A DNA stretch of 64,000 nt from Spirosoma profusum (GTDB taxonomy: Bacteria > Bacteroidota > Bacteroidia > Cytophagales > Spirosomataceae): assembly GCF_014699005.1 (NCBI RefSeq), contig NZ_JACWZY010000013.1, positions 62,001 to 126,000 of the forward strand. Direction: 5' to 3'. Each line of letters opens with the position of its first letter. Position 1 is the stretch's first letter. The position numbers were made by a program, and so were the translations under genes. Under the pieces are notes generated by a model. That model was not told the origin of the DNA and ran no database searches. It saw only the letters and a program-made list of their open reading frames with translations. Below are positions 1-64,000 of the stretch, piece by piece.

Positions 1-707
1 GCGAGCAGGCGGCTGGTACGTTGGCCGCGGGCAATACGTCGGAAAACTGCCCGATTGTGCATGAGGGAATTATCTATTTTGGTGGTAACGATGGTACGTT
101 TTACGCGCTCGATAGCCAGAACGGAGATGTAAAATGGAAATACAAGTCAGGTTTTTCGTTTCATTCCAGTCCGGTCTGGGTAAAGGGGTACGTTTATGCC
201 GGTGATGATTATGGCAATCTGCTGGCGCTGGATGCTATGACAGGTGCCCTGATATGGAAAACACATGATGCATTCTCTATTCATACCAATATTGTTACCG
301 ATAATAACTGCCTGTTTGTTCCCTACGATGGCCCTTCGGCATTAATTGCTTATTCCTGTGAAGATGGAAGAAAACGCTGGTCGTTTACGCCAACAAGTTT
401 CATTGTCACAGCCCCATCGTTAGTCAACGGCTTTATTTACCTTAATTCGATCGATGGCAGGCTCTACGCAATAGATTCTCAGAAAGGAACGGTGGTCTGG
501 ACAAAATCGGTGTATATGCCGAACACAACGCCCACCGTAGCCGATGGCACGCTGTACGTAGGAAGTGGCAGCAAATTATGTGCGTTCACTGCCGATAGTG
601 GCAAGGAGAAATGGGTATTTGCTGCGGCCGGTTCAGTTATGAAAAGCGCCTGTGTACAGACGCAAAGCGGATCCGTTTATCGCGGATTGGGCGGCATTCA
701 ACCGTAA
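1..707 (+). CDS. PQQ-repeat beta-propeller protein (5' truncated)
   Basis: The reading frame is open from the window edge (codons from base 3), so the real start lies upstream and only the last ~235 residues are seen. The protein is built from repeats of about 40 residues with the PQQ/BamB pattern GxVYxGxxDGxLYALDxxTGxxxW: 'YFGGNDGTFYALDSQNGDVKWKY', cut short here as FGGNDGTFYALD, then YAGDDYGNLLALD, YLNSIDGRLYAID and YVGSGSKLCAFTADSGKEKW. Such blades form a propeller, usually periplasmic or on the cell surface. With no catalytic residues or signal peptide in view, a PQQ-dependent dehydrogenase and a non-enzymatic propeller cannot be told apart. It converges on the winged-helix gene, and a large hairpin fills the gap. 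Confidence 0.75.
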   Translation, partial: EQAAGTLAAGNTSENCPIVHEGIIYFGGNDGTFYALDSQNGDVKWKYKSGFSFHSSPVWVKGYVYAGDDYGNLLALDAMTGALIWKTHDAFSIHTNIVTDNNCLFVPYDGPSALIAYSCEDGRKRWSFTPTSFIVTAPSLVNGFIYLNSIDGRLYAIDSQKGTVVWTKSVYMPNTTPTVADGTLYVGSGSKLCAFTADSGKEKWVFAAAGSVMKSACVQTQSGSVYRGLGGIQP

Positions 708-722
708 CGTAGTGCGAATTTC

Positions 723-850
723 GGCCCTGACAGGCTCCGGCCGCTTCGGCGGTCCGATGTCGGAGTCGCGGTAGCGACTAATGGGATAGCTACAACACAT
801 CCGCTAACTTCGACATCGGACCGCCGAAGCGGCCGGAGCCTGTCGAGGCC
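723..850. repeat. Long inverted repeat between convergent genes
   Basis: Two 40-bp arms (723-762 and 811-850) are complementary except for two adjacent positions. The GC-rich arm contains GGCTCCGGCCGCTTCGGCGG. The loop holds a smaller hairpin (AGTCGC...GCGACT). The right arm ends exactly where the stop codon of the minus-strand winged-helix gene (851-853) begins. There is no T-run, so it is not a textbook intrinsic terminator. Confidence 0.85.
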
Positions 851-1150
851 TTATAAATTCTTGATAAACGCTTCCAGTGCGTTCAGGTGGTCGGTAAACG
901 CCTGTTGCCCAGCCGGAGTGGCCGAGTATGTCGTGTTGGGTTTGCGCCCGACAAACTGCTTTTGAACCGATACGTAGTTTAATTCCTCTAACGCGCGCAG
1001 ATGGGTGGCGAGGTTGCCGTCGGTGAGGCCGAGCAACTCTTTCAGCGCGTTGAAACTCAGGGAATCATTGACCATCAGAACCGACATGATGCTCAGGCGC
1101 GCTTTGCTTTCAAAAGCTTTATTAAACTGAGCCAGCAGGTCGTTCATCAT
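851..1150 (-). CDS. Winged-helix DNA-binding regulator (HTH_34-like)
   Basis: A 99-residue protein that is almost entirely one winged-helix domain: helix FESKARLSIMSVLMVNDSLSF, recognition region LKELLGLTDGNLATHLRALEE, and wing YVSVQKQFVGRKPNTTYSATPAG. This matches the MarR/ArsR-related 'winged helix DNA-binding domain' (HTH_34) family of roughly 100 residues that lacks an effector domain. It begins ATGATG, so the start may be three bases later. It overlaps the 3' end of the preceding membrane-protein gene by 29 bp and is surely co-transcribed with it. Such regulator/membrane pairs are common in Bacteroidota; the signal sensed is unknown. Confidence 0.8.
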   Translation of the reverse strand: MMNDLLAQFNKAFESKARLSIMSVLMVNDSLSFNALKELLGLTDGNLATHLRALEELNYVSVQKQFVGRKPNTTYSATPAGQQAFTDHLNALEAFIKNL

Positions 1151-1796
1151 GGGTTACATTCCGTTCGTATTTATAATACATGGCCATACCATACCCGATG
1201 TGCAGTACGCCAAAACCAATCGCCCAGGTCAATAAATTATAACCAGGGAAACAGATCGACAGCAACCCCAGGCCAATTTCGCAATACGCCAGCGATTCGA
1301 CATCGCGAAACGTGTATTTACTACCGTTCAGCAAAGCTAATCCATAAAATATAAGCGTCGCAGGAAAAGCCAGCCAGATGAGGTTATAATAGAGCAGTGC
1401 GAGGCAAAACACGCCACCCGTAGCCAGCGGTACCACCAATGCCCAAAGGAGTCGTTGCGATGACTTGTTCCAGACGCGCAAACCCTGCCGTCGGGCTTTC
1501 CGGACGGTGAAATACGTACCAGAGAGCAGTGCCAGCACCAGTACGTAGAGAGCTACTTTTACCACAAATTCTACTACAGTCTGGTTCGTTGCGTCGTCGT
1601 AACTTTTTTGCCGGTCGTAACTTAGCACGGTGAACCAGTTTGTACGCAGGCGCATGTACACAGCCAGGGCGCCCGCCATCGCCACCAGCCCCGCCGATAC
1701 GCCAGATAAACCACTTAACGACAGGAATTTGGAGGAACGCTCCATCAGACTGCGGATTTCCGTCAGTGTTTGCAGGTGTTCGTGCGATTCGCGCAT
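1122..1796 (-). CDS. Multi-pass membrane protein paired with winged-helix regulator
   Basis: 224 residues with about six hydrophobic segments: near 30-48 (GVSAGLVAMAGALAVY), 77-97, 115-135, 138-155, 170-185 and 188-208. The N-terminal ~25 residues are soluble and charged, and a periplasmic-looking loop (TNWFTVLSYDRQKSYDDATNQT) follows the first segment. I do not recognise an enzymatic motif. It is the first gene of a two-gene unit whose second member, the winged-helix protein, overlaps it by 29 bp. The tight coupling suggests that it is the target or partner of that regulator, but its function is unknown. Confidence 0.65.
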   Translation of the reverse strand: MRESHEHLQTLTEIRSLMERSSKFLSLSGLSGVSAGLVAMAGALAVYMRLRTNWFTVLSYDRQKSYDDATNQTVVEFVVKVALYVLVLALLSGTYFTVRKARRQGLRVWNKSSQRLLWALVVPLATGGVFCLALLYYNLIWLAFPATLIFYGLALLNGSKYTFRDVESLAYCEIGLGLLSICFPGYNLLTWAIGFGVLHIGYGMAMYYKYERNVTHDERPAGSV

Positions 1797-1799
1797 GAT

Positions 1800-1833
1800 T
1801 AAAGAGTGAAAGAGTTAATGAGTGAAAAAGTGC
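1800..1833. repeat. Single arm of the GAGTGAA-type repeat
   Basis: This stretch carries the AAAGAGTGAAAGAGTTAATGAGTGA-type heptad pattern seen as full hairpins at 19373-19476, 23961-24048 and 59261-59347. Here only one arm is present, and it lies across the 3' end of the kinase gene, encoding its last residues. Confidence 0.6.
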
Positions 1834-2261
1834 TGCAACGGATGTTGAATGACTGAATTAGTAACTGTGATTTGAGCGTGTGAATAAAATGGGTTTCCTG
1901 CTACGTCGAGCAATCGTCCGCCGAGGATAATCAGGCCGACAATCGCTGCTGCAATGGCTACCAGCAGCACAGCGCCCGACGATAAATCTTTAACGGCTTT
2001 AATTTGTGGATGGATGTCCGGCGATACAAAATCGCAAAGTTTTTCAATGGCAGTATTGAAGGCTTCGGCCGCCCAGACCAGCCCAAACTGCGTCAGGATG
2101 ATGGCCCACTCGATCCGGCTGAGTTGCAGGGCGAATCCTGCCAGTACCACCAGAATGGCGATGAGCAGGTGAACTTTGGCGTTGTTCTCGAATCGAAACA
2201 AATCCATAATTCCCTGCCCGGCAAATCGAAAACTGCGAATAACTTTTCGGAAATCAATCAT
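1815..2261 (-). CDS. dgkA: Diacylglycerol kinase / undecaprenol kinase family
   Basis: An integral-membrane lipid kinase of the prokaryotic DgkA fold, which phosphorylates diacylglycerol or undecaprenol at the inner membrane. It has the family signature AEAFNTAIEKLCDFVSPDIHP followed by IKAVKDLSSGAVLL, containing the conserved E, N, D and K residues, with helices at about 33-50, 52-70 and 98-118. The catalytic part ends near residue 122. The last ~24 residues (FYSHAQITVTNSVIQHPLQH...) look unlike the family, and their 3' part is encoded by a GAGTGAA-type repeat arm, so the tail is probably a repeat-derived extension. Whether the lipid substrate is DAG or undecaprenol cannot be decided. Confidence 0.85.
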   Translation of the reverse strand: MIDFRKVIRSFRFAGQGIMDLFRFENNAKVHLLIAILVVLAGFALQLSRIEWAIILTQFGLVWAAEAFNTAIEKLCDFVSPDIHPQIKAVKDLSSGAVLLVAIAAAIVGLIILGGRLLDVAGNPFYSHAQITVTNSVIQHPLQHFFTH

Positions 2262-2319
2262 TCCGCAAATGTATCGTTAATGCTTGCATTTTATAGCCAG
2301 AAATTGGTTCGTTTGTCGC

Positions 2320-3039
2320 TCACAAACGCGCATCGTCCTCATGCTCAACGTACCAGTAAAACGCTACGTAGAGAATTACCAGTACGAAACCATAAGCCAT
2401 AGTCAACTTAACGCTCAGATGGTCTTGATACGCAAAAGCCACGGCTTTGGTCAGCGAAGAGGGTTGAGTCAGTATATCCCAGCTGTTCCATCGACCAAAA
2501 CGCCCCAGGTAAATGCCGAATCCCGACAATACCTGGCTGGCTAGTATCAACATCCAACTTAGCCACGAAACCATGAGTGGACGTAGCATTCGATGCACGA
2601 GAAGCGTCGAATATAAGCCAATTAACAAGCCTGTAAATGCGTATAAAAAGATTGACATGGTATCGAACCAGAGCAATGGCTGCGGAATGTGGTTGATGTG
2701 ATATAAGTCAGTGATGATATACGGAGCGTTTGGTAAAAAGGCTAGCCAGAGCAGCAGTGAGCCAATCAGTAACCACCGACTCCGAAACCATGAAACCGTA
2801 TTGCCGTTTGCCCGTAAATCACGTAGCACCAGAACGACCCCTAATGGAAACCAGGCCAGAAACAGGTTCCAGTCGAGCATGAGAAAATACCACCAGTTTC
2901 CGGTCAGCAAGCCACGTAGCGTGACCAAACTAAATCCGGCAACTGTGAGCAGGGCCAACGCCCATAAGCCTTTACCAGGCCGGGCGTCGCGTGGTAGTGA
3001 CAAGTTTGAATAATGCGTAGGATGTGATTGTGTTTGCAT
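2320..3039 (-). CDS. DUF1361 membrane protein
   Basis: A polytopic membrane protein with the DUF1361 hallmarks: LFLAWFPLGVVLVLRD, WLAFLPNAPYIITDLYHI and WFDTMSIFLYAFTGLLIGLYSTLLVHRML. The open frame continues upstream to 3081, but residues before MQTQSHPTHYSNLS look unlike the family, so I prefer the ATG at 3039. About six to seven transmembrane segments. The function of the family is unknown. It is divergent from mazG, with a 260-bp spacer carrying hairpins. Confidence 0.8.
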   Translation of the reverse strand: MQTQSHPTHYSNLSLPRDARPGKGLWALALLTVAGFSLVTLRGLLTGNWWYFLMLDWNLFLAWFPLGVVLVLRDLRANGNTVSWFRSRWLLIGSLLLWLAFLPNAPYIITDLYHINHIPQPLLWFDTMSIFLYAFTGLLIGLYSTLLVHRMLRPLMVSWLSWMLILASQVLSGFGIYLGRFGRWNSWDILTQPSSLTKAVAFAYQDHLSVKLTMAYGFVLVILYVAFYWYVEHEDDARL

Positions 3040-3135
3040 AGTAAAAGTACTTTGTGTTGCAAAGTAAATGAAGTAAATCAATACATGTCAATATGGAGTG
3101 AAAAAAAGTTTGTGAGCGAGTGGTACGTGTCGGGT

Positions 3136-3204
3136 TCTTTTAACCGTAAAGAGCTCTGAGATGTACGCAAAGGTTCACGAGTAATTCTATTTGCGGTTAA
3201 AAGA
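3136..3204. repeat. Imperfect inverted repeat upstream of mazG
   Basis: TCTTTTAACCGTAAA (3136-3150) pairs with TTTGCGGTTAAAAGA (3190-3204) apart from one position. It sits in the 260-bp spacer between the divergent DUF1361 and mazG genes, where I see no gene. Confidence 0.6.
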
Positions 3205-3263
3205 GTCTTCTCGTTTTTCTCTTCGCCATTTCCCCCGTTTTCGTTAGTTTTACCAAACACAAA

Positions 3264-3294
3264 CGGTACGTGAGAGAAATTCTCTTACGTACCG
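3264..3294 (+). promoter_or_regulatory. Stem-loop abutting the mazG start codon
   Basis: CGGTACGTGAGAGA (3264-3277), a 3-nt loop AAT, and TCTCTTACGTACCG (3281-3294) form a 14-bp stem with one G-U pair in RNA. It ends four nucleotides before the first mazG ATG (3299) and would cover the ribosome landing region. There is no T-run. A second in-frame ATG lies at 3308. Confidence 0.6.
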
Positions 3295-3298
3295 ATTT

Positions 3299-4147
3299 AT
3301 GAAATCAATGAAGGAATTTCAGGATATGCCCCTCCGTCGTCAGCAACAACTGATGGCTTTTGATCGACTGCTGACTATTATGGATGAACTACGCGAACAG
3401 TGCCCCTGGGACCGTAAACAAACCATGGACAGCCTCCGCCACCTCACCATCGAAGAAACCTATGAACTTTCCGACGCCATTCTGGAGAAGAATAATGCGG
3501 AAATATGTAAGGAGTTGGGTGACATCCAGTTACATCTGGTTTTTTACGCAAAAATTGCTTCAGAAGCCAGCACCAGCTCGCCCGATCATTTCGACATGGC
3601 CGACGTACTGAATCGGGTTTGCGATAAACTCATTAGCCGCCATCCGCATATTTACGGCGACACCGTGGCCGAAACCGAAGAACAGGTAAAAGCCAACTGG
3701 GAGCAACTTAAATTGAAAGAAGGGAACAAGTCGGTGCTGGGTGGCGTACCGGGTTCACTGCCGGCACTCGTCAAAGCCATGCGCATTCAGGAAAAAGCAC
3801 GAGGTGCGGGCTTCGACTGGGACGAGAAGGAGCAGGTTTGGGAGAAAGTAGAGGAGGAAATGCAGGAGTTTAAAGAAGAATTTAACGTATCGTCCAGCCA
3901 AACTATCGACGTCCAGCGAGCCGAAGGCGAGTTTGGTGATTTGTTATTTTCATTGGTCAACTACGCTCGTTTTATCGACATAAATCCTGAAACAGCTTTG
4001 GAGCGGACAAACAAGAAATTCATCAAACGCTTTCAGTATCTGGAGGAGCAGGCGCGGGCCAACGGCAAAACGTTAAGCGAAATGACGCTAGCTGAGATGG
4101 ACGTGTACTGGAACGAAGCTAAATCCCGGTTCAGACAATCCTATTAA
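3299..4147 (+). CDS. mazG: Nucleoside triphosphate pyrophosphohydrolase MazG
   Basis: Hydrolyses NTPs/dNTPs to NMP and pyrophosphate (cytosolic house-cleaning). The first MazG domain has CPWDRKQTMDSLRHLTIEETYELSDAI with the metal-binding EExxE-type glutamates, then ELGDIQLHLVFYAKIA. The second domain has FDWDEKEQVWEKVEEEMQEFKEEF and EFGDLLFSLVNYAR. Length 282 matches two-domain MazG proteins (~260-280). The last residues (KSRFRQSY) and the stop codon are encoded by a fragment of the CCGGGATTTA-type repeat, so the natural C-terminus has been replaced or extended. The first or the fourth codon could be the start. Confidence 0.93.
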   Translation: MKSMKEFQDMPLRRQQQLMAFDRLLTIMDELREQCPWDRKQTMDSLRHLTIEETYELSDAILEKNNAEICKELGDIQLHLVFYAKIASEASTSSPDHFDMADVLNRVCDKLISRHPHIYGDTVAETEEQVKANWEQLKLKEGNKSVLGGVPGSLPALVKAMRIQEKARGAGFDWDEKEQVWEKVEEEMQEFKEEFNVSSSQTIDVQRAEGEFGDLLFSLVNYARFIDINPETALERTNKKFIKRFQYLEEQARANGKTLSEMTLAEMDVYWNEAKSRFRQSY

Positions 4148-4174
4148 TCCCTAAATCTGTTAAATCCCCGGTTG
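4121..4174. repeat. Partial CCGGGATTTA-family repeat at mazG 3' end
   Basis: AAATCCCGGTTCAGACAATC followed by TAAATCTGTTAAATCC. The segment GGTTCAGACAATCCTATTAA is identical to one at 54681-54700 beside ispD. Only right-arm sequence is present. It encodes the last codons of mazG and ends just before the next gene. Confidence 0.7.
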
Positions 4175-4177
4175 AAA

Positions 4178-4939
4178 ATGCGAATTGCCTTTATTACCGA
4201 TATGCATCTGGATGCCGAAGGTGAAAAACCAGCGGGCGTCGATGTGCGACAGAATTTCCTGGATGCCCTGGCTTACCTGGCCGAACTGAAACCCAATTGT
4301 CTGGTCATTGGTGGCGACATCTGCAATACGGAGGGCGACGAAGCAATTTACCGTTGGGTGAAAAGTGAGCTCGATAAACTTCCGATGCCTTATTTTGTGA
4401 TTCCGGGGAATCACGATGATTCGGCGATGATGGCCGAGATATTCAAGCTTACACATAATCTGATTCAGAGTGAGTTATATTACGCGTTGCCTATGGAGGG
4501 ACGCCCGGCTTTGTTTCTGGATTCTGGTAAAGGAGCGTTTTCGGAAGAGCAATGGAACTGGTTGGAAGATTACATAAAAGCCTTACGCGATACGAACGTA
4601 GTGATATTCATGCACCACCCACCCTTACGGGCGGACGTTGAGTTCATGGATAGCAAATACCCATTTCGACAGAGTGAACGGTTTCTGGAACTGGTACGTG
4701 AATTACCCTGCCACGTAACAGTAATTTGTGGTCATTACCACGTCGAAAAAGTAGTTCAGCGGGGTAATCTGGTGGTGTTGCTTTCGCCGTCGACGTTCTA
4801 CCAGATGAAGCAGGATACGCCGGAATTTGCCGTTGATAATTACCGCATTGGTCTCCGCGAAATCGATCTGACTCTTCACGGCACCATTAGTAATATATAT
4901 TATCTGGAGCCTTCCGTCCAACGTAACACTGATACGTAA
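4178..4939 (+). CDS. Metallophosphoesterase
   Basis: A calcineurin-like phosphoesterase of 253 residues with the dinuclear-metal motifs in order: ITDMHLD (D-x-H), GGDICN (GD), PGNHDD (GNHD), MHHPP and GHYHVE (GHxH). This is the cAMP phosphodiesterase/Icc-like type, but the substrate cannot be read from sequence. An upstream TTG at 4172 is in frame, but ATG 4178 gives the standard beginning MRIAFITDMH. It follows mazG after a repeat fragment and may share its transcript. Confidence 0.9.
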   Translation: MRIAFITDMHLDAEGEKPAGVDVRQNFLDALAYLAELKPNCLVIGGDICNTEGDEAIYRWVKSELDKLPMPYFVIPGNHDDSAMMAEIFKLTHNLIQSELYYALPMEGRPALFLDSGKGAFSEEQWNWLEDYIKALRDTNVVIFMHHPPLRADVEFMDSKYPFRQSERFLELVRELPCHVTVICGHYHVEKVVQRGNLVVLLSPSTFYQMKQDTPEFAVDNYRIGLREIDLTLHGTISNIYYLEPSVQRNTDT

Positions 4940-5086
4940 TTCTACGCGCATTCTTCCAGAGAACGTAGTGATACCCGACTAAAATTGGGCAATACTACGT
5001 CGAACAGATTCCGCAATTCTGCGCTAAAACCGCTACGTTTATTCGCCGACTTTTGGGAAGTTTTCACCCTAAATCAACTTCTCAAA

Positions 5087-5425
5087 ATGGAAGCATCCAA
5101 AAACACAAAAGGCAGCGAATTCCACGTATTGCTAAGTGGAATGAAACTCCCTGCCCGACTCGAAAGTAAGATTGCAGCCGGTATTCAGACAGTAGTTGCA
5201 TCGGCGCTGGCGGGTTATCCGAATCCCGATGATCCCGATGGCGACGATGGTCCGGCTGGTGGTGGAGGAGGGTCATTTCCGGGAGGAGGTGGCTCGCACG
5301 TAGTGATTCCGCCAAGTCGCTGGAAAGGCTACTGGATTAAAGCAATCGGTAGAGACTTGAAAGTCAGCCTCGACGAGATAAAGGTTCAGGAGGGATTATT
5401 GCAAAAGGGTATTCAAGGCATGTAA
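5087..5425 (+). CDS. Small protein with Gly-rich linker, unknown
   Basis: 112 residues from ATG 5087; the frame is open upstream to a TTG at 4985, but that part looks non-coding. Three parts are visible: a predicted helical N-terminal region (FHVLLSGMKLPARLESKIAAGIQTVVASALAGY), an acidic then Gly-rich linker (PDDPDGDDGPAGGGGGSFPGGGG), and a C-terminal segment with SRWKGYWIKAIGRDLKV. I cannot name a family. Its stop is six bases from the start of the eight-Cys protein gene, so the two are almost certainly translated together. The layout, a leader-like helix followed by a Gly-rich tail, resembles ribosomally made peptide precursors, but no modifying enzyme is recognisable nearby. Confidence 0.6.
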   Translation: MEASKNTKGSEFHVLLSGMKLPARLESKIAAGIQTVVASALAGYPNPDDPDGDDGPAGGGGGSFPGGGGSHVVIPPSRWKGYWIKAIGRDLKVSLDEIKVQEGLLQKGIQGM

Positions 5426-5430
5426 TTAAC

Positions 5431-5865
5431 ATGGTAACCCCAAATACGACCCTTTGCCCCAGCGCACGCGCCGAAGAAGGCGCGTTGCTGCTGGGCGTTG
5501 TTGGCCCCGATCAGTCGGTGAGCCTGCTGAAAGAACCTGAACTGCTTACTACCGAATTAACCGAAGCTGTTACGTCCATCGACGCGCCTGAGCGACATTT
5601 TCGATTTGCCAATCGGTGTGTGAAATCGGGTTGCAATCAATGGCGCGAAGGCCGCTGCGGTGTTATTGATTTAGTGATGTCATTCAACAAACATCTGTCG
5701 GAGCCGACCGCCTTGCCCTTTTGCGCTATTCGGTCGCAATGTCGGTGGCATCAACAGGTTGGGCCTACCGCCTGTTCCATATGCCCCTTCATCATAACCG
5801 ACTCAACTCAGACCAATGAAGAACGACTGAACTACATAGAATCCAACGCATTGGCGGTTGAGTGA
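5431..5865 (+). CDS. Eight-cysteine protein, possible metal or Fe-S binding
   Basis: 144 residues with cysteines at 9, 63, 68, 76, 98, 104, 115 and 118 in two clusters: RCVKSGCNQWREGRCGVID and FCAIRSQCRWHQQVGPTACS-IC. A Pro-Ser-Ala-Arg segment (CPSARAEEGALLLGVVG) begins the protein. No signal peptide is evident. The spacing suggests zinc or iron-sulfur coordination. I have the impression of similar uncharacterised proteins in other phyla but cannot name the family. It follows the Gly-rich small protein by five bases and precedes the M36 peptidase by 160 bp. Confidence 0.65.
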   Translation: MVTPNTTLCPSARAEEGALLLGVVGPDQSVSLLKEPELLTTELTEAVTSIDAPERHFRFANRCVKSGCNQWREGRCGVIDLVMSFNKHLSEPTALPFCAIRSQCRWHQQVGPTACSICPFIITDSTQTNEERLNYIESNALAVE

Positions 5866-6025
5866 TGATTCATTTATCCGCTTGTCAGAAGTTTGGGATG
5901 GATATGTAGCAGCTATTATTTATACTGACGACATACGTATTAATTCTGATTCATTTGTTGAAAAATCGGTAATCAAGGGCTTATTTTACCGAAATGAGTG
6001 CTTTTCTCCTTCCTCAGAATTAAAC

Positions 6026-9000
6026 ATGCTCAACATTTATCGAATTTCACGTAGCGTACTACGTATCAGTTGCTGTGTATTGGTTTTGATGATGGGTATG
6101 GTTGATGCATACGCTCAAATTGAAATAGAAACTGCCCGTCAATACGTAGCAGCCAACATGCAGCAACAGCAGTTAACCCCACCCGATATTGATGGACTGC
6201 TTTTGTCCAGCGCTTACAAATCGCCCACTACGGGATGGTATCACGTTTACTTCAATCAGGCATATCAGTCAGTTGAAGTTTACAATCGAATGATGAACGT
6301 AGTGCTGATGGATAAGCAGGTTTCGTACACAAACCATAATTTCATTGCGGGCATCGATCGCATTGCGAAAACCGGAACCAGTAAGAGTATGATTTCTCCA
6401 GTGGTTGCCCTTCAGAAAGCCGCAGCAAACGTAGGGCTGGCCAGCACCAATCTACTCCCGATTCAGGAACTGGCAACAGCCAAACTAGCCGATGGTACGT
6501 TGACGAAAGCCGTCTATTCGTTGACTAATCTATCAAACGAAAAGATAAATGTAAAACTGTACTGGCTTCCGGTTACTACGTTTACGGTAGAGAAAAAGCA
6601 GACAGCAATTAATAAACTGGCACTAACCTGGCAGGTTCGTTTTCTGACCAAAGATGGCAAACATGGCTGGAACATTCATGTAGACGCTACGTCGGGCGAA
6701 ATTCTGCAAAAGAAAGACGCCATCATTAGTTGTAATTTCGGTACGTCGACACACCTCGCTGCCCCCCATGAGTGTGTCGATGGCACCCAGCCCGATGGTG
6801 CTAAATATTTTGGAATCCAAAAGAAATCGGGGGCGTTTACGGGGAATGGTTATACGGTTTTTGACTATCCAATCGAAGGTCCCACCTTCGGTCCGCGTAC
6901 TGAATCGGTGATGCCTTATGCGCGGTTTGCTCCCGCCGGTGTAGGGCCAGGTACTACCAATGGCTGGCACGACGATGGCGTAACCAGCTACACCACCACG
7001 CGCGGCAACAACGTCTATGCGCAGGAAGACATCGACGACAATGATCAGCCGGGAGCGAGCCCCCAGTCGGCGACACTGGATTTTACCTATCCGTATACGT
7101 TTGGATTGAATACGGCAGTCGGCAACCGGGATGCCGCCATTACCAACCTGTTTTACTGGAATAACCTGATTCATGATGTGCTCTGGAAATTTGGCTTCGA
7201 TGAACCGAGTGGTAATTTCCAGAATAGTAATATTCAGGGCCTGGGTGGCCTGGGTAATGATTATGTTATTGCGGATGTTCAGGATGGCGGGGGAACCAAC
7301 AATGCAAACTTTTTCACCGATAATGACGGCATAAGAGGCCGTATGCAGATGTACCTGTGGAATACGTCATCAACGTATCAGCCTGATGGCGATTTTGATA
7401 ATGGTATCATTACGCACGAATATGGTCATGGCTGGTCGACCCGGTTAACTGGCGGGCCAGCTAACTCGTCATGTCTGGATAACGCAGAGCAGGGTGGCGA
7501 AGGCTGGAGTGATTTCCTGGCATTGATGCTAACAACTAACTGGTCGTCACTGAGTGCTAATGTCGCAAGTGCCAATATCCCGCGTGGGGTTGGGACGTAT
7601 TCGCTGGGCCAGCCGACGAACGGGGTGGGTATCCGTGATTATCCGTACTCCTACGACATGGATAATGTAAATGGAAACGTTACCTACGCCAAAGTGGGTG
7701 ATGCAGATTTCGCGATTCCACACGGTATTGGCTCAATCTGGGCAACCATGCTCTGGGATATGACCTGGGAAATCATTATGCAGGATAACCACATAGAGCA
7801 AAACATATACACCACCCCCAGCAGTATAACTGCTATGCGGGGGAACATCGCAGCTTTGAAACTGGTCAATGAAGGGTTGCGAATGCAACCCTGTAGCCCG
7901 AGCTTTGTGCAGGCTCGTGATGCTATTCTGCAGGCCGACCAAATGTTATTTGGCGGTCGATATCATTGTGCCATTGGCAGAGCTTTTGCCCGGCGTGGTT
8001 TAGGAGCGGGGGCCTCCACCGGTGTTTCGTCCAATGACCGCCTTGTTACTGAAAGCTTTGCCCCAATCGATGGTCCCGCCTTAAGCTCACCCATAACAGC
8101 CACAGTCTGTTCCAATACTTTGTTTACGTATAATGCTACGTCTACTACCGCCAATACAACCATCAGTTGGGTCCGGATGCCCGTTACGGGCGTTAGTAAT
8201 GGAAGTGCCATCAGCAGTTCGGCTGCAATTAATGAGACACTTATCAATACCACTACGTCTCCGGTTGTTGTCCGATACGTGTTTACGTTATCAGCTCCGT
8301 CTGCCCAATGCTCCACTCAACAGACTATTAAGGTAACGGTCTATCCGAGTATTGTTCCAATCGTTGGCTCCTATTCGGTTTGTCAGGATGCCAGTGTACC
8401 TACTGGTGCAGGTCTGGTTGTACCCACACAAATCAGCAATCTTGTAAATGGAGCACTGACAACTGGTTCGCCCACGTATGCGCGGGCCGCTAACGATGAT
8501 GTGACTACATATAATACAGGCACAACGGTTTATTATCAATCGTTTACGTTTGTGGCTCCTGCCAGTGGTCCACAAACTTTCGAAGTCACAGCATCTACTT
8601 TCCCTGACAATGATTCTTACTTATCATTGTATCAGACTTCATTTAACCCAGCTAGTCCGGCAACGAATTTCCTGCGTGGTGATGATGATATTGACTTTTT
8701 TGAAGGCCTCTATCTCTCAAAGCTCACGCATACACTGGTAGCTGGTTCGACCTATATTTTAGTGGTTGGTACGTTTTACTCTGGTATCACCGGAAGCTTT
8801 ACGTTGCAGGCGACTGACCAGGGATTTCAACTTGGTCCGCCCAACTGGTTTACGGCGCCTTCTGGAGGTTCTCCTGTATTCTCAGGTACGGTCTTTAATC
8901 CGGTGGGGGTTGGAGGATCAGGCGTTCCTAACACCAATACGCCCGGAACTACCGTGTTTTACGTAGCGAGTCCCAACCAAAGCATATGCCGTACAGCCAC

Positions 9001-9484
9001 TACGTTCACCGTGCTGGGTACTGCATCGCCAGTAGTCTCCAGCACCAGTGTAATCATTACGTCGGGTGGCTCTGCCACGCTCAATGCAACCGGATGTACA
9101 GGTGTTGGTGCTACGTTGAAATGGTACCAGACTGCCGATAACGTAGCGGTAAGTATGCCTGTTTCGCCAACCGTTACGACGCAGTATTACGCTCGCTGTC
9201 AGCAGACTGCCAGTTCGGGAGTTTGCCTTAGTGTGCCTAGTCAGAATGTTACAGTAACGGTCGTAACCCCAACGGCATTCAGCTCGGCCCAGACGGGTAA
9301 CTGGAACGTACCGACGACCTGGGATTGTAACTGTATTCCCAATGGTACGTTGCCAGTTCAGATTATGAGCACACACGTAGTAACCGTTCCTACCGCCTAT
9401 ACCGGACAGGCGAAAAAACTGAAATTTACCGGATCGGGGAAAGTCCGGCTGGAAGGGACGGGAAAAGTGAATATTGTGAATTAG
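6026..9484 (+). CDS. Secreted M36 (fungalysin) metallopeptidase with surface modules
   Basis: A large extracellular zinc endopeptidase. ATG 6026 is chosen because it begins a clear signal peptide (VLRISCCVLVLMMGMVDAYAQ); the frame is open further upstream to 5858 without such a signal. Order: signal, FTP-type propeptide (YHVYFNQAYQSVEVYNRMM...), M36 catalytic domain with HEYGH near residues 464-468 and the downstream glutamate in EQGGEGWSDFLAL, then Ig/PKD-like repeats rich in Thr and Ser, and a C-terminal module GNWNVPTTWDCNCIPNG...RLEGTGKVNIVN. Total 1152 residues. I do not see a typical type IX sorting domain; the terminal module may do that job. Propeptide plus catalytic domain make the family call firm. 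Confidence 0.9.
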   Translation: MLNIYRISRSVLRISCCVLVLMMGMVDAYAQIEIETARQYVAANMQQQQLTPPDIDGLLLSSAYKSPTTGWYHVYFNQAYQSVEVYNRMMNVVLMDKQVSYTNHNFIAGIDRIAKTGTSKSMISPVVALQKAAANVGLASTNLLPIQELATAKLADGTLTKAVYSLTNLSNEKINVKLYWLPVTTFTVEKKQTAINKLALTWQVRFLTKDGKHGWNIHVDATSGEILQKKDAIISCNFGTSTHLAAPHECVDGTQPDGAKYFGIQKKSGAFTGNGYTVFDYPIEGPTFGPRTESVMPYARFAPAGVGPGTTNGWHDDGVTSYTTTRGNNVYAQEDIDDNDQPGASPQSATLDFTYPYTFGLNTAVGNRDAAITNLFYWNNLIHDVLWKFGFDEPSGNFQNSNIQGLGGLGNDYVIADVQDGGGTNNANFFTDNDGIRGRMQMYLWNTSSTYQPDGDFDNGIITHEYGHGWSTRLTGGPANSSCLDNAEQGGEGWSDFLALMLTTNWSSLSANVASANIPRGVGTYSLGQPTNGVGIRDYPYSYDMDNVNGNVTYAKVGDADFAIPHGIGSIWATMLWDMTWEIIMQDNHIEQNIYTTPSSITAMRGNIAALKLVNEGLRMQPCSPSFVQARDAILQADQMLFGGRYHCAIGRAFARRGLGAGASTGVSSNDRLVTESFAPIDGPALSSPITATVCSNTLFTYNATSTTANTTISWVRMPVTGVSNGSAISSSAAINETLINTTTSPVVVRYVFTLSAPSAQCSTQQTIKVTVYPSIVPIVGSYSVCQDASVPTGAGLVVPTQISNLVNGALTTGSPTYARAANDDVTTYNTGTTVYYQSFTFVAPASGPQTFEVTASTFPDNDSYLSLYQTSFNPASPATNFLRGDDDIDFFEGLYLSKLTHTLVAGSTYILVVGTFYSGITGSFTLQATDQGFQLGPPNWFTAPSGGSPVFSGTVFNPVGVGGSGVPNTNTPGTTVFYVASPNQSICRTATTFTVLGTASPVVSSTSVIITSGGSATLNATGCTGVGATLKWYQTADNVAVSMPVSPTVTTQYYARCQQTASSGVCLSVPSQNVTVTVVTPTAFSSAQTGNWNVPTTWDCNCIPNGTLPVQIMSTHVVTVPTAYTGQAKKLKFTGSGKVRLEGTGKVNIVN

Positions 9485-9486
9485 GC

Positions 9487-9551
9487 TAAAAGTCGACAGC
9501 CATTAGTCATCAGAATAACTAACGACTGACGACTAATGACTGTCGACTTTT
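9487..9551. repeat. Inverted repeat of the GACTAATGACT family
   Basis: AAAAGTCGACAGCCATTAGT pairs with ACTAATGACTGTCGACTTTT with one mismatch in this part and another further in. It begins two bases after the peptidase stop codon (9482-9484) and ends five bases before the guaB stop on the other strand, so it fills the convergent gap. Confidence 0.8.
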
Positions 9552-9556
9552 AACCC

Positions 9557-11029
9557 TTACCGCGCCGAGTAATTCGGTGCTTCTTTCTGAATCTGAATAT
9601 CGTGAGGATGGCTCTCGCGTGAACCGGCCGTGGTGATTTTGACAAACTTGGCCTGCTGCAAAGCCGGAATATCAATAGCTCCGCAATAACCCATACCAGC
9701 TTTCAATCCTCCAACCATCTGATACACAATCTCAGATACCTTGCCTTTGATTGGTACACGACCGACAATTCCTTCTGGTACGAGTTTCTTGATGTCGTCT
9801 TCGGCGTCCTGAAAATAGCGGTCTTTCGAGCCATCTTCCATAGCTTCAACGGAACCCATACCCCGGTACGTCTTGAACCGTCGACCTTCATAAAGCACTA
9901 CTTCGCCGGGCGCTTCTTCAGTACCCGCCAGAAGCGATCCAATCATTACGGTGCTGGCTCCACCGGCCAAAGCTTTGGTTATATCGCCCGAAAAACGAAT
10001 GCCCCCGTCGGCAATTACCGGTACGTCTGTGCCCTGCAACGCTTTTGCCGACTCGTAAACGGCGGTCAGTTGCGGCATGCCGATACCGGCAATGATACGT
10101 GTGGTACAGATACTACCCGGTCCTACGCCCACTTTCACGGCATCGGCACCGGCATCGGCCAGGGCTTTGGCACCTTCGCCAGTTGCTACGTTACCCGCAA
10201 TGACCTGAAGTTTGGGAAATTGCTGCTTGATGTTACGTACCGCGTCTAATACGCCTTTAGAGTGCCCGTGGGCAGTATCTACACTGATGACGTCGACACC
10301 GGCTTTTACCAGCGCTTCGATACGTCGGGTAAGATCGGGGGTTACACCCACAGCTGCTCCTACACGTAGGCGACCGAGTTCATCTTTGCAGGCATTGGGA
10401 TGGCTTTTCTTTTTAAGAATGTCCTTGTACGTAATCAGCCCGACGAGGTGGTAATTGTCGTCAACGATGGGTAATTTCTCGATGCGGTATTGTTGAAGGA
10501 TGCTCTCAGCTTCTTCGAGCGTAAGATTCTGCCAGGCTGTTACGAGGTTTTCCTTCGTCATGATGTCCGTAACGGGCTTGGAGAAGTCGTTCTGGAAACG
10601 TAAATCCCGGTTGGTCAGAATACCAACGAGTTTACCGGTATCATCAACCACGGGAATACCGCCAATTTTAGACTCCCGCATAATTTTATGCGCGTCGCCC
10701 AACGTAGCGGTTTCTAAGAGTGTAATCGGGTCGATAATCATACCACTTTCCGAGCGTTTCACTTTACGGACCTGATCGGCCTGCGCTTCAACGCTCATGT
10801 TTTTGTGGATGATGCCAATACCGCCTTCCTGAGCCATAGCAATCGCCAGCGCCGATTCGGTAACGGTATCCATGGCCGCCGAAATCAGTGGAATGTTAAG
10901 CTGTATGTTGCGGGTAAGCTGGGTGACGGTTTTCGTATCTCGGGGGAGAACTTCCGAATAAGCCGGAAGGAGCAGTACGTCGTCGTAAGTAAGAGCCTCG
11001 TAAAGAAATTTGCTGGTATCTAAGCTCAT
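9557..11029 (-). CDS. guaB: IMP dehydrogenase
   Basis: Catalyses NAD-dependent oxidation of IMP to XMP, the committed step of GMP synthesis. 490 residues from ATG 11029 (a TTG two codons upstream is unlikely). Visible: N-terminal barrel [16 protein letters not shown], tandem CBS domains (~95-215: [21 protein letters not shown] and [19 protein letters not shown]), catalytic loop [10 protein letters not shown] with the active Cys, the [18 protein letters not shown] phosphate site, and flap [10 protein letters not shown]. The C-terminal Arg is intact. Monocistronic on the minus strand. Confidence 0.97.
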
Positions 11030-11115
11030 GAGCAAATAGCAGGTTGTGTTATTTGCCGGGTAAAATTACAAAAAAATTCTGAACCGGGCTGTCTGAACCA
11101 GGATTTTTTCAGGAT

Positions 11116-11232
11116 TCTGAACCGGGATTTAGCTGATTGACGGATTTGCAGGATTTTGCTTTTTATTAAGCGCTTCGAGGAAGCGAAAGCAAAATCCTGC
11201 AAATCCGTCAATCAGCTAAATCCCGGTTCAGA
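11116..11232. repeat. CCGGGATTTAGC-family hairpin, perfect 45-bp arms
   Basis: Left arm 11116-11160 and right arm 11188-11232 are exact reverse complements over 45 bp. The outer end is TCTGAACCGGGATTTAGCTG. The 27-bp loop contains a small inner hairpin around CGCTTCGAGGAAGCG. Two extra copies of the border (TTCTGAACCGGG at 11078-11089 and TCTGAACCAGG at 11092-11102) precede it. The minus-strand DUF2141 stop codon (11228-11230) lies inside the right arm. Confidence 0.9.
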
Positions 11233-11656
11233 ACTTCTTCAGAGCAATCTGAATCGTTTTTCCACCATTGCCAACCGTGAATTGGCAATCACTGAATTTG
11301 GGTGCCGACATTTTAGGGCGAAAGTTATTGCTGAATCCGTACGGCTCTTTCGGAATACCAAACATTTTTTTGTCCATCTTGCCATTACTATTTTCGTCGT
11401 GAAAAATAGCGATGGCATACGTACCTGGCTCCACAGAAAAACTTGCCCGAACGGTCGCACTCTCAGCATCTACTTTTTTTCCATCAATGGGTTTCCCATT
11501 GGGGAACTCATTGCCAGGGGGAAACAAGGCTACAAAAACAGTTCCTTTCAACGGCTGGACGTTTTGAATTTCAACGGTTAGATTGGTTTTTTTTGGTGAC
11601 GACCGGGGGACGAAGGCCGTCATACACAGGCTTAGGGCGAAAAGGAGATAGCGCAT
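11228..11656 (-). CDS. DUF2141 secreted protein
   Basis: 142 residues with a signal peptide (MRYLLFALSLCMTAFVPRSS) and the DUF2141 core: LTVEIQNVQPLKGTVFVALF, EPGTYAIAIFHDENSNGKMD, and FGIPKEPYGFSNNFRPKMSAPKFSDCQFTV. The calcium-binding-like DENSNGKMD loop is the most conserved part of the family. Periplasmic or surface location is expected; the function is unknown. The stop codon is provided by the border of a hairpin repeat. It is divergent from recJ, with 40 bp between the two starts. Confidence 0.88.
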   Translation of the reverse strand: MRYLLFALSLCMTAFVPRSSPKKTNLTVEIQNVQPLKGTVFVALFPPGNEFPNGKPIDGKKVDAESATVRASFSVEPGTYAIAIFHDENSNGKMDKKMFGIPKEPYGFSNNFRPKMSAPKFSDCQFTVGNGGKTIQIALKKF

Positions 11657-11696
11657 AACGTAGCGATTTTATAAAAACCGATTTAATTTTACAATC

Positions 11697-13436
11697 ATGA
11701 TAGCCCAGCCGCACCCGCCTACCAAACGATGGATAACACGACCGTTCCCCGGTTCAGTAGAACAACAGGCTGCTATCGACTCTTTAACTCAATCGCTGGG
11801 TATTAGTTCAGCCCTGGCCGCATTGCTGGTGCAGCGTGAGGTTCATACCTACGATGAAGCCCGAACTTTTTTTCGGCCTGAAATGGGTCATCTGCACGAC
11901 CCGTTCATGATGAAAGACATGAACCGGGCGATTATGCGATTGCAGATGGCGATGCTGCCCGAAAAGCAGGAAAAAATCCTGATTTACGGCGATTATGATG
12001 TTGATGGCACTACGTCGGTGGCACTGGTTTATAGCTTTCTGAAAAACTATCATTCCGACATCGACTACTACATTCCGGATCGTTACAAGGAAGGATATGG
12101 CATTTCGAAGCAAGGCGTTTTGTGGGCGGCTGAAAATGGGTTCACGCTCATTATTGCCCTCGACTGTGGCATTAAATCCATCGAACGTATCGCCGAGGCA
12201 AAAGCATTGGGCGTCGATTTTATTATCTGCGATCACCACCGCCCCGGCTCTGAACTGCCCGATGCCGCTGCCGTGCTGGACCCAAAACGCGACGACTGTG
12301 GGTATCCGTACAAAGAACTGAGTGGTTGCGGAGTAGGTTTCAAACTGCTTCAGGCGTTTTGCATGAACGCTTCCATTCCATTGGATGCCTTACTTCCAAG
12401 TCTGGATTTAGTGGCCGTCAGTATTGCATCCGATATAGTGCCGCTGACGGGCGAGAACCGGGTAATGGCGTACTATGGCTTAAAATATCTTAACACGGCA
12501 CCACGTACCGGGCTGAAAGCGTTAATCAGAGTAGCAGGTTTTGCGCGGGAATTGGATATTACTAATCTGGTATTTGGTCTGGGGCCACGTATCAATGCCG
12601 CTGGTCGGATTCAACATGCCAAAGCCGCCGTACAGTTGTTGTTGGCCGAATCTGAGGACGAAGCCGATACGTTTGCGATGGCAATTAACAAGCATAACAA
12701 CAGCCGACGCGAGTTCGATAGCAGCATGACCGAACAAGCGCTGGCCATGATTCGCGAGAGCGAAACGTTGCTGAACGCCAAAAGTACTGTTTTGTACGAT
12801 GCTACGTGGCATAAGGGGGTTATCGGTATTGTGGCTTCCCGTTGCATTGAGCATTTTCACCGTCCGACCATTATTCTGACGCAGTCGAACGATAAGGCGG
12901 CTGGGTCGGCAAGGTCGGTGCCGGGTTTCGATGTATACGAAGCGATTGAAGAGTGTGCTGAACTCTTGGAGCAGTTTGGCGGGCATACATTCGCAGCAGG
13001 TATGACCATGCCCGTGGATAACATCGACGCGTTCCGGCTTAAGTTCGAAGAAGTCGTTTCGCGCAAAATAAAAGAAGAGCATCTGACGCCCATGATTGAC
13101 ATCGATCTCCCACTCGATTTCAGCGAGATTACCGATAAACTCGTCAGGATTGTGAAGCAGATGGGCCCGTTTGGCCCGCACAACATGCAGCCGGTGTTCA
13201 TGACCGAGGGCGTTTATCTGGTCGAAGAACCGATTATTATGAAAGAGAAACACCTGAAAATCAGCGTTCGGCAGCAGCGTTCAGGGCACATATTAACGGC
13301 TGTTGGGTTTGGGCTGGCGCACCTGGCTCGTCAACTTCGTAAGGGAGAACCGTTCGCCATCTGTTATCAGGTCGAGCAGAATTTTTTTAACGGCAACGTA
13401 CTACTCCAGTTGATGCTGAAGGATATAAAAGTTTAG
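11697..13436 (+). CDS. recJ: Single-stranded-DNA-specific exonuclease RecJ
   Basis: A 5'-3' ssDNA exonuclease used in recombination and mismatch/base-excision repair. 579 residues, the usual bacterial length. Motifs: DYDVDGTTSVAL (DHH domain motif I), ALDCGIKS, CDHHRPG (the DHH motif), ASDIVPLTGENR, then the DHHA1 domain with KGVIGIVASR and GGHTFAAGMTM, and the C-terminal OB-like domain. All catalytic Asp/His motifs are present. The stop codon TAG is also the first bases of a downstream inverted repeat. Confidence 0.96.
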   Translation: MIAQPHPPTKRWITRPFPGSVEQQAAIDSLTQSLGISSALAALLVQREVHTYDEARTFFRPEMGHLHDPFMMKDMNRAIMRLQMAMLPEKQEKILIYGDYDVDGTTSVALVYSFLKNYHSDIDYYIPDRYKEGYGISKQGVLWAAENGFTLIIALDCGIKSIERIAEAKALGVDFIICDHHRPGSELPDAAAVLDPKRDDCGYPYKELSGCGVGFKLLQAFCMNASIPLDALLPSLDLVAVSIASDIVPLTGENRVMAYYGLKYLNTAPRTGLKALIRVAGFARELDITNLVFGLGPRINAAGRIQHAKAAVQLLLAESEDEADTFAMAINKHNNSRREFDSSMTEQALAMIRESETLLNAKSTVLYDATWHKGVIGIVASRCIEHFHRPTIILTQSNDKAAGSARSVPGFDVYEAIEECAELLEQFGGHTFAAGMTMPVDNIDAFRLKFEEVVSRKIKEEHLTPMIDIDLPLDFSEITDKLVRIVKQMGPFGPHNMQPVFMTEGVYLVEEPIIMKEKHLKISVRQQRSGHILTAVGFGLAHLARQLRKGEPFAICYQVEQNFFNGNVLLQLMLKDIKV

Positions 13437-13525
13437 TCAATAATCGACAGTCACGGTCCGCCGTTGCGGTCAGTCTGCACAAATGAAGTAAGAGCTGTTA
13501 ACTATCGACCGTCAACTATTGACTG
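13435..13525. repeat. Imperfect inverted repeat after recJ
   Basis: AGTCAATAATCGACAGTC (from 13435) pairs with GACCGTCAACTATTGACT with three mismatches. It belongs to the GTCAATAGTC/GACTAATGAC family and starts within the recJ stop codon. A short GC-rich inner part (CGGTCCGCCGTTGCGGTC) lies in the loop. Confidence 0.65.
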
Positions 13526-13538
13526 CTGATTTAAACTC

Positions 13539-14270
13539 ATGATTCTTAGAACTGAAAATTTAGTAAAAAAATACGGCTCGCGGCTGGTTAACAACAACGT
13601 ATCGTATCAGGTTGAAACGGGCGAAATTGTTGGATTGCTGGGCCCGAATGGGGCCGGTAAAACTACCTCATTTTACATGGCGGTTGGGTTAGTAAAACCC
13701 AATAGCGGCAAAGTTTTTATCGACTCTACCGACGTAACGGATTTGCCCATGTACAAGCGTGCCCGGCTTGGGTTAGGGTATCTGGCGCAGGAAGCTTCTA
13801 TTTTTCGTGACTTATCAGTAGAAGAGAACGTATTGGCAGTGCTCGAAATGACCAGCCTTCCTAAAAGAGAGCAACGCGAAAAAGTAGAGCAATTGCTGGA
13901 AGAATTCAGCCTGACACATGTACGCAAGAGTAAAGGAAAAGTGCTATCAGGTGGAGAGCGTCGACGTACTGAAATTGCCCGCGCGCTAGCCGTAGACCCC
14001 AACTTCATTCTCCTGGATGAACCTTTCGCGGGCGTCGACCCAATTGCCGTAGAGGATATTCAAAGCATTGTGGCCAAGTTGAAGCACCGTAACATCGGCA
14101 TTCTCATTACCGACCACAACGTTAACGAGACTCTCTCCATTACCGACCGGGCTTATTTGTTGTTCGAAGGAAAAATTCTGAAGCAGGGTTCCGCTGAAGA
14201 ACTCGCTAACGACGAACAGGTACGTAGGCTGTATCTGGGTCAGCATTTCGAATTGAAGCGGAAAATTTAG
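13539..14270 (+). CDS. lptB: LPS export ABC transporter ATPase LptB
   Basis: ATPase of the LptB2FG complex that extracts lipopolysaccharide from the inner membrane. 243 residues, the family length. Walker [11 protein letters not shown]-loop in [21 protein letters not shown] (the LptB-typical sequence), signature [15 protein letters not shown], Walker [15 protein letters not shown]-loop TDHNV. The SGGERRR signature and the AQEASIFR segment separate LptB from generic ABC ATPases. Its stop is one base from the recO stop on the other strand. Confidence 0.95.
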
Positions 14271-14271
14271 A

Positions 14272-14964
14272 CTAGTTCAGCACTTCCCGCAACACCGGCA
14301 GCGATTTCACTTCGCCAATCGAATCGATGTGAATCTGGTAATACGCTACCAGTGCGTCAAGCAATTCGTTACGTCCCGCACGACTTAACTTGATGAGCGT
14401 ACCGAGCTTTTGACGTAGCATGATGTTCAAGGCTGTTTCCATTTCAACATCAGGCAAAAAAGGGTAGGAGTTTTCGCGAAGTTGAGTCTCGAACTCTCGT
14501 GATGATTCAGGGCCGAAACCCAGGAAAAACGAAAGTTTTAGCAGGAAAGTGAGGTGGAAATTCTCGTAATTAGTCTGAGCTTCTTCCAAAAATAAGACTG
14601 AATCGATCAGGAAGCGGTACATCATCGGATTGCTGGCTTCTTCCTTCAGGACTTTGTTCAGCATCTCCGTCACGAATAAGGCAATAGTTGATTTGCTTAC
14701 CTCAAAGGGTAGGCTCTGGAACGGGTAGCTTGTCTTCATTTCCGACAACCGATGCAGATCGCGGTCGGGTTTGTTGTAAACCACCATATCCAGTAAGGTA
14801 AGCGGCTGAAATAAAGCAATTTTATTGTTTTTACTTCGCGCCGAGCGGACGCCGTTCACCAGATAGCTTTGCAGGCCGAACTCTTCGGTGTAAATGCGGG
14901 CAATGATTGATGACTCGCGGTAACGGATATAACTGAGGGCAATGCCCCGGGTTTTTTGCAGCAT
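14272..14964 (-). CDS. recO: DNA repair protein RecO
   Basis: Recombination mediator that works with RecR to load RecA onto SSB-coated ssDNA. 230 residues: an N-terminal OB fold (MLQKTRGIALSYIRYRESSIIARIYTEEFGLQSYLVNGVRSARS) and a helical C-terminal region typical of Bacteroidota RecO. No zinc-finger cysteines, as is usual in this phylum. It begins 21 bp after the arsC stop on the same strand and has no obvious promoter of its own, so it may be read from the arsenic operon as well. Confidence 0.92.
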   Translation of the reverse strand: MLQKTRGIALSYIRYRESSIIARIYTEEFGLQSYLVNGVRSARSKNNKIALFQPLTLLDMVVYNKPDRDLHRLSEMKTSYPFQSLPFEVSKSTIALFVTEMLNKVLKEEASNPMMYRFLIDSVLFLEEAQTNYENFHLTFLLKLSFFLGFGPESSREFETQLRENSYPFLPDVEMETALNIMLRQKLGTLIKLSRAGRNELLDALVAYYQIHIDSIGEVKSLPVLREVLN

Positions 14965-14985
14965 TTTCGATGATTCGTAAGCCTA

Positions 14986-15402
14986 CTAAGATAACTCTTT
15001 TTGAGCGAAATGTAGGCTAAAATCACGGATTTCATTACGTACTGATTTATAGGAATTCCATATTTCTTCAACTGAACCGGTTGCCTTCGAGGGGTCAGTA
15101 AAATTTTGATGGATGCGTGTGGCATTTCCAAGCCAAATGGGGCAGCGTTCCTGAGCGTGATCGCAAACCGTAATAACGTAGTCAAACGAGATACCGGCGT
15201 ATTCACTGACATGATTTGAGGTGTGATGGCTTATATCGATGCCATCGTCGGCCATTATCTGAACAGCTTTAAGATTGAGGCCATGTGTCTCAACACCAGC
15301 ACTGAATACTTGAGCACGATTACCAGCGAAATGTTGAAGATATCCCTGAGCCATTTGGCTTCGGGTTGAGTTGCCGGTGCACATAACCAGAATTCGCTTC
15401 AT
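14986..15402 (-). CDS. arsC: Arsenate reductase, LMW-phosphatase type
   Basis: Reduces arsenate to arsenite with thioredoxin as likely electron donor. The 138-residue protein has the P-loop CTGNSTRSQMA with nucleophile Cys8 and the two resolving cysteines Cys80 and Cys87 in VCDHAQERCP, the arrangement of the S. aureus pI258 ArsC class. The general-acid region is FTDPSKATGS. Third enzyme gene of the ars operon, five bases after the acetyltransferase gene. No arsenite efflux gene (ACR3/ArsB) is in view. Confidence 0.92.
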   Translation of the reverse strand: MKRILVMCTGNSTRSQMAQGYLQHFAGNRAQVFSAGVETHGLNLKAVQIMADDGIDISHHTSNHVSEYAGISFDYVITVCDHAQERCPIWLGNATRIHQNFTDPSKATGSVEEIWNSYKSVRNEIRDFSLHFAQKELS

Positions 15403-15407
15403 ATTGG

Positions 15408-15842
15408 TCAGAGAGTTTGTCTCATAACAATAGCCGATGCAGGGCAGAGCGAACTGAATTGACTCGTTTGCTGGATAGACGTAGGAGCCTCGTTGCGATC
15501 GATTGCTGTAAAGCCTAACCGTGCAAAATATTGAGCAGCCGTTGTTGTAATCAGGTACAACGTATCAATTCCCTGTTGTTGTGCTGTCTGACTCAGTACG
15601 TTGTAAAGTTGATGCGCAATGCCCTGATTTCGGTAATCAACGTCGACACAAACCGAACGTAGTAGACCAATATTGCCGTATTTTTCAAATCCGATTGACC
15701 CAATAAGTCGGTCGCTATTGACAGCTATCCAGAAATTGGGCAACCCACCAGGCAAGTCACTGACGGGTAAATGATGAGCGGCCAGGAGTTCGGTTAGAGG
15801 ACCTAATACATCTGGTTGGGCGGCTTTGAGCTGAATAGTCAT
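15408..15842 (-). CDS. arsN2: Arsenic-resistance GNAT acetyltransferase, ArsN2-like
   Basis: A GNAT-fold N-acetyltransferase of 144 residues. The acetyl-CoA loop is VDVDYRNQGIAHQL (R/QxxGxG/A type), preceded by the strand LLRSVCV, followed by LYLITTTAAQYFARLGF and LCPASAIVMRQTL. This combination matches the ArsN2 group found in ars operons; ArsN1 members acetylate phosphinothricin-like organoarsenicals, and the ArsN2 substrate is less clear. It lies between the Cys-rich peptide gene and arsC, which supports the assignment. Confidence 0.85.
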   Translation of the reverse strand: MTIQLKAAQPDVLGPLTELLAAHHLPVSDLPGGLPNFWIAVNSDRLIGSIGFEKYGNIGLLRSVCVDVDYRNQGIAHQLYNVLSQTAQQQGIDTLYLITTTAAQYFARLGFTAIDRNEAPTSIQQTSQFSSLCPASAIVMRQTL

Positions 15843-15856
15843 GGTTTTATAAAGTT

Positions 15857-15899
15857 AACGTCCCGAAACAACCGGTAAATGATTTCGTTTCGGGACGTT
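15857..15899 (-). terminator. Stem-loop inside the ars operon
   Basis: Perfect 13-bp arms AACGTCCCGAAAC (15857-15869) and GTTTCGGGACGTT (15887-15899) with a 17-nt loop lie between the Cys-rich peptide stop and the acetyltransferase start. There is no clear T-run, so it may be an RNA-processing or partial-termination signal that sets the ratio of peptide to enzymes. Confidence 0.6.
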
Positions 15900-15911
15900 G
15901 TAAACTAAACG

Positions 15912-15998
15912 TTAACAGCACCCGGCCTCAGGCGGGCAGCAGCATTCACCGTCATCGGTGCAGCCGTCATCAATTTCGCAGCAATCTTGTGTTTCCAT
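15912..15998 (-). CDS. 28-residue Cys-rich peptide in ars operon
   Basis: A complete small frame, ATG at 15998 and TAA at 15912-15914, encoding METQDCCEIDDGC then TDDGECCCPPEAGCC. Eight of 28 residues are Cys, arranged CC, C, CCC, CC, in an acidic peptide with seven Asp/Glu between the first and last Cys clusters. No signal or membrane segment. It is the first gene after an internal ArsR-type operator (16057-16074) and precedes arsN2 and arsC, so it should be induced with them. A thiol peptide that binds or buffers arsenite (or another soft metal) is the obvious inference; I know of no named family. The start and stop are unambiguous, but expression is unproven. Confidence 0.6.
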   Translation of the reverse strand: METQDCCEIDDGCTDDGECCCPPEAGCC

Positions 15999-16056
15999 GA
16001 TTGTTTGAATTTAAAAGTGAACAATTTATGTACGTGCTTCGAAGCCAATTTAAAAC

Positions 16057-16074
16057 CATCGTAATATTACGATG
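16057..16074. promoter_or_regulatory. ArsR-type operator, internal
   Basis: CATCGTAATATTACGATG is a perfect 18-bp palindrome between arsR and the Cys-rich peptide gene, 58 bp before the peptide start. It matches the site upstream of arsR at 16 of 18 positions, which is strong internal evidence for a shared repressor. Confidence 0.8.
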
Positions 16075-16091
16075 AATAAGAATAAAAAATT

Positions 16092-16418
16092 TTAACAACA
16101 GTCCTGCTCGAAAGACTGCCCTAGAAATCCAGCAAATAATTGCTTGGCTTCCTCCCAAACAGGTCTATCAATACAGTAGCAAACGCGAGGTGGATCTATC
16201 TCTCCTTTAATTAAATCAACCTGTTTAAGCTCTTTTAGGTGTTGTGAAACTGTGGCCTGCGCTAATGGAAGTTCACTGACCAAATCGCCACAGACACAGC
16301 TCGTTCGCTCAATCAACACTTGCAAAATGGCTACGCGTGCCGGATGTGCCAAAGCCTTGGCTAATTCAGCGATGCGGTTGTCGTATTCCGTAAATATTTC
16401 GGTTTTAGATAAACCCAT
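16092..16418 (-). CDS. arsR: ArsR/SmtB-family arsenite-responsive repressor
   Basis: 108 residues with a winged-helix fold: [19 protein letters not shown], then the metal-site helix [28 protein letters not shown] and the wing [15 protein letters not shown]. Cys41 and Cys43 in CVCGDL correspond to the arsenite-binding ELCVCDL motif of ArsR; extra cysteines occur in the wing and at the C-terminus (DCC). It should repress both its own promoter and the downstream ars genes and release DNA on binding arsenite. Two matching palindromic operators flank the gene. Confidence 0.92.
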
Positions 16419-16447
16419 TAGCAGACTAGAATCGTAAAAATAAATTC

Positions 16448-16465
16448 TATCGCAATATTACGATG
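16448..16465. promoter_or_regulatory. ArsR-type operator upstream of arsR
   Basis: TATCGCAATATTACGATG, two changes from the internal operator. It lies 30 bp upstream of the arsR start and 51 bp upstream of the divergent dehydratase gene start (16517), so it could affect both promoters. Confidence 0.75.
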
Positions 16466-16516
16466 AAGTAAAATAACTTCCAAATTTTCTTTGCACTACG
16501 TATTTAGCTTAACTCC

Positions 16517-17353
16517 ATGAAACTTTATAATACACGCTCCGGCATTGTTCTTGAATCCGATAATCAGTTCTACAACGTACCAACAGCCGATTGGGACACC
16601 CTTGTAAATCGGGATGATTTATACGCTCATTTACAGCAACTTACGCAGGTTGTTGCGTCCTCTACTACGTATCGCGATTGGCTTCAAACAGGTTTGCTTG
16701 CCCCTATTGGGCGTCAGGAGGTTTGGGCGTCGGGGGTTACGTATCTACGTAGCCGGGACGCCCGGATGGAAGAATCGAAAAAAGCGGGGGGCGATAATTT
16801 CTACGACCGCGTGTATGACGCCGAGCGCCCCGAATTATTTTTCAAAGCAACGCCTGAGCGTGTAGTTGGCCCCGGTGCGAATGTACGTATCCGCGCCGAC
16901 TCAACCTGGAACGTACCAGAACCCGAATTAACCTTGTTTATTACGTCGTCGGGAAACATTGTGGGCTACACCTGCGGTAACGACATGAGTTCACGTAGCA
17001 TCGAAGGCGAAAATCCGTTGTATCTACCCCAGGCGAAATCGTATGATGGCAGTGCAGCACTTGGCCCATGTCTCTACGTTCCTGAATCACCGATTGCGCC
17101 AACATCGCAAATCCGGCTGGAAATTATTCGAAACAGTCAGGCGGTTTTTACGCAAAGTATCGCCATCAGCCAGATGAAACGACAACATACCGAACTGGTT
17201 TCATTCCTATATCGTGAGTGTTCGTTTGCCAACGGCTGCTTCCTGATGACGGGTACTGGCATTGTACCAACCGACGATTTCACGCTACGTTCCGGTGACG
17301 AAATCAGCATCACGATTGACGGTATTGGTACGTTGACGAATACGGTGGCATAG
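16517..17353 (+). CDS. FAH-fold hydrolase/dehydratase, probably 2-keto-3-deoxy-sugar-acid dehydratase
   Basis: 278 residues of the fumarylacetoacetate hydrolase fold. Landmarks: [31 protein letters not shown], the metal-binding PEPEL and the segment [19 protein letters not shown], then [20 protein letters not shown] and [12 protein letters not shown]. The YxRSxDARMEES and [16 protein letters not shown] segments are typical of 2-dehydro-3-deoxy-D-arabinonate dehydratases of oxidative pentose pathways rather than true fumarylacetoacetases. The fold is certain; the substrate is inferred. Divergent from arsR, with no other pentose genes nearby. Confidence 0.75.
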
Positions 17354-17398
17354 GTCGATAGAGTTTCGTAATTTTGGTAGTTAATCGCGCGTCTGGCT

Positions 17399-17989
17399 AT
17401 GATTACTGAACTTTCGCAACTTGACCCAAACGGTACGTATACGTACGCTGATTACCTGAAGTGGCGCTTCGACGAAAGCGTAGAGCTAATAAAAGGAAAG
17501 CTCTACGATATGTCACCTGCGCCACGTTCAAAACATCAACGAATCTCTATGCAAACTTCGGGGGAATTATACGCTCATTTTCGAGGGCGTTCCTGTGCAG
17601 TGTATTCGGCTCCTTTTGACGTAAGGCTACCCAATCCTGGTTACGAACCGGGGTTTAATAACAAAATTTATACGGTTGTACAGCCGGATATTTGCGTTAT
17701 CTGCGATTCCACCAAAATTGATGAATTCGGGTGCGTAGGTCCGCCCGACTGGATTATCGAAATTACGTCTCCGTCAACGCTCAAAAAAGACTTTAATGAA
17801 AAGTTTGATTTGTATGAGTCAGCGGGTGTGCGCGAGTACTGGATAGCCGTTCCTAAAAGCCAGGAAATATATGCTTATGTACTTGAGAACGAGCGCTATA
17901 CAGAACACGAAGTATACGAACAGGGAGACAAAGCTACCTCGGCTATTTTCCCTGAATTAACGCTGGAACTAGACTGGATTTTTGGCTGA
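17399..17989 (+). CDS. Uma2 family protein (DUF820, PD-(D/E)XK fold)
   Basis: 196 residues with the Uma2 pattern: YADYLKWRFDESVELIKGKLYDMSPAPRSKHQRISMQ, VQPDICVICD (the PD of the nuclease-like core), PDWIIEITSPSTLKKDFNEKFDLYESAGVREYWI (the ExK-type motif and conserved YE..GVREYW) and FPELTLELDWIF. The fold is nuclease-like but the role of Uma2 proteins is unknown; they are abundant in cyanobacteria and Spirosoma-like bacteria. It converges on the DUF2256 microgene with no base between the two stop codons. Confidence 0.88.
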   Translation: MITELSQLDPNGTYTYADYLKWRFDESVELIKGKLYDMSPAPRSKHQRISMQTSGELYAHFRGRSCAVYSAPFDVRLPNPGYEPGFNNKIYTVVQPDICVICDSTKIDEFGCVGPPDWIIEITSPSTLKKDFNEKFDLYESAGVREYWIAVPKSQEIYAYVLENERYTEHEVYEQGDKATSAIFPELTLELDWIFG

Positions 17990-18160
17990 TTAACGATGAG
18001 TGTTATGGACTGCATTCGCTGATTTATTAACCCGTCGGCAGGCGTCACTGCAATAAATGACCTGATCCCAATCTCGTTCCCATTTTTTTCGCCAGCTAAA
18101 CGGGCGATTACAAACCGGACAGATTTTCGTTGGGGAATCTCCTTTTTTGCGCATTTTCAT
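17990..18160 (-). CDS. DUF2256 zinc-ribbon-like microprotein
   Basis: A 56-residue frame from ATG 18160 to TAA 17990-17992. The sequence [20 protein letters not shown] followed by [12 protein letters not shown] is the DUF2256 signature, with two CxxC/CxxxC pairs that should bind zinc. An alternative ATG is at 18154. The function of the family is unknown; elsewhere it is often near photolyase/cryptochrome genes, which are absent here. The stop codon abuts the Uma2 stop on the other strand. It may be transcribed from purK through the hairpin at 18165-18219. Confidence 0.88.
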
Positions 18161-18164
18161 GCAG

Positions 18165-18219
18165 GGACAACCTGATGATGATTCTAAAGGTTTTTTATAG
18201 AATCATCATCAGGTTGTCC
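18165..18219. repeat. Perfect 22-bp inverted repeat between purK and DUF2256 gene
   Basis: Arms 18165-18186 (GGACAACCTGATGATGATTC...) and 18198-18219 are exact reverse complements with an 11-nt A/T-rich loop. It fills the gap between the purK stop (18231) and the DUF2256 start. Confidence 0.85.
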
Positions 18220-18230
18220 ATATGTTACGT

Positions 18231-19370
18231 TTACGTGATCACCCGAATTCCTGCTTTCACCTGCTCGACTTTGGTACGTAGCGCATTCAGTGAATTGTCC
18301 ATTACCGTTACGTGCCCCATTTTGCGGAAAGGTTTGGTGATGGCTTTTCCGTAGAAAAACGGGAAGACGCCGGGGATAGCCAGCAGATTTTCCAATCCTT
18401 CATAAACAGCCGGGCCGGTATAGCCGTCTTCGCCGAGGAGATTGACCATCGCGGCTGGTTGGTAGGCCGACGTATCGCCAAGCGGATAATTCAGAATAGC
18501 GCGCCAGTGCTGTTCAAACTGCGACGTTACGTTGGCCCGGATGGTGTGATGACCGCTATTGTGCGGGCGGGGAGCTACTTCGTTAATCAATACGTTACCG
18601 AGCTTATCCAGAAACAATTCGACAGCCAGCAGTCCCACAATACCGAAGGCATCGGCGGTACGTCGGGCAATGTCCTGCGCTTTCTGATTGATTTCAGGGG
18701 ATATTTCAGCAGGAGCAAAAAGGTATTCGACCAGATTTAATTCGGGATGAAATACCATCTCGACCGTTGGGAAAGTCTGGACTTCACCACGTTCATTTCG
18801 GGCGACAATGACAGCCAATTCCTTCTCAAAATCAACGGCTTTTTCCAGCACACCCGGCGCGTCGAACGCTTTACCAACATCGGCTACTGAGGCAATACGT
18901 TGCACACCACGGCCATCGTAGCCATCGCGGCCTAGTTTATGAAAAGCGGGAAGAAAATCAGGCTGTTGAATATCGACCATCGCTACGTCGGCGCGATTTT
19001 CGGTCAATACGTAGTCGGCAGTGGGGAGGTTATGGGCAGAATAGAACTGCTTCTGGAGCCGTTTATCCTGAATGATACGTATCACCGACGGTTGCGGAAA
19101 CACACGTTTACCTTCGCGTTCGAGGGCTTCAAGTGCATCCACGTTGACCCGTTCAATTTCAATCGTCAATACGTCAACCGCCTGCCCGAATTGATAAACC
19201 GTTTCGTAATCAGTCAGCGAACCCTGCGAAAATTGGGTGCATAAATGCCGACAGGATGCTTCTGCATCGGGGTCGAGTATGTGAACGCGGAGATTCCAGT
19301 CGACAGCTGCCTGTAAAAGCATCAGGCCAAGCTGCCCTCCGCCAAGAATACCAATTGTGGGAGTCAACAT
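18231..19370 (-). CDS. purK: 5-(carboxyamino)imidazole ribonucleotide synthase
   Basis: Uses ATP and bicarbonate to carboxylate AIR to N5-CAIR in purine synthesis. 379 residues, ATP-grasp fold: N-terminal GILGGGQLGLMLLQAA (PurK signature), IIQDKRLQKQFYSAHNLPTADY, KLGRDGYDGRGVQ glycine loop, VDFEKELAVIVARN, and the catalytic segment LAVELFLDKLGNVLINEVAPRPHNSGHHTI. A partner purE is not in the window. Confidence 0.95.
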   Translation of the reverse strand: MLTPTIGILGGGQLGLMLLQAAVDWNLRVHILDPDAEASCRHLCTQFSQGSLTDYETVYQFGQAVDVLTIEIERVNVDALEALEREGKRVFPQPSVIRIIQDKRLQKQFYSAHNLPTADYVLTENRADVAMVDIQQPDFLPAFHKLGRDGYDGRGVQRIASVADVGKAFDAPGVLEKAVDFEKELAVIVARNERGEVQTFPTVEMVFHPELNLVEYLFAPAEISPEINQKAQDIARRTADAFGIVGLLAVELFLDKLGNVLINEVAPRPHNSGHHTIRANVTSQFEQHWRAILNYPLGDTSAYQPAAMVNLLGEDGYTGPAVYEGLENLLAIPGVFPFFYGKAITKPFRKMGHVTVMDNSLNALRTKVEQVKAGIRVIT

Positions 19371-19372
19371 TT

Positions 19373-19476
19373 AAAGAGTGAAAGAGTGAAAGAGTGCCGC
19401 AACGGAGGTTGAAAGAGTGATTCTGACAGACAAAATTACTCTTTCGCTCTTTCACTCTTTCACTCTTTCACTCTTT
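19373..19476. repeat. GAGTGAAA heptad hairpin, perfect 24-bp arms
   Basis: Left arm 19373-19396 is three AAAGAGTG units; right arm 19453-19476 is CACTCTTT three times, an exact reverse complement. It fills the space between the stop of the DUF2807 gene (19478) and the purK start (19370). Confidence 0.88.
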
Positions 19477-19477
19477 T

Positions 19478-20182
19478 TTAGTCTCTGCGGCTAATGTCGC
19501 CACCACCTGATTCACTTTTGGCAAGTATTTTAGCTGAACCTGAATAATAGATATCGGAACCACCAGATGCCTTCATTGTCAGCTCTTTACTGGCATTTAC
19601 ATATACATCTGAACCTCCCGACGAGTTAGCGTTACAGACTTCAGTCACTAACTTTCGCGCATCAAGGTCGGCGCCACCCGAGCCATTGGCGTTGAGCGAA
19701 CGGGCGGTTCCCTGAATCGTAGCATCAGCACCACCAGAAGCCGATACGTTTAGTTTGTCAGCTTTCAGGTCGAGTTTTACGTCGGCACCACCGGAAGCTT
19801 CTACGTTCAGATCGTTAAACGTCAGTCGCCCCTGCCCAAATACATCGGCTCCGCCCGCAGCCTGTAAATTCGTCAACTGTTTGAAGGTCACATAAGCTTT
19901 GACGTAGTTGTTCCGGCCAAAATTCCAGCCGCCAAAGCCCTTCTTTTCAATGTAGAGTTCTAGTACGCCATTTCTGACTTTCGATATTACCCGGTCTTCG
20001 TCAACACCTTTTACATCGAAGGTTAATTTCTCCGAACTTCCCTGGGTTAGGTACAGATCGATGCCGCTACTCACAGTAATACCTGAAAAACCCGAAACGG
20101 ATCGGTCTTTTTTCCAGTCGTCGTCAGTACTAGGATTGATACCGGCGGAAAAGAGGAAAAGCGTTAAGAAAATTGCTTTCAT
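19478..20182 (-). CDS. DUF2807 (GIN-domain) secreted protein
   Basis: 234 residues with a signal peptide (MKAIFLTLFLFSAG) and the DUF2807 'head GIN' region: VSGFSGITVSSGIDLYLTQGSSEKLTF then YVTFKQLTNLQAAGGADVFGQG. The second half is a run of short right-handed-helix-like repeats of the form L.VEASGGADVKLD, VSASGGADATIQ, NGSGGADLDARK, NSSGGSDVYV, KASGGSDIYY. A periplasmic or surface adhesion/auto-transport-like role is usual speculation for the family; nothing more can be said. Confidence 0.85.
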   Translation of the reverse strand: MKAIFLTLFLFSAGINPSTDDDWKKDRSVSGFSGITVSSGIDLYLTQGSSEKLTFDVKGVDEDRVISKVRNGVLELYIEKKGFGGWNFGRNNYVKAYVTFKQLTNLQAAGGADVFGQGRLTFNDLNVEASGGADVKLDLKADKLNVSASGGADATIQGTARSLNANGSGGADLDARKLVTEVCNANSSGGSDVYVNASKELTMKASGGSDIYYSGSAKILAKSESGGGDISRRD

Positions 20183-20365
20183 ACAATAAGCGGTTTAGTT
20201 TTTTTGAGAAGATGGTAAAATCATTGAGTAAGTTGCATCCTTTATGTGAAAAACATGTCCGGTTTCAAAAAATCGTTGTCCGGTAGCGGACGATAGACAA
20301 CGTATTGCTTTTTGTAATCAATTAGCTATCAATGCAATGTGAAAGTGGCACGAGGCTTGAGCGTA

Positions 20366-20812
20366 CTAGGCAAGCATGCGATTGAGGTCGAGATGGAGTA
20401 CTTCCGAAAACGATGTCTGGGTCATTAAACCCGCGTCGCCCTTGCGGTAACGAAGCCAATTCTCCGTTTTGTAGTCATAAACAAAACCTTCGAGAATACC
20501 ATACTCGTCCTCATCGATAAGTCGAATAACTTTGTTGATGTCTTTCTTTAAACCAACGGTATGACAGATTTCAATAATGATAGGTGTTGTCAAAGCTTCA
20601 TTATCGAATAAAATAACATCGGGTGTAGGGCTAGCCTCGGCTTCGTTGAGCATTATTTCGGGCAGGGGCTCAAGTGTAATAGTCTTAGCATCATAGTAAA
20701 GAGTCCCAAGGCGCGTATTTAATTTTGAAATAATGAGTTGATGATCTTTAGGCCCATAAATGGCCACATCTTCCCGGAAAATAAGGTCATCCGTGCTGCC
20801 AGGTATATACAT
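20366..20812 (-). CDS. Uma2-like protein (probable)
   Basis: 148 residues of mixed composition with features recalling Uma2/DUF820 proteins: PTPDVILFDNE in place of VxPDI, PIIIEICHTVGLKKDINKVIRLIDEDEYGILEGFVYDYKTENWLRYRKG in place of the WxIEI...K...Y...G..EYW..D segment. The similarity is partial (an E-I-C-H-x7-K motif rather than E-I-x-S), so it may be a divergent or inactive member. It is divergent from the ABC ATPase gene (48 bp apart). Confidence 0.6.
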   Translation of the reverse strand: MYIPGSTDDLIFREDVAIYGPKDHQLIISKLNTRLGTLYYDAKTITLEPLPEIMLNEAEASPTPDVILFDNEALTTPIIIEICHTVGLKKDINKVIRLIDEDEYGILEGFVYDYKTENWLRYRKGDAGLMTQTSFSEVLHLDLNRMLA

Positions 20813-20860
20813 AAAGCGTACAGCTTAACTAAACTAAAACAATTTTCAAAGTAACAGATT

Positions 20861-21559
20861 ATGATTCAACTCCGCAACGTCTCGAAATACTACCCCGCCG
20901 GGTTTGGCCGGGTCTACGTGTTACGTAACGTCACTCTCGACATCAATCAGGGTGAATTCGTATCCATCATGGGGCCGTCGGGATCAGGGAAGTCAACGCT
21001 GCTCCACATTCTGGGGTTGCTCGAAGAGCCTTCTGAAGGCGAATATTTCTTCGATGACCAACCCGTGCAGAAACTCTCGGAGAAACGACGTACCGAACTC
21101 CACCGAACCCAGATCGGCTTCGTGTTTCAGGCGTATCACCTCATCGACGAACTGACGGTATACGAGAACATCGAAACGCCCCTGCTATACAAAGGATTGA
21201 ATGGGTCTGAACGGAAAAGTCGTGTAGCCGAGTTGCTGGACCGTTTTAACATGGTCGCTAAAAAAGACCTGTTTCCGGCACAGCTATCTGGGGGGCAGCA
21301 GCAGTTGGTTGGTATTGCCCGGGCACTGGCGGCTGGCCCCAGCGTTATCTTCGCCGATGAGCCAACAGGCAACCTTCACTCCGATCAGGCCCGCGATATT
21401 ATGGAACTATTCCGCGAACTGAATCAGAAAGATGGCGTAACGATTGTGCAGGTAACTCACTCAGAAATTAACGCTGAATATGGCACACGCATACTTCGAT
21501 TGAAAGATGGCTGGCTGGACGATTCAGCTGTGAAGCTGAGCGAACAGGGCGTTAAGTAA
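20861..21559 (+). CDS. ABC transporter ATPase, LolD/MacB class
   Basis: 232 residues with Walker A GPSGSGKST, Q-loop VFQAYHLIDELTVYENIETPLLY (typical of LolD/MacB/FtsE-type exporters), signature LSGGQQQLVGIARAL, Walker B VIFADEPTGNLHS and H-loop VTHS. Two features differ slightly from the family: QQQLVGIARAL where QQQRVAIARAL is usual. No permease gene adjoins it. The TolC and MacA-like genes ~1-3 kb downstream could complete a tripartite exporter, but the membrane subunit must be elsewhere. The last 36 bp overlap the convergent aminotransferase gene. Confidence 0.88.
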   Translation: MIQLRNVSKYYPAGFGRVYVLRNVTLDINQGEFVSIMGPSGSGKSTLLHILGLLEEPSEGEYFFDDQPVQKLSEKRRTELHRTQIGFVFQAYHLIDELTVYENIETPLLYKGLNGSERKSRVAELLDRFNMVAKKDLFPAQLSGGQQQLVGIARALAAGPSVIFADEPTGNLHSDQARDIMELFRELNQKDGVTIVQVTHSEINAEYGTRILRLKDGWLDDSAVKLSEQGVK

Positions 21560-22369
21560 CGATTCTGCACTTGCAAACCCCTGCAAGTGCAGACTGTTAT
21601 GCAGCCCGTTTATGTTACGTAGCCATTGAATGCCCATAACGTTCGTGCAAAACACTACGTCGGCCTGAGTAAGTACGTCGGGTAAATATAGCCCCTCAGT
21701 CAGGGAGATACCTAGCTCAGGAGCGAAACGTAGCAGTTGCCGTCGAATGATGCCGTTAATACAGCCGGTCTGGAGCGATGGTGTAAATAAGGTCTGATTG
21801 GTATACCAGAACAGATTCGATGCCAGACATTCTGCCAGAAACCCGCTGGTATCGAGCAGAATAACATCATCGAGACTGTTTTTCGATCTGTAAACACCGG
21901 CCAGTACGTAGGGTAGGGCACTCAGAGTTTTGAAGGCCGAAACAGGCGAAGAAGACAATCGGAACGTATCATAAATTCCAATCTGAGCTTTATCTGTTAC
22001 AGAAAATGGGAGCGAGGAACGGACAGTAATCAATACGTTGGCTTTGGATGTGATTGGTGTATAAAGCCCGCCCGCCTGCCGCCAAACCTGAATTTTGATA
22101 CGTGCTGCCTGATCGGTCAGGCTGTTCACCGACACTAATTCAGTGATACATTGATAAACAGCGTCGGCGGTAAAGTTGTCCGGTGCCTGAAGACCTAAAC
22201 CAGCCATGCCGGCCGTAAGGCGGGCGAAATGGTCGGGCCAGAACCAGACAGTACGTTGTTCGTAACGGATGGTTTCAAAGAGACCATCCCCGTATTGAAA
22301 AGCCCGGTCATGAATCGACAGGCGAAAATCGTTTTCGTAAAGTACATCCGAATTATAAACCAGAAACAT
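21524..22369 (-). CDS. Class IV PLP-dependent aminotransferase / aminodeoxychorismate lyase-like
   Basis: 281 residues of fold-type IV. FQYGDGLFETIRYEQRTVWFWPDHFARL is the N-terminal signature, the expected PLP lysine is in AFKTLSALPYVLA, and LLDTSGFLAECLASNLFWYTNQTLFTP with TGCINGIIRRQLL gives the cofactor-binding region. Branched-chain aminotransferase, D-amino-acid aminotransferase and PabC share this fold; the short length and SNLFW segment lean towards PabC-like, but substrate cannot be fixed. Its 3' end overlaps the ABC gene by 36 bp on the opposite strand. Confidence 0.82.
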   Translation of the reverse strand: MFLVYNSDVLYENDFRLSIHDRAFQYGDGLFETIRYEQRTVWFWPDHFARLTAGMAGLGLQAPDNFTADAVYQCITELVSVNSLTDQAARIKIQVWRQAGGLYTPITSKANVLITVRSSLPFSVTDKAQIGIYDTFRLSSSPVSAFKTLSALPYVLAGVYRSKNSLDDVILLDTSGFLAECLASNLFWYTNQTLFTPSLQTGCINGIIRRQLLRFAPELGISLTEGLYLPDVLTQADVVFCTNVMGIQWLRNINGLHNSLHLQGFASAESLLNALFAQLHS

Positions 22370-22443
22370 ACTTAGTTTGCGCCGTTTATCCTAAAACGAT
22401 AGCTGGCCCGAAGGTAAGTTTGTAACATTGAACCAACAAAATT

Positions 22444-23958
22444 ATGTGTACTCAAGTAGCGTGGAAACAAATGCGGGTCGTAACGGCCTTGTTACTGACA
22501 GCAGGTCTGTCGGGCACATACGCGCAAAATACACCCGGTGCTACAACCACCACCGCACCTACGAGCACGGCAACTGCCAGTGCGTCGTCGCGGCTGACCT
22601 TGCAGCAATGCATCGACGTTGCTCAGCAAAATAATCTTCTGGTGCGCCAGGGACGACTAACCGTTGCCAACAGCGATCTGCAACTCCATCAGGCCCGGTT
22701 AAATCGGCTGCCTTCGGCTGTTTTTCAATCGAATCAGTCGATAAATGGAGGACGTAGCATCAACCCTCAGGATAATACGTTCGTTCAGCAAACGATTAAA
22801 TCCAGTAACTATCAGCTTAATACGTCGGTTACGCTCTATAATGGCATGGTGCTTCAGAACACCGTGAAGCAAAATAATCTGGCCCTTCAGGCTAGTCAGG
22901 AGGAATTGAATGCTACGCAGAACAATGTGTCGTTGACGGTTGCCCAGAACTACCTGAACGTGCTAACCGGGACTGAGCAACTGGCCGTTGCGCAACGGCA
23001 GGCCGACGTAACGCGGGCACAGTTAGACCGTACGCAGCGTTTGGTGAACGCTGGCTCGGCCCCTGAATCAAATCTGTTTGAACTCAGGGCAACATTAGCC
23101 AGCAATGAAGTGGATATCGTTAATGCCCAGAATACGCTCGATTTGGCGAAAGTTGCCTTGATGCAGGCAATGAATGTACCGATTAACCAGGATTTTGACG
23201 TAGTACCTATTGATGTGCCTGATCCAAATCTGGACCCGTATACGGCTAGTGTTCAGCAACTTTATGACGCAGCCTCTACCAATTTGCCTGAAGTGAAGGG
23301 GGCCGATTTGCGAGTTAAGAGCGCTGGTCTGGGCGTGGAAGTAGCCAAAGGTGGGCTTTATCCAACCCTATCGTTAAACGGAAATCTGAGTACTATTTAT
23401 TCCAGTGCCGCTAGTATAAACGTACCGAATGGCCAGACGAATCAGACAACGGTTGGTTTTATAACTGATCCCGCCACTGGAACTAATATCCCTATCAACA
23501 TTTCAACGCAAGGCTCCGACCGTGCCGGGATTTCCTATGGCTCTCAACTAGAAAACAACTTTAGCCAATCGGTATCTTTGTTTTTGCGCGTACCTATTTT
23601 TCAGGGTAACTTGTCGCGCAATCGGATTACAACGGCTAAAATTCAGCAACAAAACGCTGAGTTAACGGCTCAGAACACTCGTTTAACGTTGCGCCAGCAA
23701 ATAGAAACGGCTTATACGCAAATGCGGGCTGGAGCTAATCGCTACAGAGCAACACAGGTGCAGGTAGCGTCGCTGGAACGGGCGTTTCAGATGGCCGAAA
23801 GCCGGTTAAATGCCGGGGCTCTCAACGCAACCGATTATAACATTGCCAAAACGAATCTCGACCGCGCTCGGGCTAGTCTTGTCCAGGCTAAATATGATTA
23901 CGTATTTCGAACCAAAATTTTAGATTATTACCAAAATAAACCCTTAGGTTTTAATTAA
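22444..23958 (+). CDS. TolC-family outer-membrane efflux protein
   Basis: 504 residues with a signal peptide (VVTALLLTAGLSGTYAQ) and two TolC halves: LTLQQCIDVAQQNNLLVRQGRLTVANSDLQLHQAR...and SVSLFLRVPIFQGNLSRNRITTAKIQQQNAEL, both typical coiled-coil/beta repeats, ending with DYVFRTKILDYYQNKPL. It forms a trimeric outer-membrane channel. ATG 22471 (MRVVTALLL) is an equally good start. A TAAGTTTG -7-like box lies at 22415-22422, without a clear -33 partner. The MacA-like gene follows after a hairpin repeat, forming an export operon. Confidence 0.92.
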   Translation: MCTQVAWKQMRVVTALLLTAGLSGTYAQNTPGATTTTAPTSTATASASSRLTLQQCIDVAQQNNLLVRQGRLTVANSDLQLHQARLNRLPSAVFQSNQSINGGRSINPQDNTFVQQTIKSSNYQLNTSVTLYNGMVLQNTVKQNNLALQASQEELNATQNNVSLTVAQNYLNVLTGTEQLAVAQRQADVTRAQLDRTQRLVNAGSAPESNLFELRATLASNEVDIVNAQNTLDLAKVALMQAMNVPINQDFDVVPIDVPDPNLDPYTASVQQLYDAASTNLPEVKGADLRVKSAGLGVEVAKGGLYPTLSLNGNLSTIYSSAASINVPNGQTNQTTVGFITDPATGTNIPINISTQGSDRAGISYGSQLENNFSQSVSLFLRVPIFQGNLSRNRITTAKIQQQNAELTAQNTRLTLRQQIETAYTQMRAGANRYRATQVQVASLERAFQMAESRLNAGALNATDYNIAKTNLDRARASLVQAKYDYVFRTKILDYYQNKPLGFN

Positions 23959-23960
23959 TG

Positions 23961-24048
23961 GTGAATGAGTGAATTAGCGAATGAGTGAATAAAAACAATC
24001 GAATTGTATTCACTCATTCACTCATTAACTAATTCACTCATTCGCTCA
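23961..24048. repeat. GAATGAGTGAAT-type hairpin between tolC and macA-like genes
   Basis: GTGAATGAGTGAATTAGCGA pairs, with a small insertion in the right arm, to TATTCACTCATTC...AATTCACTCATTCGCTC. It starts two bases after the TolC-gene stop and ends two bases before the next ATG (24051). Confidence 0.8.
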
Positions 24049-24050
24049 AT

Positions 24051-25463
24051 ATGAAGAAGTCAAACCGCATCTGGTGGATTTTAGGAGGATTAATTGTTTT
24101 AATTGCCGGTGGTCTCTTTGCTGCAAAGGAGGCCGGGTGGATTGGCAAACCCGAAGCAACTGAAGTTGATTTTGCCCTGGTTAAACGGTCTAATATCGTT
24201 GAACGGGTTACCGCTTCGGGGCGCGTACAGCCCCAGGTAGAAGTTAAAATCAGCCCCGACGTATCGGGCGAAATCATTGGCTTGTATGTGAATGAAGGTG
24301 ACCCTGTGAAAGCGGGTCAACTCCTGTGCCGCATCCGCCCCGACAACTACGAGTCGATGATGGCGCGGGCGAAAGCTACTGTTAATCAGAGCCGTGCACA
24401 GCTGGAGCAGTCGAAAGCGTCGGTAGCTCAGTCGAGTGCCCGACTGATTCGGGCCAAAGCTGATTATGAGCGAACTCGTAAACTGTTTGCTGATAAAGTT
24501 ATTTCTTCCGCCGACCTCGAAACCAGCGAGGCCAACTATAATGTAGGGCAACAAGAGGTAGAAGCCGCAAAAGCTAACGTTCGGGCGGCTCAGTTCAACA
24601 TACAAAGTGCCGAAGCTAACCTGCGCGATGCCAGCGAAAACCTGCGCAAAACAACCATTTACTCCCCAGTCAACGGAACCGTTTCGAAACTAAATATCGA
24701 ATTGGGTGAACGGGTTGTTGGTACGTCGCAGATGGCCGGTACGGAAATCATGCGGATTGCAAACCTCCAAAACATGGAAGTTCGGGTGAATGTCAACGAA
24801 AACGACATTGTGCGTGTAACTCTGGGTGACACCGCCGATATTGAAGTTGATTCCTATACTACGTCTGGCCGCAAATTCAAAGGGATTGTTTATGAAGTGG
24901 CCAATACCGCTAACGGGCTGGCTGCTAATGCAGGAGCGGCTGCTTCTGTATCGACTGATGCGGTCACGGAATTTGAGGTGAAAGTGAAAATCCTCAATAG
25001 TTCCTATACCGACCTGTTGGCAGTGAAAGACAAAAAAGGCTATCCCTTTAAGCCAGGAATGACGGCTTCCGTCGAAATTATCACTGATCGAAAATCGAAC
25101 GTATTGTCGGTGCCAATTGCCGCCGTTACAACACGAGGGGTTGATTCAACAGCTATTGATACCGAGAAATTGGAAGATCGACGTAATGGTACGGTCGATG
25201 AGAAACCAACGAATCAGGCCGAAAAGAAAGAAAAACCAAAGGAAATTGTTTTCGTCAACGTAGCAGGTAAGGCCGTTCAGCGTGAAGTCAAAACGGGTAT
25301 CAGCGACTTCGAAAACATTGAAATCCTATCTGGACTGAAATCTGGCGAGCAGATCGTTTCAGGGCCGTTTATTGCAGTTTCTAAAAAACTGAAAAATGAC
25401 CAACTCATCGTGAAACGCGATCCGAAGAAGAATAAGAAGAAGGAAGAAGATAAAGAAGAATAG
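24051..25463 (+). CDS. MacA/HlyD-like periplasmic adaptor
   Basis: 470 residues: inner-membrane anchor (IWWILGGLIVLIAGGLFAA, residues ~6-25), lipoyl halves (VEVKISPDVSGEIIGLYVNEGDPVKAGQLL and TTIYSPVNGTVSKLNIELGERVVG), a ~90-residue alpha-hairpin between them, beta-barrel and membrane-proximal domains, and a Lys/Glu-rich C-terminal tail. It bridges an inner-membrane ABC or RND pump to TolC. Members with SxA/xRVTASGRVQP and this layout usually serve MacB-type ABC transporters, which fits the LolD/MacB-type ATPase at 20861. Confidence 0.9.
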   Translation: MKKSNRIWWILGGLIVLIAGGLFAAKEAGWIGKPEATEVDFALVKRSNIVERVTASGRVQPQVEVKISPDVSGEIIGLYVNEGDPVKAGQLLCRIRPDNYESMMARAKATVNQSRAQLEQSKASVAQSSARLIRAKADYERTRKLFADKVISSADLETSEANYNVGQQEVEAAKANVRAAQFNIQSAEANLRDASENLRKTTIYSPVNGTVSKLNIELGERVVGTSQMAGTEIMRIANLQNMEVRVNVNENDIVRVTLGDTADIEVDSYTTSGRKFKGIVYEVANTANGLAANAGAAASVSTDAVTEFEVKVKILNSSYTDLLAVKDKKGYPFKPGMTASVEIITDRKSNVLSVPIAAVTTRGVDSTAIDTEKLEDRRNGTVDEKPTNQAEKKEKPKEIVFVNVAGKAVQREVKTGISDFENIEILSGLKSGEQIVSGPFIAVSKKLKNDQLIVKRDPKKNKKKEEDKEE

Positions 25464-25470
25464 AACCGAC

Positions 25471-25590
25471 TTCTGAACCGGGATTTAGCTGATTGATGGA
25501 TTTACACGATTTTTTTTTAATGAAAGCGCTTCTTTGAAGCGAAAAACAAAATCCTGAAAATCCATCAATCAGCTAAATCCCGGTTCAGAA
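25471..25590. repeat. CCGGGATTTAGC-family hairpin, perfect 33-bp outer arms
   Basis: Arms 25471-25503 and 25558-25590 are exact reverse complements (TTCTGAACCGGGATTTAGCT...). Inside, the left half reads TTTACACGATTTT and the right half AAAATCCTGAAAA, which do not pair: the element is a mosaic of two versions. It starts seven bases after the stop codon of the adaptor gene. Confidence 0.88.
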
Positions 25591-25603
25591 TTATCTTTAC
25601 TCC

Positions 25604-26608
25604 ATGAAACAATCACAACCCGTTCGGTTGACGATGGTTGGTGGAGGAAGCTGGGCGACGGCGCTCGTTAAAATTCTTTCCGAAAACAACGTCAGCATTA
25701 AATGGTGGCTTCGTAAATCGTCGGATGCGGAGCATATCAAAAAATTTGGGCACAATCCCAGCTACCTTAGCGATGTGCAGATTAACACCCGAAAAGTGAA
25801 GGTCTGTATCAAAATTCGAGAGGCTGTTCGTGATAGCGAATTTATTATTCTTGCCGTTCCGGCTGCGTTTATTGGCGACGCACTTACTGGGCTAAAACCT
25901 GAGCATTTTGCCGGGAAATGGGTGATTTCGGCTATAAAAGGAATGATTCCCTCGGCTAATCAGTTGGTAACTGATTGGGTGAGCAATCAATATGACGTAC
26001 CACCCGAACGAATGGCGGTGATCGCCGGCCCATGCCATGCCGAAGAAGTAGCCCTCGAAAAACAATCTTACCTCACCATTGCCTCGCCCGATTCCGACAG
26101 TGCAAAACGAGTGGCCGACCTGCTACGTTGCCGGTTTGTGCAGACAACTCCCGTCGATGACATTTACGGTATTGAATACGCAGCCGTCATGAAAAACATC
26201 ATTGCGCTGGCCTGTGGTATTACGCGGGGATTAGGCTACGGCGATAATTTCCAGGCAGTTCTGGTGTCGAATGCTATGCAGGAAATCCGTCGGTTCGTGG
26301 ATGCAGTTTATCCAAAACATCGTGATTTGAGTGGCTCGGCCTATCTCGGGGATTTGCTCGTGACGGCCTATTCACCGTTTAGCCGCAACCGCACGTTTGG
26401 TACGTTGATTGGTCGGGGCTACACGATTCAATCGGCTCAGGCCGAAATGAACATGATAGCTGAAGGATATTATGCTGTCAAAAGTATTCACGAAATCAAT
26501 AAGCAGTTCAACGTCGACATGCCCATCACGAGAGCAGTCTACTGTATTCTATATGAACGAGCTTCGCCAACGGCCGAAATGAATAAGCTGAAAGGGGAAT
26601 TGATGTAG
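25604..26608 (+). CDS. gpsA: NAD(P)-dependent glycerol-3-phosphate dehydrogenase
   Basis: Makes sn-glycerol 3-phosphate from DHAP for phospholipid synthesis. 334 residues. Rossmann loop MVGGGSWATALVKIL, NAD-binding AVPAAFIGDAL, VISAIKGMIP, AGPCHAEEVA, the catalytic lysine in EYAAVMKNIIALACGI, substrate region GSAYLGDLLVTAYSPFSRNRTFG, and C-terminal TRAVYCILYE. Complete. The stop codon is inside the following repeat. Confidence 0.95.
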   Translation: MKQSQPVRLTMVGGGSWATALVKILSENNVSIKWWLRKSSDAEHIKKFGHNPSYLSDVQINTRKVKVCIKIREAVRDSEFIILAVPAAFIGDALTGLKPEHFAGKWVISAIKGMIPSANQLVTDWVSNQYDVPPERMAVIAGPCHAEEVALEKQSYLTIASPDSDSAKRVADLLRCRFVQTTPVDDIYGIEYAAVMKNIIALACGITRGLGYGDNFQAVLVSNAMQEIRRFVDAVYPKHRDLSGSAYLGDLLVTAYSPFSRNRTFGTLIGRGYTIQSAQAEMNMIAEGYYAVKSIHEINKQFNVDMPITRAVYCILYERASPTAEMNKLKGELM

Positions 26609-26698
26609 AGACAAGGCATGCCTTGTCTCCCAGCCGGATGGTTTTGCTGATGCCTGCTATTGCTGACGCCAATGAGACAAGGCATGCCTTGTCTCTAC
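26605..26698. repeat. GTAGAGACAAGG double-palindrome repeat
   Basis: A 25-bp unit beginning GTAGAGACAAGGCATG (26605-26629) and its exact reverse complement (26674-26698). Each unit contains a 22-bp perfect palindrome centred on GCATGC, so several alternative hairpins can form. The gpsA stop TAG (26606-26608) is part of the left unit. Confidence 0.88.
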
Positions 26699-26708
26699 AA
26701 AACACAAT

Positions 26709-26738
26709 AAAAAAAGCTCCCTGAATAATCAGGAAGCT
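26709..26738 (-). terminator. Intrinsic terminator of the small lipoprotein gene
   Basis: On the minus strand AGCTTCCTGA pairs with TCAGGGAGCT (one G-U) with a short loop, followed by a run of T. It lies 58 bp beyond the lipoprotein stop. Confidence 0.75.
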
Positions 26739-26795
26739 TCCAATCGTTTATAGCGTTGTCGGCAAGAATTACCGGCAGTTGTGCCTTAGCAAAAA

Positions 26796-26984
26796 TTACT
26801 TCGCGCTATCAGCAGACATCGTCGAAGCGGAATCCGTAGCCATCGTCGAGTCCGTAGCCATCGTCGAAGAAGAATCCGTCGTGGTGGTGGTCGTTTCGGT
26901 GGTTTCGGTCTTCTTCGAGCTGCAAGACGTAGCCAGGGCGATCATAGCCATGAAAAAGAAGGCGGATTTCGTGATTGCTTTCAT
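26796..26984 (-). CDS. Small Ser/Thr-rich lipoprotein
   Basis: 62 residues with a lipoprotein signal (AFFFMAMIALATSC, lipobox ATSC) and a mature part made almost only of Thr, Ser, Asp, Ala and Lys with short repeats (TMATDSTMATDSAST). It has its own terminator on the minus strand. The opposite-strand frame over the same bases encodes only Val/Glu/Ser runs and is rejected. Such short disordered lipoproteins are common in Bacteroidota; the role is unknown. The repeat DNA (GTCGAGTCCGTAGCCATC-like) may vary in copy number. Confidence 0.7.
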   Translation of the reverse strand: MKAITKSAFFFMAMIALATSCSSKKTETTETTTTTTDSSSTMATDSTMATDSASTMSADSAK

Positions 26985-27052
26985 AGTTTTGAGAATGTTT
27001 TCGTTTAGTGATTATGAATAAATGTCAACCTTAATACCCGACACGGGAAAAG

Positions 27053-27088
27053 GTAACCCAAACAATTTTTATTTTTTTTTTGGGTTAC
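27053..27088. repeat. Stem-loop upstream of ECF sigma gene
   Basis: GTAACCCAAA (27053-27062) pairs with TTTGGGTTAC (27079-27088); the loop is nearly all T. Position, 38 bp before the sigma ATG, suggests a leader structure or the end of an upstream transcript. Confidence 0.5.
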
Positions 27089-27126
27089 GTCTAAAGGCTT
27101 TTTGTATTAAGTAATAGCTCAACTCA

Positions 27127-27714
27127 ATGAAGGAAAACAGGCTACCCGTATGGACTGATGACGAGTTGCTGACGGGTTTGGCCGATGGCTCTGACGACGC
27201 ATTGATGCAATTGTATCGCCAGTATTTTCCGATGGTGCTTCACTTCGTAACCAACAATAGCGGCAGCGAAGACGACGCCAAGGATATTTACCAGGAAGCG
27301 TTGATTGTATTATTTGAAAAGGTGAGAGGTGGTTCGCTGGAACTGCATTGTCAACTAAAGACGTACCTCTATTCGGTTTGCAGACGCTTATGGCTGAAGC
27401 AATTGTCGCAACGTAGTCGATATATGGTACGTGATGTAGAAACGCCCGCATCCGACGACCTGGTCATCGAACAAATCGGCGACGACTTGCTGGAACATGA
27501 AGAGCGAGATCGGCAGTTTACATTGATGGCCGATTCACTCGAACGACTCGGGGAACCCTGTCGAACGTTGTTAGAAGATTTTTACATCCAGCATCTAAGT
27601 ATGCAGGAGATTACCGAAAAGTTTGGCTATACCAACGCTGACAACGCTAAAACGCAGAAATACAAATGTCTGATGCGGCTCAAGCGGCTCTTCTTTTCGG
27701 AATACAAACAGTGA
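27127..27714 (+). CDS. ECF RNA polymerase sigma factor
   Basis: 195 residues. Region 2 is DALMQLYRQYFPMVLHFVTNNSGSEDDAKDIYQEALIVLFEKV (helices with the D-D-A-x-D-I/L-x-Q-E motif) and region 4 is LERLGEPCRTLLEDFYIQHLSMQEITEKFGYTNADNAKTQKYKCLMRLKRL. The long acidic linker between them is typical of Bacteroidota ECF factors. The neighbouring downstream gene is not a classical zinc anti-sigma factor but a membrane-tethered serine protease, about 100 bp away on the same strand. Confidence 0.9.
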   Translation: MKENRLPVWTDDELLTGLADGSDDALMQLYRQYFPMVLHFVTNNSGSEDDAKDIYQEALIVLFEKVRGGSLELHCQLKTYLYSVCRRLWLKQLSQRSRYMVRDVETPASDDLVIEQIGDDLLEHEERDRQFTLMADSLERLGEPCRTLLEDFYIQHLSMQEITEKFGYTNADNAKTQKYKCLMRLKRLFFSEYKQ

Positions 27715-27810
27715 TACGTTATAAAGTTGTAAGGTTATAAAGTTTCGGCGTCAGCTAACTTATAATTCAAACAACCGCACCGGCGCTCCGGTCTATAATC
27801 ACTCATAGAG

Positions 27811-28824
27811 ATGAACGACGAACGCGAAATCGAACAGTCGCTTTACGCTTACGGAGAACGTATTCGTTTTAAGCAACGACTAAAAAAAGTACAAGCCCGG
27901 TTGGACATGGATGCCATGCGCCAGGAGGCTGATACGTATCGTTTTCAAAGTCAGACCACAGGTCAGATTCGGGCGTTGTGGCAAACGTATCGTACTACGT
28001 TGGCAGTAGCGGCTACGGCGGCTATTATCACTACGTTCGGTTCTATTTTCCTTTACCGATCTTACCAGCAGAGTCACCAGCAGGAACAACAGTATAGTTT
28101 GCTGAGCAAAGAGATTCAGGCTGTTAAGTCATCCCAACGGAAACTTATCAACGATATTAATGGACGAGGGCGGGGATTGTCTATCAACCCGGCACAGGTA
28201 TCAGGGTCGGGATTTCTGTTGACACCTGACGGTTATTTTGTGACGAATAATCACATCGTTCGGGAGGCAGATTCGGTGTATGTCCAGAGCGTGAAAGGTG
28301 AGGTTTATAAAGCACGAGTTGTCTTTACTGATAGTCAGCACGATCTTGCTTTTCTACAACTTTGTGATGATAGCGCTTTCCGAACACTACCTCCTGTACC
28401 GTATGGTTTTGAAGCCCGCCCATCTGAATTGGGTGAACGTGTATATACCCTCGGTTATCCGCGCGAGGAGATTGTATATGGCGAGGGTTATCTGAGTTCC
28501 GGAACGGGCTATCGGGGCGATTCAACGGCCTATCAGGTCGCTATCGGTGTAAACCCAGGTAACTCAGGCGGTCCGCTGCTTGATGAGAAAGGTAACGTAA
28601 TTGGTATAATCAGCGGTAAACAGACTACATCGGAAGGTGTAAGCTTCGCTGTCAAAACAAATTACCTGATCGAAGCGCTGAACACAATTCCGGCTGATTC
28701 GCTCAAAGGCCAGCCGCTACGTCTGAACCGAAAAAACACGATGACTAATCTGTCGCGGAAACAACAGATCAAGCGCATGCAGGATTACGTATATCAGGTA
28801 AAAGTATTCAAGCACAAAGACTAA
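27811..28824 (+). CDS. Membrane-anchored trypsin-like (S1C/HtrA-type) serine protease
   Basis: 337 residues: cytoplasmic N-terminal ~60 residues (MNDEREIEQSLYAYGERIRF..., charged, helical), one transmembrane helix ~64-82, a coiled-coil-like stretch ~84-115, then a periplasmic trypsin fold with catalytic His148 (NNHIV), Asp178 (HDLAFLQL) and Ser252 (GNSGGPL). No PDZ domain follows the protease, unlike DegP/DegS. The gene occupies the position of an anti-sigma factor behind an ECF sigma gene, so the N-terminal tail could bind the sigma factor. The protease call is firm; the anti-sigma role is inference. Confidence 0.88.
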   Translation: MNDEREIEQSLYAYGERIRFKQRLKKVQARLDMDAMRQEADTYRFQSQTTGQIRALWQTYRTTLAVAATAAIITTFGSIFLYRSYQQSHQQEQQYSLLSKEIQAVKSSQRKLINDINGRGRGLSINPAQVSGSGFLLTPDGYFVTNNHIVREADSVYVQSVKGEVYKARVVFTDSQHDLAFLQLCDDSAFRTLPPVPYGFEARPSELGERVYTLGYPREEIVYGEGYLSSGTGYRGDSTAYQVAIGVNPGNSGGPLLDEKGNVIGIISGKQTTSEGVSFAVKTNYLIEALNTIPADSLKGQPLRLNRKNTMTNLSRKQQIKRMQDYVYQVKVFKHKD

Positions 28825-28903
28825 CGTAGCATTTTTGCCATCAGCCTTAAACAATTGAGTCCTTTCATGGGTTATTACGTTGTTTTAAATCAACTCAACA
28901 ACC

Positions 28904-29185
28904 ATGAAAAAGATAGTGATGCTGGCGGCTATGCTGGCCTTTTCAACCGCTGTTGTATTCGCTCAGGATACGAAAGAGAATGCCAAAGAAACGGCGAAAC
29001 AAGCCGGGCAAACCGTTGATGCCGCAGCCGATAAGGTCGGACGTGAAACCCGTCAGGCCGCCCGGAAGACGAAAAGAGCAGCTCGTAACGCTAAGGAAGA
29101 CGTAAAAGACGGAACGAATAAAGCGCTCGATAAGGCTGACCGGAAAATGAAAAAAGCCGAACGAAAACTCGATAATTCGAACTAG
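28904..29185 (+). CDS. Small secreted Lys/Ala-rich (LEA-like) protein
   Basis: 93 residues: signal peptide MKKIVMLAAMLAFSTAVVFAQ then an amphipathic helical repeat of Lys, Ala, Glu, Asp (KENAKETAKQAGQTVDAAADKVGRETRQAARKTKRAARNAKEDVKDG...). The ~11-residue periodicity resembles late-embryogenesis-abundant/YtxH-type proteins, so a role in envelope stress or desiccation protection is possible. Terminator at 29201-29249. Separate from the sigma/protease genes upstream by 80 bp. Confidence 0.75.
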   Translation: MKKIVMLAAMLAFSTAVVFAQDTKENAKETAKQAGQTVDAAADKVGRETRQAARKTKRAARNAKEDVKDGTNKALDKADRKMKKAERKLDNSN

Positions 29186-29200
29186 AAAGACCTTTTTTAT

Positions 29201-29249
29201 AAAAACCTGTGCTGTTGTCTGGCTTAAGCTGATAATGGCACAGGTTTTT
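29201..29249 (+). terminator. Intrinsic terminator after the LEA-like gene
   Basis: AAAAACCTGTGC (29201-29212) pairs with GCACAGGTTTTT (29238-29249), a perfect 12-bp stem ending in a T-run. Confidence 0.88.
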
Positions 29250-29323
29250 TATGAGTATCTGACGAACTTCGATAACACGTTTACTTGTTCGTTTGGTACG
29301 TTTACTGACCGATACGTTACTTT

Positions 29324-29572
29324 ATGAATTCAACCGTTTCAGTACTTTTATTTGGTATTACCCGCGACCTAACCGGGCAATCGACAGTGTCAGTTTCATT
29401 GCCAGCGAATGCGCGTGTTGCTGAATTACTAAATCAGTTGCATCAGAATTACCCTGCACTAGCCTCCATTCGTTCGTTGTTGGTAGCAGTGAATGGCGAG
29501 TATGCTGAAGCCGATCAGCTTGTTCACCAAAATGACGAAATTGCGCTTATTCCGCCCGTTAGTGGCGGCTAA
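29324..29572 (+). CDS. moaD: Molybdopterin synthase small subunit
   Basis: 82-residue ubiquitin-like sulfur carrier. VSVLLFGITRDLTGQSTVSVSLP, hydrophobic LLNQLHQNYPAL and the diagnostic C-terminal VSGG, which is adenylated and thiocarboxylated. It delivers sulfur to cPMP together with MoaE, whose gene follows after a 94-bp gap containing an imperfect hairpin. Other moco genes are not in the window. Confidence 0.93.
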   Translation: MNSTVSVLLFGITRDLTGQSTVSVSLPANARVAELLNQLHQNYPALASIRSLLVAVNGEYAEADQLVHQNDEIALIPPVSGG

Positions 29573-29578
29573 AAACGC

Positions 29579-29666
29579 AAAATGAATAATGAGTAATATA
29601 GAATGATTTCTTACCGCTATTATTCATTCGGGATGCCTGTGTGGTTCATTTCTCACTATTCATTTT
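29579..29666. repeat. Imperfect inverted repeat between moaD and moaE
   Basis: AAAATGAATAATGAG (near 29579) pairs with CTCACTATTCATTTT (ending at 29666) with one mismatch; the right arm ends at the base before the moaE ATG (29667). Confidence 0.7.
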
Positions 29667-30077
29667 ATGATTGCACTCACTTCAGAACCCATTGACGTTA
29701 CGTCGGCCCTATATGAACTCCAGTCGGCGCAGGCTGGAGCCATTGATATATTTTTGGGCGTTGTGCGCGACAATACCCAGCAGCGTCCGGTTGACCGATT
29801 GGAGTATGAAGCCTACGACCGAATGGCCATAGGTGAAATGCAGAAGATTGCCGATGATGCTAACCAACGCTGGCCGTTGCTACGTTGCCTGATTATTCAC
29901 CGGAAAGGTACGTTGCAGATTGGCGAAATTGCGGTTCTGATTGGTGTTGCAACCGCCCACCGCGCCGATGCTTTCGAAGCCTGCCGCTACATCATCGATA
30001 CCATCAAACAAACCGTTCCTATCTGGAAAAAAGAAATCTTTATGGATGGTGAAATTTGGGTGAATGCGCATCCATAA
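29667..30077 (+). CDS. moaE: Molybdopterin synthase catalytic subunit
   Basis: 136 residues. GAIDIFLGVVRDNTQQRPVDRLEYEAYDRMA, CLIIHRKGTLQIGEIAVLIGVATAHRADAFEACRYIID and the catalytic lysines in VPIWKKEIFMDGEIWVNAHP. It converts cPMP to molybdopterin using MoaD thiocarboxylate. Same strand and presumably same transcript as moaD. Confidence 0.95.
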   Translation: MIALTSEPIDVTSALYELQSAQAGAIDIFLGVVRDNTQQRPVDRLEYEAYDRMAIGEMQKIADDANQRWPLLRCLIIHRKGTLQIGEIAVLIGVATAHRADAFEACRYIIDTIKQTVPIWKKEIFMDGEIWVNAHP

Positions 30078-30119
30078 CGTAGCAGCAGGAATTTTTACTA
30101 CGTATCGTTTCCTCAGCGT

Positions 30120-31241
30120 CTATTTTTTCACAAGATACGTCCCGACGATGGGGTAGTGGTCGGAATAACCGATGTAGTTGATCGTCTCAAAGTTCTGGAC
30201 CGGAAGTTTAGGATCGTGAAACTGGTTGTCGATACGTATAAATCCAGGCAATCGATTGTAGGTAAAACCAAAACCACGCCCTGCATCCTCGAAGCTATTC
30301 GGTAAAATTCGGCGCAGACGCTCGTACACTACACTATAAGGCGTATCGTTGTGGTCGCCTGTCACAATAACCGGATACGGGCTCTCCTGAATGAATTTCT
30401 CAACTACACGAACCTGCTCGTTACGTTCAATGAATCCGTTACGTAGCGCACTCAGCACGCCACGGGTTTCCTGCCGCACTTTTTTTAACTCATTCTGCCT
30501 CAGTACACGTCCCACCCGAATCCCCATAGACTGTAAGTGAACGTTGATGACCCGGATGGTATCATTGCCGATCTTAATATTTGCCCAAACCACCCCATTG
30601 GCACCATAAAAAGCCTGACTGCCCGAAGCAATAATCGGATACCTGGAAAAAGTAGCTATGCCAATATAACCATCTTTTGCCCGCGCTTCATTAGAGTTTA
30701 AGAGGGCCGAATAGGGGTAGCCGGTCATTTTGAAACGTAGCAGAATGTCATAATCAGGGATTTCAGATGCGGTGGCGAATTCCTGAAAGCATTTGATGGG
30801 CGCGTCGTAACGTAGTACGTAGTTGATGATACGTCGGGCGCGGGGTGAACTCCGGTAGCGCGTCCAGTAATCTTCGAGTCCGAAAGTATGTGCATTATAA
30901 CTAAATACCTTTACTGGCATGAAGCCAGCGGGAACATCCTGTTCGCTGTTCCAGACAAAAGTGCGGTGGCCAAATAAAAGTAGTCCCAAAATAACCACGA
31001 TACCCGACAACCAGCTTCGCCAGGGACTTGTAGTAAGCCAGAGGATAACAACTATTAAGTTCAGAAAAATGGCTACTGGTAACGTAATCATAATCATACC
31101 GGCAGTCCAGTGTTCAACGGGAAGCGAATAGAGTAACCAGTAAGCGAGGCATGTGTATAAAACCAGCAGAATATTCAGCGACCACAGCAATGACCGGAAA
31201 AAATAGGCAACGAGTTGCCCAACTCTCGTACGTAGTGTCAT
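30120..31241 (-). CDS. Membrane-anchored endonuclease/exonuclease/phosphatase (EEP) family protein
   Basis: 373 residues. Three hydrophobic segments within the first ~95 residues (LLWSLNILLVLYTCLAYWLL; AGMIMITLPVAIFLNLIVVILWL; WLSGIVVILGLLLF) are followed by an EEP fold: VFSYNAHTFGLEDYW (Asn), IKCFQEFATASE (catalytic Glu), VINVHLQS, TGDHNDTPYSV (D-x-N) and GYSDHYPIVGTY (SDHxP). The lipid-anchored or membrane members in Bacteroidota are usually annotated this way; nucleic acid, phosphoinositide or other phosphodiester substrates cannot be distinguished. Monocistronic on the minus strand. Confidence 0.88.
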   Translation of the reverse strand: MTLRTRVGQLVAYFFRSLLWSLNILLVLYTCLAYWLLYSLPVEHWTAGMIMITLPVAIFLNLIVVILWLTTSPWRSWLSGIVVILGLLLFGHRTFVWNSEQDVPAGFMPVKVFSYNAHTFGLEDYWTRYRSSPRARRIINYVLRYDAPIKCFQEFATASEIPDYDILLRFKMTGYPYSALLNSNEARAKDGYIGIATFSRYPIIASGSQAFYGANGVVWANIKIGNDTIRVINVHLQSMGIRVGRVLRQNELKKVRQETRGVLSALRNGFIERNEQVRVVEKFIQESPYPVIVTGDHNDTPYSVVYERLRRILPNSFEDAGRGFGFTYNRLPGFIRIDNQFHDPKLPVQNFETINYIGYSDHYPIVGTYLVKK

Positions 31242-31330
31242 AGGGTGTCGGTGGGCGGTACAAATATCCTCATTACGTCAAAATTAAGGCATTATGCCTG
31301 AATTGCCTGCACGAAGCAGTTGGTCAGGGC

Positions 31331-31361
31331 TTGCTATCGACACAGAAACGTATTATCTTTG
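31331..31361 (+). promoter_or_regulatory. Bacteroidetes-type promoter for rimP-nusA-infB
   Basis: -33 TTG (31331-31333) and -7 TATCTTTG (31354-31361, TAnnTTTG) separated by 20 bp. The expected start, a few bases after 31361, gives a leader of about 60 nt containing a terminator-like hairpin. Confidence 0.7.
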
Positions 31362-31388
31362 GGGCATTAAAACCATATGGCATTGATT

Positions 31389-31415
31389 AAAAAAGGGAGT
31401 CGCACTCCCTTTTTT
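31389..31415 (+). terminator. Terminator-like hairpin in the rimP leader
   Basis: AAAAAAGGGAGT (31389-31400), loop CGC, ACTCCCTTTTTT (31404-31415): a perfect 12-bp stem ending in six T. It is located after the promoter and 14 bp before the rimP ATG, so it would end a ~50-nt leader transcript unless antitermination or readthrough occurs. Confidence 0.8.
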
Positions 31416-31429
31416 GTTAGCCTTACCTT

Positions 31430-31942
31430 ATGGACGACAAAGCAAAAATTACTGATCTGGTGCAACCATTTCTTAACAATGGACAACTTTATGTTGTTGA
31501 TTGTCAGGTAGCTGGTCGACAGGGAGGACGTTTGAAAGTGACAATTTTACTCGATAGCGATACGGGTATTACGATTGACGAATGCGCAGAAGTCAGCCGT
31601 AAATTAGGCTCGTTGATGGATGAGTCAAATTTTTTTGGTGAAAAACCATTTACGCTCGAAGTTTCGTCGCCTGGTATTGATTATCCGCTCACCTTCGCCC
31701 GCCAGTTTGTGCGAAATATCGGGCGACAACTCGTTGTTACGTTAACCGATGGAGCAACACGGACCGGTAAGCTGGAATCCGCCAGTGATGAGCAGATTGT
31801 GCTGGATATTCAGCCCGAAAAAAAGTCAAAGAGTAAAAAGAAAAAAGAAGCTGACGTAGCGGCTGAAGCGCCACCAACTGGCCCCACGCCAATTCCGTTT
31901 GAGCAGATTAAAAAAGCGAATGTAGAAATATCGTTTAAATAA
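31430..31942 (+). CDS. rimP: Ribosome maturation factor RimP
   Basis: Needed for 30S subunit maturation. 170 residues; LYVVDCQVAGRQGGRLKVTILLDSDTGITIDECAEVSRKLGSLMD and PFTLEVSSPGIDYPLTFARQFVRNIGRQL are standard, followed by the C-terminal SH3-like part. A Lys-rich insertion (EKKSKSKKKKEADVAAEAP) precedes the last strand (FEQIKKANVEISFK). First gene of the rimP-nusA-infB unit. Confidence 0.95.
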   Translation: MDDKAKITDLVQPFLNNGQLYVVDCQVAGRQGGRLKVTILLDSDTGITIDECAEVSRKLGSLMDESNFFGEKPFTLEVSSPGIDYPLTFARQFVRNIGRQLVVTLTDGATRTGKLESASDEQIVLDIQPEKKSKSKKKKEADVAAEAPPTGPTPIPFEQIKKANVEISFK

Positions 31943-31949
31943 AGTTATC

Positions 31950-32013
31950 AGTCAATAGTCGGCAGTCGTTAATTAAGCGAATGCCAACGACTAACGACTG
32001 CCGACTATTGACT
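31950..32013. repeat. Inverted repeat between rimP and nusA, perfect 21-bp arms
   Basis: AGTCAATAGTCGGCAGTCGT... (31950-31970) and its exact reverse complement at 31993-32013, with a 22-bp loop. It begins seven bases after the rimP stop and ends ten bases before the nusA start. Confidence 0.88.
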
Positions 32014-32023
32014 AACTACTAAA

Positions 32024-33268
32024 ATGACCAGTGGACTATTAATTGAATCGTTTGCTGACTTTGCCCGGTCCAAAAACATTGACCGGCCCACCATGATTTC
32101 TATCCTGGAAGAAGTCTTCCGGACGATGATACGTAAGAAATTCGGTACCGACGAAAACTTCGACGTCATTATTAACGCCGAAAGTGGTGACCTCGAAATG
32201 TGGCGCACCCGCGAAATCGTTGATGACGATTCGGAAGATATCTGGGATTATGATAAAATTCCGCTTGCCGAAGCCCGTAAAATTCAGGACGACTTTGAAG
32301 TGGGTGAGCAAGTTGCTGAAGAGGTAAAACTGGAAGATTTCGGTCGCCGGGTTGTGCAAACTGCTCGCCAGACGCTGATTCAGAAGATAAAGGATATGGA
32401 AAAAGAACTCCTTTATCAGAAATACAAAGATCAGGTTGGCGATTTGATTGGCGCGGAAGTATATCAGTTGCTCAAGCACGAAATCATTCTGGTTGATAGC
32501 GAAAACAATGAATTGAGTTTGCCACGTACTGAACAGATTCCTAAAGATCGTTACCGGAAAGGTGAAGCGGTAAAAGCTGTCATCAGCCGGGTTGAGATGC
32601 TGAATGGTACGCCCAAAATTGTGCTTTCGCGCACGTCACCCGTATTTCTGGAGCGTTTATTTGAAATTGAGGTGCCCGAAATTTATGACGGTCTGATTTC
32701 GATACGTAAGATTGTTCGGGAGCCGGGTGAACGGGCTAAAGTAGCCGTTGAATCCTATGATGACCGCATCGATCCGGTAGGAGCCTGCGTTGGGATGAAA
32801 GGTTCACGTATTCATGGTATTGTTCGGGAATTGGGTAACGAAAATATTGACGTAATCAATTACACCGAAAATCTGGAACTGCTCATCAGCCGTGCACTAA
32901 GTCCGGCCAAAATCAGTTCGATGCAAATCGACCGGGATGTCCGGCGCGTCTCTGTTTTCCTAAAGCCCGATCAGGTATCACTGGCTATCGGTAAAGGTGG
33001 TCAGAACATTAAACTGGCCGGGCGGTTGGTAGATATGGAGATCGACGTATTCCGTGATAACGAAGGTCAGGAGGACGACGAAGACGTTGACCTGATGGAA
33101 TTCTCGGACGAAATCGATGAATGGATGATTGACGAACTCCGCAAGGTCGGTCTCGATACAGCCAAAAGCGTACTGGCTCTCAATAAAGAGGAACTCGTCC
33201 GAAGAACCGACTTGGAAGAAGATACTGTCGAAGAGATTTTGAACATCCTCAAGCAGGAGTTTGAGTGA
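32024..33268 (+). CDS. nusA: Transcription termination/antitermination factor NusA
   Basis: 414 residues. N-terminal RNAP-binding domain (LLIESFADFARSKNIDRPTMISILEEVFRTMIRKKFG), S1 domain (~150-200, GAEVYQLLKHEIILVDSENNELSLP), KH1/KH2 (VAVESYDDRIDPVGACVGMKGSRIHGIVRELGNENIDVI; DQVSLAIGKGGQNIKLAGRL) and a C-terminal helix-hairpin-helix-like segment (LRKVGLDTAKSVLALNKEELVRRTDLEEDTVEEILNIL). Length and order are as in Bacteroidota. Confidence 0.96.
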   Translation: MTSGLLIESFADFARSKNIDRPTMISILEEVFRTMIRKKFGTDENFDVIINAESGDLEMWRTREIVDDDSEDIWDYDKIPLAEARKIQDDFEVGEQVAEEVKLEDFGRRVVQTARQTLIQKIKDMEKELLYQKYKDQVGDLIGAEVYQLLKHEIILVDSENNELSLPRTEQIPKDRYRKGEAVKAVISRVEMLNGTPKIVLSRTSPVFLERLFEIEVPEIYDGLISIRKIVREPGERAKVAVESYDDRIDPVGACVGMKGSRIHGIVRELGNENIDVINYTENLELLISRALSPAKISSMQIDRDVRRVSVFLKPDQVSLAIGKGGQNIKLAGRLVDMEIDVFRDNEGQEDDEDVDLMEFSDEIDEWMIDELRKVGLDTAKSVLALNKEELVRRTDLEEDTVEEILNILKQEFE

Positions 33269-33281
33269 TAGTAAAGAATAC

Positions 33282-33349
33282 TGTAAAATGAACCGTGCGG
33301 GCAGCCCTGAATGGACAGTAACAGCCCTAAAATCATTGTTCATTTTACA
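33282..33349. repeat. Inverted repeat between nusA and infB
   Basis: TGTAAAATGAAC (33282-33293) pairs exactly with GTTCATTTTACA (33338-33349). GGCAGCCCTGAATGGACAG and AACAGCCCT form a partial direct repeat in the loop. It starts about 14 bp after the nusA stop. Confidence 0.75.
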
Positions 33350-33397
33350 TTATTCCCTATTCATTATCTAAGTGCGGGATTTTAATTGCTGTAACTA

Positions 33398-33430
33398 TTG
33401 TTCATACCATAAGAACAACCACTAAATTTG
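33398..33430 (+). promoter_or_regulatory. Possible promoter for infB
   Basis: TAAATTTG at 33423-33430 fits the TAnnTTTG -7 box; a TTG at 33398-33400 lies 22 bp upstream, slightly further than usual. It sits 20 bp before the infB ATG. Confidence 0.45.
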
Positions 33431-33449
33431 CCGAATATAGACCATACGT

Positions 33450-36400
33450 ATGGCAGAAGAAAAGTCAATGCGCCTAAGCCAGGTAACCAGTATTCTTAAG
33501 GTAGGTAAAGACACTATCTTGAAGAGTCTGTCTGCCAAAGGGTTTAAGGTTGATAATAATCCTAACACCAAAATCAACATGGAACAGTTGGAGGTGTTAG
33601 CGAAGGAATACAAATCAACGGAACTCCTGAGCGGTGCTCGACGGACCGAAGCACCGGCTACGGTTGCTGAGCCCCCACGCCGTCAGGAGGAGGATGTCGT
33701 TGCATGGCGTCGGGAGGACGCGAGACGTCCAATTGTGGAGAATAAACCAACAACGGCCCCTGTAGAGCCGGTGAAAGAGGTATTAACGGAGTCAAAACCT
33801 GCTCAGCAAACGGCACAGACCGGTTTACCAGGTTTGAAAATTCTGGGTAAAATCGATTTAAATGCTAAGCCGCCAACTCCGTCTGCACCACCACAGGCGA
33901 AAGTGACGCCACCGAAGGAGGAGAAACCAATTCAGACTCCTCCTAAACCAGCGGAACCAGTAAAAGCCGAAGAGCCTAAACCTGTTACGCCTTCAGTACC
34001 TAATCCGCCACCAGTGGCAGAGGTAGTGAAACCAGTAGAAACTAAAGTTGTTACTGCACCAGTAGCTCCTCCACCGACTCCAGCCGAGGAAAAAGAAAAT
34101 AAGCCTGTCATTGTGGCAGAGAAACCCGTTGAGGTTTCGATACCTAAAGTCAATGCAGAAAAAACGGAAACTCGTCCTGAAAAACAGAACGTAACGCCAT
34201 CGGTGGAAAAAGCACCCGTATTGCCAAAGCAACCTGTTACACCTGTTGATAAAACGGTTGAACCAACTGAAGAAGAAGATGACAGTGCACCAACAGAAAC
34301 CATTCGGGCTGCTGGTAGTCATCAACTCGGCGGACTGAAAATACTAGGTAAAATTGAGTTGCCCGTTAATAATCCCCGGCAAGGAGGAGGACAGGGTAGT
34401 AATGCCGATAAGAAGAAACGTAAACGCATTCGCGGTGGTCGCGAAGGTGCTTTAGGTAGTACGGCCCAACCTAATCAGGGTGGTGGTAATCAGCCACAGG
34501 GTCAGGGCGGTAACACCCCACGTAACGATCGCGCTCCACGTGATGGCGACCGGGCTCCGGCCAATCGTCAAGGCGACCGCAATCAGGCGGGTGGCCAGCG
34601 CGACGGTAATCGTCCTGATGGAAATCGTCCACAAGGCGAACGTAATCAGAATACGGCAAACCGAGCTGGTGGTAATAACCAGCCTCAGCAAAATAATACG
34701 AATACCACGAATACGCCTGCTAACCGGGGTGGAGTTGGTAATAATAACAATAACAACAATAATAAGACTGGAGGTGGCGGTCGTGGTGGTCGTGACCGTA
34801 ATCGTGGTGGCGGTGGTGGCGACCGTACAGGCGGTAACAATCGTCGTGAAGTGCCGACACAGGCCGACGTACGTAAAGCTATTCAGCAAACAAACGCCCG
34901 AATGCTTGGCAATACGCCGAACCGGGGTGCCGACCGTCGACGTGACCGTCGGAATCAGCGTGAAGAGGACCGCCGTTTGATGAACGAACAGGAGGAACTT
35001 GAGGCTAAAATTCTGAAAGTGACCGAGTTCGTATCTGCAAATGACCTGGCCTCGTTGATGGACGTATCGATTAACGACGTTATATCGGTATGTCTGAACC
35101 TGGGAATGTTCGTGTCAATTAACCAACGGTTAGACGCCGAAGCCATTACGGTAATTGCTGATGAGTTTGGTTATGACGTTCAGTTTGTATCAGCTGAAGA
35201 CGAAACCGAAGCTGGTATCGACGTAGAAGCCGACGAACCGGATGAGCTACAGCCACGTGCTCCCATCGTTACGATCATGGGTCACGTCGACCACGGTAAA
35301 ACATCGTTGCTTGACTATATTCGTCGGGCTAAGGTAGCCGCTGGTGAAGCTGGTGGTATTACGCAGCACATAGGTGCTTATAGCGTAAAAACAGCCGACG
35401 ACCGAAGGATTACGTTCCTCGATACGCCTGGTCACGAAGCGTTTACGGCTATGCGGGCACGGGGCGCCAAAGTTACCGACGTAGTAATCATCGTTATTGC
35501 AGCTGACGACAGCGTGATGCCGCAGACCCGCGAGGCTATTAACCACGCGCAGGTAGCAGGTGTACCTATTGTCTTTGCCTTCTCGAAAGTAGATAAGCCT
35601 GGTGCCGATGCCGAAAAAATTCGGAATGAGCTGGCTACTATGAATCTACTTGTTGAAGAGTGGGGTGGTAAATATCAGGCTCAGGAAATATCTTCGAAAT
35701 CGGGTATGGGCGTTGATGACCTGCTCGAAAAAGTCTTGCTTGAAGCCGAATTGCTCGAACTGAAAGCCAATCCTGATCGGCGCGCTTTTGGTACAGTTAT
35801 CGAAGCATCTCTCGACAAAGGACGCGGATACGTATCGACCGTTCTGGTTGAAAACGGTACGTTACGTCAGGGCGATATAATGCTGGTAGGCGCTCATTAC
35901 GGACGTATCAGAGCTATGACAAATGATCGGGGTGAACGTATCAAAGAATCAGGACCGGCTACTCCTGTTCAGATTCTGGGATTGCCGGGTGCTCCACAGG
36001 CTGGTGATAAGTTTAACGTAATGGAAACGGAGCGTGAAGCCCGCGAAATTGCGAACAAACGTGAACAACTCCTGCGTGAACAGTCGCTACGTACCCGCAA
36101 GCACATTACGCTCGAAGAAATTGGTCGACGTAAAGCCATCGGTACATTCAAAGAGTTGAACGTTATTGTGAAAGGTGACGTGGACGGTTCTGTAGAAGCT
36201 CTGTCAGATTCGTTACTGCAACTGTCGACGGAAGAAGTTCAGGTGAACATCATCCATAAAGCTGTTGGGCAAATCTCAGAATCGGACGTATTGCTGGCTT
36301 CTGCTTCAGATGCGGTAATTGTTGGTTTCCAGGTACGTCCTTCTTCAAGCGCACGTAAACTGGCTGAGCAGGAACAGATTGAAATTCGTCTGTACTCGAT

Positions 36401-36761
36401 TATCTACGACGCCATTAACGAAGTCAAAGATGCTATGGAAGGCTTGCTGGCACCGACCGTTGAAGAAGTGATTGTTGGAAATATTGAAGTTCGTGATGTG
36501 TTCAAAATCAGTAAAGTCGGTACGGTAGCAGGTTGCTACGTAACGGAAGGCAACATCAAACGGAACAATAAAATCCGGATCATTCGCGACTTCATCGTGA
36601 TTCACACCGGCGAAATCAGTGCCTTGAAACGCTTTAAGGAAGATGTCAATGAAGTGAAGTTCGGCTACGAATGTGGTCTAAGCATCAAGAACTTCAATGA
36701 TATTGAAGTTGGCGACGTAATTGAAAGCTTCGAACTGAAAGAAGTGAAGCGTACATTGTAA
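33450..36761 (+). CDS. infB: Translation initiation factor IF-2
   Basis: A GTPase that brings initiator tRNA to the 30S subunit. 1103 residues. IF2N domain ([31 protein letters not shown]), then a ~450-residue low-complexity region: Pro/Lys/Glu-rich (~65-280) followed by Asn/Gly/Arg-rich repeats (~300-480, including NNNNNNNN and [19 protein letters not shown]), then second IF2N-like region and the GTPase from ~residue 600 with [14 protein letters not shown] (G1), [20 protein letters not shown] (G3) and [10 protein letters not shown] (G4), followed by domains II-IV. The core is conventional. The N-terminal insert is expanded, as in many Bacteroidota, and the Asn run (AAT/AAC triplets at 34738-34762) may be length-variable. 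Confidence 0.97.
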
Positions 36762-36870
36762 ACCGGGATTTAACAGATTGAGGGATTTTCAGGATTTTGT
36801 TTTCGCTTCTTCGAAGTGCACCATTAACAAACAAAATCTTAAAAATCCCTCAATCTGTTAAATCCCGGTT
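36761..36870. repeat. CCGGGATTTA-family hairpin, 29-bp arms, after infB
   Basis: Arms 36761-36789 and 36842-36870 (AACCGGGATTTAACAGATTG...) are exact reverse complements. Its first base is the last base of the infB stop codon. Compared with the copies at 11116 and 25471, three bases in one arm differ and each has the matching change in the other arm. Confidence 0.9.
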
Positions 36871-36878
36871 CAGACATT

Positions 36879-36908
36879 TGCCCCGACTCTCTGAGCCGGG
36901 GCATTTTA
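36879..36908 (+). terminator. Terminator of the infB transcript
   Basis: TGCCCCG pairs with CGGGGCA across a loop with a few further pairs (CTC/GAG), followed by TTTTA. It sits just beyond the repeat element. Confidence 0.7.
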
Positions 36909-37004
36909 TGTTATCGCAATCCCTGATTAACTTAGGCACCGAAGAAACGAAAGGCTCGTGTTGGGTCGTTAGTAAGAAAATATAGTTCGCGGCAAATACT
37001 CTGA

Positions 37005-39107
37005 ATGAACTTCCTATATCCCTCCTTCTTGTTTGGCTTGATGGCCATATCGGTTCCAATTGCCATCCACTTATTTAATTTCCGACGTACGCGTCGGGTA
37101 TTTTTCACCAACGTAGCATTACTACGTACTGTTCAGACCGAAACAAAGTCGTTTCGACGACTGAAACATTGGCTCATCCTGGCCTGTCGATGCCTGTTTT
37201 TATTGTGTCTGGTATTAGCCTTTGCGCAACCCTTCATTCCGAGTAAAAACAAATTGGGTCTGTCGCGGCAGGGCGTAACGAGTTTGTATGTTGATAATTC
37301 GTTCAGTATGCAGAACGAACGTAACACAAAGCGATATCTGGATATTGCTATCGGCAAGCTGGATGAGTTACTGACGCTGTTTCGCAATGCGACTTCACTA
37401 CAACTGTTGACGAATGATTTTTCGGTAGCTGAACAACAGGCTGGAACTGCTGAGTCTATCCGTGATCGCGTTACGTCGATTCGATTTGCTCATACTCCTC
37501 GTCCGCTCGAAACGGTCTATCGACGGCAGCGTAATCTACTGAGTTCGCTCAATCCAGGTGGGCGGAATCAGTTGTTCTGGTTTTCTGATTTCCAAAAAAG
37601 CACCACTGGCGATTTATCGCAACTGAAAATTGATACTACTGATCGGTTGTTTATTGTACCGCTTGATGCGCAGTCCACTAAAAACGTTTATGTGGATTCG
37701 GTGTGGCTTAGTACACCTTTTATTCGCGAAATGCAGAATAACAGTCTGAATGTCAAGTTGACCAATGCGGGCCGGGAGAACGTAAAGAATCTGCCAGTAC
37801 GTCTCTACCTTGATGATACACAGACGTCAACAGCAACAGCAGACCTTCCACCAGGGGGCTCGGCAACGGTTTCACTCAATTTTAACGTAACAACGAAAGG
37901 GTACCATCGGGGACGAATTGTCTTTGAGGATTTTCCTATTACGTTCGACAACCAGTACTTTTTCGTTATCGAAGCCTCACCAGCCGTGCGAGTGCTACAT
38001 CTGTTTGAGCAAAAAGCCAGTTCGCCAAACCGATTGGCGGATTATATAGATGCCGTTTATTCGAATGACAGCTTGTTTGTTCGGCGGAGCTTCAATGCTC
38101 AGAACTTCGATGTAGGGCAATTGAAAGAAACCGATTTAGTGGTTTTGGAAGGCGTCACAGACGTAAATGGTACGTTACGTACTGAATTGGAACGGTTTGT
38201 GCGTCAAGGCGGTAGCCTTACAATCATTCCACCGACAAATCCAAATAGTACGTCGTATGCGCCTTTTCTGCGCAATCTTGGAGTGGGTAATCTACAAGTT
38301 ACGGCCATTGCCGGTGTAGAACCTGGTAAGCTTCCCGTGGCCGAACCTGATCGGCGTAATCCGTTTTTTCGGGATGTATTTCAGCAGAGTTATCAATCCG
38401 ACCCGCTAAATATGCCCACGGCGGCTCCCGTTTGGCGCTGGAGTGCGGGTGAAAGACTAGTCAATCTGCGCGATGGTAGCCCATTGTTAACGCATTCGAC
38501 CGTTGGGGGAGGGACTAATTCCCGGCAGGGTAATGTTTACATATTGGCTAACCCGTTGACATCTGCTTATGGAAATCTTGCCGAACATGCGCTGTTTGTT
38601 CCGGTCATGTATAAAATGGCGGCACTAAGTGTGCGCCCTAAACGAACAGCCTACTCATTTGATGAAAACTTAATTAGTATTCCTGTAAACAATCCGTCGG
38701 AACGCGCCGTTTATAAACTCAAGCATGATAAGCTGGAGATCATTCCGGTGCAACGGGTGGTGGGTAATCAACTGCTACTTGAAATGCCAAAGAGTAATGA
38801 ACTGGCTGCCGGACAGGAAGTTGAATCGGGTTATTACGAACTTCAACTAAATAATAAAACGGAACGACTGCTAGCATTCAATCACGGGAATCAGGAGTCA
38901 GCTATGGATTTCTATTCGGCAGATGAGCTACGCCGGGCCTTTACCAATCAGCCTAATGTAGAAGTGTTTGATAGCATTCAGGATGGTGATTTTGTCCAAG
39001 TATTAGAGAAGGAAAATTTAGGAAAAAGTCTCTGGAAATATTTCTTATTAGGGTCACTCGTTTTTCTATTAATCGAGGCAGGATTAGTACGTTTTATGAA
39101 AGGATAA
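37005..39107 (+). CDS. BatA-domain membrane protein
   Basis: 700 residues starting with the BatA/aerotolerance N-terminal module: MNFLYPSFLFGLMAISVPIAIHLFNFRRTRRVFFTNVALLRTVQTETKSFRRLKHWLILACRCLFLLCLVLAFAQPFI (two membrane helices). A VWA-like region follows (SLYVDNSFSMQNERNT, with DNSFSM replacing the DxSxS metal site) and continues with beta-rich stretches and a GATase-like LKETDLVVLEGVTDVNG segment. A final helix (YFLLGSLVFLLIEAGLVRFM) anchors the C-terminus. The role of the family is poorly known (stress or envelope biogenesis). Confidence 0.82.
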   Translation: MNFLYPSFLFGLMAISVPIAIHLFNFRRTRRVFFTNVALLRTVQTETKSFRRLKHWLILACRCLFLLCLVLAFAQPFIPSKNKLGLSRQGVTSLYVDNSFSMQNERNTKRYLDIAIGKLDELLTLFRNATSLQLLTNDFSVAEQQAGTAESIRDRVTSIRFAHTPRPLETVYRRQRNLLSSLNPGGRNQLFWFSDFQKSTTGDLSQLKIDTTDRLFIVPLDAQSTKNVYVDSVWLSTPFIREMQNNSLNVKLTNAGRENVKNLPVRLYLDDTQTSTATADLPPGGSATVSLNFNVTTKGYHRGRIVFEDFPITFDNQYFFVIEASPAVRVLHLFEQKASSPNRLADYIDAVYSNDSLFVRRSFNAQNFDVGQLKETDLVVLEGVTDVNGTLRTELERFVRQGGSLTIIPPTNPNSTSYAPFLRNLGVGNLQVTAIAGVEPGKLPVAEPDRRNPFFRDVFQQSYQSDPLNMPTAAPVWRWSAGERLVNLRDGSPLLTHSTVGGGTNSRQGNVYILANPLTSAYGNLAEHALFVPVMYKMAALSVRPKRTAYSFDENLISIPVNNPSERAVYKLKHDKLEIIPVQRVVGNQLLLEMPKSNELAAGQEVESGYYELQLNNKTERLLAFNHGNQESAMDFYSADELRRAFTNQPNVEVFDSIQDGDFVQVLEKENLGKSLWKYFLLGSLVFLLIEAGLVRFMKG

Positions 39108-39553
39108 TTTTCTAAATAAATTAAGTAATTTACTCAAAAAAAGTATTTTAAATTTAGTGAAAAATCCTTAAAATTAATTAGTAGAATTGCTTAAGAATTT
39201 ATTAGGTAATTTTATCGAGGGCCTTAAAATAACGTAAATAAGCTTATTTACGTTATTCAGTATTTATAATGATATATTGTTTAGTGATATTAATTATATA
39301 ATAAGTGACTTGCAATTAAAATTAGATTAAAAAATAAGCCGACGTAAAAACTCTGTGATCGCCCTGGAAACAAAATTTGGTTGTAAAAAGGGATAGAATT
39401 AACTACAAAACCATTTTTTTAAAATTCTATTCTGTAAAAGATAATTTTCCAAATTTCTGAGGATAAATAGCTGCGCTGAAAAACGAATATTATTTTAAGA
39501 ATATATAATAACTTTGAAAAAGAGTTTAATCTATTCTTAACTTAAATAACGTT
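39108..39553. other. AT-rich intergenic region with a 30-bp palindrome
   Basis: No gene seen. Composition is far more AT-rich than neighbouring coding DNA. It contains a perfect 30-bp palindrome at 39228-39257 (half-site AATAACGTAAATAAG), which lacks a terminator-like T-run, and the SusC promoter at 39509-39516. Confidence 0.7.
39509..39516 (+). promoter_or_regulatory. -7 box of the first susC promoter
   Basis: TAACTTTG fits TAnnTTTG. No good -33 box is visible at the expected distance, consistent with an activator-dependent promoter. The distance to ATG 39554 is 38 bp. Confidence 0.5.
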
Positions 39554-42500
39554 ATGCGTAAATTTCTACTAACACAGCTCATGCTGTGTTTGCTCGCTAT
39601 TCCCTTGTTAGCTCAGGATCGAGTTATTACGGGAAAAATCACTTCATCAGAAGACAGCTCTCCGCTACCGGGAGTAAACATCTCGGTCAAAGGCACCACT
39701 CGCGGTACAGCAACCGATGCATCTGGTACTTACAGTCTTAACGTTCCGGACAATGCTACTGCACTGATTTTCTCATTCATTGGCTTTGCGCGCCAGGAGG
39801 TTGCTATTGGCAATCAATCAACAATTAACGTAACACTGGTTCCGGATGCATCGCAACTTCAGGAGGTTGTTGTAACGGCCTTAGGTATTGCCCGCGACAA
39901 GAAAGCACTAAACTATGCTGTTCAGGACGTCAAAGCAGACAAACTAAATTTCGCTCGTGATCAGAACGTGGGTAATGCACTTGCCGGTAAGGTAGCCGGG
40001 GTACAGGTGTTAGGCCAGTCGGGAGCGAAATTTGGTAGCCCAAACATCCGTATCCGGGGTATTAACTCGCTGACGGGTGGCGATCCTCTATATATTGTGG
40101 ATGGTACGCCGACTGACATTAGCCAAGTGAACATGGATGACGTCGATAACCTGTCAGTGTTGAAAGGCCCATCAGCTACGGCTCTGTATGGTAACCGGGC
40201 TTCGGCAGGCGTTATCGTAATCACCACGAAGCGCGCAAAAGCTGGTGAAACCCGTCTTGATATCAACCACAGCACTACGTTAGATATGGTGGCTCTTCTG
40301 CCTAAATATCAGAATGAATATGGCGGTGGTTATTCGCAGGAATGGGAGACGTTCGAGTATGACCCAGCGATCCATCCAGCGGCATGGTCTTCGTTTAATG
40401 GTCAGAAAATTTTGGATTACTCAGCCGATGAAAGCTGGGGGCCCCGTTTGGACGGTTCTCCACACCGTTCGGCGTTCTCCTGGCAGCCAGGACCAGAGTT
40501 TGGTCAGTTGACTCCTTACTCAGCTCAACCAAACAACGTGCGTGATTTCTTCGAAAAACCAATCAGCAATAATACCAATATTGCTTTCGCGCGCGGTACG
40601 GATGTGTTCCAGAGCCGGATTTCGTATACGCACATTATCAATAATGGTATCATCCCAAACTCGTCGCAGACTCGGGATTATATCAGCGCCAAGAATTCGA
40701 TTACGTTCGCCAAGAATCTGACTGCCAACCTAAATATTAATTACACATCAACCAACACGAAGAACCAGCCCGCTGACCGTTACGGCTCAACTGGAGGTAC
40801 ATCACCACAAAATAGTGGCCTCACAGGTACAGGCAGCCCCTTGACTGTTGGTAACACCACATTGAATGGCTTTAACCAGACAATAGGCATGTTTAACCAG
40901 TGGTTTCAGCGGCAGCTACGTATGGAAGACCTTCGTAACTACAAGAATCCAGATGGTACGTTCCGAAGCTGGAACATCGGTGGTCCGCTTGATCCTAAGC
41001 CTAAATATTGGGATAGTCCTTATACACAAGCTTTCGAAAACACAAATACGAACCGCAGTGATCGGTTATTTGGTGACTTTGGCCTGACGTATCAGTTTAC
41101 ACCAGCCCTGAAAGCATCAGCTACAGTTCGTAGAGATCAAAATGCTTATTATCAGCAAGGACGTATTGCGATTGGTACGTTGAACGAAGGGGGCGCGGGG
41201 GGATTCTCTACACTGAACACAAATAGTCGGGAGAACAACTACGAATTACTGGTAAACTATAACCAGAATCTCAAAGACCTGTCAATTGTCGCTAACGCAG
41301 GTGGAAATATCCGTTATAATCGCGTAGACGTTTCATTCCAGGCTACACAGGGCGGTCTTTCTGCACCGGGTTTTTATAATATAGCTGCTTCGATTGGGCG
41401 GCCACTGGCTAATAACTACCTCTTTGAACGTCAGGTAAATAGCGTATTTGGTAACGTAAGTATTGGATTCCGTGATTTCGTATTTGTAGAAGCTTCGGCA
41501 CGTAACGACTGGTCGTCGACGCTGCCAAAAGCCAATAACTCGTATTTCTATCCGTCGTTGTCGGCTGGTTTAATCCTGACCGAACTGTTGCCAAAGAGCA
41601 ATACGTTGTCGTATGCCAAAATTCGCGCAGGTTACGCACAGGTGGGTACCGACGTAGGACCGTATCAAACTGCGCTGGCCTATACGGCTGGTCAGCCATA
41701 CGGTACCAGCTCAACGGCTTTCCTGCCTGGTACGTTGCCAAACGCCAACCTGAAGCCCGGTCTTTCTTCGTCTTATGAAGGTGGTATCGACCTGCGTTTC
41801 CTGGGTAACCGTATTGGTTTGGAGTTCACCGCCTATCAGAATAACAACAAAGACCAGATTATTCCGCTGCCAGTTGATCCGACTAGTGGTTACACGAATG
41901 CGGTTGTTAATGCTGGTTTGATTCGCACAACGGGTCTGGAATTACACATCTACGCCAACCCAATTAAAAACCCGAATGGATTTAGCTGGGAGTTCGACCT
42001 CAATGCCGACCGCAACCGTTCGCAGGTTATTGAATTGGCTAGTGGCCTGACCAACTACCAGATTGATGGTCCACAATGGCGTACACTGACCTTAAATGCT
42101 CGTACGGGTACTGATGGATCACCTCGCGACTGGGGTACGCTGGTAGGTCAGGGGATCAAAAAAGATGCGAATGGTCGGCCAATGGTGTATGGTAGCGGAG
42201 CTAACGCAGGTCTATATATCAAAGAAGATAACGTAGAGCTGGGCTCGGTACTGCCGAAATTTAAAGGGGGCTGGTTGAATACGTTCAGCTACAAAGGATT
42301 AACGCTACGTGTAAATACTGACTTTGTAATAGGCGGTAAATTCTTCTCTACGACCAAAATGTTTAATGCAGGTTCAGGTCTGAGTGAAGAAACGGCTGGC
42401 CTGAATGAACTTGGTAAGCCCAAACGGGATGATCCAGCAACGGGTGGCGGTATATTGCTCGATGGCGTAACCGAAGATGGCCGTCAGAATACAACACGGG

Positions 42501-42793
42501 TAGATGCCCAAAATTTATATGAAGGTTGGTTATTCGCGCTGAACGAGCGGTGGATTTACGACAAAACCTACGTTAAACTGCGTGAAGTGGCTTTTGGGTT
42601 CAATTTGCCCAAACGTATGCTGGGAAAATGGGCACAATCGGCTAATATTTCGCTGATTGCCCGGAATCCAGTCCTGATCTACAGCGCTATTGGTGGAGGT
42701 ATCGATATCTCTGAGTCAGAAACGCTGTGGTACGAAGGTGGTCAGTTACCTCCTGTTCGTTCGTTTGGTATCAACCTGCGTCTTAGCTTATAA
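39554..42793 (+). CDS. SusC/RagA TonB-dependent outer-membrane transporter 1
   Basis: 1079 residues. Signal peptide MRKFLLTQLMLCLLAIPLLAQ, then carboxypeptidase-D-like domain (GKITSSEDSSPLPGVNISVKGTTRGTATDASGTYSLN), TonB box region LQEVVVTALGIARDKKALNYAV, plug (SLNGGDPLYIVDGTP-type, LSVLKGPSATALYGNRASAGVIVITTK) and a C-terminal barrel ending FGINLRLSL. No N-terminal secretin/DUF4974 extension, so it is not a sigma/anti-sigma-coupled receptor. Pairs with the SusD gene 77 bp downstream. Its substrate is unknown; no glycosidase, peptidase or sensor gene adjoins. Confidence 0.95.
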   Translation: MRKFLLTQLMLCLLAIPLLAQDRVITGKITSSEDSSPLPGVNISVKGTTRGTATDASGTYSLNVPDNATALIFSFIGFARQEVAIGNQSTINVTLVPDASQLQEVVVTALGIARDKKALNYAVQDVKADKLNFARDQNVGNALAGKVAGVQVLGQSGAKFGSPNIRIRGINSLTGGDPLYIVDGTPTDISQVNMDDVDNLSVLKGPSATALYGNRASAGVIVITTKRAKAGETRLDINHSTTLDMVALLPKYQNEYGGGYSQEWETFEYDPAIHPAAWSSFNGQKILDYSADESWGPRLDGSPHRSAFSWQPGPEFGQLTPYSAQPNNVRDFFEKPISNNTNIAFARGTDVFQSRISYTHIINNGIIPNSSQTRDYISAKNSITFAKNLTANLNINYTSTNTKNQPADRYGSTGGTSPQNSGLTGTGSPLTVGNTTLNGFNQTIGMFNQWFQRQLRMEDLRNYKNPDGTFRSWNIGGPLDPKPKYWDSPYTQAFENTNTNRSDRLFGDFGLTYQFTPALKASATVRRDQNAYYQQGRIAIGTLNEGGAGGFSTLNTNSRENNYELLVNYNQNLKDLSIVANAGGNIRYNRVDVSFQATQGGLSAPGFYNIAASIGRPLANNYLFERQVNSVFGNVSIGFRDFVFVEASARNDWSSTLPKANNSYFYPSLSAGLILTELLPKSNTLSYAKIRAGYAQVGTDVGPYQTALAYTAGQPYGTSSTAFLPGTLPNANLKPGLSSSYEGGIDLRFLGNRIGLEFTAYQNNNKDQIIPLPVDPTSGYTNAVVNAGLIRTTGLELHIYANPIKNPNGFSWEFDLNADRNRSQVIELASGLTNYQIDGPQWRTLTLNARTGTDGSPRDWGTLVGQGIKKDANGRPMVYGSGANAGLYIKEDNVELGSVLPKFKGGWLNTFSYKGLTLRVNTDFVIGGKFFSTTKMFNAGSGLSEETAGLNELGKPKRDDPATGGGILLDGVTEDGRQNTTRVDAQNLYEGWLFALNERWIYDKTYVKLREVAFGFNLPKRMLGKWAQSANISLIARNPVLIYSAIGGGIDISESETLWYEGGQLPPVRSFGINLRLSL

Positions 42794-42870
42794 ATCACAT
42801 CGCTACGTACCAGACGTTAACGTAACAGATAGCGCTCGGTACGTAACGCAAAACGATATTGTCAATAACA

Positions 42871-44319
42871 ATGAAAGCATTTCAATCAATACTTCTAGGT
42901 GGGTTACTAGTATCGACAGTGGCCTGTACCAAATTTGAGGAGCTGAACGTCAACCCGAACAGCGCACTCTTCCCGAATACGGCCAGTTTGATGACGGGCG
43001 CTGAACGCACTGTAGGAACAATTAATTCACAAGTCGGTCCTGGTGGATTCAATATTGCTCCTGCACTTTATGTGCAGCAGTTCTCTGACGTAACATACAT
43101 TGAGGATTCGCGCTATAAAACGATCAATTTCAGCTTTAATGGTCTATATGCAGGTCCCCTGGTGAACCTTCAGGCGGTAATTGATCAGAATACGAACGAG
43201 GCTACACGTGCTGGAGCGGCCCAGTATGGCTCCAACGCAAACCAGATCGCTATTGCCCGTATTCTGAGAGCCTATATCTATCAGTTCATTACTGACCGTT
43301 GGGGCGATGTGCCTTATACGCAAGCCTTAAAAGGTGATCAGAATTTTTCGCCTGCGTTCGATAAACAGCAGGATATTTATAATGACCTGTTTAAGGAATG
43401 GAAGGAAGCTGCTGCTCAATTCGATGGTGGAAAAGCGGTAGCAGGCGATATTATTCTGAGCAGCAATGCTGCGCGCTGGAAAAAATTAGCCGCTTCGTTC
43501 CGATTGATTGCTGCGTTACGTTTATCGAAAGTTGATCCGGCAAAAGGCAAAACGGAGTTCAATGCAGCCTTAGCGGATGGCGTTCTGGCATCGAATGCAG
43601 ACAACGTGCAATACAAGTTTCAGGCCGATGTTAATAACGAAAATCCGCTGTATGCCAACTATGTTCGTAATAACCGGAAAGACTTTGCGGTAAGTAGTAC
43701 GTTCGTCGATTATCTCAAAAAACTGGGCGATCCCCGTTTGCCGATTTACGCTGACAAAAACCTGAAAGGTGACTACGTTGGGGCTCCGTATGCTGTTTTC
43801 CCAGCGCCGGGTAAAGCGCAGGACTATTCGCTGGCGGGGCAGGCTATCAGCGCGCAAACGGCACCAGCTAACATCATGACGTATGCACAGGTGCTATTCG
43901 CGCAGGCAGAAGCTGCCAAATTAGGCTGGACTACAGGTAATGCGAAGACGTTATATGAATCGGCTATTAAAGCATCTATGCAACAGTGGCTGGGTGCAGC
44001 GTATACCGACGCAGCATTCAATACGTATATTGCTCAACCTGACGTAGCATACACAGATGCAAACGCAAATGCGGTCATTGGCAACCAACGTTGGATTGCT
44101 TTATTCAACCAAGGTACAGAAGCCTGGAACGAATGGAGACGTACTGGATATCCTGTGTTGAAACCTGCTGCTTCTCCCTTAAATGGTGGTACAGATATTC
44201 CTCGCCGGTTAGCGTATCCAACAACAGTGACCACGCTCAATACCAAAAATTACAACGAGGTAGTCACTCGTCAGGGAAAAGACGATCAGTATACCCGAGT
44301 TTGGTGGGATAAACAATAG
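42871..44319 (+). CDS. SusD/RagB-type substrate-binding lipoprotein 1
   Basis: 482 residues from ATG 42871 (a TTG 12 bp upstream is in frame but unlikely). Lipoprotein signal MKAFQSILLGGLLVSTVAC, then KFEELNVNPNSALFPNTASLMTGAERTVG. Features of the SusD-like_2 group: FITDRWGDVPYTQALKGDQNFSPAFDKQQDIYNDLFKEWKEA and ALFNQGTEAWNEWRRTGYP. It caps the preceding SusC on the surface and binds oligomeric substrate. Terminator follows at 44342. Confidence 0.93.
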   Translation: MKAFQSILLGGLLVSTVACTKFEELNVNPNSALFPNTASLMTGAERTVGTINSQVGPGGFNIAPALYVQQFSDVTYIEDSRYKTINFSFNGLYAGPLVNLQAVIDQNTNEATRAGAAQYGSNANQIAIARILRAYIYQFITDRWGDVPYTQALKGDQNFSPAFDKQQDIYNDLFKEWKEAAAQFDGGKAVAGDIILSSNAARWKKLAASFRLIAALRLSKVDPAKGKTEFNAALADGVLASNADNVQYKFQADVNNENPLYANYVRNNRKDFAVSSTFVDYLKKLGDPRLPIYADKNLKGDYVGAPYAVFPAPGKAQDYSLAGQAISAQTAPANIMTYAQVLFAQAEAAKLGWTTGNAKTLYESAIKASMQQWLGAAYTDAAFNTYIAQPDVAYTDANANAVIGNQRWIALFNQGTEAWNEWRRTGYPVLKPAASPLNGGTDIPRRLAYPTTVTTLNTKNYNEVVTRQGKDDQYTRVWWDKQ

Positions 44320-44341
44320 ACGCTCTCCCTTACTAATTGAT

Positions 44342-44373
44342 AAAAATGTCCGCTATTCGTAGCGGACATTTTT
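44342..44373 (+). terminator. Intrinsic terminator of SusCD unit 1
   Basis: AAAAATGTCCGCT (44342-44354) and AGCGGACATTTTT (44361-44373), a perfect 13-bp stem with a six-base loop, ending in T5. Confidence 0.92.
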
Positions 44374-44743
44374 GTTTTAAAAAAATCTGAAAATTGTTCT
44401 TTTCTAATACACTGTGGACTGGTTTCAGGCAAATTTAAACGTAAGCGGAGATTAAAATTTGATTAAAATAAAAGAAAGCCCCATATTCTCACAAAGAAAT
44501 TGTCTTCGCCCAAGTAAGCAATATATTTGAATTAGATTAGTAAAATAGCTCAAATTTGAGAAATATGAGTACTAAAGTTTATGCACAGTTTATTTGTTAC
44601 AAAGGAAATTCTTCAAAATAGATAGTTTCAGTATTTTAATTCTACGATTAGCAGGAATTGCAAAATTTTGATTTGCCCTCTAGTGGTATATTTGTGATTG
44701 GATTATTAATTTAGTCCCACTTTCTTAACTTAAACTATATTTT
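44374..44743. other. AT-rich intergenic region before the second SusC
   Basis: 370 bp without a gene, AT-rich. It contains a TATATTTG -7 box and the segment TTCTTAACTTAAA just before the ATG, which is also present before the first SusC ATG. Confidence 0.6.
44687..44694 (+). promoter_or_regulatory. -7 box of the second susC promoter
   Basis: TATATTTG (TAnnTTTG), 50 bp before ATG 44744. TTG motifs upstream (e.g. 44668-44670) are at 16 bp rather than 19-20 bp, so the -33 box is uncertain. Confidence 0.5.
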
Positions 44744-47700
44744 ATGCGTAAATTTCTACTGGCACAGCTCCTGCTGTGTTTGTCCGCTATTCCATTGATG
44801 GCGCAAGTCATTAGCGGAAAAGTCACTTCATCGGAGGATAATAGCCCACTTCCTGGCGTCAGCATTATCATCAAAGGCAAGAACCAGGGAACGACCACCA
44901 ACGCAGATGGTGCGTATCAGATCACAGCCGCGAAAGGCGAAGTACTTCAGGTTAGCTTTATTGGCTTCACCACAACAAGCGCTAAGATCGAGAATCAGAC
45001 AACGCTTGATTTTTCGTTGAAACCCGACGCGTCACAACTTCAGGAAGTTGTGGTAACAGCTCAGGGTGTCCGGAAAAGCCACCGGGAAATCGGTTATGCG
45101 GTATCGAAAGTTGAAACGGGCGACGTAACAGTTGGTCGTTCTCCGCAGTTGGCACAGGCGCTTTCGGGTAAGGTAACGGGTCTGGCCGTGTACAACGTCA
45201 ATAACAGCGTTGATCCGGCTGTGAAGGTTGTGTTACGTGGTTATCGCTCATTAACGGGTAACAACGAAGCCCTGGTTGTACTGGACGGTATGCAAACTAC
45301 GTCTACCATTCTGGCGACTATTAACCCGAACGATATCGAGAGCGTTTCGATTCTGAAAGGCGGTCAGGCTGCTACGTTGTATGGTTCGGCTGGTATTAAC
45401 GGTGCGCTGATCATTACTACGAAAAAAGGTACGAAAGGCAAAATGAAAGTTAATTTCTCGAATAGCACCAACTTCGAGCAAATCAGCTTCTTGCCTGCAC
45501 TTCAGGATAAATACGGTTCGGGTTCGCACTACTCGGCCGGATTTGGTACGACAGGTTATAAGACCGACTATCTGGAGCGGATGAAAGACAACTGGCGGTC
45601 GTACGAAAACCAGCAATTTGGCGATGCCTTTGACGGTTCGATACGTATGCAGGGCCGGACAACGGAAGATGGTGGGCAATATATGCTGCCTTATTCGGCC
45701 ATTCCGGATGCGCGTCGGAAAGCCTTTGATACGGGCGTTTCAATGAACAACCAGATTAATTTCTCGGGTGGTGACGAAACCGGTTCGTTCTATATGTCGG
45801 TTGAAAATCAGAAGATTGCGGGTATTGTCCCTCACGACAAAAGCGAACGTACCGGTGCGCGTATTTCGGGTACGAAAGAAGTTGGAAAACTTTCTGCTAC
45901 GTTCAACGCTGCTTATACGCAGGCTGCTTATGATCGGACTTCTTCCGATTTCTACAACGACGTACTGAATCAGCCAGCTAACCTGCCACTTTCCGATTTG
46001 CGCGATTGGCAAAACAACAAATTTGCGAACCCAAACGGCTTCTATAACGACTACTATAACAACCCGTATTTCAACGCCGATAATAACCGGATGAAATACA
46101 AGGATTCGAATCTGAACGGTACCGTTAGTGCTACGTTGAAAGCCACTCCCTGGTTGTCGATCACCGAACGGCTGGGTATGATGAACAACTCACGTACCGG
46201 TAAAAACACAACGGGCAAATTCCTGTATTCAGACTGGGCTAAATCGAAGTCATTCATTCCAGCGCCTTTCTTCCGCGATGGTGATGGAACCGGTATCTAC
46301 CGGGCTATTACGGATATTCTGGGCTCTGTCCTGGATTACGCAGGTACCGAAAACGTAATCAATAACGAATTCCAGGTGAATGCTAGCAAGGATTTCGGTC
46401 CAGTATCGACGAAATTGCTGTTGGGTAACAGCATCTACCAACGCGCGGTTAAAGCAATCGGTATTGGTTCGAGCTCAATTGTCGTTCCAGATGTTTATAA
46501 CGTAGCAAACCGCCAGGGCGAATTAGTCGGTGGTGAAACTACTACGTTAGAGCGTCGGTATGGCTATTACGCTGACCTGACGGCGAATTACAAAAACTGG
46601 CTGATTATCAACGGATCGTTCCGTTACGACTTTACGTCGCGCTTCTACAAGCCGGATCGCCCATCGAACTACTGGTCTTATCCATATTATGGAGCGGCCC
46701 TTTCGTTCATTCCTACCGATGCTTTCCCGTCGATGCGTTCTAACTTCCTGAACTATGCCAAAATTCGGGTGAACGCCAACAAGAACGCAAACGACAACAT
46801 TCCGTTGTACGGTCTGGATCTGGTGTATTCGAATGGCGCAAACTTCCCATTTGGCAATACTGTAGGTCTGACTGTAGGTAATACGTTACCCGACGCCAAT
46901 CTGAAGCCAGAAACGGTTTATTCGTACGAAGTTGGTGGTGAATTCCAGTTGTTGAACAACCGAATCAATATCGACGTATCGGCCTATACACAAAATTCAA
47001 AAGGGCAGGTAATTACAGTTAGTGTTCCTAGATCAACGGGTTTCTCAAATCTGCTGATCAACGTCGGCGAAACCAAAAACTGGGGTTACGAAGCTGAAGT
47101 GAAATACCTGATTGCTCGTGGTGGTAAGTTTACCTGGGATGCTGCGCTTCGGTACTCGTACAACGATAACAAAGTACTTGACCTGTACCCAGGTATTACG
47201 GAATTCCAATATGGTGGTTTCACGTATGCTACGACGAACGTAATCAAAGATATGCGTTTTCCTTACCTGAAAACGGATGGTTATCAATACGCTCCGGATG
47301 GATCGGGTCGGGTGTTAGTGAACGCTACTACGGGCTATCCAAACCGTAATACGTCGCTGGTAGGACGTGGCGGTACGTTACCACGGCACATCGCCGGTCT
47401 GGGTTCTAAACTGGAGTACGGCGATCTGAGCTTTACGTTCAACTTCGAATATCGGGGTGGTAACGTAATGTATAGCGACCTGGGCCGTCAGATGAGCTTT
47501 ACCGGAACGGGTAAATGGACTGAAAATCGTGCTCCTCATATCTATCCCAATTCGGCTATCCTGAATGCAGATGGTACCGTTTCGCCCAATACAACGGTTG
47601 TACGGGAAGCTGAATATTCGCTATGGGTTGATAACTACCGCTATATTTCAGAAGCTTACGTTACGCCAGCCTGGTTCGTTAAGCTTCGGGATGTTAACCT

Positions 47701-47962
47701 TGCCTATCGTGTGCCTCAAAGCCTGATCAACAAGACGAAGATCTTCTCGGGTGCCAGCATTGCACTGTACGGACGTAACCTGTTCACGATCGTGGATAAA
47801 ATGAATTACTACACCGACCCCGAATTCAGCTATCAGGGCAACCCAGCTCCAGGAAGCACCGCTGTGCCAACAACGAACACGGCAATCGGTATTGGTATCA
47901 ATTCTACCACACAGACACCACCGGTACGTCAATATGGCGTAAATATTAACCTGACGTTTTAA
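44744..47962 (+). CDS. SusC/RagA TonB-dependent outer-membrane transporter 2
   Basis: 1072 residues. Signal peptide MRKFLLAQLLLCLSAIPLMAQ is nearly the same as that of transporter 1. CarboxypepD-reg domain (GKVTSSEDNSPLPGVSIIIKGKNQGTTTNADGAYQIT), LQEVVVTAQGVRKSHREIGYAV, plug (ALVVLDGMQ, VSILKGGQAATLYGSAGINGALIITTK), barrel ending YGVNINLTF. The plug differs clearly from transporter 1 (LKGGQA in place of LKGPSA), so the two are old paralogues rather than a fresh duplication. SusD partner follows by 22 bp. Confidence 0.95.
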   Translation: MRKFLLAQLLLCLSAIPLMAQVISGKVTSSEDNSPLPGVSIIIKGKNQGTTTNADGAYQITAAKGEVLQVSFIGFTTTSAKIENQTTLDFSLKPDASQLQEVVVTAQGVRKSHREIGYAVSKVETGDVTVGRSPQLAQALSGKVTGLAVYNVNNSVDPAVKVVLRGYRSLTGNNEALVVLDGMQTTSTILATINPNDIESVSILKGGQAATLYGSAGINGALIITTKKGTKGKMKVNFSNSTNFEQISFLPALQDKYGSGSHYSAGFGTTGYKTDYLERMKDNWRSYENQQFGDAFDGSIRMQGRTTEDGGQYMLPYSAIPDARRKAFDTGVSMNNQINFSGGDETGSFYMSVENQKIAGIVPHDKSERTGARISGTKEVGKLSATFNAAYTQAAYDRTSSDFYNDVLNQPANLPLSDLRDWQNNKFANPNGFYNDYYNNPYFNADNNRMKYKDSNLNGTVSATLKATPWLSITERLGMMNNSRTGKNTTGKFLYSDWAKSKSFIPAPFFRDGDGTGIYRAITDILGSVLDYAGTENVINNEFQVNASKDFGPVSTKLLLGNSIYQRAVKAIGIGSSSIVVPDVYNVANRQGELVGGETTTLERRYGYYADLTANYKNWLIINGSFRYDFTSRFYKPDRPSNYWSYPYYGAALSFIPTDAFPSMRSNFLNYAKIRVNANKNANDNIPLYGLDLVYSNGANFPFGNTVGLTVGNTLPDANLKPETVYSYEVGGEFQLLNNRINIDVSAYTQNSKGQVITVSVPRSTGFSNLLINVGETKNWGYEAEVKYLIARGGKFTWDAALRYSYNDNKVLDLYPGITEFQYGGFTYATTNVIKDMRFPYLKTDGYQYAPDGSGRVLVNATTGYPNRNTSLVGRGGTLPRHIAGLGSKLEYGDLSFTFNFEYRGGNVMYSDLGRQMSFTGTGKWTENRAPHIYPNSAILNADGTVSPNTTVVREAEYSLWVDNYRYISEAYVTPAWFVKLRDVNLAYRVPQSLINKTKIFSGASIALYGRNLFTIVDKMNYYTDPEFSYQGNPAPGSTAVPTTNTAIGIGINSTTQTPPVRQYGVNINLTF

Positions 47963-47984
47963 GGATCACAACGATTGATTTGAC

Positions 47985-49532
47985 ATGAAATTAAAAGCAA
48001 TAGTTATAACGGCCATTGTGGCCATGGTTGGTACTAGTTGTAATAAGTCATTCCTCGACATCAACACCAACCCGAACCAGTTGCCTACAGCTTCGCCAAG
48101 CACCGTGTTTACAAATGCGCTGTTCACGACAGCAACAAATATTGCCGGAACCAGTGGCGGACAGGGCTCCAGCGAAATTGGTTATTATTGGTCAGGACAG
48201 TGGTCGCAGGGTAATGGCTACATCATCAGCACCACTCAGTTTGCCTATCAGTATACCGATGGCGATTTCAACTACTGGGATCCTTACTACGACAATCTGG
48301 AAGATTACCAGTATGTAATCAATAACGCCGATGCGAACAACCAGAAGTATCTGAAAGGTCCGTCGAAGGTGATGAAAGCCATGCTGTTCCAGCAATTGGT
48401 GGATATGTATGGAAACCTGCCTTACACGGATGCGCTGAAAGCAACGGCCGCACTTGCGCCAAAATTCGATGATCAGAAAGCTATTTATGAATCGCTGATT
48501 ACGTTGCTGGATGAAGCCATTGTCGACTTGAAAGCGAATGCCTTCGCCAGTGCTTTTACGGGTTCGGATATTGTGTTTAATGGGAACATTACCCGGTGGG
48601 TTCAGTTCGCCAATTCGCTTAAAATGCGTATCCTCATCCGTCAATCGAAGATTACGGGCAGAGATGCATACATTAAGCCAGAAATCAACAAAATCGTAAC
48701 CGAAGGTTCAGGTTTTATTACGGGCATCGATGTTGGTGTAGGCGGCCCTTCGTTCTTTCTGGCAACGGCTGGTAAATTAAACCCCGTTTATGACCGCTGG
48801 GGATATGATGCCAATGGTGCAAAACGGGCATTGAACAACTTTCCTCGCCCAACGCAGTTCCTTGTAAACAGCCTGAAAGCCGCTGGTGATACGCTTCGAT
48901 TAAAGCGCCTTGCTTATGCTAATGGTGGTGAAAATGCGAGTACTCCCGGCGTTAGTACCCAGAAAGAAGTTATGGCAAACTATTCAGGTACACCGATTGG
49001 TGCCAGTTCGGGCTATCTACCAGCTAACACGACTTCACTAGGGCCAAGCTTGATTGTAAAAGGAGAATACAATCGCCCGTATATCCTCATGACCGCTTCA
49101 GAAGTTCAGTTCTTACTGGCTGAAGCCAAACAACGATTCAGCGACGTAACGTTAGCTGGTACACCGAAAGCATACTTTGAAGAAGGTATTCTGCAATCGT
49201 TCCGGGTGTTGGGTGCTAATACGGCCGGTGCGGCCGCTTTTAAAGGAAGCAAAATCCAGAACTACGATTGGGATGCTTCGACCGATAAACTTGCTGCTAT
49301 TGCCATTCAGAAATGGATTTCCTTAGCGAACTTGAACGGCCTGGAAGCTTGGGCTGAATACCGTCGTACCAATTTGCCGGTCATCCCGCAAAGTGCACAG
49401 GTACCGGAAGCGAACAAGCGGCCATTGCGCTTCTTCTATCCAAACACAGAAGGCGGTTCCAACTCAGCTAATGTAAAAGCGCAGGGAACAATTGACGTAT
49501 TCGCTACAAAACTGTTCTGGGACGTTGACTAA
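47985..49532 (+). CDS. SusD/RagB-type substrate-binding lipoprotein 2
   Basis: 515 residues, lipoprotein signal MKLKAIVITAIVAMVGTSC. Mature part begins NKSFLDINTNPNQLPTASPSTVFTNALF. SusD-like_2 features: QQLVDMYGNLPYTDALKATAALAPKFDDQKAIYESLITLLDEAI and WISLANLNGLEAWAEYRRTNLPVIP. Terminated by a strong hairpin. Confidence 0.93.
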   Translation: MKLKAIVITAIVAMVGTSCNKSFLDINTNPNQLPTASPSTVFTNALFTTATNIAGTSGGQGSSEIGYYWSGQWSQGNGYIISTTQFAYQYTDGDFNYWDPYYDNLEDYQYVINNADANNQKYLKGPSKVMKAMLFQQLVDMYGNLPYTDALKATAALAPKFDDQKAIYESLITLLDEAIVDLKANAFASAFTGSDIVFNGNITRWVQFANSLKMRILIRQSKITGRDAYIKPEINKIVTEGSGFITGIDVGVGGPSFFLATAGKLNPVYDRWGYDANGAKRALNNFPRPTQFLVNSLKAAGDTLRLKRLAYANGGENASTPGVSTQKEVMANYSGTPIGASSGYLPANTTSLGPSLIVKGEYNRPYILMTASEVQFLLAEAKQRFSDVTLAGTPKAYFEEGILQSFRVLGANTAGAAAFKGSKIQNYDWDASTDKLAAIAIQKWISLANLNGLEAWAEYRRTNLPVIPQSAQVPEANKRPLRFFYPNTEGGSNSANVKAQGTIDVFATKLFWDVD

Positions 49533-49546
49533 AACTCCCTGCTACG

Positions 49547-49590
49547 TAATAAAAAAGAGGCTGCCTACTCAGGCAGCCTCTTTTTTATTA
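49547..49590 (+). terminator. Intrinsic terminator of SusCD unit 2
   Basis: Perfect 20-bp arms (49547-49566 and 49571-49590; inner part GAGGCTGCCT/AGGCAGCCTC), loop ACTC, then TTTTTTATTA. It works in either orientation. Confidence 0.93.
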
Positions 49591-49826
49591 CGAGTTGATG
49601 AAAAAAAAGCGGATCGACATCGTCGTTCCGCTTTCTGCATTACGCTTTATCCAACTATTAAAAATTCTCCGCTTGAAAGGTATTTACCGACATCGTTGAT
49701 CGGCCAATACGTCTATAAAACTGGCATTTGTGTGAAAACAGTTACGAACCCCTCCATCTGGTAACAAATCCTGCGTAAAATAGCGACGAATCTTCCAGTT
49801 CTACCCAATGTTAGGGACGAACGTAT

Positions 49827-49860
49827 ATTTTTCGGTAGGTATATTAATTTTTCGGTAGGT
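49827..49860. repeat. Direct repeat upstream of the disordered-protein gene
   Basis: ATTTTTCGGTAGGT occurs at 49827-49840 and again at 49847-49860, spaced exactly 20 bp apart (start to start). It lies 143 bp before ATG 50003, in a 410-bp stretch (49591-50002) with no other recognisable feature. The helical spacing is what paired activator or repressor sites would show. Confidence 0.7.
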
Positions 49861-50002
49861 TGATCGCGAATAATCTTTGAGCGAACGAAGCCACCAGTTA
49901 ATTAATGTTAGTCAGTACAAGACAACCTGTGGGCGTAAATGACTTGTGCAAACTTTTCGCCCTACAGAAGGTTATATTCCTTACACAGAATCACTCAACG
50001 CC

Positions 50003-50521
50003 ATGAAAGACGAAACAAATGCGAAACACGAAGACGCGCAGATAAATGGACGCACAGAAGGACCATTTGGATCTGACGATACCGATAAAGACAGGCCATC
50101 CGAAGATAATCGGAACCGTTACGAACAGGAAAACTCAGCCAACGGGCTGGATAGCGAGCAGGTTCGGGGTGGTCAGGATGGACGTAACGACCGTGCCATT
50201 GGCAGCACCGATATGGATAGTAAAAATGGTATTCTGCGGATGGGTGATACGTCGAACAGTACTCTCGAAGTAACCCAAGAAGGTCTTGATGCCGCAGTTG
50301 CTGATTCCAAAACCAGTAATACGTCCATGGTCGACGTAACGACGCACGGCCCCGACGATTACGCTTCGAATGACGAGGTTTCGGCCCCTGAAGCGCAGAA
50401 AGAAGCTAAAGAACAAAACAGCACAACTTCGAAATCTGAAAAGTCAGATCAAGCTCAAAAAGAGCGCGAAGAGGATATTGCTGAAACAGGTACCGATTTG
50501 AAAAATAAACCGGTTTACTAA
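50003..50521 (+). CDS. Acidic disordered protein, unknown
   Basis: 172 residues from ATG 50003; the frame is open to an ATG at 49946, but the later start is followed by the uniform composition. No Cys, few aromatic residues, rich in Asp, Glu, Ser, Asn, Lys: DSEQVRGGQDGRNDRAIGSTDMDSKNG and QEGLDAAVADSKTSNTSMVDV. No signal peptide. Predicted wholly disordered. It has no recognisable domain; a hydrophilic stress-protectant type is conceivable. It is followed by a second protein of the same kind after 39 bp. Confidence 0.6.
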   Translation: MKDETNAKHEDAQINGRTEGPFGSDDTDKDRPSEDNRNRYEQENSANGLDSEQVRGGQDGRNDRAIGSTDMDSKNGILRMGDTSNSTLEVTQEGLDAAVADSKTSNTSMVDVTTHGPDDYASNDEVSAPEAQKEAKEQNSTTSKSEKSDQAQKEREEDIAETGTDLKNKPVY

Positions 50522-50560
50522 CGAATTTATCTCAAACTCAACACTAAACCAATCAACGTT

Positions 50561-50950
50561 ATGAGCGTAAGTAGCAATTCCCGCAAAGAGAGCACTGAGT
50601 CATATGCCGCTCAAGGTATGCATAGTACGATGGGTACTCCCCCGGAGTTATCTCAGTTGAATGACAAGAATTTAGAAAACGAACTGCCTTCACGCGTGGC
50701 CGACAGTAATGATACTGACGTGCCCGGCGACGTAGCAAAAATCGACGCGGAGAACAACGTCGAGAGCGAAGACGATGAAGCCGATAGGCGACGTATCGAA
50801 GAAGCTAAACGAGCCTCGTGGGGTCAATCTTCGGTGTCGGAGGACGACACTACCAACGTAACAGAAACCGACTGGAGTCAGGAAGGAGGCACGGAGAACG
50901 TACCAGCCACCCGCGCCAACGAACCCGAACGAACATTAGGGAACGCGTAA
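50561..50950 (+). CDS. Acidic disordered protein, unknown
   Basis: 129 residues: MSVSSNSRKESTESYAAQGM, then DSNDTDVPGDVAKIDAENNVESEDDEADRRRIEEAKRASWGQ. No Cys, no signal peptide, disordered. Composition matches its upstream neighbour, so the two probably form one unit. A terminator hairpin 16 bp downstream overlaps the opposite gene. Confidence 0.6.
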   Translation: MSVSSNSRKESTESYAAQGMHSTMGTPPELSQLNDKNLENELPSRVADSNDTDVPGDVAKIDAENNVESEDDEADRRRIEEAKRASWGQSSVSEDDTTNVTETDWSQEGGTENVPATRANEPERTLGNA

Positions 50951-50962
50951 TTCTGAGCCGTT

Positions 50963-52441
50963 TCAGATATTGAGCCGGTTCAGTGTATAACACACGGACC
51001 GGCTCAATATTTTTTTCTGCCCGTTTCCAGATCTGAGATCGCCTAAATTTAGTTCGTAAATACGGCTGGGTTTCAATTCTGCTACTTTCAGCGATACGGT
51101 TTTGCGGTCGGCGGACAACGTAGCACTTGTTACGTTGACGGTCTGTACGTCTATCTGTTTGGAACCGTAAGCTTGATGGTACTCGTAGTAGTAGCTGCGA
51201 AAACGATAGTTCGCCAGATCCTGGGCAGTTTTCTCATCAAGAGCCTCCGTAAACGTTAAAGCAAAACCAGTTGGCGTGAGTTTCATTGCCAGAATATCGA
51301 GCGGAACTTTACCCGGTTTATACTTGATACGTTGGATACCTCGGTCACCAAGCCAGCCGTGATCGGCTTTACCGAGATACAAACTTCCATCGGGAGCGAA
51401 AGCCAGCCGGTTGTTGCCGATACGTAGTGGTACGCCGTTTGAACCTGCTTTTTCGAGAAACGGGACGCAGGCTCCCTGCATCTGCCCACCCACTTCATCT
51501 GGCAGGATACGTAGCAGATGCGGAAAATCCATTTCCCCGACAAACAACTGACCGGCAAAGGGACCAAATCTCCCACCCGTATTGTCCAGTATGGGCTGCG
51601 TTGGTGAATGAGCCATAAATTCATGCGGAAAAGCGAAACTTTCTACGGTACGCATGCTATCGAGCGTACGGACGGGTAATGTCAACGGGTCGATGTCCGG
51701 GAAGCCAGACCGCCATACCAGACTAGTTGGGTGCCCGTAAAATTTACCTTCTTCTACGTGATATAACTTGCTGGTGCCCAGCCAGTCGCCCTGATTGTCG
51801 CTCACGTAAAGTCGCCCCTGCGCATCGAATCCCATCCCGTTCGGCGACCGAAAACCGGAAGCATACGGTTTCATTTTTCCATCGGGCGTAATCTGCAAGA
51901 CCCACCCGCGATACGGTACACACGCATACATGCGCCCCTTCCTTCCCAGTTCATCATATTGACCACGTACTTCATTGCGAATACTGGCTCCGTTTGAAGC
52001 TGTGTTCAGGCTAATGTATAAATTGCCTTTGGCATCACGAACGGGCCCAAATGCGAATTCATGGTAATTACCTGACATACCAAATTGGTCGGTCACTGTC
52101 GTGTATTGATCGGCAACACCATCGCCGTCGGTATCGGTCAGGCGGGTGAGTTCTGGGCGTTGCATCACAATCAACTCCTTGTTACTTACTGCCAGAACCC
52201 CCAGCGGATCATGCAGCCCTTCTGCAAAAAGTTTCCAGGTTTTAGTTTTGGGATTGTAAAGCATCACCTCACCCCGGTGAAAGCAGGCTGCCAGCCGACC
52301 ATCGGGCAGAAACGTAATGCCACCTGTTTCGGCCACCAAGCCCGTCGGCATTGGAATATCCTCAATCTCGTAATAATCCGAAATGGTATCCGCCGGTGAA
52401 GCCGACCAAAGAAAAGTAGATAATAGGAGCGAAGCGAACAT
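50963..52441 (-). CDS. Propeller-type dehydrogenase-like secreted protein (DUF7133-like)
   Basis: 492 residues with a signal peptide (MFASLLLSTFLWSASPA). A six-bladed propeller resembling PQQ-dependent sugar dehydrogenases without a PQQ signature: DIPMPTGLVAETGGITFLPDGRLAACFHRGEVMLYN, LTDTDGDGVADQYTTV, YHEFAFGPVRDAKGNLYISLN, SGFRSPNGMGFDAQGRLYVSDNQGDWLGTSKLYHV. A C-terminal ~100-residue beta domain follows. In planctomycetes and Bacteroidota such proteins are often fused or paired with c-type cytochromes; here the partner is a cupredoxin 14 bp upstream. The last residues (RLNI) are encoded by the terminator hairpin. Confidence 0.75.
   Translation of the reverse strand: MFASLLLSTFLWSASPADTISDYYEIEDIPMPTGLVAETGGITFLPDGRLAACFHRGEVMLYNPKTKTWKLFAEGLHDPLGVLAVSNKELIVMQRPELTRLTDTDGDGVADQYTTVTDQFGMSGNYHEFAFGPVRDAKGNLYISLNTASNGASIRNEVRGQYDELGRKGRMYACVPYRGWVLQITPDGKMKPYASGFRSPNGMGFDAQGRLYVSDNQGDWLGTSKLYHVEEGKFYGHPTSLVWRSGFPDIDPLTLPVRTLDSMRTVESFAFPHEFMAHSPTQPILDNTGGRFGPFAGQLFVGEMDFPHLLRILPDEVGGQMQGACVPFLEKAGSNGVPLRIGNNRLAFAPDGSLYLGKADHGWLGDRGIQRIKYKPGKVPLDILAMKLTPTGFALTFTEALDEKTAQDLANYRFRSYYYEYHQAYGSKQIDVQTVNVTSATLSADRKTVSLKVAELKPSRIYELNLGDLRSGNGQKKILSRSVCYTLNRLNI
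50967..51016 (+). terminator. Terminator of the disordered-protein unit
   Basis: ATATTGAGCCGGT (50967-50979) and ACCGGCTCAATAT (50998-51010), then TTTTTT. It lies inside the convergent propeller gene's 3' end. Confidence 0.88.
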
Positions 52442-52455
52442 GAAAAATTAGACGG

Positions 52456-53529
52456 TTATTTCGTTTCGATGGTTAGCGTAAATTGTCTGGTTCCGGCTGG
52501 CAAACGTAGCACTCCATTTTCAAAGCGGCCAACCGATGATTTTAACTCGATTCCGGGTTGTGCATCAGCCAGAAACGTTACGTCCTGTTTTGATGGAGTT
52601 AGCGTAAATGCCCGAATAAGGCCGCGCTTAGTGGGTAATGGTTTGATTAGTTCGCGAAAATCGACGCCATTTACAACGTAGTGAAATTCAGGATACCGAT
52701 TCACTAGCCGATACCCTTTAAAATGGGGCTGTGGCTCACCGTTACCTATGCGCCACGGAAAACGGCCCTTATCGCGATAATAAATCTCGCCAACCACCTT
52801 CGTCAGCCGCTGGCCTTTGCCATCCCATTGCTCAGTATTGTCGACAAAACCACCCGACCAGGCGTAACGCAATCGACACTGGCCGGCATCAAACACGTAC
52901 GACTGACCACCATCAGGACCGGGAAGCCCCACCGCAATTGCCGCCGGACCGCAATCGGGCATAAACGTGCGATAAACAGCCGGAAGTTTCATTGTATACG
53001 GATGCCCGGAGGTCGTTGCCCGGTGATTCGCATGTGCCGTCTCTGCTGTTCGATTTGGGTTTGGTATGTTCATATCCTCAGCAACGGGAGGCAGGCGCTT
53101 AGGCTCGTTGGTGGCGTAGATAATACCATACATCAGCGAACCATGTCCTGGATATGTGCAAACAAAAGGGTACGATCCCTCAGGCAACGTAACATGCAGT
53201 GAGTCAGTATTGCCGGGTTCAACGCTCACGGTATGCGCAAGTACTTCATCCATTACTGGAACGTGGTGTTGAGCTGGGCCTTTGTCGCCCAGAGCCAGCG
53301 CAAATTCAACGACCCGAAATCGTGAATTTGGGCGCGTTACAACCAGATTATGCGCCATATCGTCTTTGTTCTGAAGAACGAGTTTCAGACGGGTATTGGG
53401 CTTGATAATTACTCTGGTCTGATTGAATTTCAGGCCACCTATGGCTGAAAGTGTAATGGTTGTATCGCGCTGGGCACGTACCGTTTGCACAGCCATGAAA
53501 AAGGTCAATAACCCTAAAAGTTTATGCAT
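52456..53529 (-). CDS. Cupredoxin (azurin/plastocyanin-like) with C-terminal domain
   Basis: 357 residues: signal peptide MHKLLGLLTFFMAVQTVRAQ, then a type-1 copper domain (~22-140) with ligands His60 (DMAHNLVV), Cys124 (FVCTYPGHG), His129 and Met133 (GSLMYG). The second half (~170-357) is a separate beta-rich domain (AVYRTFMPDCGPAAIAVGLPGPDGGQSYVFDAGQCRLRYAWSGGFVDNTEQWDGKG), which I do not recognise by name. It precedes the propeller gene by 14 bp. An electron-transfer partner for that protein is inferred. Confidence 0.85.
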   Translation of the reverse strand: MHKLLGLLTFFMAVQTVRAQRDTTITLSAIGGLKFNQTRVIIKPNTRLKLVLQNKDDMAHNLVVTRPNSRFRVVEFALALGDKGPAQHHVPVMDEVLAHTVSVEPGNTDSLHVTLPEGSYPFVCTYPGHGSLMYGIIYATNEPKRLPPVAEDMNIPNPNRTAETAHANHRATTSGHPYTMKLPAVYRTFMPDCGPAAIAVGLPGPDGGQSYVFDAGQCRLRYAWSGGFVDNTEQWDGKGQRLTKVVGEIYYRDKGRFPWRIGNGEPQPHFKGYRLVNRYPEFHYVVNGVDFRELIKPLPTKRGLIRAFTLTPSKQDVTFLADAQPGIELKSSVGRFENGVLRLPAGTRQFTLTIETK

Positions 53530-53556
53530 ACGTACAAAAGCAAAAAAACGCTAACT

Positions 53557-54546
53557 CTAACGCGAATGGAGATTACTTCGTAGCAGTTTCTGCACGGCAG
53601 GAGCGGGCAATAACGTACCACTACGTATCTGTGCCTCTAATGCAAGGAGTTGCTGATGCAAATTTGGTTCCTCATAAAATTGTCGTTCCAAGCCCTGACG
53701 TAGCAAAGATCGAAACCAGGTCAATTGCTGCTCCTGCCGACGTAGCACCCGGCTGCCATTCTGCGTAGTAAGCTGTTGATACGTCTGAACCGTTTGCCAA
53801 ACGTCAATAATACCAACATTTGTAAGGGCTGAGCAGGTAAGCACGGGCGGAATCCAACCCGAATCGGTTGGCGGAAAAAGGTGCAATGCATTTTGGTACT
53901 CAACACGTGCGCGGGTAGCCGCTGATACGTTCTCGCCGTCAGCTTTCGTTATCGCCAGCGCATCAGCCAGTTCCATAATGCCGCGTTTCATGCCTTGTAA
54001 TTCGTCACCAGCGCCCGCCAGCATCAGCAACAGAAAAAAATCGACCATCCCATGCACCACCGTCTCCGATTGCCCAACACCAACGGTTTCAACAAGTATT
54101 ACGTCGAATCCGGCGGCTTCACAAAGGAGCATGGTCTCGCGAGTACGGTGCGCCACACCCCCCAGCGAATCGCCCGCCGGAGACGGTCGTATATAGGCAC
54201 TACTATTCATCGACAGCGTTTCCATACGGGTTTTATCACCCAACAAACTCCCCCCCGATCGTTGGCTGGTTGGATCAATGGTCAGTACAGCCAGTTTGTT
54301 TCCCAACGTGGTCAGATACGTACCAAAGGCTTCAATAAACGTACTTTTTCCTACGCCCGGTACACCCGTAATGCCGATACGTATCGAATTTCCCGTTTTA
54401 GGTAAAAGAGCTTCCAATACGTTCTGAGCCAGTTCCTGATCATCCACCCGACGACTTTCAATCAACGTAATGGCCCGACTCAGCCGAAGCCGGTCGCCAT
54501 CGAGAATGCCGTTGATGTAGTAATCGGGAGGGAAGCGGGTTGGCAT
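53557..54546 (-). CDS. meaB: Methylmalonyl-CoA mutase-associated GTPase MeaB
   Basis: 329 residues, ArgK/MeaB G3E-type GTPase. Switch regions and motifs: GITGVPGVGKSTFIEAFGTYL (P-loop), LTIDPTSQRSGGSLLGDKTRM, SPAGDSLGGVAHRTRETMLLCEAAGFDVILVETVGVGQSETVV (DILVETVG) and ITKADGENV (NKxD variant). It protects and reactivates methylmalonyl-CoA mutase; mutase genes are not in the window. Confidence 0.95.
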   Translation of the reverse strand: MPTRFPPDYYINGILDGDRLRLSRAITLIESRRVDDQELAQNVLEALLPKTGNSIRIGITGVPGVGKSTFIEAFGTYLTTLGNKLAVLTIDPTSQRSGGSLLGDKTRMETLSMNSSAYIRPSPAGDSLGGVAHRTRETMLLCEAAGFDVILVETVGVGQSETVVHGMVDFFLLLMLAGAGDELQGMKRGIMELADALAITKADGENVSAATRARVEYQNALHLFPPTDSGWIPPVLTCSALTNVGIIDVWQTVQTYQQLTTQNGSRVLRRQEQQLTWFRSLLRQGLERQFYEEPNLHQQLLALEAQIRSGTLLPAPAVQKLLRSNLHSR

Positions 54547-54569
54547 CTGAATTGCACCGGCAACCCGGC

Positions 54570-54730
54570 GGGATTTAGCAGATTTTTGGATTTACACGAT
54601 TTTGTTTTTCGCTTTTTCGACGCATTTATTCTGAAATTGAGGAAGCAAAATCGTGTAAATCCTCAAATCAGTTAAATCCAGGTTCAGACAATCCTATTAA
54701 TCCATCAATCCGCTAAATCCAGGTTCAGAC
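54570..54730. repeat. CCGGGATTTAGC-family element between meaB and ispD
   Basis: GCGGGATTTAGCAG...GGATTTACACGATTTTG pairs with CAAAATCGTGTAAATCC...GTTAAATCCAGGTTCAGA. An extra right border (CGCTAAATCCAGGTTCAGAC) follows. The element encodes the last nine residues and stop codon of ispD. Confidence 0.85.
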
Positions 54731-55394
54731 GAAGATCATCAGGAGTCGTAATCTTGATATTTTCATACGCTCCGTCAATCAACGTAATCGAAAAACCGGC
54801 ATATTCCATAACACTGGCGCAGTCGGTGAAAAAGGACTGCTCTTCAACCTGGAATGCCTGCCGAAACAGGTTTAGCTGAAACGTCTGTGGAGTCTGCACC
54901 AAACGATACATACTTCGGTCAACAGCCTGACTGGTTCCATCACCAGCGACAATACGTACTGAATCTTTTACCGGAACGCACGTAACAGCTGAACCAGTAT
55001 GAGCGGCCGTCTCAAAACCATTTCGAATAATATCGGCCGTAACAAACGGCCGAACGCCATCGTGTACAGCCACCAAACCATCCGATGCCGAAATTGCCGC
55101 CAACCCGTTACGTACCGATTGGAACCGACTGGCTCCTCCGGTCACTATTGGGATTTCTGTGTGAAAATGGTGTTCCTCGCAAAGTTTTTTCCACTGTGCT
55201 ATTTCCCGGCCGGGCAAAACCAATCGTATTTGAGACGCGGATACTACGTCCAGAAACCGTTCGAGCGTGTGTTGAAGAATGGGTTTATTTCCCAGTTTCA
55301 AAAACTGTTTTGGTACGTCGGATTTCATTCGGCTACCACTTCCACCAGCCACAATGATGGCAAAAGAAGTCGCCGGTCGATAGTCGTGAGTCAT
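54705..55394 (-). CDS. ispD: 2-C-methyl-D-erythritol 4-phosphate cytidylyltransferase
   Basis: Transfers CMP to MEP in the non-mevalonate isoprenoid pathway. 229 residues: FAIIVAGGSGSRMKSDVPKQFLKLGNKPILQHTLERF (nucleotide loop), VTGGASRFQSVRNGL, LVAVHDGVRPFV, QTPQTFQL and SVMEYAGFSITLIDGAYENIKITTPDDL. The last residues (RLNLDLAD) are encoded by the repeat element, so the natural C-terminus may differ; the enzyme is complete up to the usual end TPDDL. Confidence 0.95.
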   Translation of the reverse strand: MTHDYRPATSFAIIVAGGSGSRMKSDVPKQFLKLGNKPILQHTLERFLDVVSASQIRLVLPGREIAQWKKLCEEHHFHTEIPIVTGGASRFQSVRNGLAAISASDGLVAVHDGVRPFVTADIIRNGFETAAHTGSAVTCVPVKDSVRIVAGDGTSQAVDRSMYRLVQTPQTFQLNLFRQAFQVEEQSFFTDCASVMEYAGFSITLIDGAYENIKITTPDDLRLNLDLAD

Positions 55395-55414
55395 TAGATT
55401 GCGGAATAGTACAT

Positions 55415-55438
55415 AAAAAAAGGGGTCAATCGACCCCT
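55415..55438 (-). terminator. Terminator after queA, close to ispD start
   Basis: AGGGGTC / GACCCCT arms with a 4-nt loop (55421-55438), followed on the minus strand by seven T. It lies 21 bp upstream of the ispD ATG, leaving almost no room for an ispD promoter downstream of it. Confidence 0.85.
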
Positions 55439-55514
55439 CAAAAATAAAGTATCTAAGTTATAAACCCGCCATCAGTTAACATTCACTAACGACTATTGAC
55501 TGATGACTTTCGAC

Positions 55515-56558
55515 TTACAAAATCAACATCGCGTCGCCATAGCTGAAGAAACGATACTTCTCCTTGATAGCCACCTCGTAGGCATGTTTGATAAGGTCGT
55601 GACCGCCAAAAGCGCTGGTCATCATAATCAGAATCGACTCGGGCAGGTGCAGGTTGGTGAGCAGTGCATTCGCGATTTTGAAATCGTAGGGCGGGAAAAT
55701 AAACTTATCCGTCCAGCCTTCAACAGGTTTCAGCCGACTGTTGGCCGATACCGATGATTCGATAGCTTTCAATGACGTAGTACCGACGGCGCAAACTTTT
55801 CTGCCAGCATCGAGTGCGGTGTTTACCGTTTGAGCGGCATCTTCAGGAATGCGGTAATTTTCGGAATCAGTTTTGTGCTTGGTCAAATCTTCAACGTCAA
55901 CCTGACGGAAGGTGCCAAGTCCTACGTGCAACGTAATGGGCGCAAAGTGTATGCCTTTGATTTCCATACGTTTCATCATGGCGCGGGTGAAGTGCAGACC
56001 AGCCGTTGGAGCGGCAACCGCGCCAATATGCTGCGCGAAAACGGTCTGGTAATCATCACGGTCAGCGGTTTCGGCTTCCCGGTTTATTTCGCGTGGAATC
56101 GGCATTTCGCCCAGTTCGTCAACAGCTTTCATGAATTCTTCATGATTGCCATCGAACAGGAATCGAATAGTGCGGCCACGCGACGTAGTGTTATCGATGA
56201 CTTCGGCAACCAGATCGCTGTCGCCGAAATACAGTTTATTTCCAACGCGAATTTTGCGGGCAGGATCAACCAGTACGTCCCAAAGTTTCATTTCCCGGTT
56301 TAGTTCGCGCAGAAGGAAGACCTCGATTTTGGCACCTGTTTTTTCTTTATTGCCGTATAATCGCGCCGGAAAAACTTTGGTATTGTTGATAACCATTACG
56401 TCGCCATCGTCGAAATAACTTAGCATATCCGAAAACTTCTTATGCTCTATGGTTTTGGTTTTCCGGTCAACAACCATCAACCGCGATTCACCCCGCTCTA
56501 CCGGGTACTTGGCAATAAGACTGTCGGGTAAATCAAATTTGAATTCGGATAACTTCAT
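55515..56558 (-). CDS. queA: tRNA preQ1(34) S-adenosylmethionine ribosyltransferase-isomerase QueA
   Basis: Transfers and isomerises the ribosyl of SAM to preQ1 in tRNA to make epoxyqueuosine. 347 residues: [94 protein letters not shown] and the C-terminal [22 protein letters not shown]. Complete and typical. Confidence 0.96.
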
Positions 56559-56669
56559 GGGGTATCAATACGATAAAGAACGCTTTTTTGTAAAGGCCGC
56601 AAAGATAGTCAAAAACCCGGAAAATTTGACATCTTCCGGGTGATTTCCTTGCAAATTTCCGAGAAATAA

Positions 56670-57032
56670 TTAGTGCGTAGTTTCGTGATGGTCAATCGGT
56701 TGAACCGCGCCATCGGTATTTACGTGTGCACGATCGCTAACGTTAAACTTCGCCATCAGTTCGGGCGACACTTCGTTGGAATACGTTCCCTGTGGCGAAA
56801 CGAATACGCCTTTCATGCCGTTTGAGGCCGTGATAGCATATAGCGTCATTTCGTCACCAGGGTCGGAAGTGCCTTCGAACCGGTGAAATTCATCGACGTT
56901 GAAATCCTCGCCTTTCAGCTTAGTTTCGGTGCTTTTCTCTTCCAGATAATCTTTCTTGGGGCCAAACTCATGGGTATATCCACGACCACGCAGGTCTTCC
57001 ATGGCTTCGGTCAGGGTGGTGAAATGTTTCAT
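56670..57032 (-). CDS. Conserved hypothetical protein
   Basis: 120 residues. MKHFTTLTEAMEDLRGRGYTHEFGPKKDYLEEKSTETKL followed by DFNVDEFHRFEGTSDPGDEMTLYAITASNGMKGVFVSPQGTYSNEVSPELMAKFN. I recognise this as a small family common in Bacteroidota, sometimes annotated 'phosphoribosylpyrophosphate synthetase', for which no sequence motif is present. No signal peptide. A basal, single-domain cytosolic protein of unknown function. Confidence 0.7.
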   Translation of the reverse strand: MKHFTTLTEAMEDLRGRGYTHEFGPKKDYLEEKSTETKLKGEDFNVDEFHRFEGTSDPGDEMTLYAITASNGMKGVFVSPQGTYSNEVSPELMAKFNVSDRAHVNTDGAVQPIDHHETTH

Positions 57033-57158
57033 AACGGTATAAAATTCGTCTGTTCATTAAACTCAAAAGCGAACAGATAGTTTTTAATGCATCAGTCCGA
57101 ACGTATCAGGCCGATTTACGCCTTTCTTTGCATCTGTTTTTCGTCTGCTTTTATCGCC

Positions 57159-58145
57159 ATGAACCGTTTCCTTACTAGTCCAGCCCAGCTTGTTCTACTC
57201 GGTTTGCTCGTTACGTCATGTAACACTGCCGACCCGGATTTCAGTGCGCCAACGATTCTCGAACGTATTACGTTCTCTGCCAGCCGCCAATACCCTGAGG
57301 GCATTACGTTTTCGAGCCGTCTTGATAAGTTCCTGGTCAGTTCCATTACACAGGGCAAAGTCGGCACTGTTGATCAGAATGGTCGGTATGAAGATTTTAT
57401 AAAAGATGACCCTATGCTGATCAGTGCTATTGGCATGAAGATTTGGGGTAATCAATTGTACGTCTGCAATGGCGATCAGGGCGTTTCGGTGAAGAGTACG
57501 GACAAAACGGCCCTTAAAACAGCGGGGTTATTTATTTATGATTTAACTACGGGGCAAAACATACGGCATATCGATTTGGCCGCTTTGGTACCAGGCGTCA
57601 ATCATTTTGCCAATGATCTGGCTTTCGATCCCGAGGGCAACGCCTACGTAACAGATTCATTTGCGCCCATCATTTACAAAGTGCCTGCCGACGCGAATCA
57701 ACTGGCTTTTAAATTCGTGGAATCACCCCTGTTTACGGGCACCGGCGTTAATTTGAACGGCATTGTTTATCACCCCGAAAAATTTCTGATTGTATCGAAA
57801 GCCAATGAAGGCAAACTCTTTAAAATCGATTTAGCGACCAGCACCATCACCGAAATCACCGGCGTAAACCTGCCCAGTGGAGATGGTATGCTGCTGTTCA
57901 ACAATGATTTATACGTAGTGAATAATCGGAAACGAGTGACCCAATTACGTAGCACCGATAGCTGGAAAACCGCTACCATTGTTAAAAGTGATTCACTAGG
58001 CTACGACCAGGCTACGACCAACGTACTAGTGGGCGACCAGATTTACACGCTCAACGCGCGCATTGGCGAAGTGAGCGCAGCCGTAGCAGCCAAAAATCCG
58101 GCCCAATTGCAAGCCAGCGAGTATAGTATTCAGCAGTTTAAATAG
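57159..58145 (+). CDS. Beta-propeller lipoprotein (SMP-30/NHL-like) 1
   Basis: 328 residues from ATG 57159, which gives a lipoprotein signal MNRFLTSPAQLVLLGLLVTSC; the frame is open to 57087. Mature protein is a propeller: ERITFSASRQYPEGITFSSRLDKFLVSSITQGKVGTVDQNG, VPGVNHFANDLAFDPEGNAYVTDSFAPIIYKV, LNGIVYHPEKFLIVSK and QATTNVLVGDQIYTLNARIGEVSAA. Resembles SMP-30/gluconolactonase-like folds, but catalytic metal ligands are uncertain. Next gene is its paralogue. Confidence 0.8.
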   Translation: MNRFLTSPAQLVLLGLLVTSCNTADPDFSAPTILERITFSASRQYPEGITFSSRLDKFLVSSITQGKVGTVDQNGRYEDFIKDDPMLISAIGMKIWGNQLYVCNGDQGVSVKSTDKTALKTAGLFIYDLTTGQNIRHIDLAALVPGVNHFANDLAFDPEGNAYVTDSFAPIIYKVPADANQLAFKFVESPLFTGTGVNLNGIVYHPEKFLIVSKANEGKLFKIDLATSTITEITGVNLPSGDGMLLFNNDLYVVNNRKRVTQLRSTDSWKTATIVKSDSLGYDQATTNVLVGDQIYTLNARIGEVSAAVAAKNPAQLQASEYSIQQFK

Positions 58146-58287
58146 CGTGGGGCATAAGGCTAAGGGCAGGGGGTAAGCGCTACTTCCCCTGCCCCTATAC
58201 CCTCTGCCATAGATTAAAAACAAATTAAAGGAACAGGCTGTTTAATTACCTCTGAATCAGTCATTGTTTCAACTTCCCTCAATGTTT

Positions 58288-59262
58288 ATGAAAACACGCT
58301 ACGTTTCCTGTCTGCTGGGAGGCTTTGCTGCCTTATGCCTGACTGCCTGCGAAGACCACCGGCTCAGCCCAAATGCTTCATTTCCCGACCGTATTGAGTT
58401 CATTGCTCAACGGCAGTACCCCGAAGGGATCGCTTACTCCGCCCAATTGGACCGCTTTATTATTACGTCTCTCACGCAGGGAAAAATTGGTACAGTGGAC
58501 ATCAACGGAAACTACGCCGATTTGATAACTCCTCCCGAACTGATTGCTGGTGTTGGTGTAAAGGTAGCTGACGGACGTATCTTCGTTTGCAACGGCGATC
58601 AGGGCGTATCGAGTAAAAGCTCACCAGCTACCACGAGAAGAACAGCCGAATTGTTGGTGTTCAATATCAACAGCCGTCAATTAGAGCGACGTACCGATCT
58701 CGATGATTTGCTGCCGGGGGTTAATCATTTTGCCAACGATTTGGCCATTCAGCCCGACGGAACGGTGTACGTAACAGATTCCTTTGCGCCGGTCATTTAT
58801 AGAGTAACGTCGAGCGGGCAGGCTAGTATTCTGGTCAACGATCCGCGCTTTGCCAGTGCTACGTTCGGCCTGAACGGCATTGTGTATCACTCCAATGGTT
58901 ACCTGATTGTGGCGAATACAGGCGCAGGAAAGCTGTATAAAGTGGATTTGCAGAACAATAATGCAATTTCAGAAGTAGGTGGCCTGCCCAGCCTGCCCGG
59001 CGATGGTCTAACGCTGTTAAACGGCGATTTATACGTAGTGACGGGCAGTGGGAGTAGAGTCGCGCAGGTACGTAGCACGGACAACTGGCAGACGGCCTCC
59101 ATCGTAAAATTCGACACCGATGGCTATTCGCAGGCTACTACCAACGTAGTGGTTAATGCCCGAGTTTTCACGTTGAATGCCCGCATCGGTGAAATCAGCG
59201 CGGCTATGGGGAATCCAGCCCTGTTGCAATCGAATAATTATAGTATTATGAAGTTTAGATAA
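58288..59262 (+). CDS. Beta-propeller lipoprotein (SMP-30/NHL-like) 2
   Basis: 324 residues from ATG 58288 (signal MKTRYVSCLLGGFAALCLTAC); ATGs at 58264 and 58282 are alternatives. Closely related to the upstream gene: shared LPGVNHFANDLAxxPxGxxYVTDSFAPxIY, LNGIVYH, GDGxxLxNxDLYVV and ATTNVxVxxxxxTLNARIGEISAAM. A tandem duplication with clear divergence. The stop codon TAA overlaps the first bases of a perfect 36-bp hairpin. Confidence 0.8.
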   Translation: MKTRYVSCLLGGFAALCLTACEDHRLSPNASFPDRIEFIAQRQYPEGIAYSAQLDRFIITSLTQGKIGTVDINGNYADLITPPELIAGVGVKVADGRIFVCNGDQGVSSKSSPATTRRTAELLVFNINSRQLERRTDLDDLLPGVNHFANDLAIQPDGTVYVTDSFAPVIYRVTSSGQASILVNDPRFASATFGLNGIVYHSNGYLIVANTGAGKLYKVDLQNNNAISEVGGLPSLPGDGLTLLNGDLYVVTGSGSRVAQVRSTDNWQTASIVKFDTDGYSQATTNVVVNARVFTLNARIGEISAAMGNPALLQSNNYSIMKFR

Positions 59263-59347
59263 AGCGCGAAAGAATGAAAGCGTGAAAGAGCGAAAAACAG
59301 CTTGCGTCTGCTTTTCGCTCTTTCACGCTTTCATTCTTTCGCGCTTT
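59261..59347. repeat. AAAGCGCGAAAG-type hairpin, perfect 36-bp arms
   Basis: Arms 59261-59296 (AAAGCGCGAAAGAATGAAAG...) and 59312-59347 are exact reverse complements with a 15-nt loop. They fill the gap between the converging stop codons (59260-59262 and 59352-59354). The heptad pattern (GAAAGxxT) relates it to the GAGTGAA repeats. Confidence 0.9.
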
Positions 59348-59351
59348 AAAA

Positions 59352-59993
59352 CTAGTCCGGCAACACTTTCAGCATAATGTCTTTGTAGAACACTTTGCTT
59401 TTGGGGTCGTGGCCTTGTAAAGCAACTGTGCCGTGGCTTAATTTCTTGGGTTTGCTGGAATTGCTGATACTGTCAGGCTCCATATAGTCGTTGATAACCT
59501 TGTCATTGACTTTGATAATCACCTTTTTGCCCTGCACAATGATGTGTTCGGTATACCACTCATCATCTTTCACAAACGTTTCTTTTACGTCCTGTAAACC
59601 GTATACGCTGCCGGTTTTGCGCCAGTCGGTATGCGTCTGATTTACCTGAATCTCATAGCCTTTAGAAGGCCAGCCGGAAGCTTGATACGCTGTATGGATA
59701 AACATGCCCGAGTTAGAACCTGGCATCGTTTTCACCTGCGCTTTCCATTCGAAATTCTTGAAATCGTGATTCCCTACCGGACCGTCATAGAACAGGTGCG
59801 CACGTGGGCCGTTCACCACAATGGCTCCATCCTGAATGGCAAATGTACCCGGACTTTCCTCGGTGATCTTCCAGCCGGTAAACGTCTTGCCGTCGAATAG
59901 GCTGACCCACCCATCGGCGGGCAGATGAGTAGTAAAGCTGAGGCAAAGGCCGAGCAGAAGCGAAATAGATAAAACAAACAAAGGGGTTTTCAT
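59352..59993 (-). CDS. DUF1080 secreted protein (3-keto-disaccharide hydrolase family)
   Basis: 213 residues with a signal peptide (MKTPLFVLSISLLLGLCLSF). DUF1080 core: GWVSLFDGKTFTGWKITEESPGTFAIQDGAIVVNG, FKNFEWKAQVKTMPGSNSGMFIHT, GYEIQVNQTHTDWRKTGSVYGLQDVKETFVKDDEWYTEHIIVQGKKVIIKVNDKVINDYMEP, and GTVALQGHDPKSKVFYKDIMLKVL. A lectin-like jelly roll; some family members act on 3-keto-sugars. The activity of this one is inferred from the family. Confidence 0.9.
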   Translation of the reverse strand: MKTPLFVLSISLLLGLCLSFTTHLPADGWVSLFDGKTFTGWKITEESPGTFAIQDGAIVVNGPRAHLFYDGPVGNHDFKNFEWKAQVKTMPGSNSGMFIHTAYQASGWPSKGYEIQVNQTHTDWRKTGSVYGLQDVKETFVKDDEWYTEHIIVQGKKVIIKVNDKVINDYMEPDSISNSSKPKKLSHGTVALQGHDPKSKVFYKDIMLKVLPD

Positions 59994-60365
59994 AAATAGG
60001 AGAAAATTAGTTTTGGCAATTATTCGGTTTCAAAAGCTAATACGTAGTAAAGCATCAACTTATTAAAAACTAACCAACGCTACGTTCAACCGTCAACGTA
60101 GCGAGTTGCGGACGTAGTAACTGATTAGTATAAAATGCGAGATCTGAGAGACCAGTATGTTACTTTTGTTACGTAGTGCTCCAATTAAAGTGCTTCTAAA
60201 ACTGATAAAATCTGCTACGTTTAGGCATTGGTCATTCTGTGGTTTCCTGCCTGAGTAAAATCTAATGCACAGAAAATCGCCGATTAATAGCTTTCTTCCA
60301 AAGCTATCCATCATTATATGCCTATCAATTCGTTACTTTGACAACTGAATCAACTGGAATTGTAA
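59994..60365. other. Intergenic region with dense ACGTA words
   Basis: No gene. Six copies of ACGTA/TACGT lie in 60001-60240, for example TACGTAGT and GGACGTAGT. No clear promoter, hairpin or RNA gene. A minus-strand open frame at 60093-60314 has no protein-like features. Confidence 0.6.
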
Positions 60366-61232
60366 ATGCGTTATTTTGTTTTGCTGGTTTATGGTCTGGT
60401 ACTGGCCTCATGTAAGCTAACGAATGTTGGGGTTAATTCGGTGGAGTTTGCGGACCCCACAGTTACCGCCGTTGCTGCTGGTTCGGTTGATGAAGCGTCG
60501 GGGATGGCCGATAGCTGGAGTATGCCAGGAAATCTCTGGATTAATCAGGATAGTGGTAGTCCGGCTGAATTGTCACTGCTGGGGCATGACGGTAAGGTAA
60601 AGGGTACGATTAAGATCCCAAGATTCGATAACCGCGACTGGGAAGAAATGGCCATTGGGCCGGGGCCGAAAGACGGTACGAACTACATCTATATTGGCGA
60701 AATCGGCGATAACCTGGGGCAGAATGTGCTCTGTCAGATTTACCGCATGTCTGAACCTGCTACGTTGCAAACCGCCATCACCGACGCCGAGCGGATTAAC
60801 TTTAAGTACCCGGATGGCGCTCGCGATGCCGAAGCCATGTTTGTTGATCCACAGACGAAAGACATTTATATTATCTCGAAACGGGAGGAGAACGTGCATC
60901 TCTACAGCCTTCCTTATCCACAGAATATCAACGAAGTAGCCACCGCCACGGCCTGGGGAGAAATACCTATGACTTTTGTAACGGGAGCCGCTATTTCGCC
61001 CGATGGGAGTGAAATTATAGTGCGTTCCTACACCGAAATCAGATACTGGAAACGCGAAGCTGGCCAATCCGTTGCCGATGCCCTGCAAAAAGGCACTAGC
61101 CGCCTTTTGCCGTATCGGGTCGAGCCGCAGGGCGAAGCCGTTTGTTTCGACAAAGACGGAAAAGGCTATTTTACCATTAGTGAGCGCGCTAATGCCTCGT
61201 CGACAAATCTGTATTATTATGCTAAAAAATAG
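60366..61232 (+). CDS. Beta-propeller lipoprotein, unknown
   Basis: 288 residues; lipoprotein signal MRYFVLLVYGLVLASC. Repeated beta segments: SGMADSWSMPGNLWINQDSGSPAELSLLG, IPRFDNRDWEEMAIG, YIYIGEIGDNLGQNVLCQIYRM, DGARDAEAMFVDPQTKDIYIISKREENVHLYSLPYP, GEAVCFDKDGKGYFTISE. The DWEEMAIG and DAEAMFVD segments recall esterase-like/phytase-like propellers, without a catalytic set I can name. The stop codon is part of the following hairpin. Confidence 0.7.
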   Translation: MRYFVLLVYGLVLASCKLTNVGVNSVEFADPTVTAVAAGSVDEASGMADSWSMPGNLWINQDSGSPAELSLLGHDGKVKGTIKIPRFDNRDWEEMAIGPGPKDGTNYIYIGEIGDNLGQNVLCQIYRMSEPATLQTAITDAERINFKYPDGARDAEAMFVDPQTKDIYIISKREENVHLYSLPYPQNINEVATATAWGEIPMTFVTGAAISPDGSEIIVRSYTEIRYWKREAGQSVADALQKGTSRLLPYRVEPQGEAVCFDKDGKGYFTISERANASSTNLYYYAKK

Positions 61233-61297
61233 TCGTTAGTCATTAGTCGTCTGTCAATAATATAGCTCTATCGACTGACGACTAATGACTAACGACT
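61231..61297. repeat. GTCGTTAGTC-type hairpin, perfect 21-bp arms
   Basis: Arms 61231-61251 (AGTCGTTAGTCATTAGTCGT...) and 61277-61297 are exact reverse complements with a 25-nt loop. The left arm starts in the stop codon of the propeller gene; the right arm ends 19 bp before the antiporter start. Confidence 0.9.
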
Positions 61298-61316
61298 GAA
61301 TACACCGACAAACTCC

Positions 61317-62489
61317 ATGGATTCCTCCATTCTGATTATTATTCTCAGTTTGTCGGTATTGATTTCGTACGCGTTCGACCTGTTCAGCAGTCGCTTCAGA
61401 ACCCCGTCGGTGTTGTTATTGCTGCTGATGGGGATGCTCACCCGGCAGGCAACCGACTATTTTGGTGTTCAACTTCCCTATATCAACGCCATTTTACCCA
61501 TTCTCGGCACCCTCGGACTGATTTTGATTGTGCTGGAAGGGGGCCTCGATCTTGAACTCCACGGCGACCGATTAAGCCTGATTCGACGCTCGTTGATGGC
61601 GTCGCTGCTCTCGATGATGGGTGGTACGTTGATTATGGCGACCATGCTGTATCTGCTCCTGAATGATTCGTTCTACCATTGCCTGGTTGCCGCACTTCCC
61701 TTTTCCATCATCAGCAGTACAGTAACCGTGCAGAGCATTTCCAACCTGTCAGATAATCAGAAAGACTTTGCCATTTATGAATCGGCGTTTGCCAGTATTC
61801 TGGGTATTATGGCGTATAATTTTCTGCTACTGAGCCGCGAATCAATTTTTGGGGCCGTACTGTCGTTTACCCGCGATACGTTGGTAATGGCGCTGATTTC
61901 GCTGGCTTGCTGCTTTTTATTGCTTTATCTGATTAGCCGCATCAACCACCGCATCAAATTTCTGCCCATTATTTCAGTGCTGTTTCTGGTGTATGCACTG
62001 GCCGAAATAAACCACCTGTCGTCGCTGCTATTAATTCTGATTTTTGGCCTGTTTCTGAACAATACCGAATTATTTATCCGGGGCCGATTGAGTGAGATTC
62101 TGAAGAACGATTTGTTCGAGAAGGAACTTGATCAACTCAAAAACCTGACTGCCGAAGGCGCGTTTGTGGTTCGTACGTTCTTTTTTCTGATACTGGGCTA
62201 TGCCGCCGTGCCCAGCGATTTAATCAATACGGACGCCCTGATTGTCAGCGCCTTATTTATCATGGTTATTCTGGCCTGGCGATGGGTAACGCTCCGGCTA
62301 ACGTATCGGGGGACGGCCGGGGCTTTGCTTTGGCTGGCTCCACGGGGCTTGGTAACTATTCTGCTTTACCTCAATATCCCCGAAGACCTGCGCCTGTTGG
62401 GTTTTCGGGAGGGGATTCCCGTGCTGGTCGTTGTGCTATCGTCCATCGTCGTAATTGCGGGCGTCAGGGGCGATGGAACAATGAAATGA
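61317..62489 (+). CDS. Cation:proton antiporter
   Basis: 390 residues, about eleven transmembrane helices. LSVLISYAFDLFSSRFRTPSVLLLLLMGMLTRQ, GLILIVLEGGLDLELH (the conserved acidic EGGLDL), PFSIISSTVTVQSI, DFAIYESAFASILGIMAYNFLLL (the D/N-ESA region of cation exchange) and LAPRGLVTILLYLNIP match CPA-type sodium/proton exchangers. Ion specificity is unknown. No C-terminal regulatory domain. Confidence 0.88.
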   Translation: MDSSILIIILSLSVLISYAFDLFSSRFRTPSVLLLLLMGMLTRQATDYFGVQLPYINAILPILGTLGLILIVLEGGLDLELHGDRLSLIRRSLMASLLSMMGGTLIMATMLYLLLNDSFYHCLVAALPFSIISSTVTVQSISNLSDNQKDFAIYESAFASILGIMAYNFLLLSRESIFGAVLSFTRDTLVMALISLACCFLLLYLISRINHRIKFLPIISVLFLVYALAEINHLSSLLLILIFGLFLNNTELFIRGRLSEILKNDLFEKELDQLKNLTAEGAFVVRTFFFLILGYAAVPSDLINTDALIVSALFIMVILAWRWVTLRLTYRGTAGALLWLAPRGLVTILLYLNIPEDLRLLGFREGIPVLVVVLSSIVVIAGVRGDGTMK

Positions 62490-62688
62490 CGTGAATAATG
62501 CGATTAACTAATTCATTCACAGTTTATTGCTTACGCTTGGGGCTTCGACAGTATTCCCGTTAAAATAAAAGCGAGCAATGTAAGCTAACACTGGTTCGGA
62601 TTGACGAGCGATTGAAATAATCAAAAAAATCTGCGAATTGACTAAGGGATAAAGCGGGTTCTTCGGACTTAGTAATAAACACACTTGT

Positions 62689-63402
62689 TTGTGTCTGCCG
62701 ATGGCCGAGAATTTACCCCAAAAACCTGACCCTGCCAACCCCTTCCGAAAACAGGTAAGCGAACCACTCGTGGTCGATACCGAATTTCTGATTCGGCAGG
62801 CTTTCGTTGAAGATGCCCGACACGGGTACGAACTGCTGTTCCGACGATATTACCGAAACTTATGCAGTCAGGCGGTGCGGTTTGTGCATTCGCGCACCGT
62901 TGCCGAAGATCTGGTCAGCGAAGTGTTTTTCAGCTTCTGGAAAAATCACGTTCACCTGCACATTACCACTACGTATCAGGCATATCTGTATGCGGCTGTA
63001 CGCAAACGGGCTTACACCCATCTGCGGCAGGAATTTCGTCAGGAGCCCATTCTCGCCGAAACCGAAACGGAACAATTCGATGCCGACGTAGCACTCGACC
63101 CGGAACAACTACTTCAGTATACCGAGCTTGCTCAACGTATTGAAGAAACGGTACGTGCCTTGCCGCCACAGTGCCAGCGTGTGTTTGTGATGAGTCGGTT
63201 TGAAGGTAAAAAGCATCGCGAAATCGCTGAAGAACTTCAGATTTCGCCAAAAACCATAGAAGCCCATTTGAGTCGGGCACTTTCGCAACTTCGTCAGACC
63301 CTCCATCTGGGGCTATTCTGCTGGTTGGTGATACTGGCTTCTGGTCAACCTTTCACCCCGCCGAGCTTTCCGGTTCCGGCGCATCAAATCGTTATGAAAT
63401 GA
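62689..63402 (+). CDS. FecI-like RNA polymerase sigma factor (ECF)
   Basis: 237 residues (ATG at 62701 is an alternative start). Region 2: YELLFRRYYRNLCSQAVRFVHSRTVAEDLVSEVFFSFWKN; region 4: VRALPPQCQRVFVMSRFEGKKHREIAEELQISPKTIEAHLSRALSQLR. It ends in a hydrophobic stretch (LGLFCWLVILASGQPF), a feature of one Bacteroidota sigma-70 subfamily. The stop codon overlaps the ATG of the following FecR gene by four bases. Typical of the FecI/FecR control of TonB-dependent transporters; the controlled genes should follow downstream. Confidence 0.93.
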   Translation: MCLPMAENLPQKPDPANPFRKQVSEPLVVDTEFLIRQAFVEDARHGYELLFRRYYRNLCSQAVRFVHSRTVAEDLVSEVFFSFWKNHVHLHITTTYQAYLYAAVRKRAYTHLRQEFRQEPILAETETEQFDADVALDPEQLLQYTELAQRIEETVRALPPQCQRVFVMSRFEGKKHREIAEELQISPKTIEAHLSRALSQLRQTLHLGLFCWLVILASGQPFTPPSFPVPAHQIVMK

Positions 63403-64000
63403 AATCGACAAATATAAAAGATACGCTGTTTGAGCACTTTGCGGGTCGCTCGACAGCCCTTCAGCGGACGATGATTGCCGACTGGCTGCGGGAACCTGCC
63501 AATCAGACGCAGTACGTTGCCTGGCTCGATGAATGGGAACAGCAGCACCTGCAATATCTGGCAGACGAAGACACTGCCTTCCAAAACCTTAACAATCGAA
63601 TCGATACCTGGGAAGATGCCCAGCACCACGTAACGGAAACCCAACAGCCCACTATTATTCGACCATTGTTTGCGCAACCACGCTGGCTGGTAGCGGCTGC
63701 TGTACTGCTGTGTTTGCTCGGCGGTTTATATGCCAGCCGAACGTATTGGCTTTACCAGACCATCGAAACCGCCTACGGCGAAACCCGCCCGTTGACGTTA
63801 TCGGATGGCTCACACGTAACGCTCAATGCGCATTCGACGCTACGTGTGCCGCGCTTTGGTTTCGGCCAAAAGAGCCGGACCGTCTGGCTGACTGGGGAAG
63901 CTGCTTTCACGGTTCAGCATACTGCAACAAACCAGCGTTTTGTGGTGCATACCAATCGCGGTGTCGACGTAGTGGTGCTAGGTACCGAATTCAACGTATC
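63399..64000 (+). CDS. FecR-family anti-sigma factor (3' truncated by window)
   Basis: About 200 residues are visible. Cytoplasmic N-terminal region with the FecR_N-like IADWLREPANQTQYVAWLDEWEQQ, one membrane helix (WLVAAAVLLCLLGGLYASR) and the start of the periplasmic FecR domain (ETAYGETRPLTLSDGSHVTLNAHSTLRVPRFG...VWLTGEAAFTVQHTATNQRFVVHTNRGVDVVVLGTEFNV). Starts at the ATG that overlaps the sigma factor stop (ATGA). The C-terminal part, which contacts the TonB-dependent receptor, is outside the window. Confidence 0.93.
   Translation, partial: MKSTNIKDTLFEHFAGRSTALQRTMIADWLREPANQTQYVAWLDEWEQQHLQYLADEDTAFQNLNNRIDTWEDAQHHVTETQQPTIIRPLFAQPRWLVAAAVLLCLLGGLYASRTYWLYQTIETAYGETRPLTLSDGSHVTLNAHSTLRVPRFGFGQKSRTVWLTGEAAFTVQHTATNQRFVVHTNRGVDVVVLGTEFNV

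What the first reader, a model, noticed from the sequence alone, without database searches (positions are those of the whole stretch)
723..61297. Long hairpins of unrelated sequence sit at stop codons throughout the window
At least 12 inverted repeats with arms of 18-45 bp begin within a stop codon or within ten bases of it: 723-850, 9487-9551, 11116-11232, 13435-13525, 19373-19476, 23961-24048, 25471-25590, 26605-26698, 31950-32013, 36761-36870, 59261-59347 and 61231-61297. Many arms pair perfectly, and several elements exactly fill the gap between two genes. The sequences fall into at least four unrelated families. Most have no T-run, and true terminators coexist (e.g. 36879-36908 beyond the repeat at 36761). 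A stop-codon-proximal placement shared by unrelated families implies either a common insertion/generation mechanism or a shared function at mRNA 3' ends.
Basis: seen in the sequence. Interest (0 to 1): 0.75.

Follow-up and report, generated by a model that had tools for sequence, protein, structure and literature searches.

The report
Unrelated hairpin repeats at gene ends
In this Spirosoma-like bacterium many genes are followed, right after their stop codon, by a long DNA hairpin; the hairpins belong to several unrelated sequence families and differ between related species at the same gene, so the spot after the gene seems to last longer than the hairpin in it, a variation on the known bacterial REP repeats.

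Summary
Eleven of the 12 listed repeats are strong; 13435-13525 is weak. In 1.264 Mb of the same 8.73-Mb genome 183 inverted repeats could be placed against called genes: 122 in codirectional gaps, 51 convergent, 9 divergent, 1 inside a gene. In codirectional gaps the stop side is closer in 101 of 122; a 400-kb hold-out repeated this, and nearly every family shows it separately. They are mostly not intrinsic terminators: a T-run is found at 21 of 224 stop-facing sides, an A-run at 66.

Orthologous gaps in other Spirosoma species hold related, unrelated or no hairpins, starting at or just after the stop codon of a mostly conserved C-terminus. At gpsA and infB the hairpin lies between the stop and a terminator shared by relatives. 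Arms match better within an element than between copies for families A, B, C and E, as template switching would give.

Best reading: REP/BIME-like palindromes of several families in transcribed 3' regions. Stop-proximal REPs are published (PMC3733652). New here: turnover at fixed slots, untagged families without RAYT, and an apical word shared by unrelated arms. A selected mRNA function is unproven: G.U to A.C mismatches 150:139.

The parts
723..850 (.). long palindrome, arms 38-44 nt, GC-rich with CCGCTTCGGCGG mini-palindrome in the arm; convergent gap (the minus-strand gene at 851 is a script call)
9484..9555 (.). AGTC-type hairpin filling a convergent gap of 72 bp
11115..11233 (-). GGGATTTA-type (family A) hairpin, 48-nt perfect arms; its TTCTGA supplies the last codon and the stop of the minus-strand gene 11228-11656
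13435..13524 (+). weak AGTC-type quasi-palindrome after recJ; the same slot holds strong hairpins in G022, G008 and G003 (other sequences) and G032 (AGTC type)
19366..19476 (-). GAGTGAAA-type (family E) hairpin filling the gap between two minus-strand genes
23961..24043 (+). GAGTGAAA-type hairpin between outer-membrane efflux protein and HlyD genes; fold z of -2 or lower in 13 of 13 species examined
25471..25590 (+). family A hairpin between HlyD and gpsA; also in 3 relatives with paired changes
26604..26699 (+). family D (TGTAGAGACAAGGCATGCCTTGTCTC twice, inverted), GTAG at the foot; its TAG is the gpsA stop codon; lies before a terminator shared by relatives
31943..32020 (+). AGTC-type hairpin filling the rimP-nusA gap
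36761..36870 (+). family A hairpin flush with the infB stop
36879..36908 (+). infB terminator-like hairpin with T-rich tail; a counterpart is seen in the relatives shown
   Evidence: read by eye
59260..59348 (.). GAGTGAAA-type hairpin filling a convergent gap; unrelated hairpins in the slot of the 4 relatives compared
61231..61297 (+). AGTC-type hairpin starting inside the stop codon TAG; AGTC type, GAGTGAAA type, other or no hairpin in relatives

Best explanation
The hairpins are REP/BIME-like palindromic repeats of several unrelated families. They are gained, lost and replaced in the short transcribed region between a stop codon and the terminator or next gene (shown by species comparison). 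Their two arms are kept alike by DNA-level arm-to-arm copying such as replication template switching (inferred from arm statistics). They sit at stop codons because insertions inside genes and in 5' regions are removed by selection, while the 3' spacer tolerates, and perhaps rewards, a hairpin (inferred). Once there they can act as 3'-end or intercistronic RNA hairpins, for example shielding the upstream mRNA from 3' exonucleases or partly replacing a terminator at convergent genes (inferred, untested).
For: Placement: 1 of 183 elements inside genes, 9 in divergent gaps; stop side closer in 63 of 78 codirectional elements and 38 of 44 in the hold-out. Multi-copy families: family B arm pattern 308 + 295 matches in the own genome, 0 to 71 in 35 other Spirosoma genomes, reversed-pattern control 0. 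Slot turnover: after gpsA lie family D, AGTC type, another TGTAGAG palindrome, a further hairpin, or none, before a shared terminator; infB, recJ and other slots also differ between species. Arms: family B identical within an element in 22 of 30, between elements in 7.8% of pairs; A, B, C and E have lower within- than between-element arm distance. Convergent gaps with an element hold another terminator in 2 of 39, those without in 24 of 67. The published REP pattern is the same: close to 3' ends, between uni- and convergent genes, termini supplying TAG stops (PMC3733652 passages).
Against: No RAYT above the NF047646 cut-off in the own genome, and the loci of its Y1 hits carry no A, B, C, D or F motif and at most one short E motif. 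Most families lack the GTAG or CGTC tag at the foot. Arm homogenisation was not seen for families D and F. Some slots keep a similar type across species (efflux-HlyD, by eye 11 or 12 of 13), more like long vertical maintenance than mobility. The convergent-gap terminator contrast is partly built in, because an element fills the gap; in long codirectional gaps it was not significant (7 of 64 against 29 of 141). Stop proximity beyond the simple exclusion model suggests targeting or function as well.
Confidence: 0.6

Rival explanations
1. Selected mRNA 3'-end structures: hairpins after the stop protect the upstream message, form RNase III processing sites or insulate neighbouring cistrons, and selection keeps the fold while sequence drifts.
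For: Orthologous slots fold at z -3 or lower in 89 of 142 relative gaps where the window has an element, against 51 of 161 where it has none. Paired changes: 9 pairs changed on both sides in the HlyD-gpsA element, 1 of 500 shuffles as high. In three orthologous slots G.U mismatches exceed A.C, 51 to 28, species not independent. A hairpin fills the gap inside the rimP-nusA gene run, where a strong terminator would be harmful.
Against: Over 216 codirectional elements, sense-strand G.U against A.C mismatches are 150 to 139, p 0.56. Many orthologous slots lack a clear hairpin. Arm copying at the DNA level would give the same paired changes.
Confidence: 0.22
2. They are unusually long bidirectional transcription terminators.
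For: 51 of 183 lie in convergent gaps; convergent gaps with an element seldom have another terminator, 2 of 39 against 24 of 67.
Against: T-run at 21 of 224 stop-facing sides, A-run at 66; family B ends in GACAAAAA, the reverse of a terminator tail; a terminator shared by relatives follows the element at infB and gpsA; an element fills the rimP-nusA gap within a gene run.
Confidence: 0.1
3. Transposase-driven insertion aimed at stop codons or terminators.
For: Presence/absence between species and multi-copy families; family A at 11115 supplies a new last codon and stop.
Against: Unrelated families share the placement; no RAYT over the cut-off in the own genome and Y1 counts in the genus do not track family B (by eye); Y1 genes of relatives have other palindromes near them, 6 of 20 loci with CTAC/GTAG-ended ones.
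Confidence: 0.08

Closest known systems
REP / BIME / REPIN repeats (GTAG- and CGTC-tagged palindromes, PMC3733652)
   Same: palindromic, multi-copy, inverted pairs, intergenic, within about 20 bp of 3' ends, between unidirectional and convergent genes, several types in one genome, some supply the TAG stop, some nested inside other palindromes (passages)
   Different: most families here have no GTAG/CGTC foot, arms are long (18-54 nt), several are quasi-periodic, no RAYT over the cut-off in the genome, and orthologous slots show replacement by unrelated families
E. coli REPs within 15 nt of stop codons that lower translation (Liang, Rudd and Deutscher 2015; not held; seen only as cited in PMC12306157)
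   Same: distance to the stop codon
   Different: REP family of E. coli; effect on translation untested here
Template-switch-made hairpins (PMC8794818, abstract and start of the introduction)
   Same: mechanism that makes and repairs perfect stems and yields multi-base paired changes
   Different: described there for RNA genes; a genome-wide set at stop codons is not mentioned in what I read
Cyanobacterial STRR heptamer repeats (recalled, no call)
   Same: AGTC and GAGTGAAA families are quasi-heptameric or octameric
   Different: not compared by sequence here

Membership tests
REP/BIME | multi-copy palindromes, mostly intergenic | tested here: met
   1 of 183 inside genes; family B about 300 copies from 603 arm matches; 28 of 117 elements are single-copy in the first sample
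REP/BIME | lie 3' of genes, between codirectional and convergent genes | tested here: met
   122 codirectional, 51 convergent, 9 divergent
REP/BIME | GTAG or CGTC tag at the foot: family D | tested here: met
   TGTAG then perfect hairpin; the final G of GTAG pairs in the fold
REP/BIME | GTAG or CGTC tag at the foot: families A, B, C, E, F, G | tested here: not met
   arm sequences, by inspection
REP/BIME | associated RAYT gene flanked by the repeat | tested here: not met
   relatives (20 loci)
Intrinsic terminator | U-run directly after a GC-rich stem | tested here: not met
   5 T in 6 within the last 6 stem bases and 8 after: 21 of 224 stop-facing sides; the minority may be terminators
MITE of a DDE or Y1 transposon | target-site duplication and matching transposase ends | not tested
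   no compared relative over about 84% in infB, so no clean empty site
Template-switch hairpin | arms more alike within an element than between copies | tested here: inconclusive
   met for A, B, C, E; not for D, F
Selected RNA stem | sense-strand G.U tolerated more than A.C | tested here: inconclusive
   150:139 genome-wide, 51:28 in three slots

The most novel reading that the evidence does not exclude
A family-independent process makes new hairpins in place just after stop codons: a seed palindrome (the shared GCTGACGC apex) or a template switch in the transcribed 3' region copies flanking DNA into a second arm, so unrelated arms arise around similar cores and the slot, not the sequence, is what is inherited.
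Probability: 0.15. Interest if true: 0.8.

Novelty: new variant of a known kind. Interest (0 to 1): 0.5.

Why it matters
It gives a multi-species set of orthologous gene ends where unrelated hairpins replace each other after the same stop codon, which makes a long-open question about REPs testable: is the position selected because the RNA hairpin does something, or is it the only place such DNA can survive? It also shows covarying stems where a sense-strand mismatch test over the sampled genome gives no sign of RNA-level selection, a warning for reading covariation as proof of RNA function.

Tried and rejected
Rfam at gathering thresholds: no match in the window; tRNA/tmRNA: none. Ordinary terminators as the whole explanation: rejected for most elements. 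Element-supplied stop codons as the general rule: rejected; of the 10 slots read the C-terminus keeps its length and mostly its residues at 8 and varies more at two (after 11115 and after recJ), and stop codon usage next to elements is not TAG-rich (15 of 74, against 219 of 924 for all called genes). Clear exceptions are 11115 and 26604. RAYT-driven mobility: no RAYT over the cut-off in the own genome. Empty-site analysis in close strains: not possible; the nearest of the relatives compared is about 84% identical in infB. DNA folding of two family B arms gave no strong fold, so the small hairpin inside the arm rests on covariation only. Literature: searches by general words (20 of 131 papers listed), by Spirosoma/REP words (12 of 2,501 listed) and by repeat sequence (10 of 104 listed) showed no description of these families in the listed rows; absence from print is not established.

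Dropped or limited: one search failed to parse infB in 10 of 38 loci, so searches show 28; rimP-nusA was redone for 36 (z -2 or lower in 23 of 36). In one search, 2 of 68 hold-out repeats lacked a called gene on one side and were dropped. Searches used 12 of the 13 efflux-HlyD gaps (G023 left out because its hairpin looked unrelated). One search used 75 of the 80 loci. Genes were called by a home-made dicodon script, so start-side distances are rough. Inverted-repeat detection was ungapped. In one search the group labelled 'co' holds codirectional and convergent sides together (224). The 30 B elements were chosen by an exact pattern with free positions, which limits the variation seen; a looser choice of 46 gave arm distances 1.09 within and 3.45 between. 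Family labels are regular-expression labels. The slot fold counts include terminators; without the recJ, gpsA and infB slots the element slots give 66 of 104.
Full report
What the window is. The window is positions 62001-126000 of contig C4 of an 8.73-Mb genome in 81 contigs. NusA is 97% identical to Spirosoma lacussanchae and 96% to S. spitsbergense, and 35 other genomes of the same genus are held. So this is a Spirosoma-like member of the Cytophagales; the genus name is inferred from the named hits.

Noticed in passing
L046 near 3954, L047 near 15371, L049 near 9286; window 26604-26699: GCTGACGC sits at the apex of hairpins with unrelated arms (7 arm types, 15 elements).
   Followed up: partly
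G000, all contigs: Family B arms number 603 here against at most 71 in 35 relatives.
   Followed up: partly
L240, L241, L246, L247, L248, L254: In 6 of 20 Y1 transposase loci of relatives a long inverted repeat starts with CTAC (GTAG on the other strand), unlike the window families.
   Followed up: partly
L256 and L257: Weak Y1 hits with repeated TGTACCCGACAGCATCTTGCTGTCGG palindromes around them.
   Followed up: no
window about 25590-25603 and relatives: A pyrimidine-rich leader (like TTTCTTTTCTTTACCCC) just before gpsA recurs in 7 relatives, shorter in the window, while the hairpin slot before it changes.
   Followed up: no
L064 and L136: Record titles say Flavobacterium sp. SUN052 and Spirosoma fluviale (MAG), but NusA is 88% and 72% identical to the window's; the names may be wrong.
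   Followed up: no
L111: A Rufibacter locus has three hairpins sharing CGTTTAGGGGC; perhaps another repeat family outside Spirosoma.
   Followed up: no
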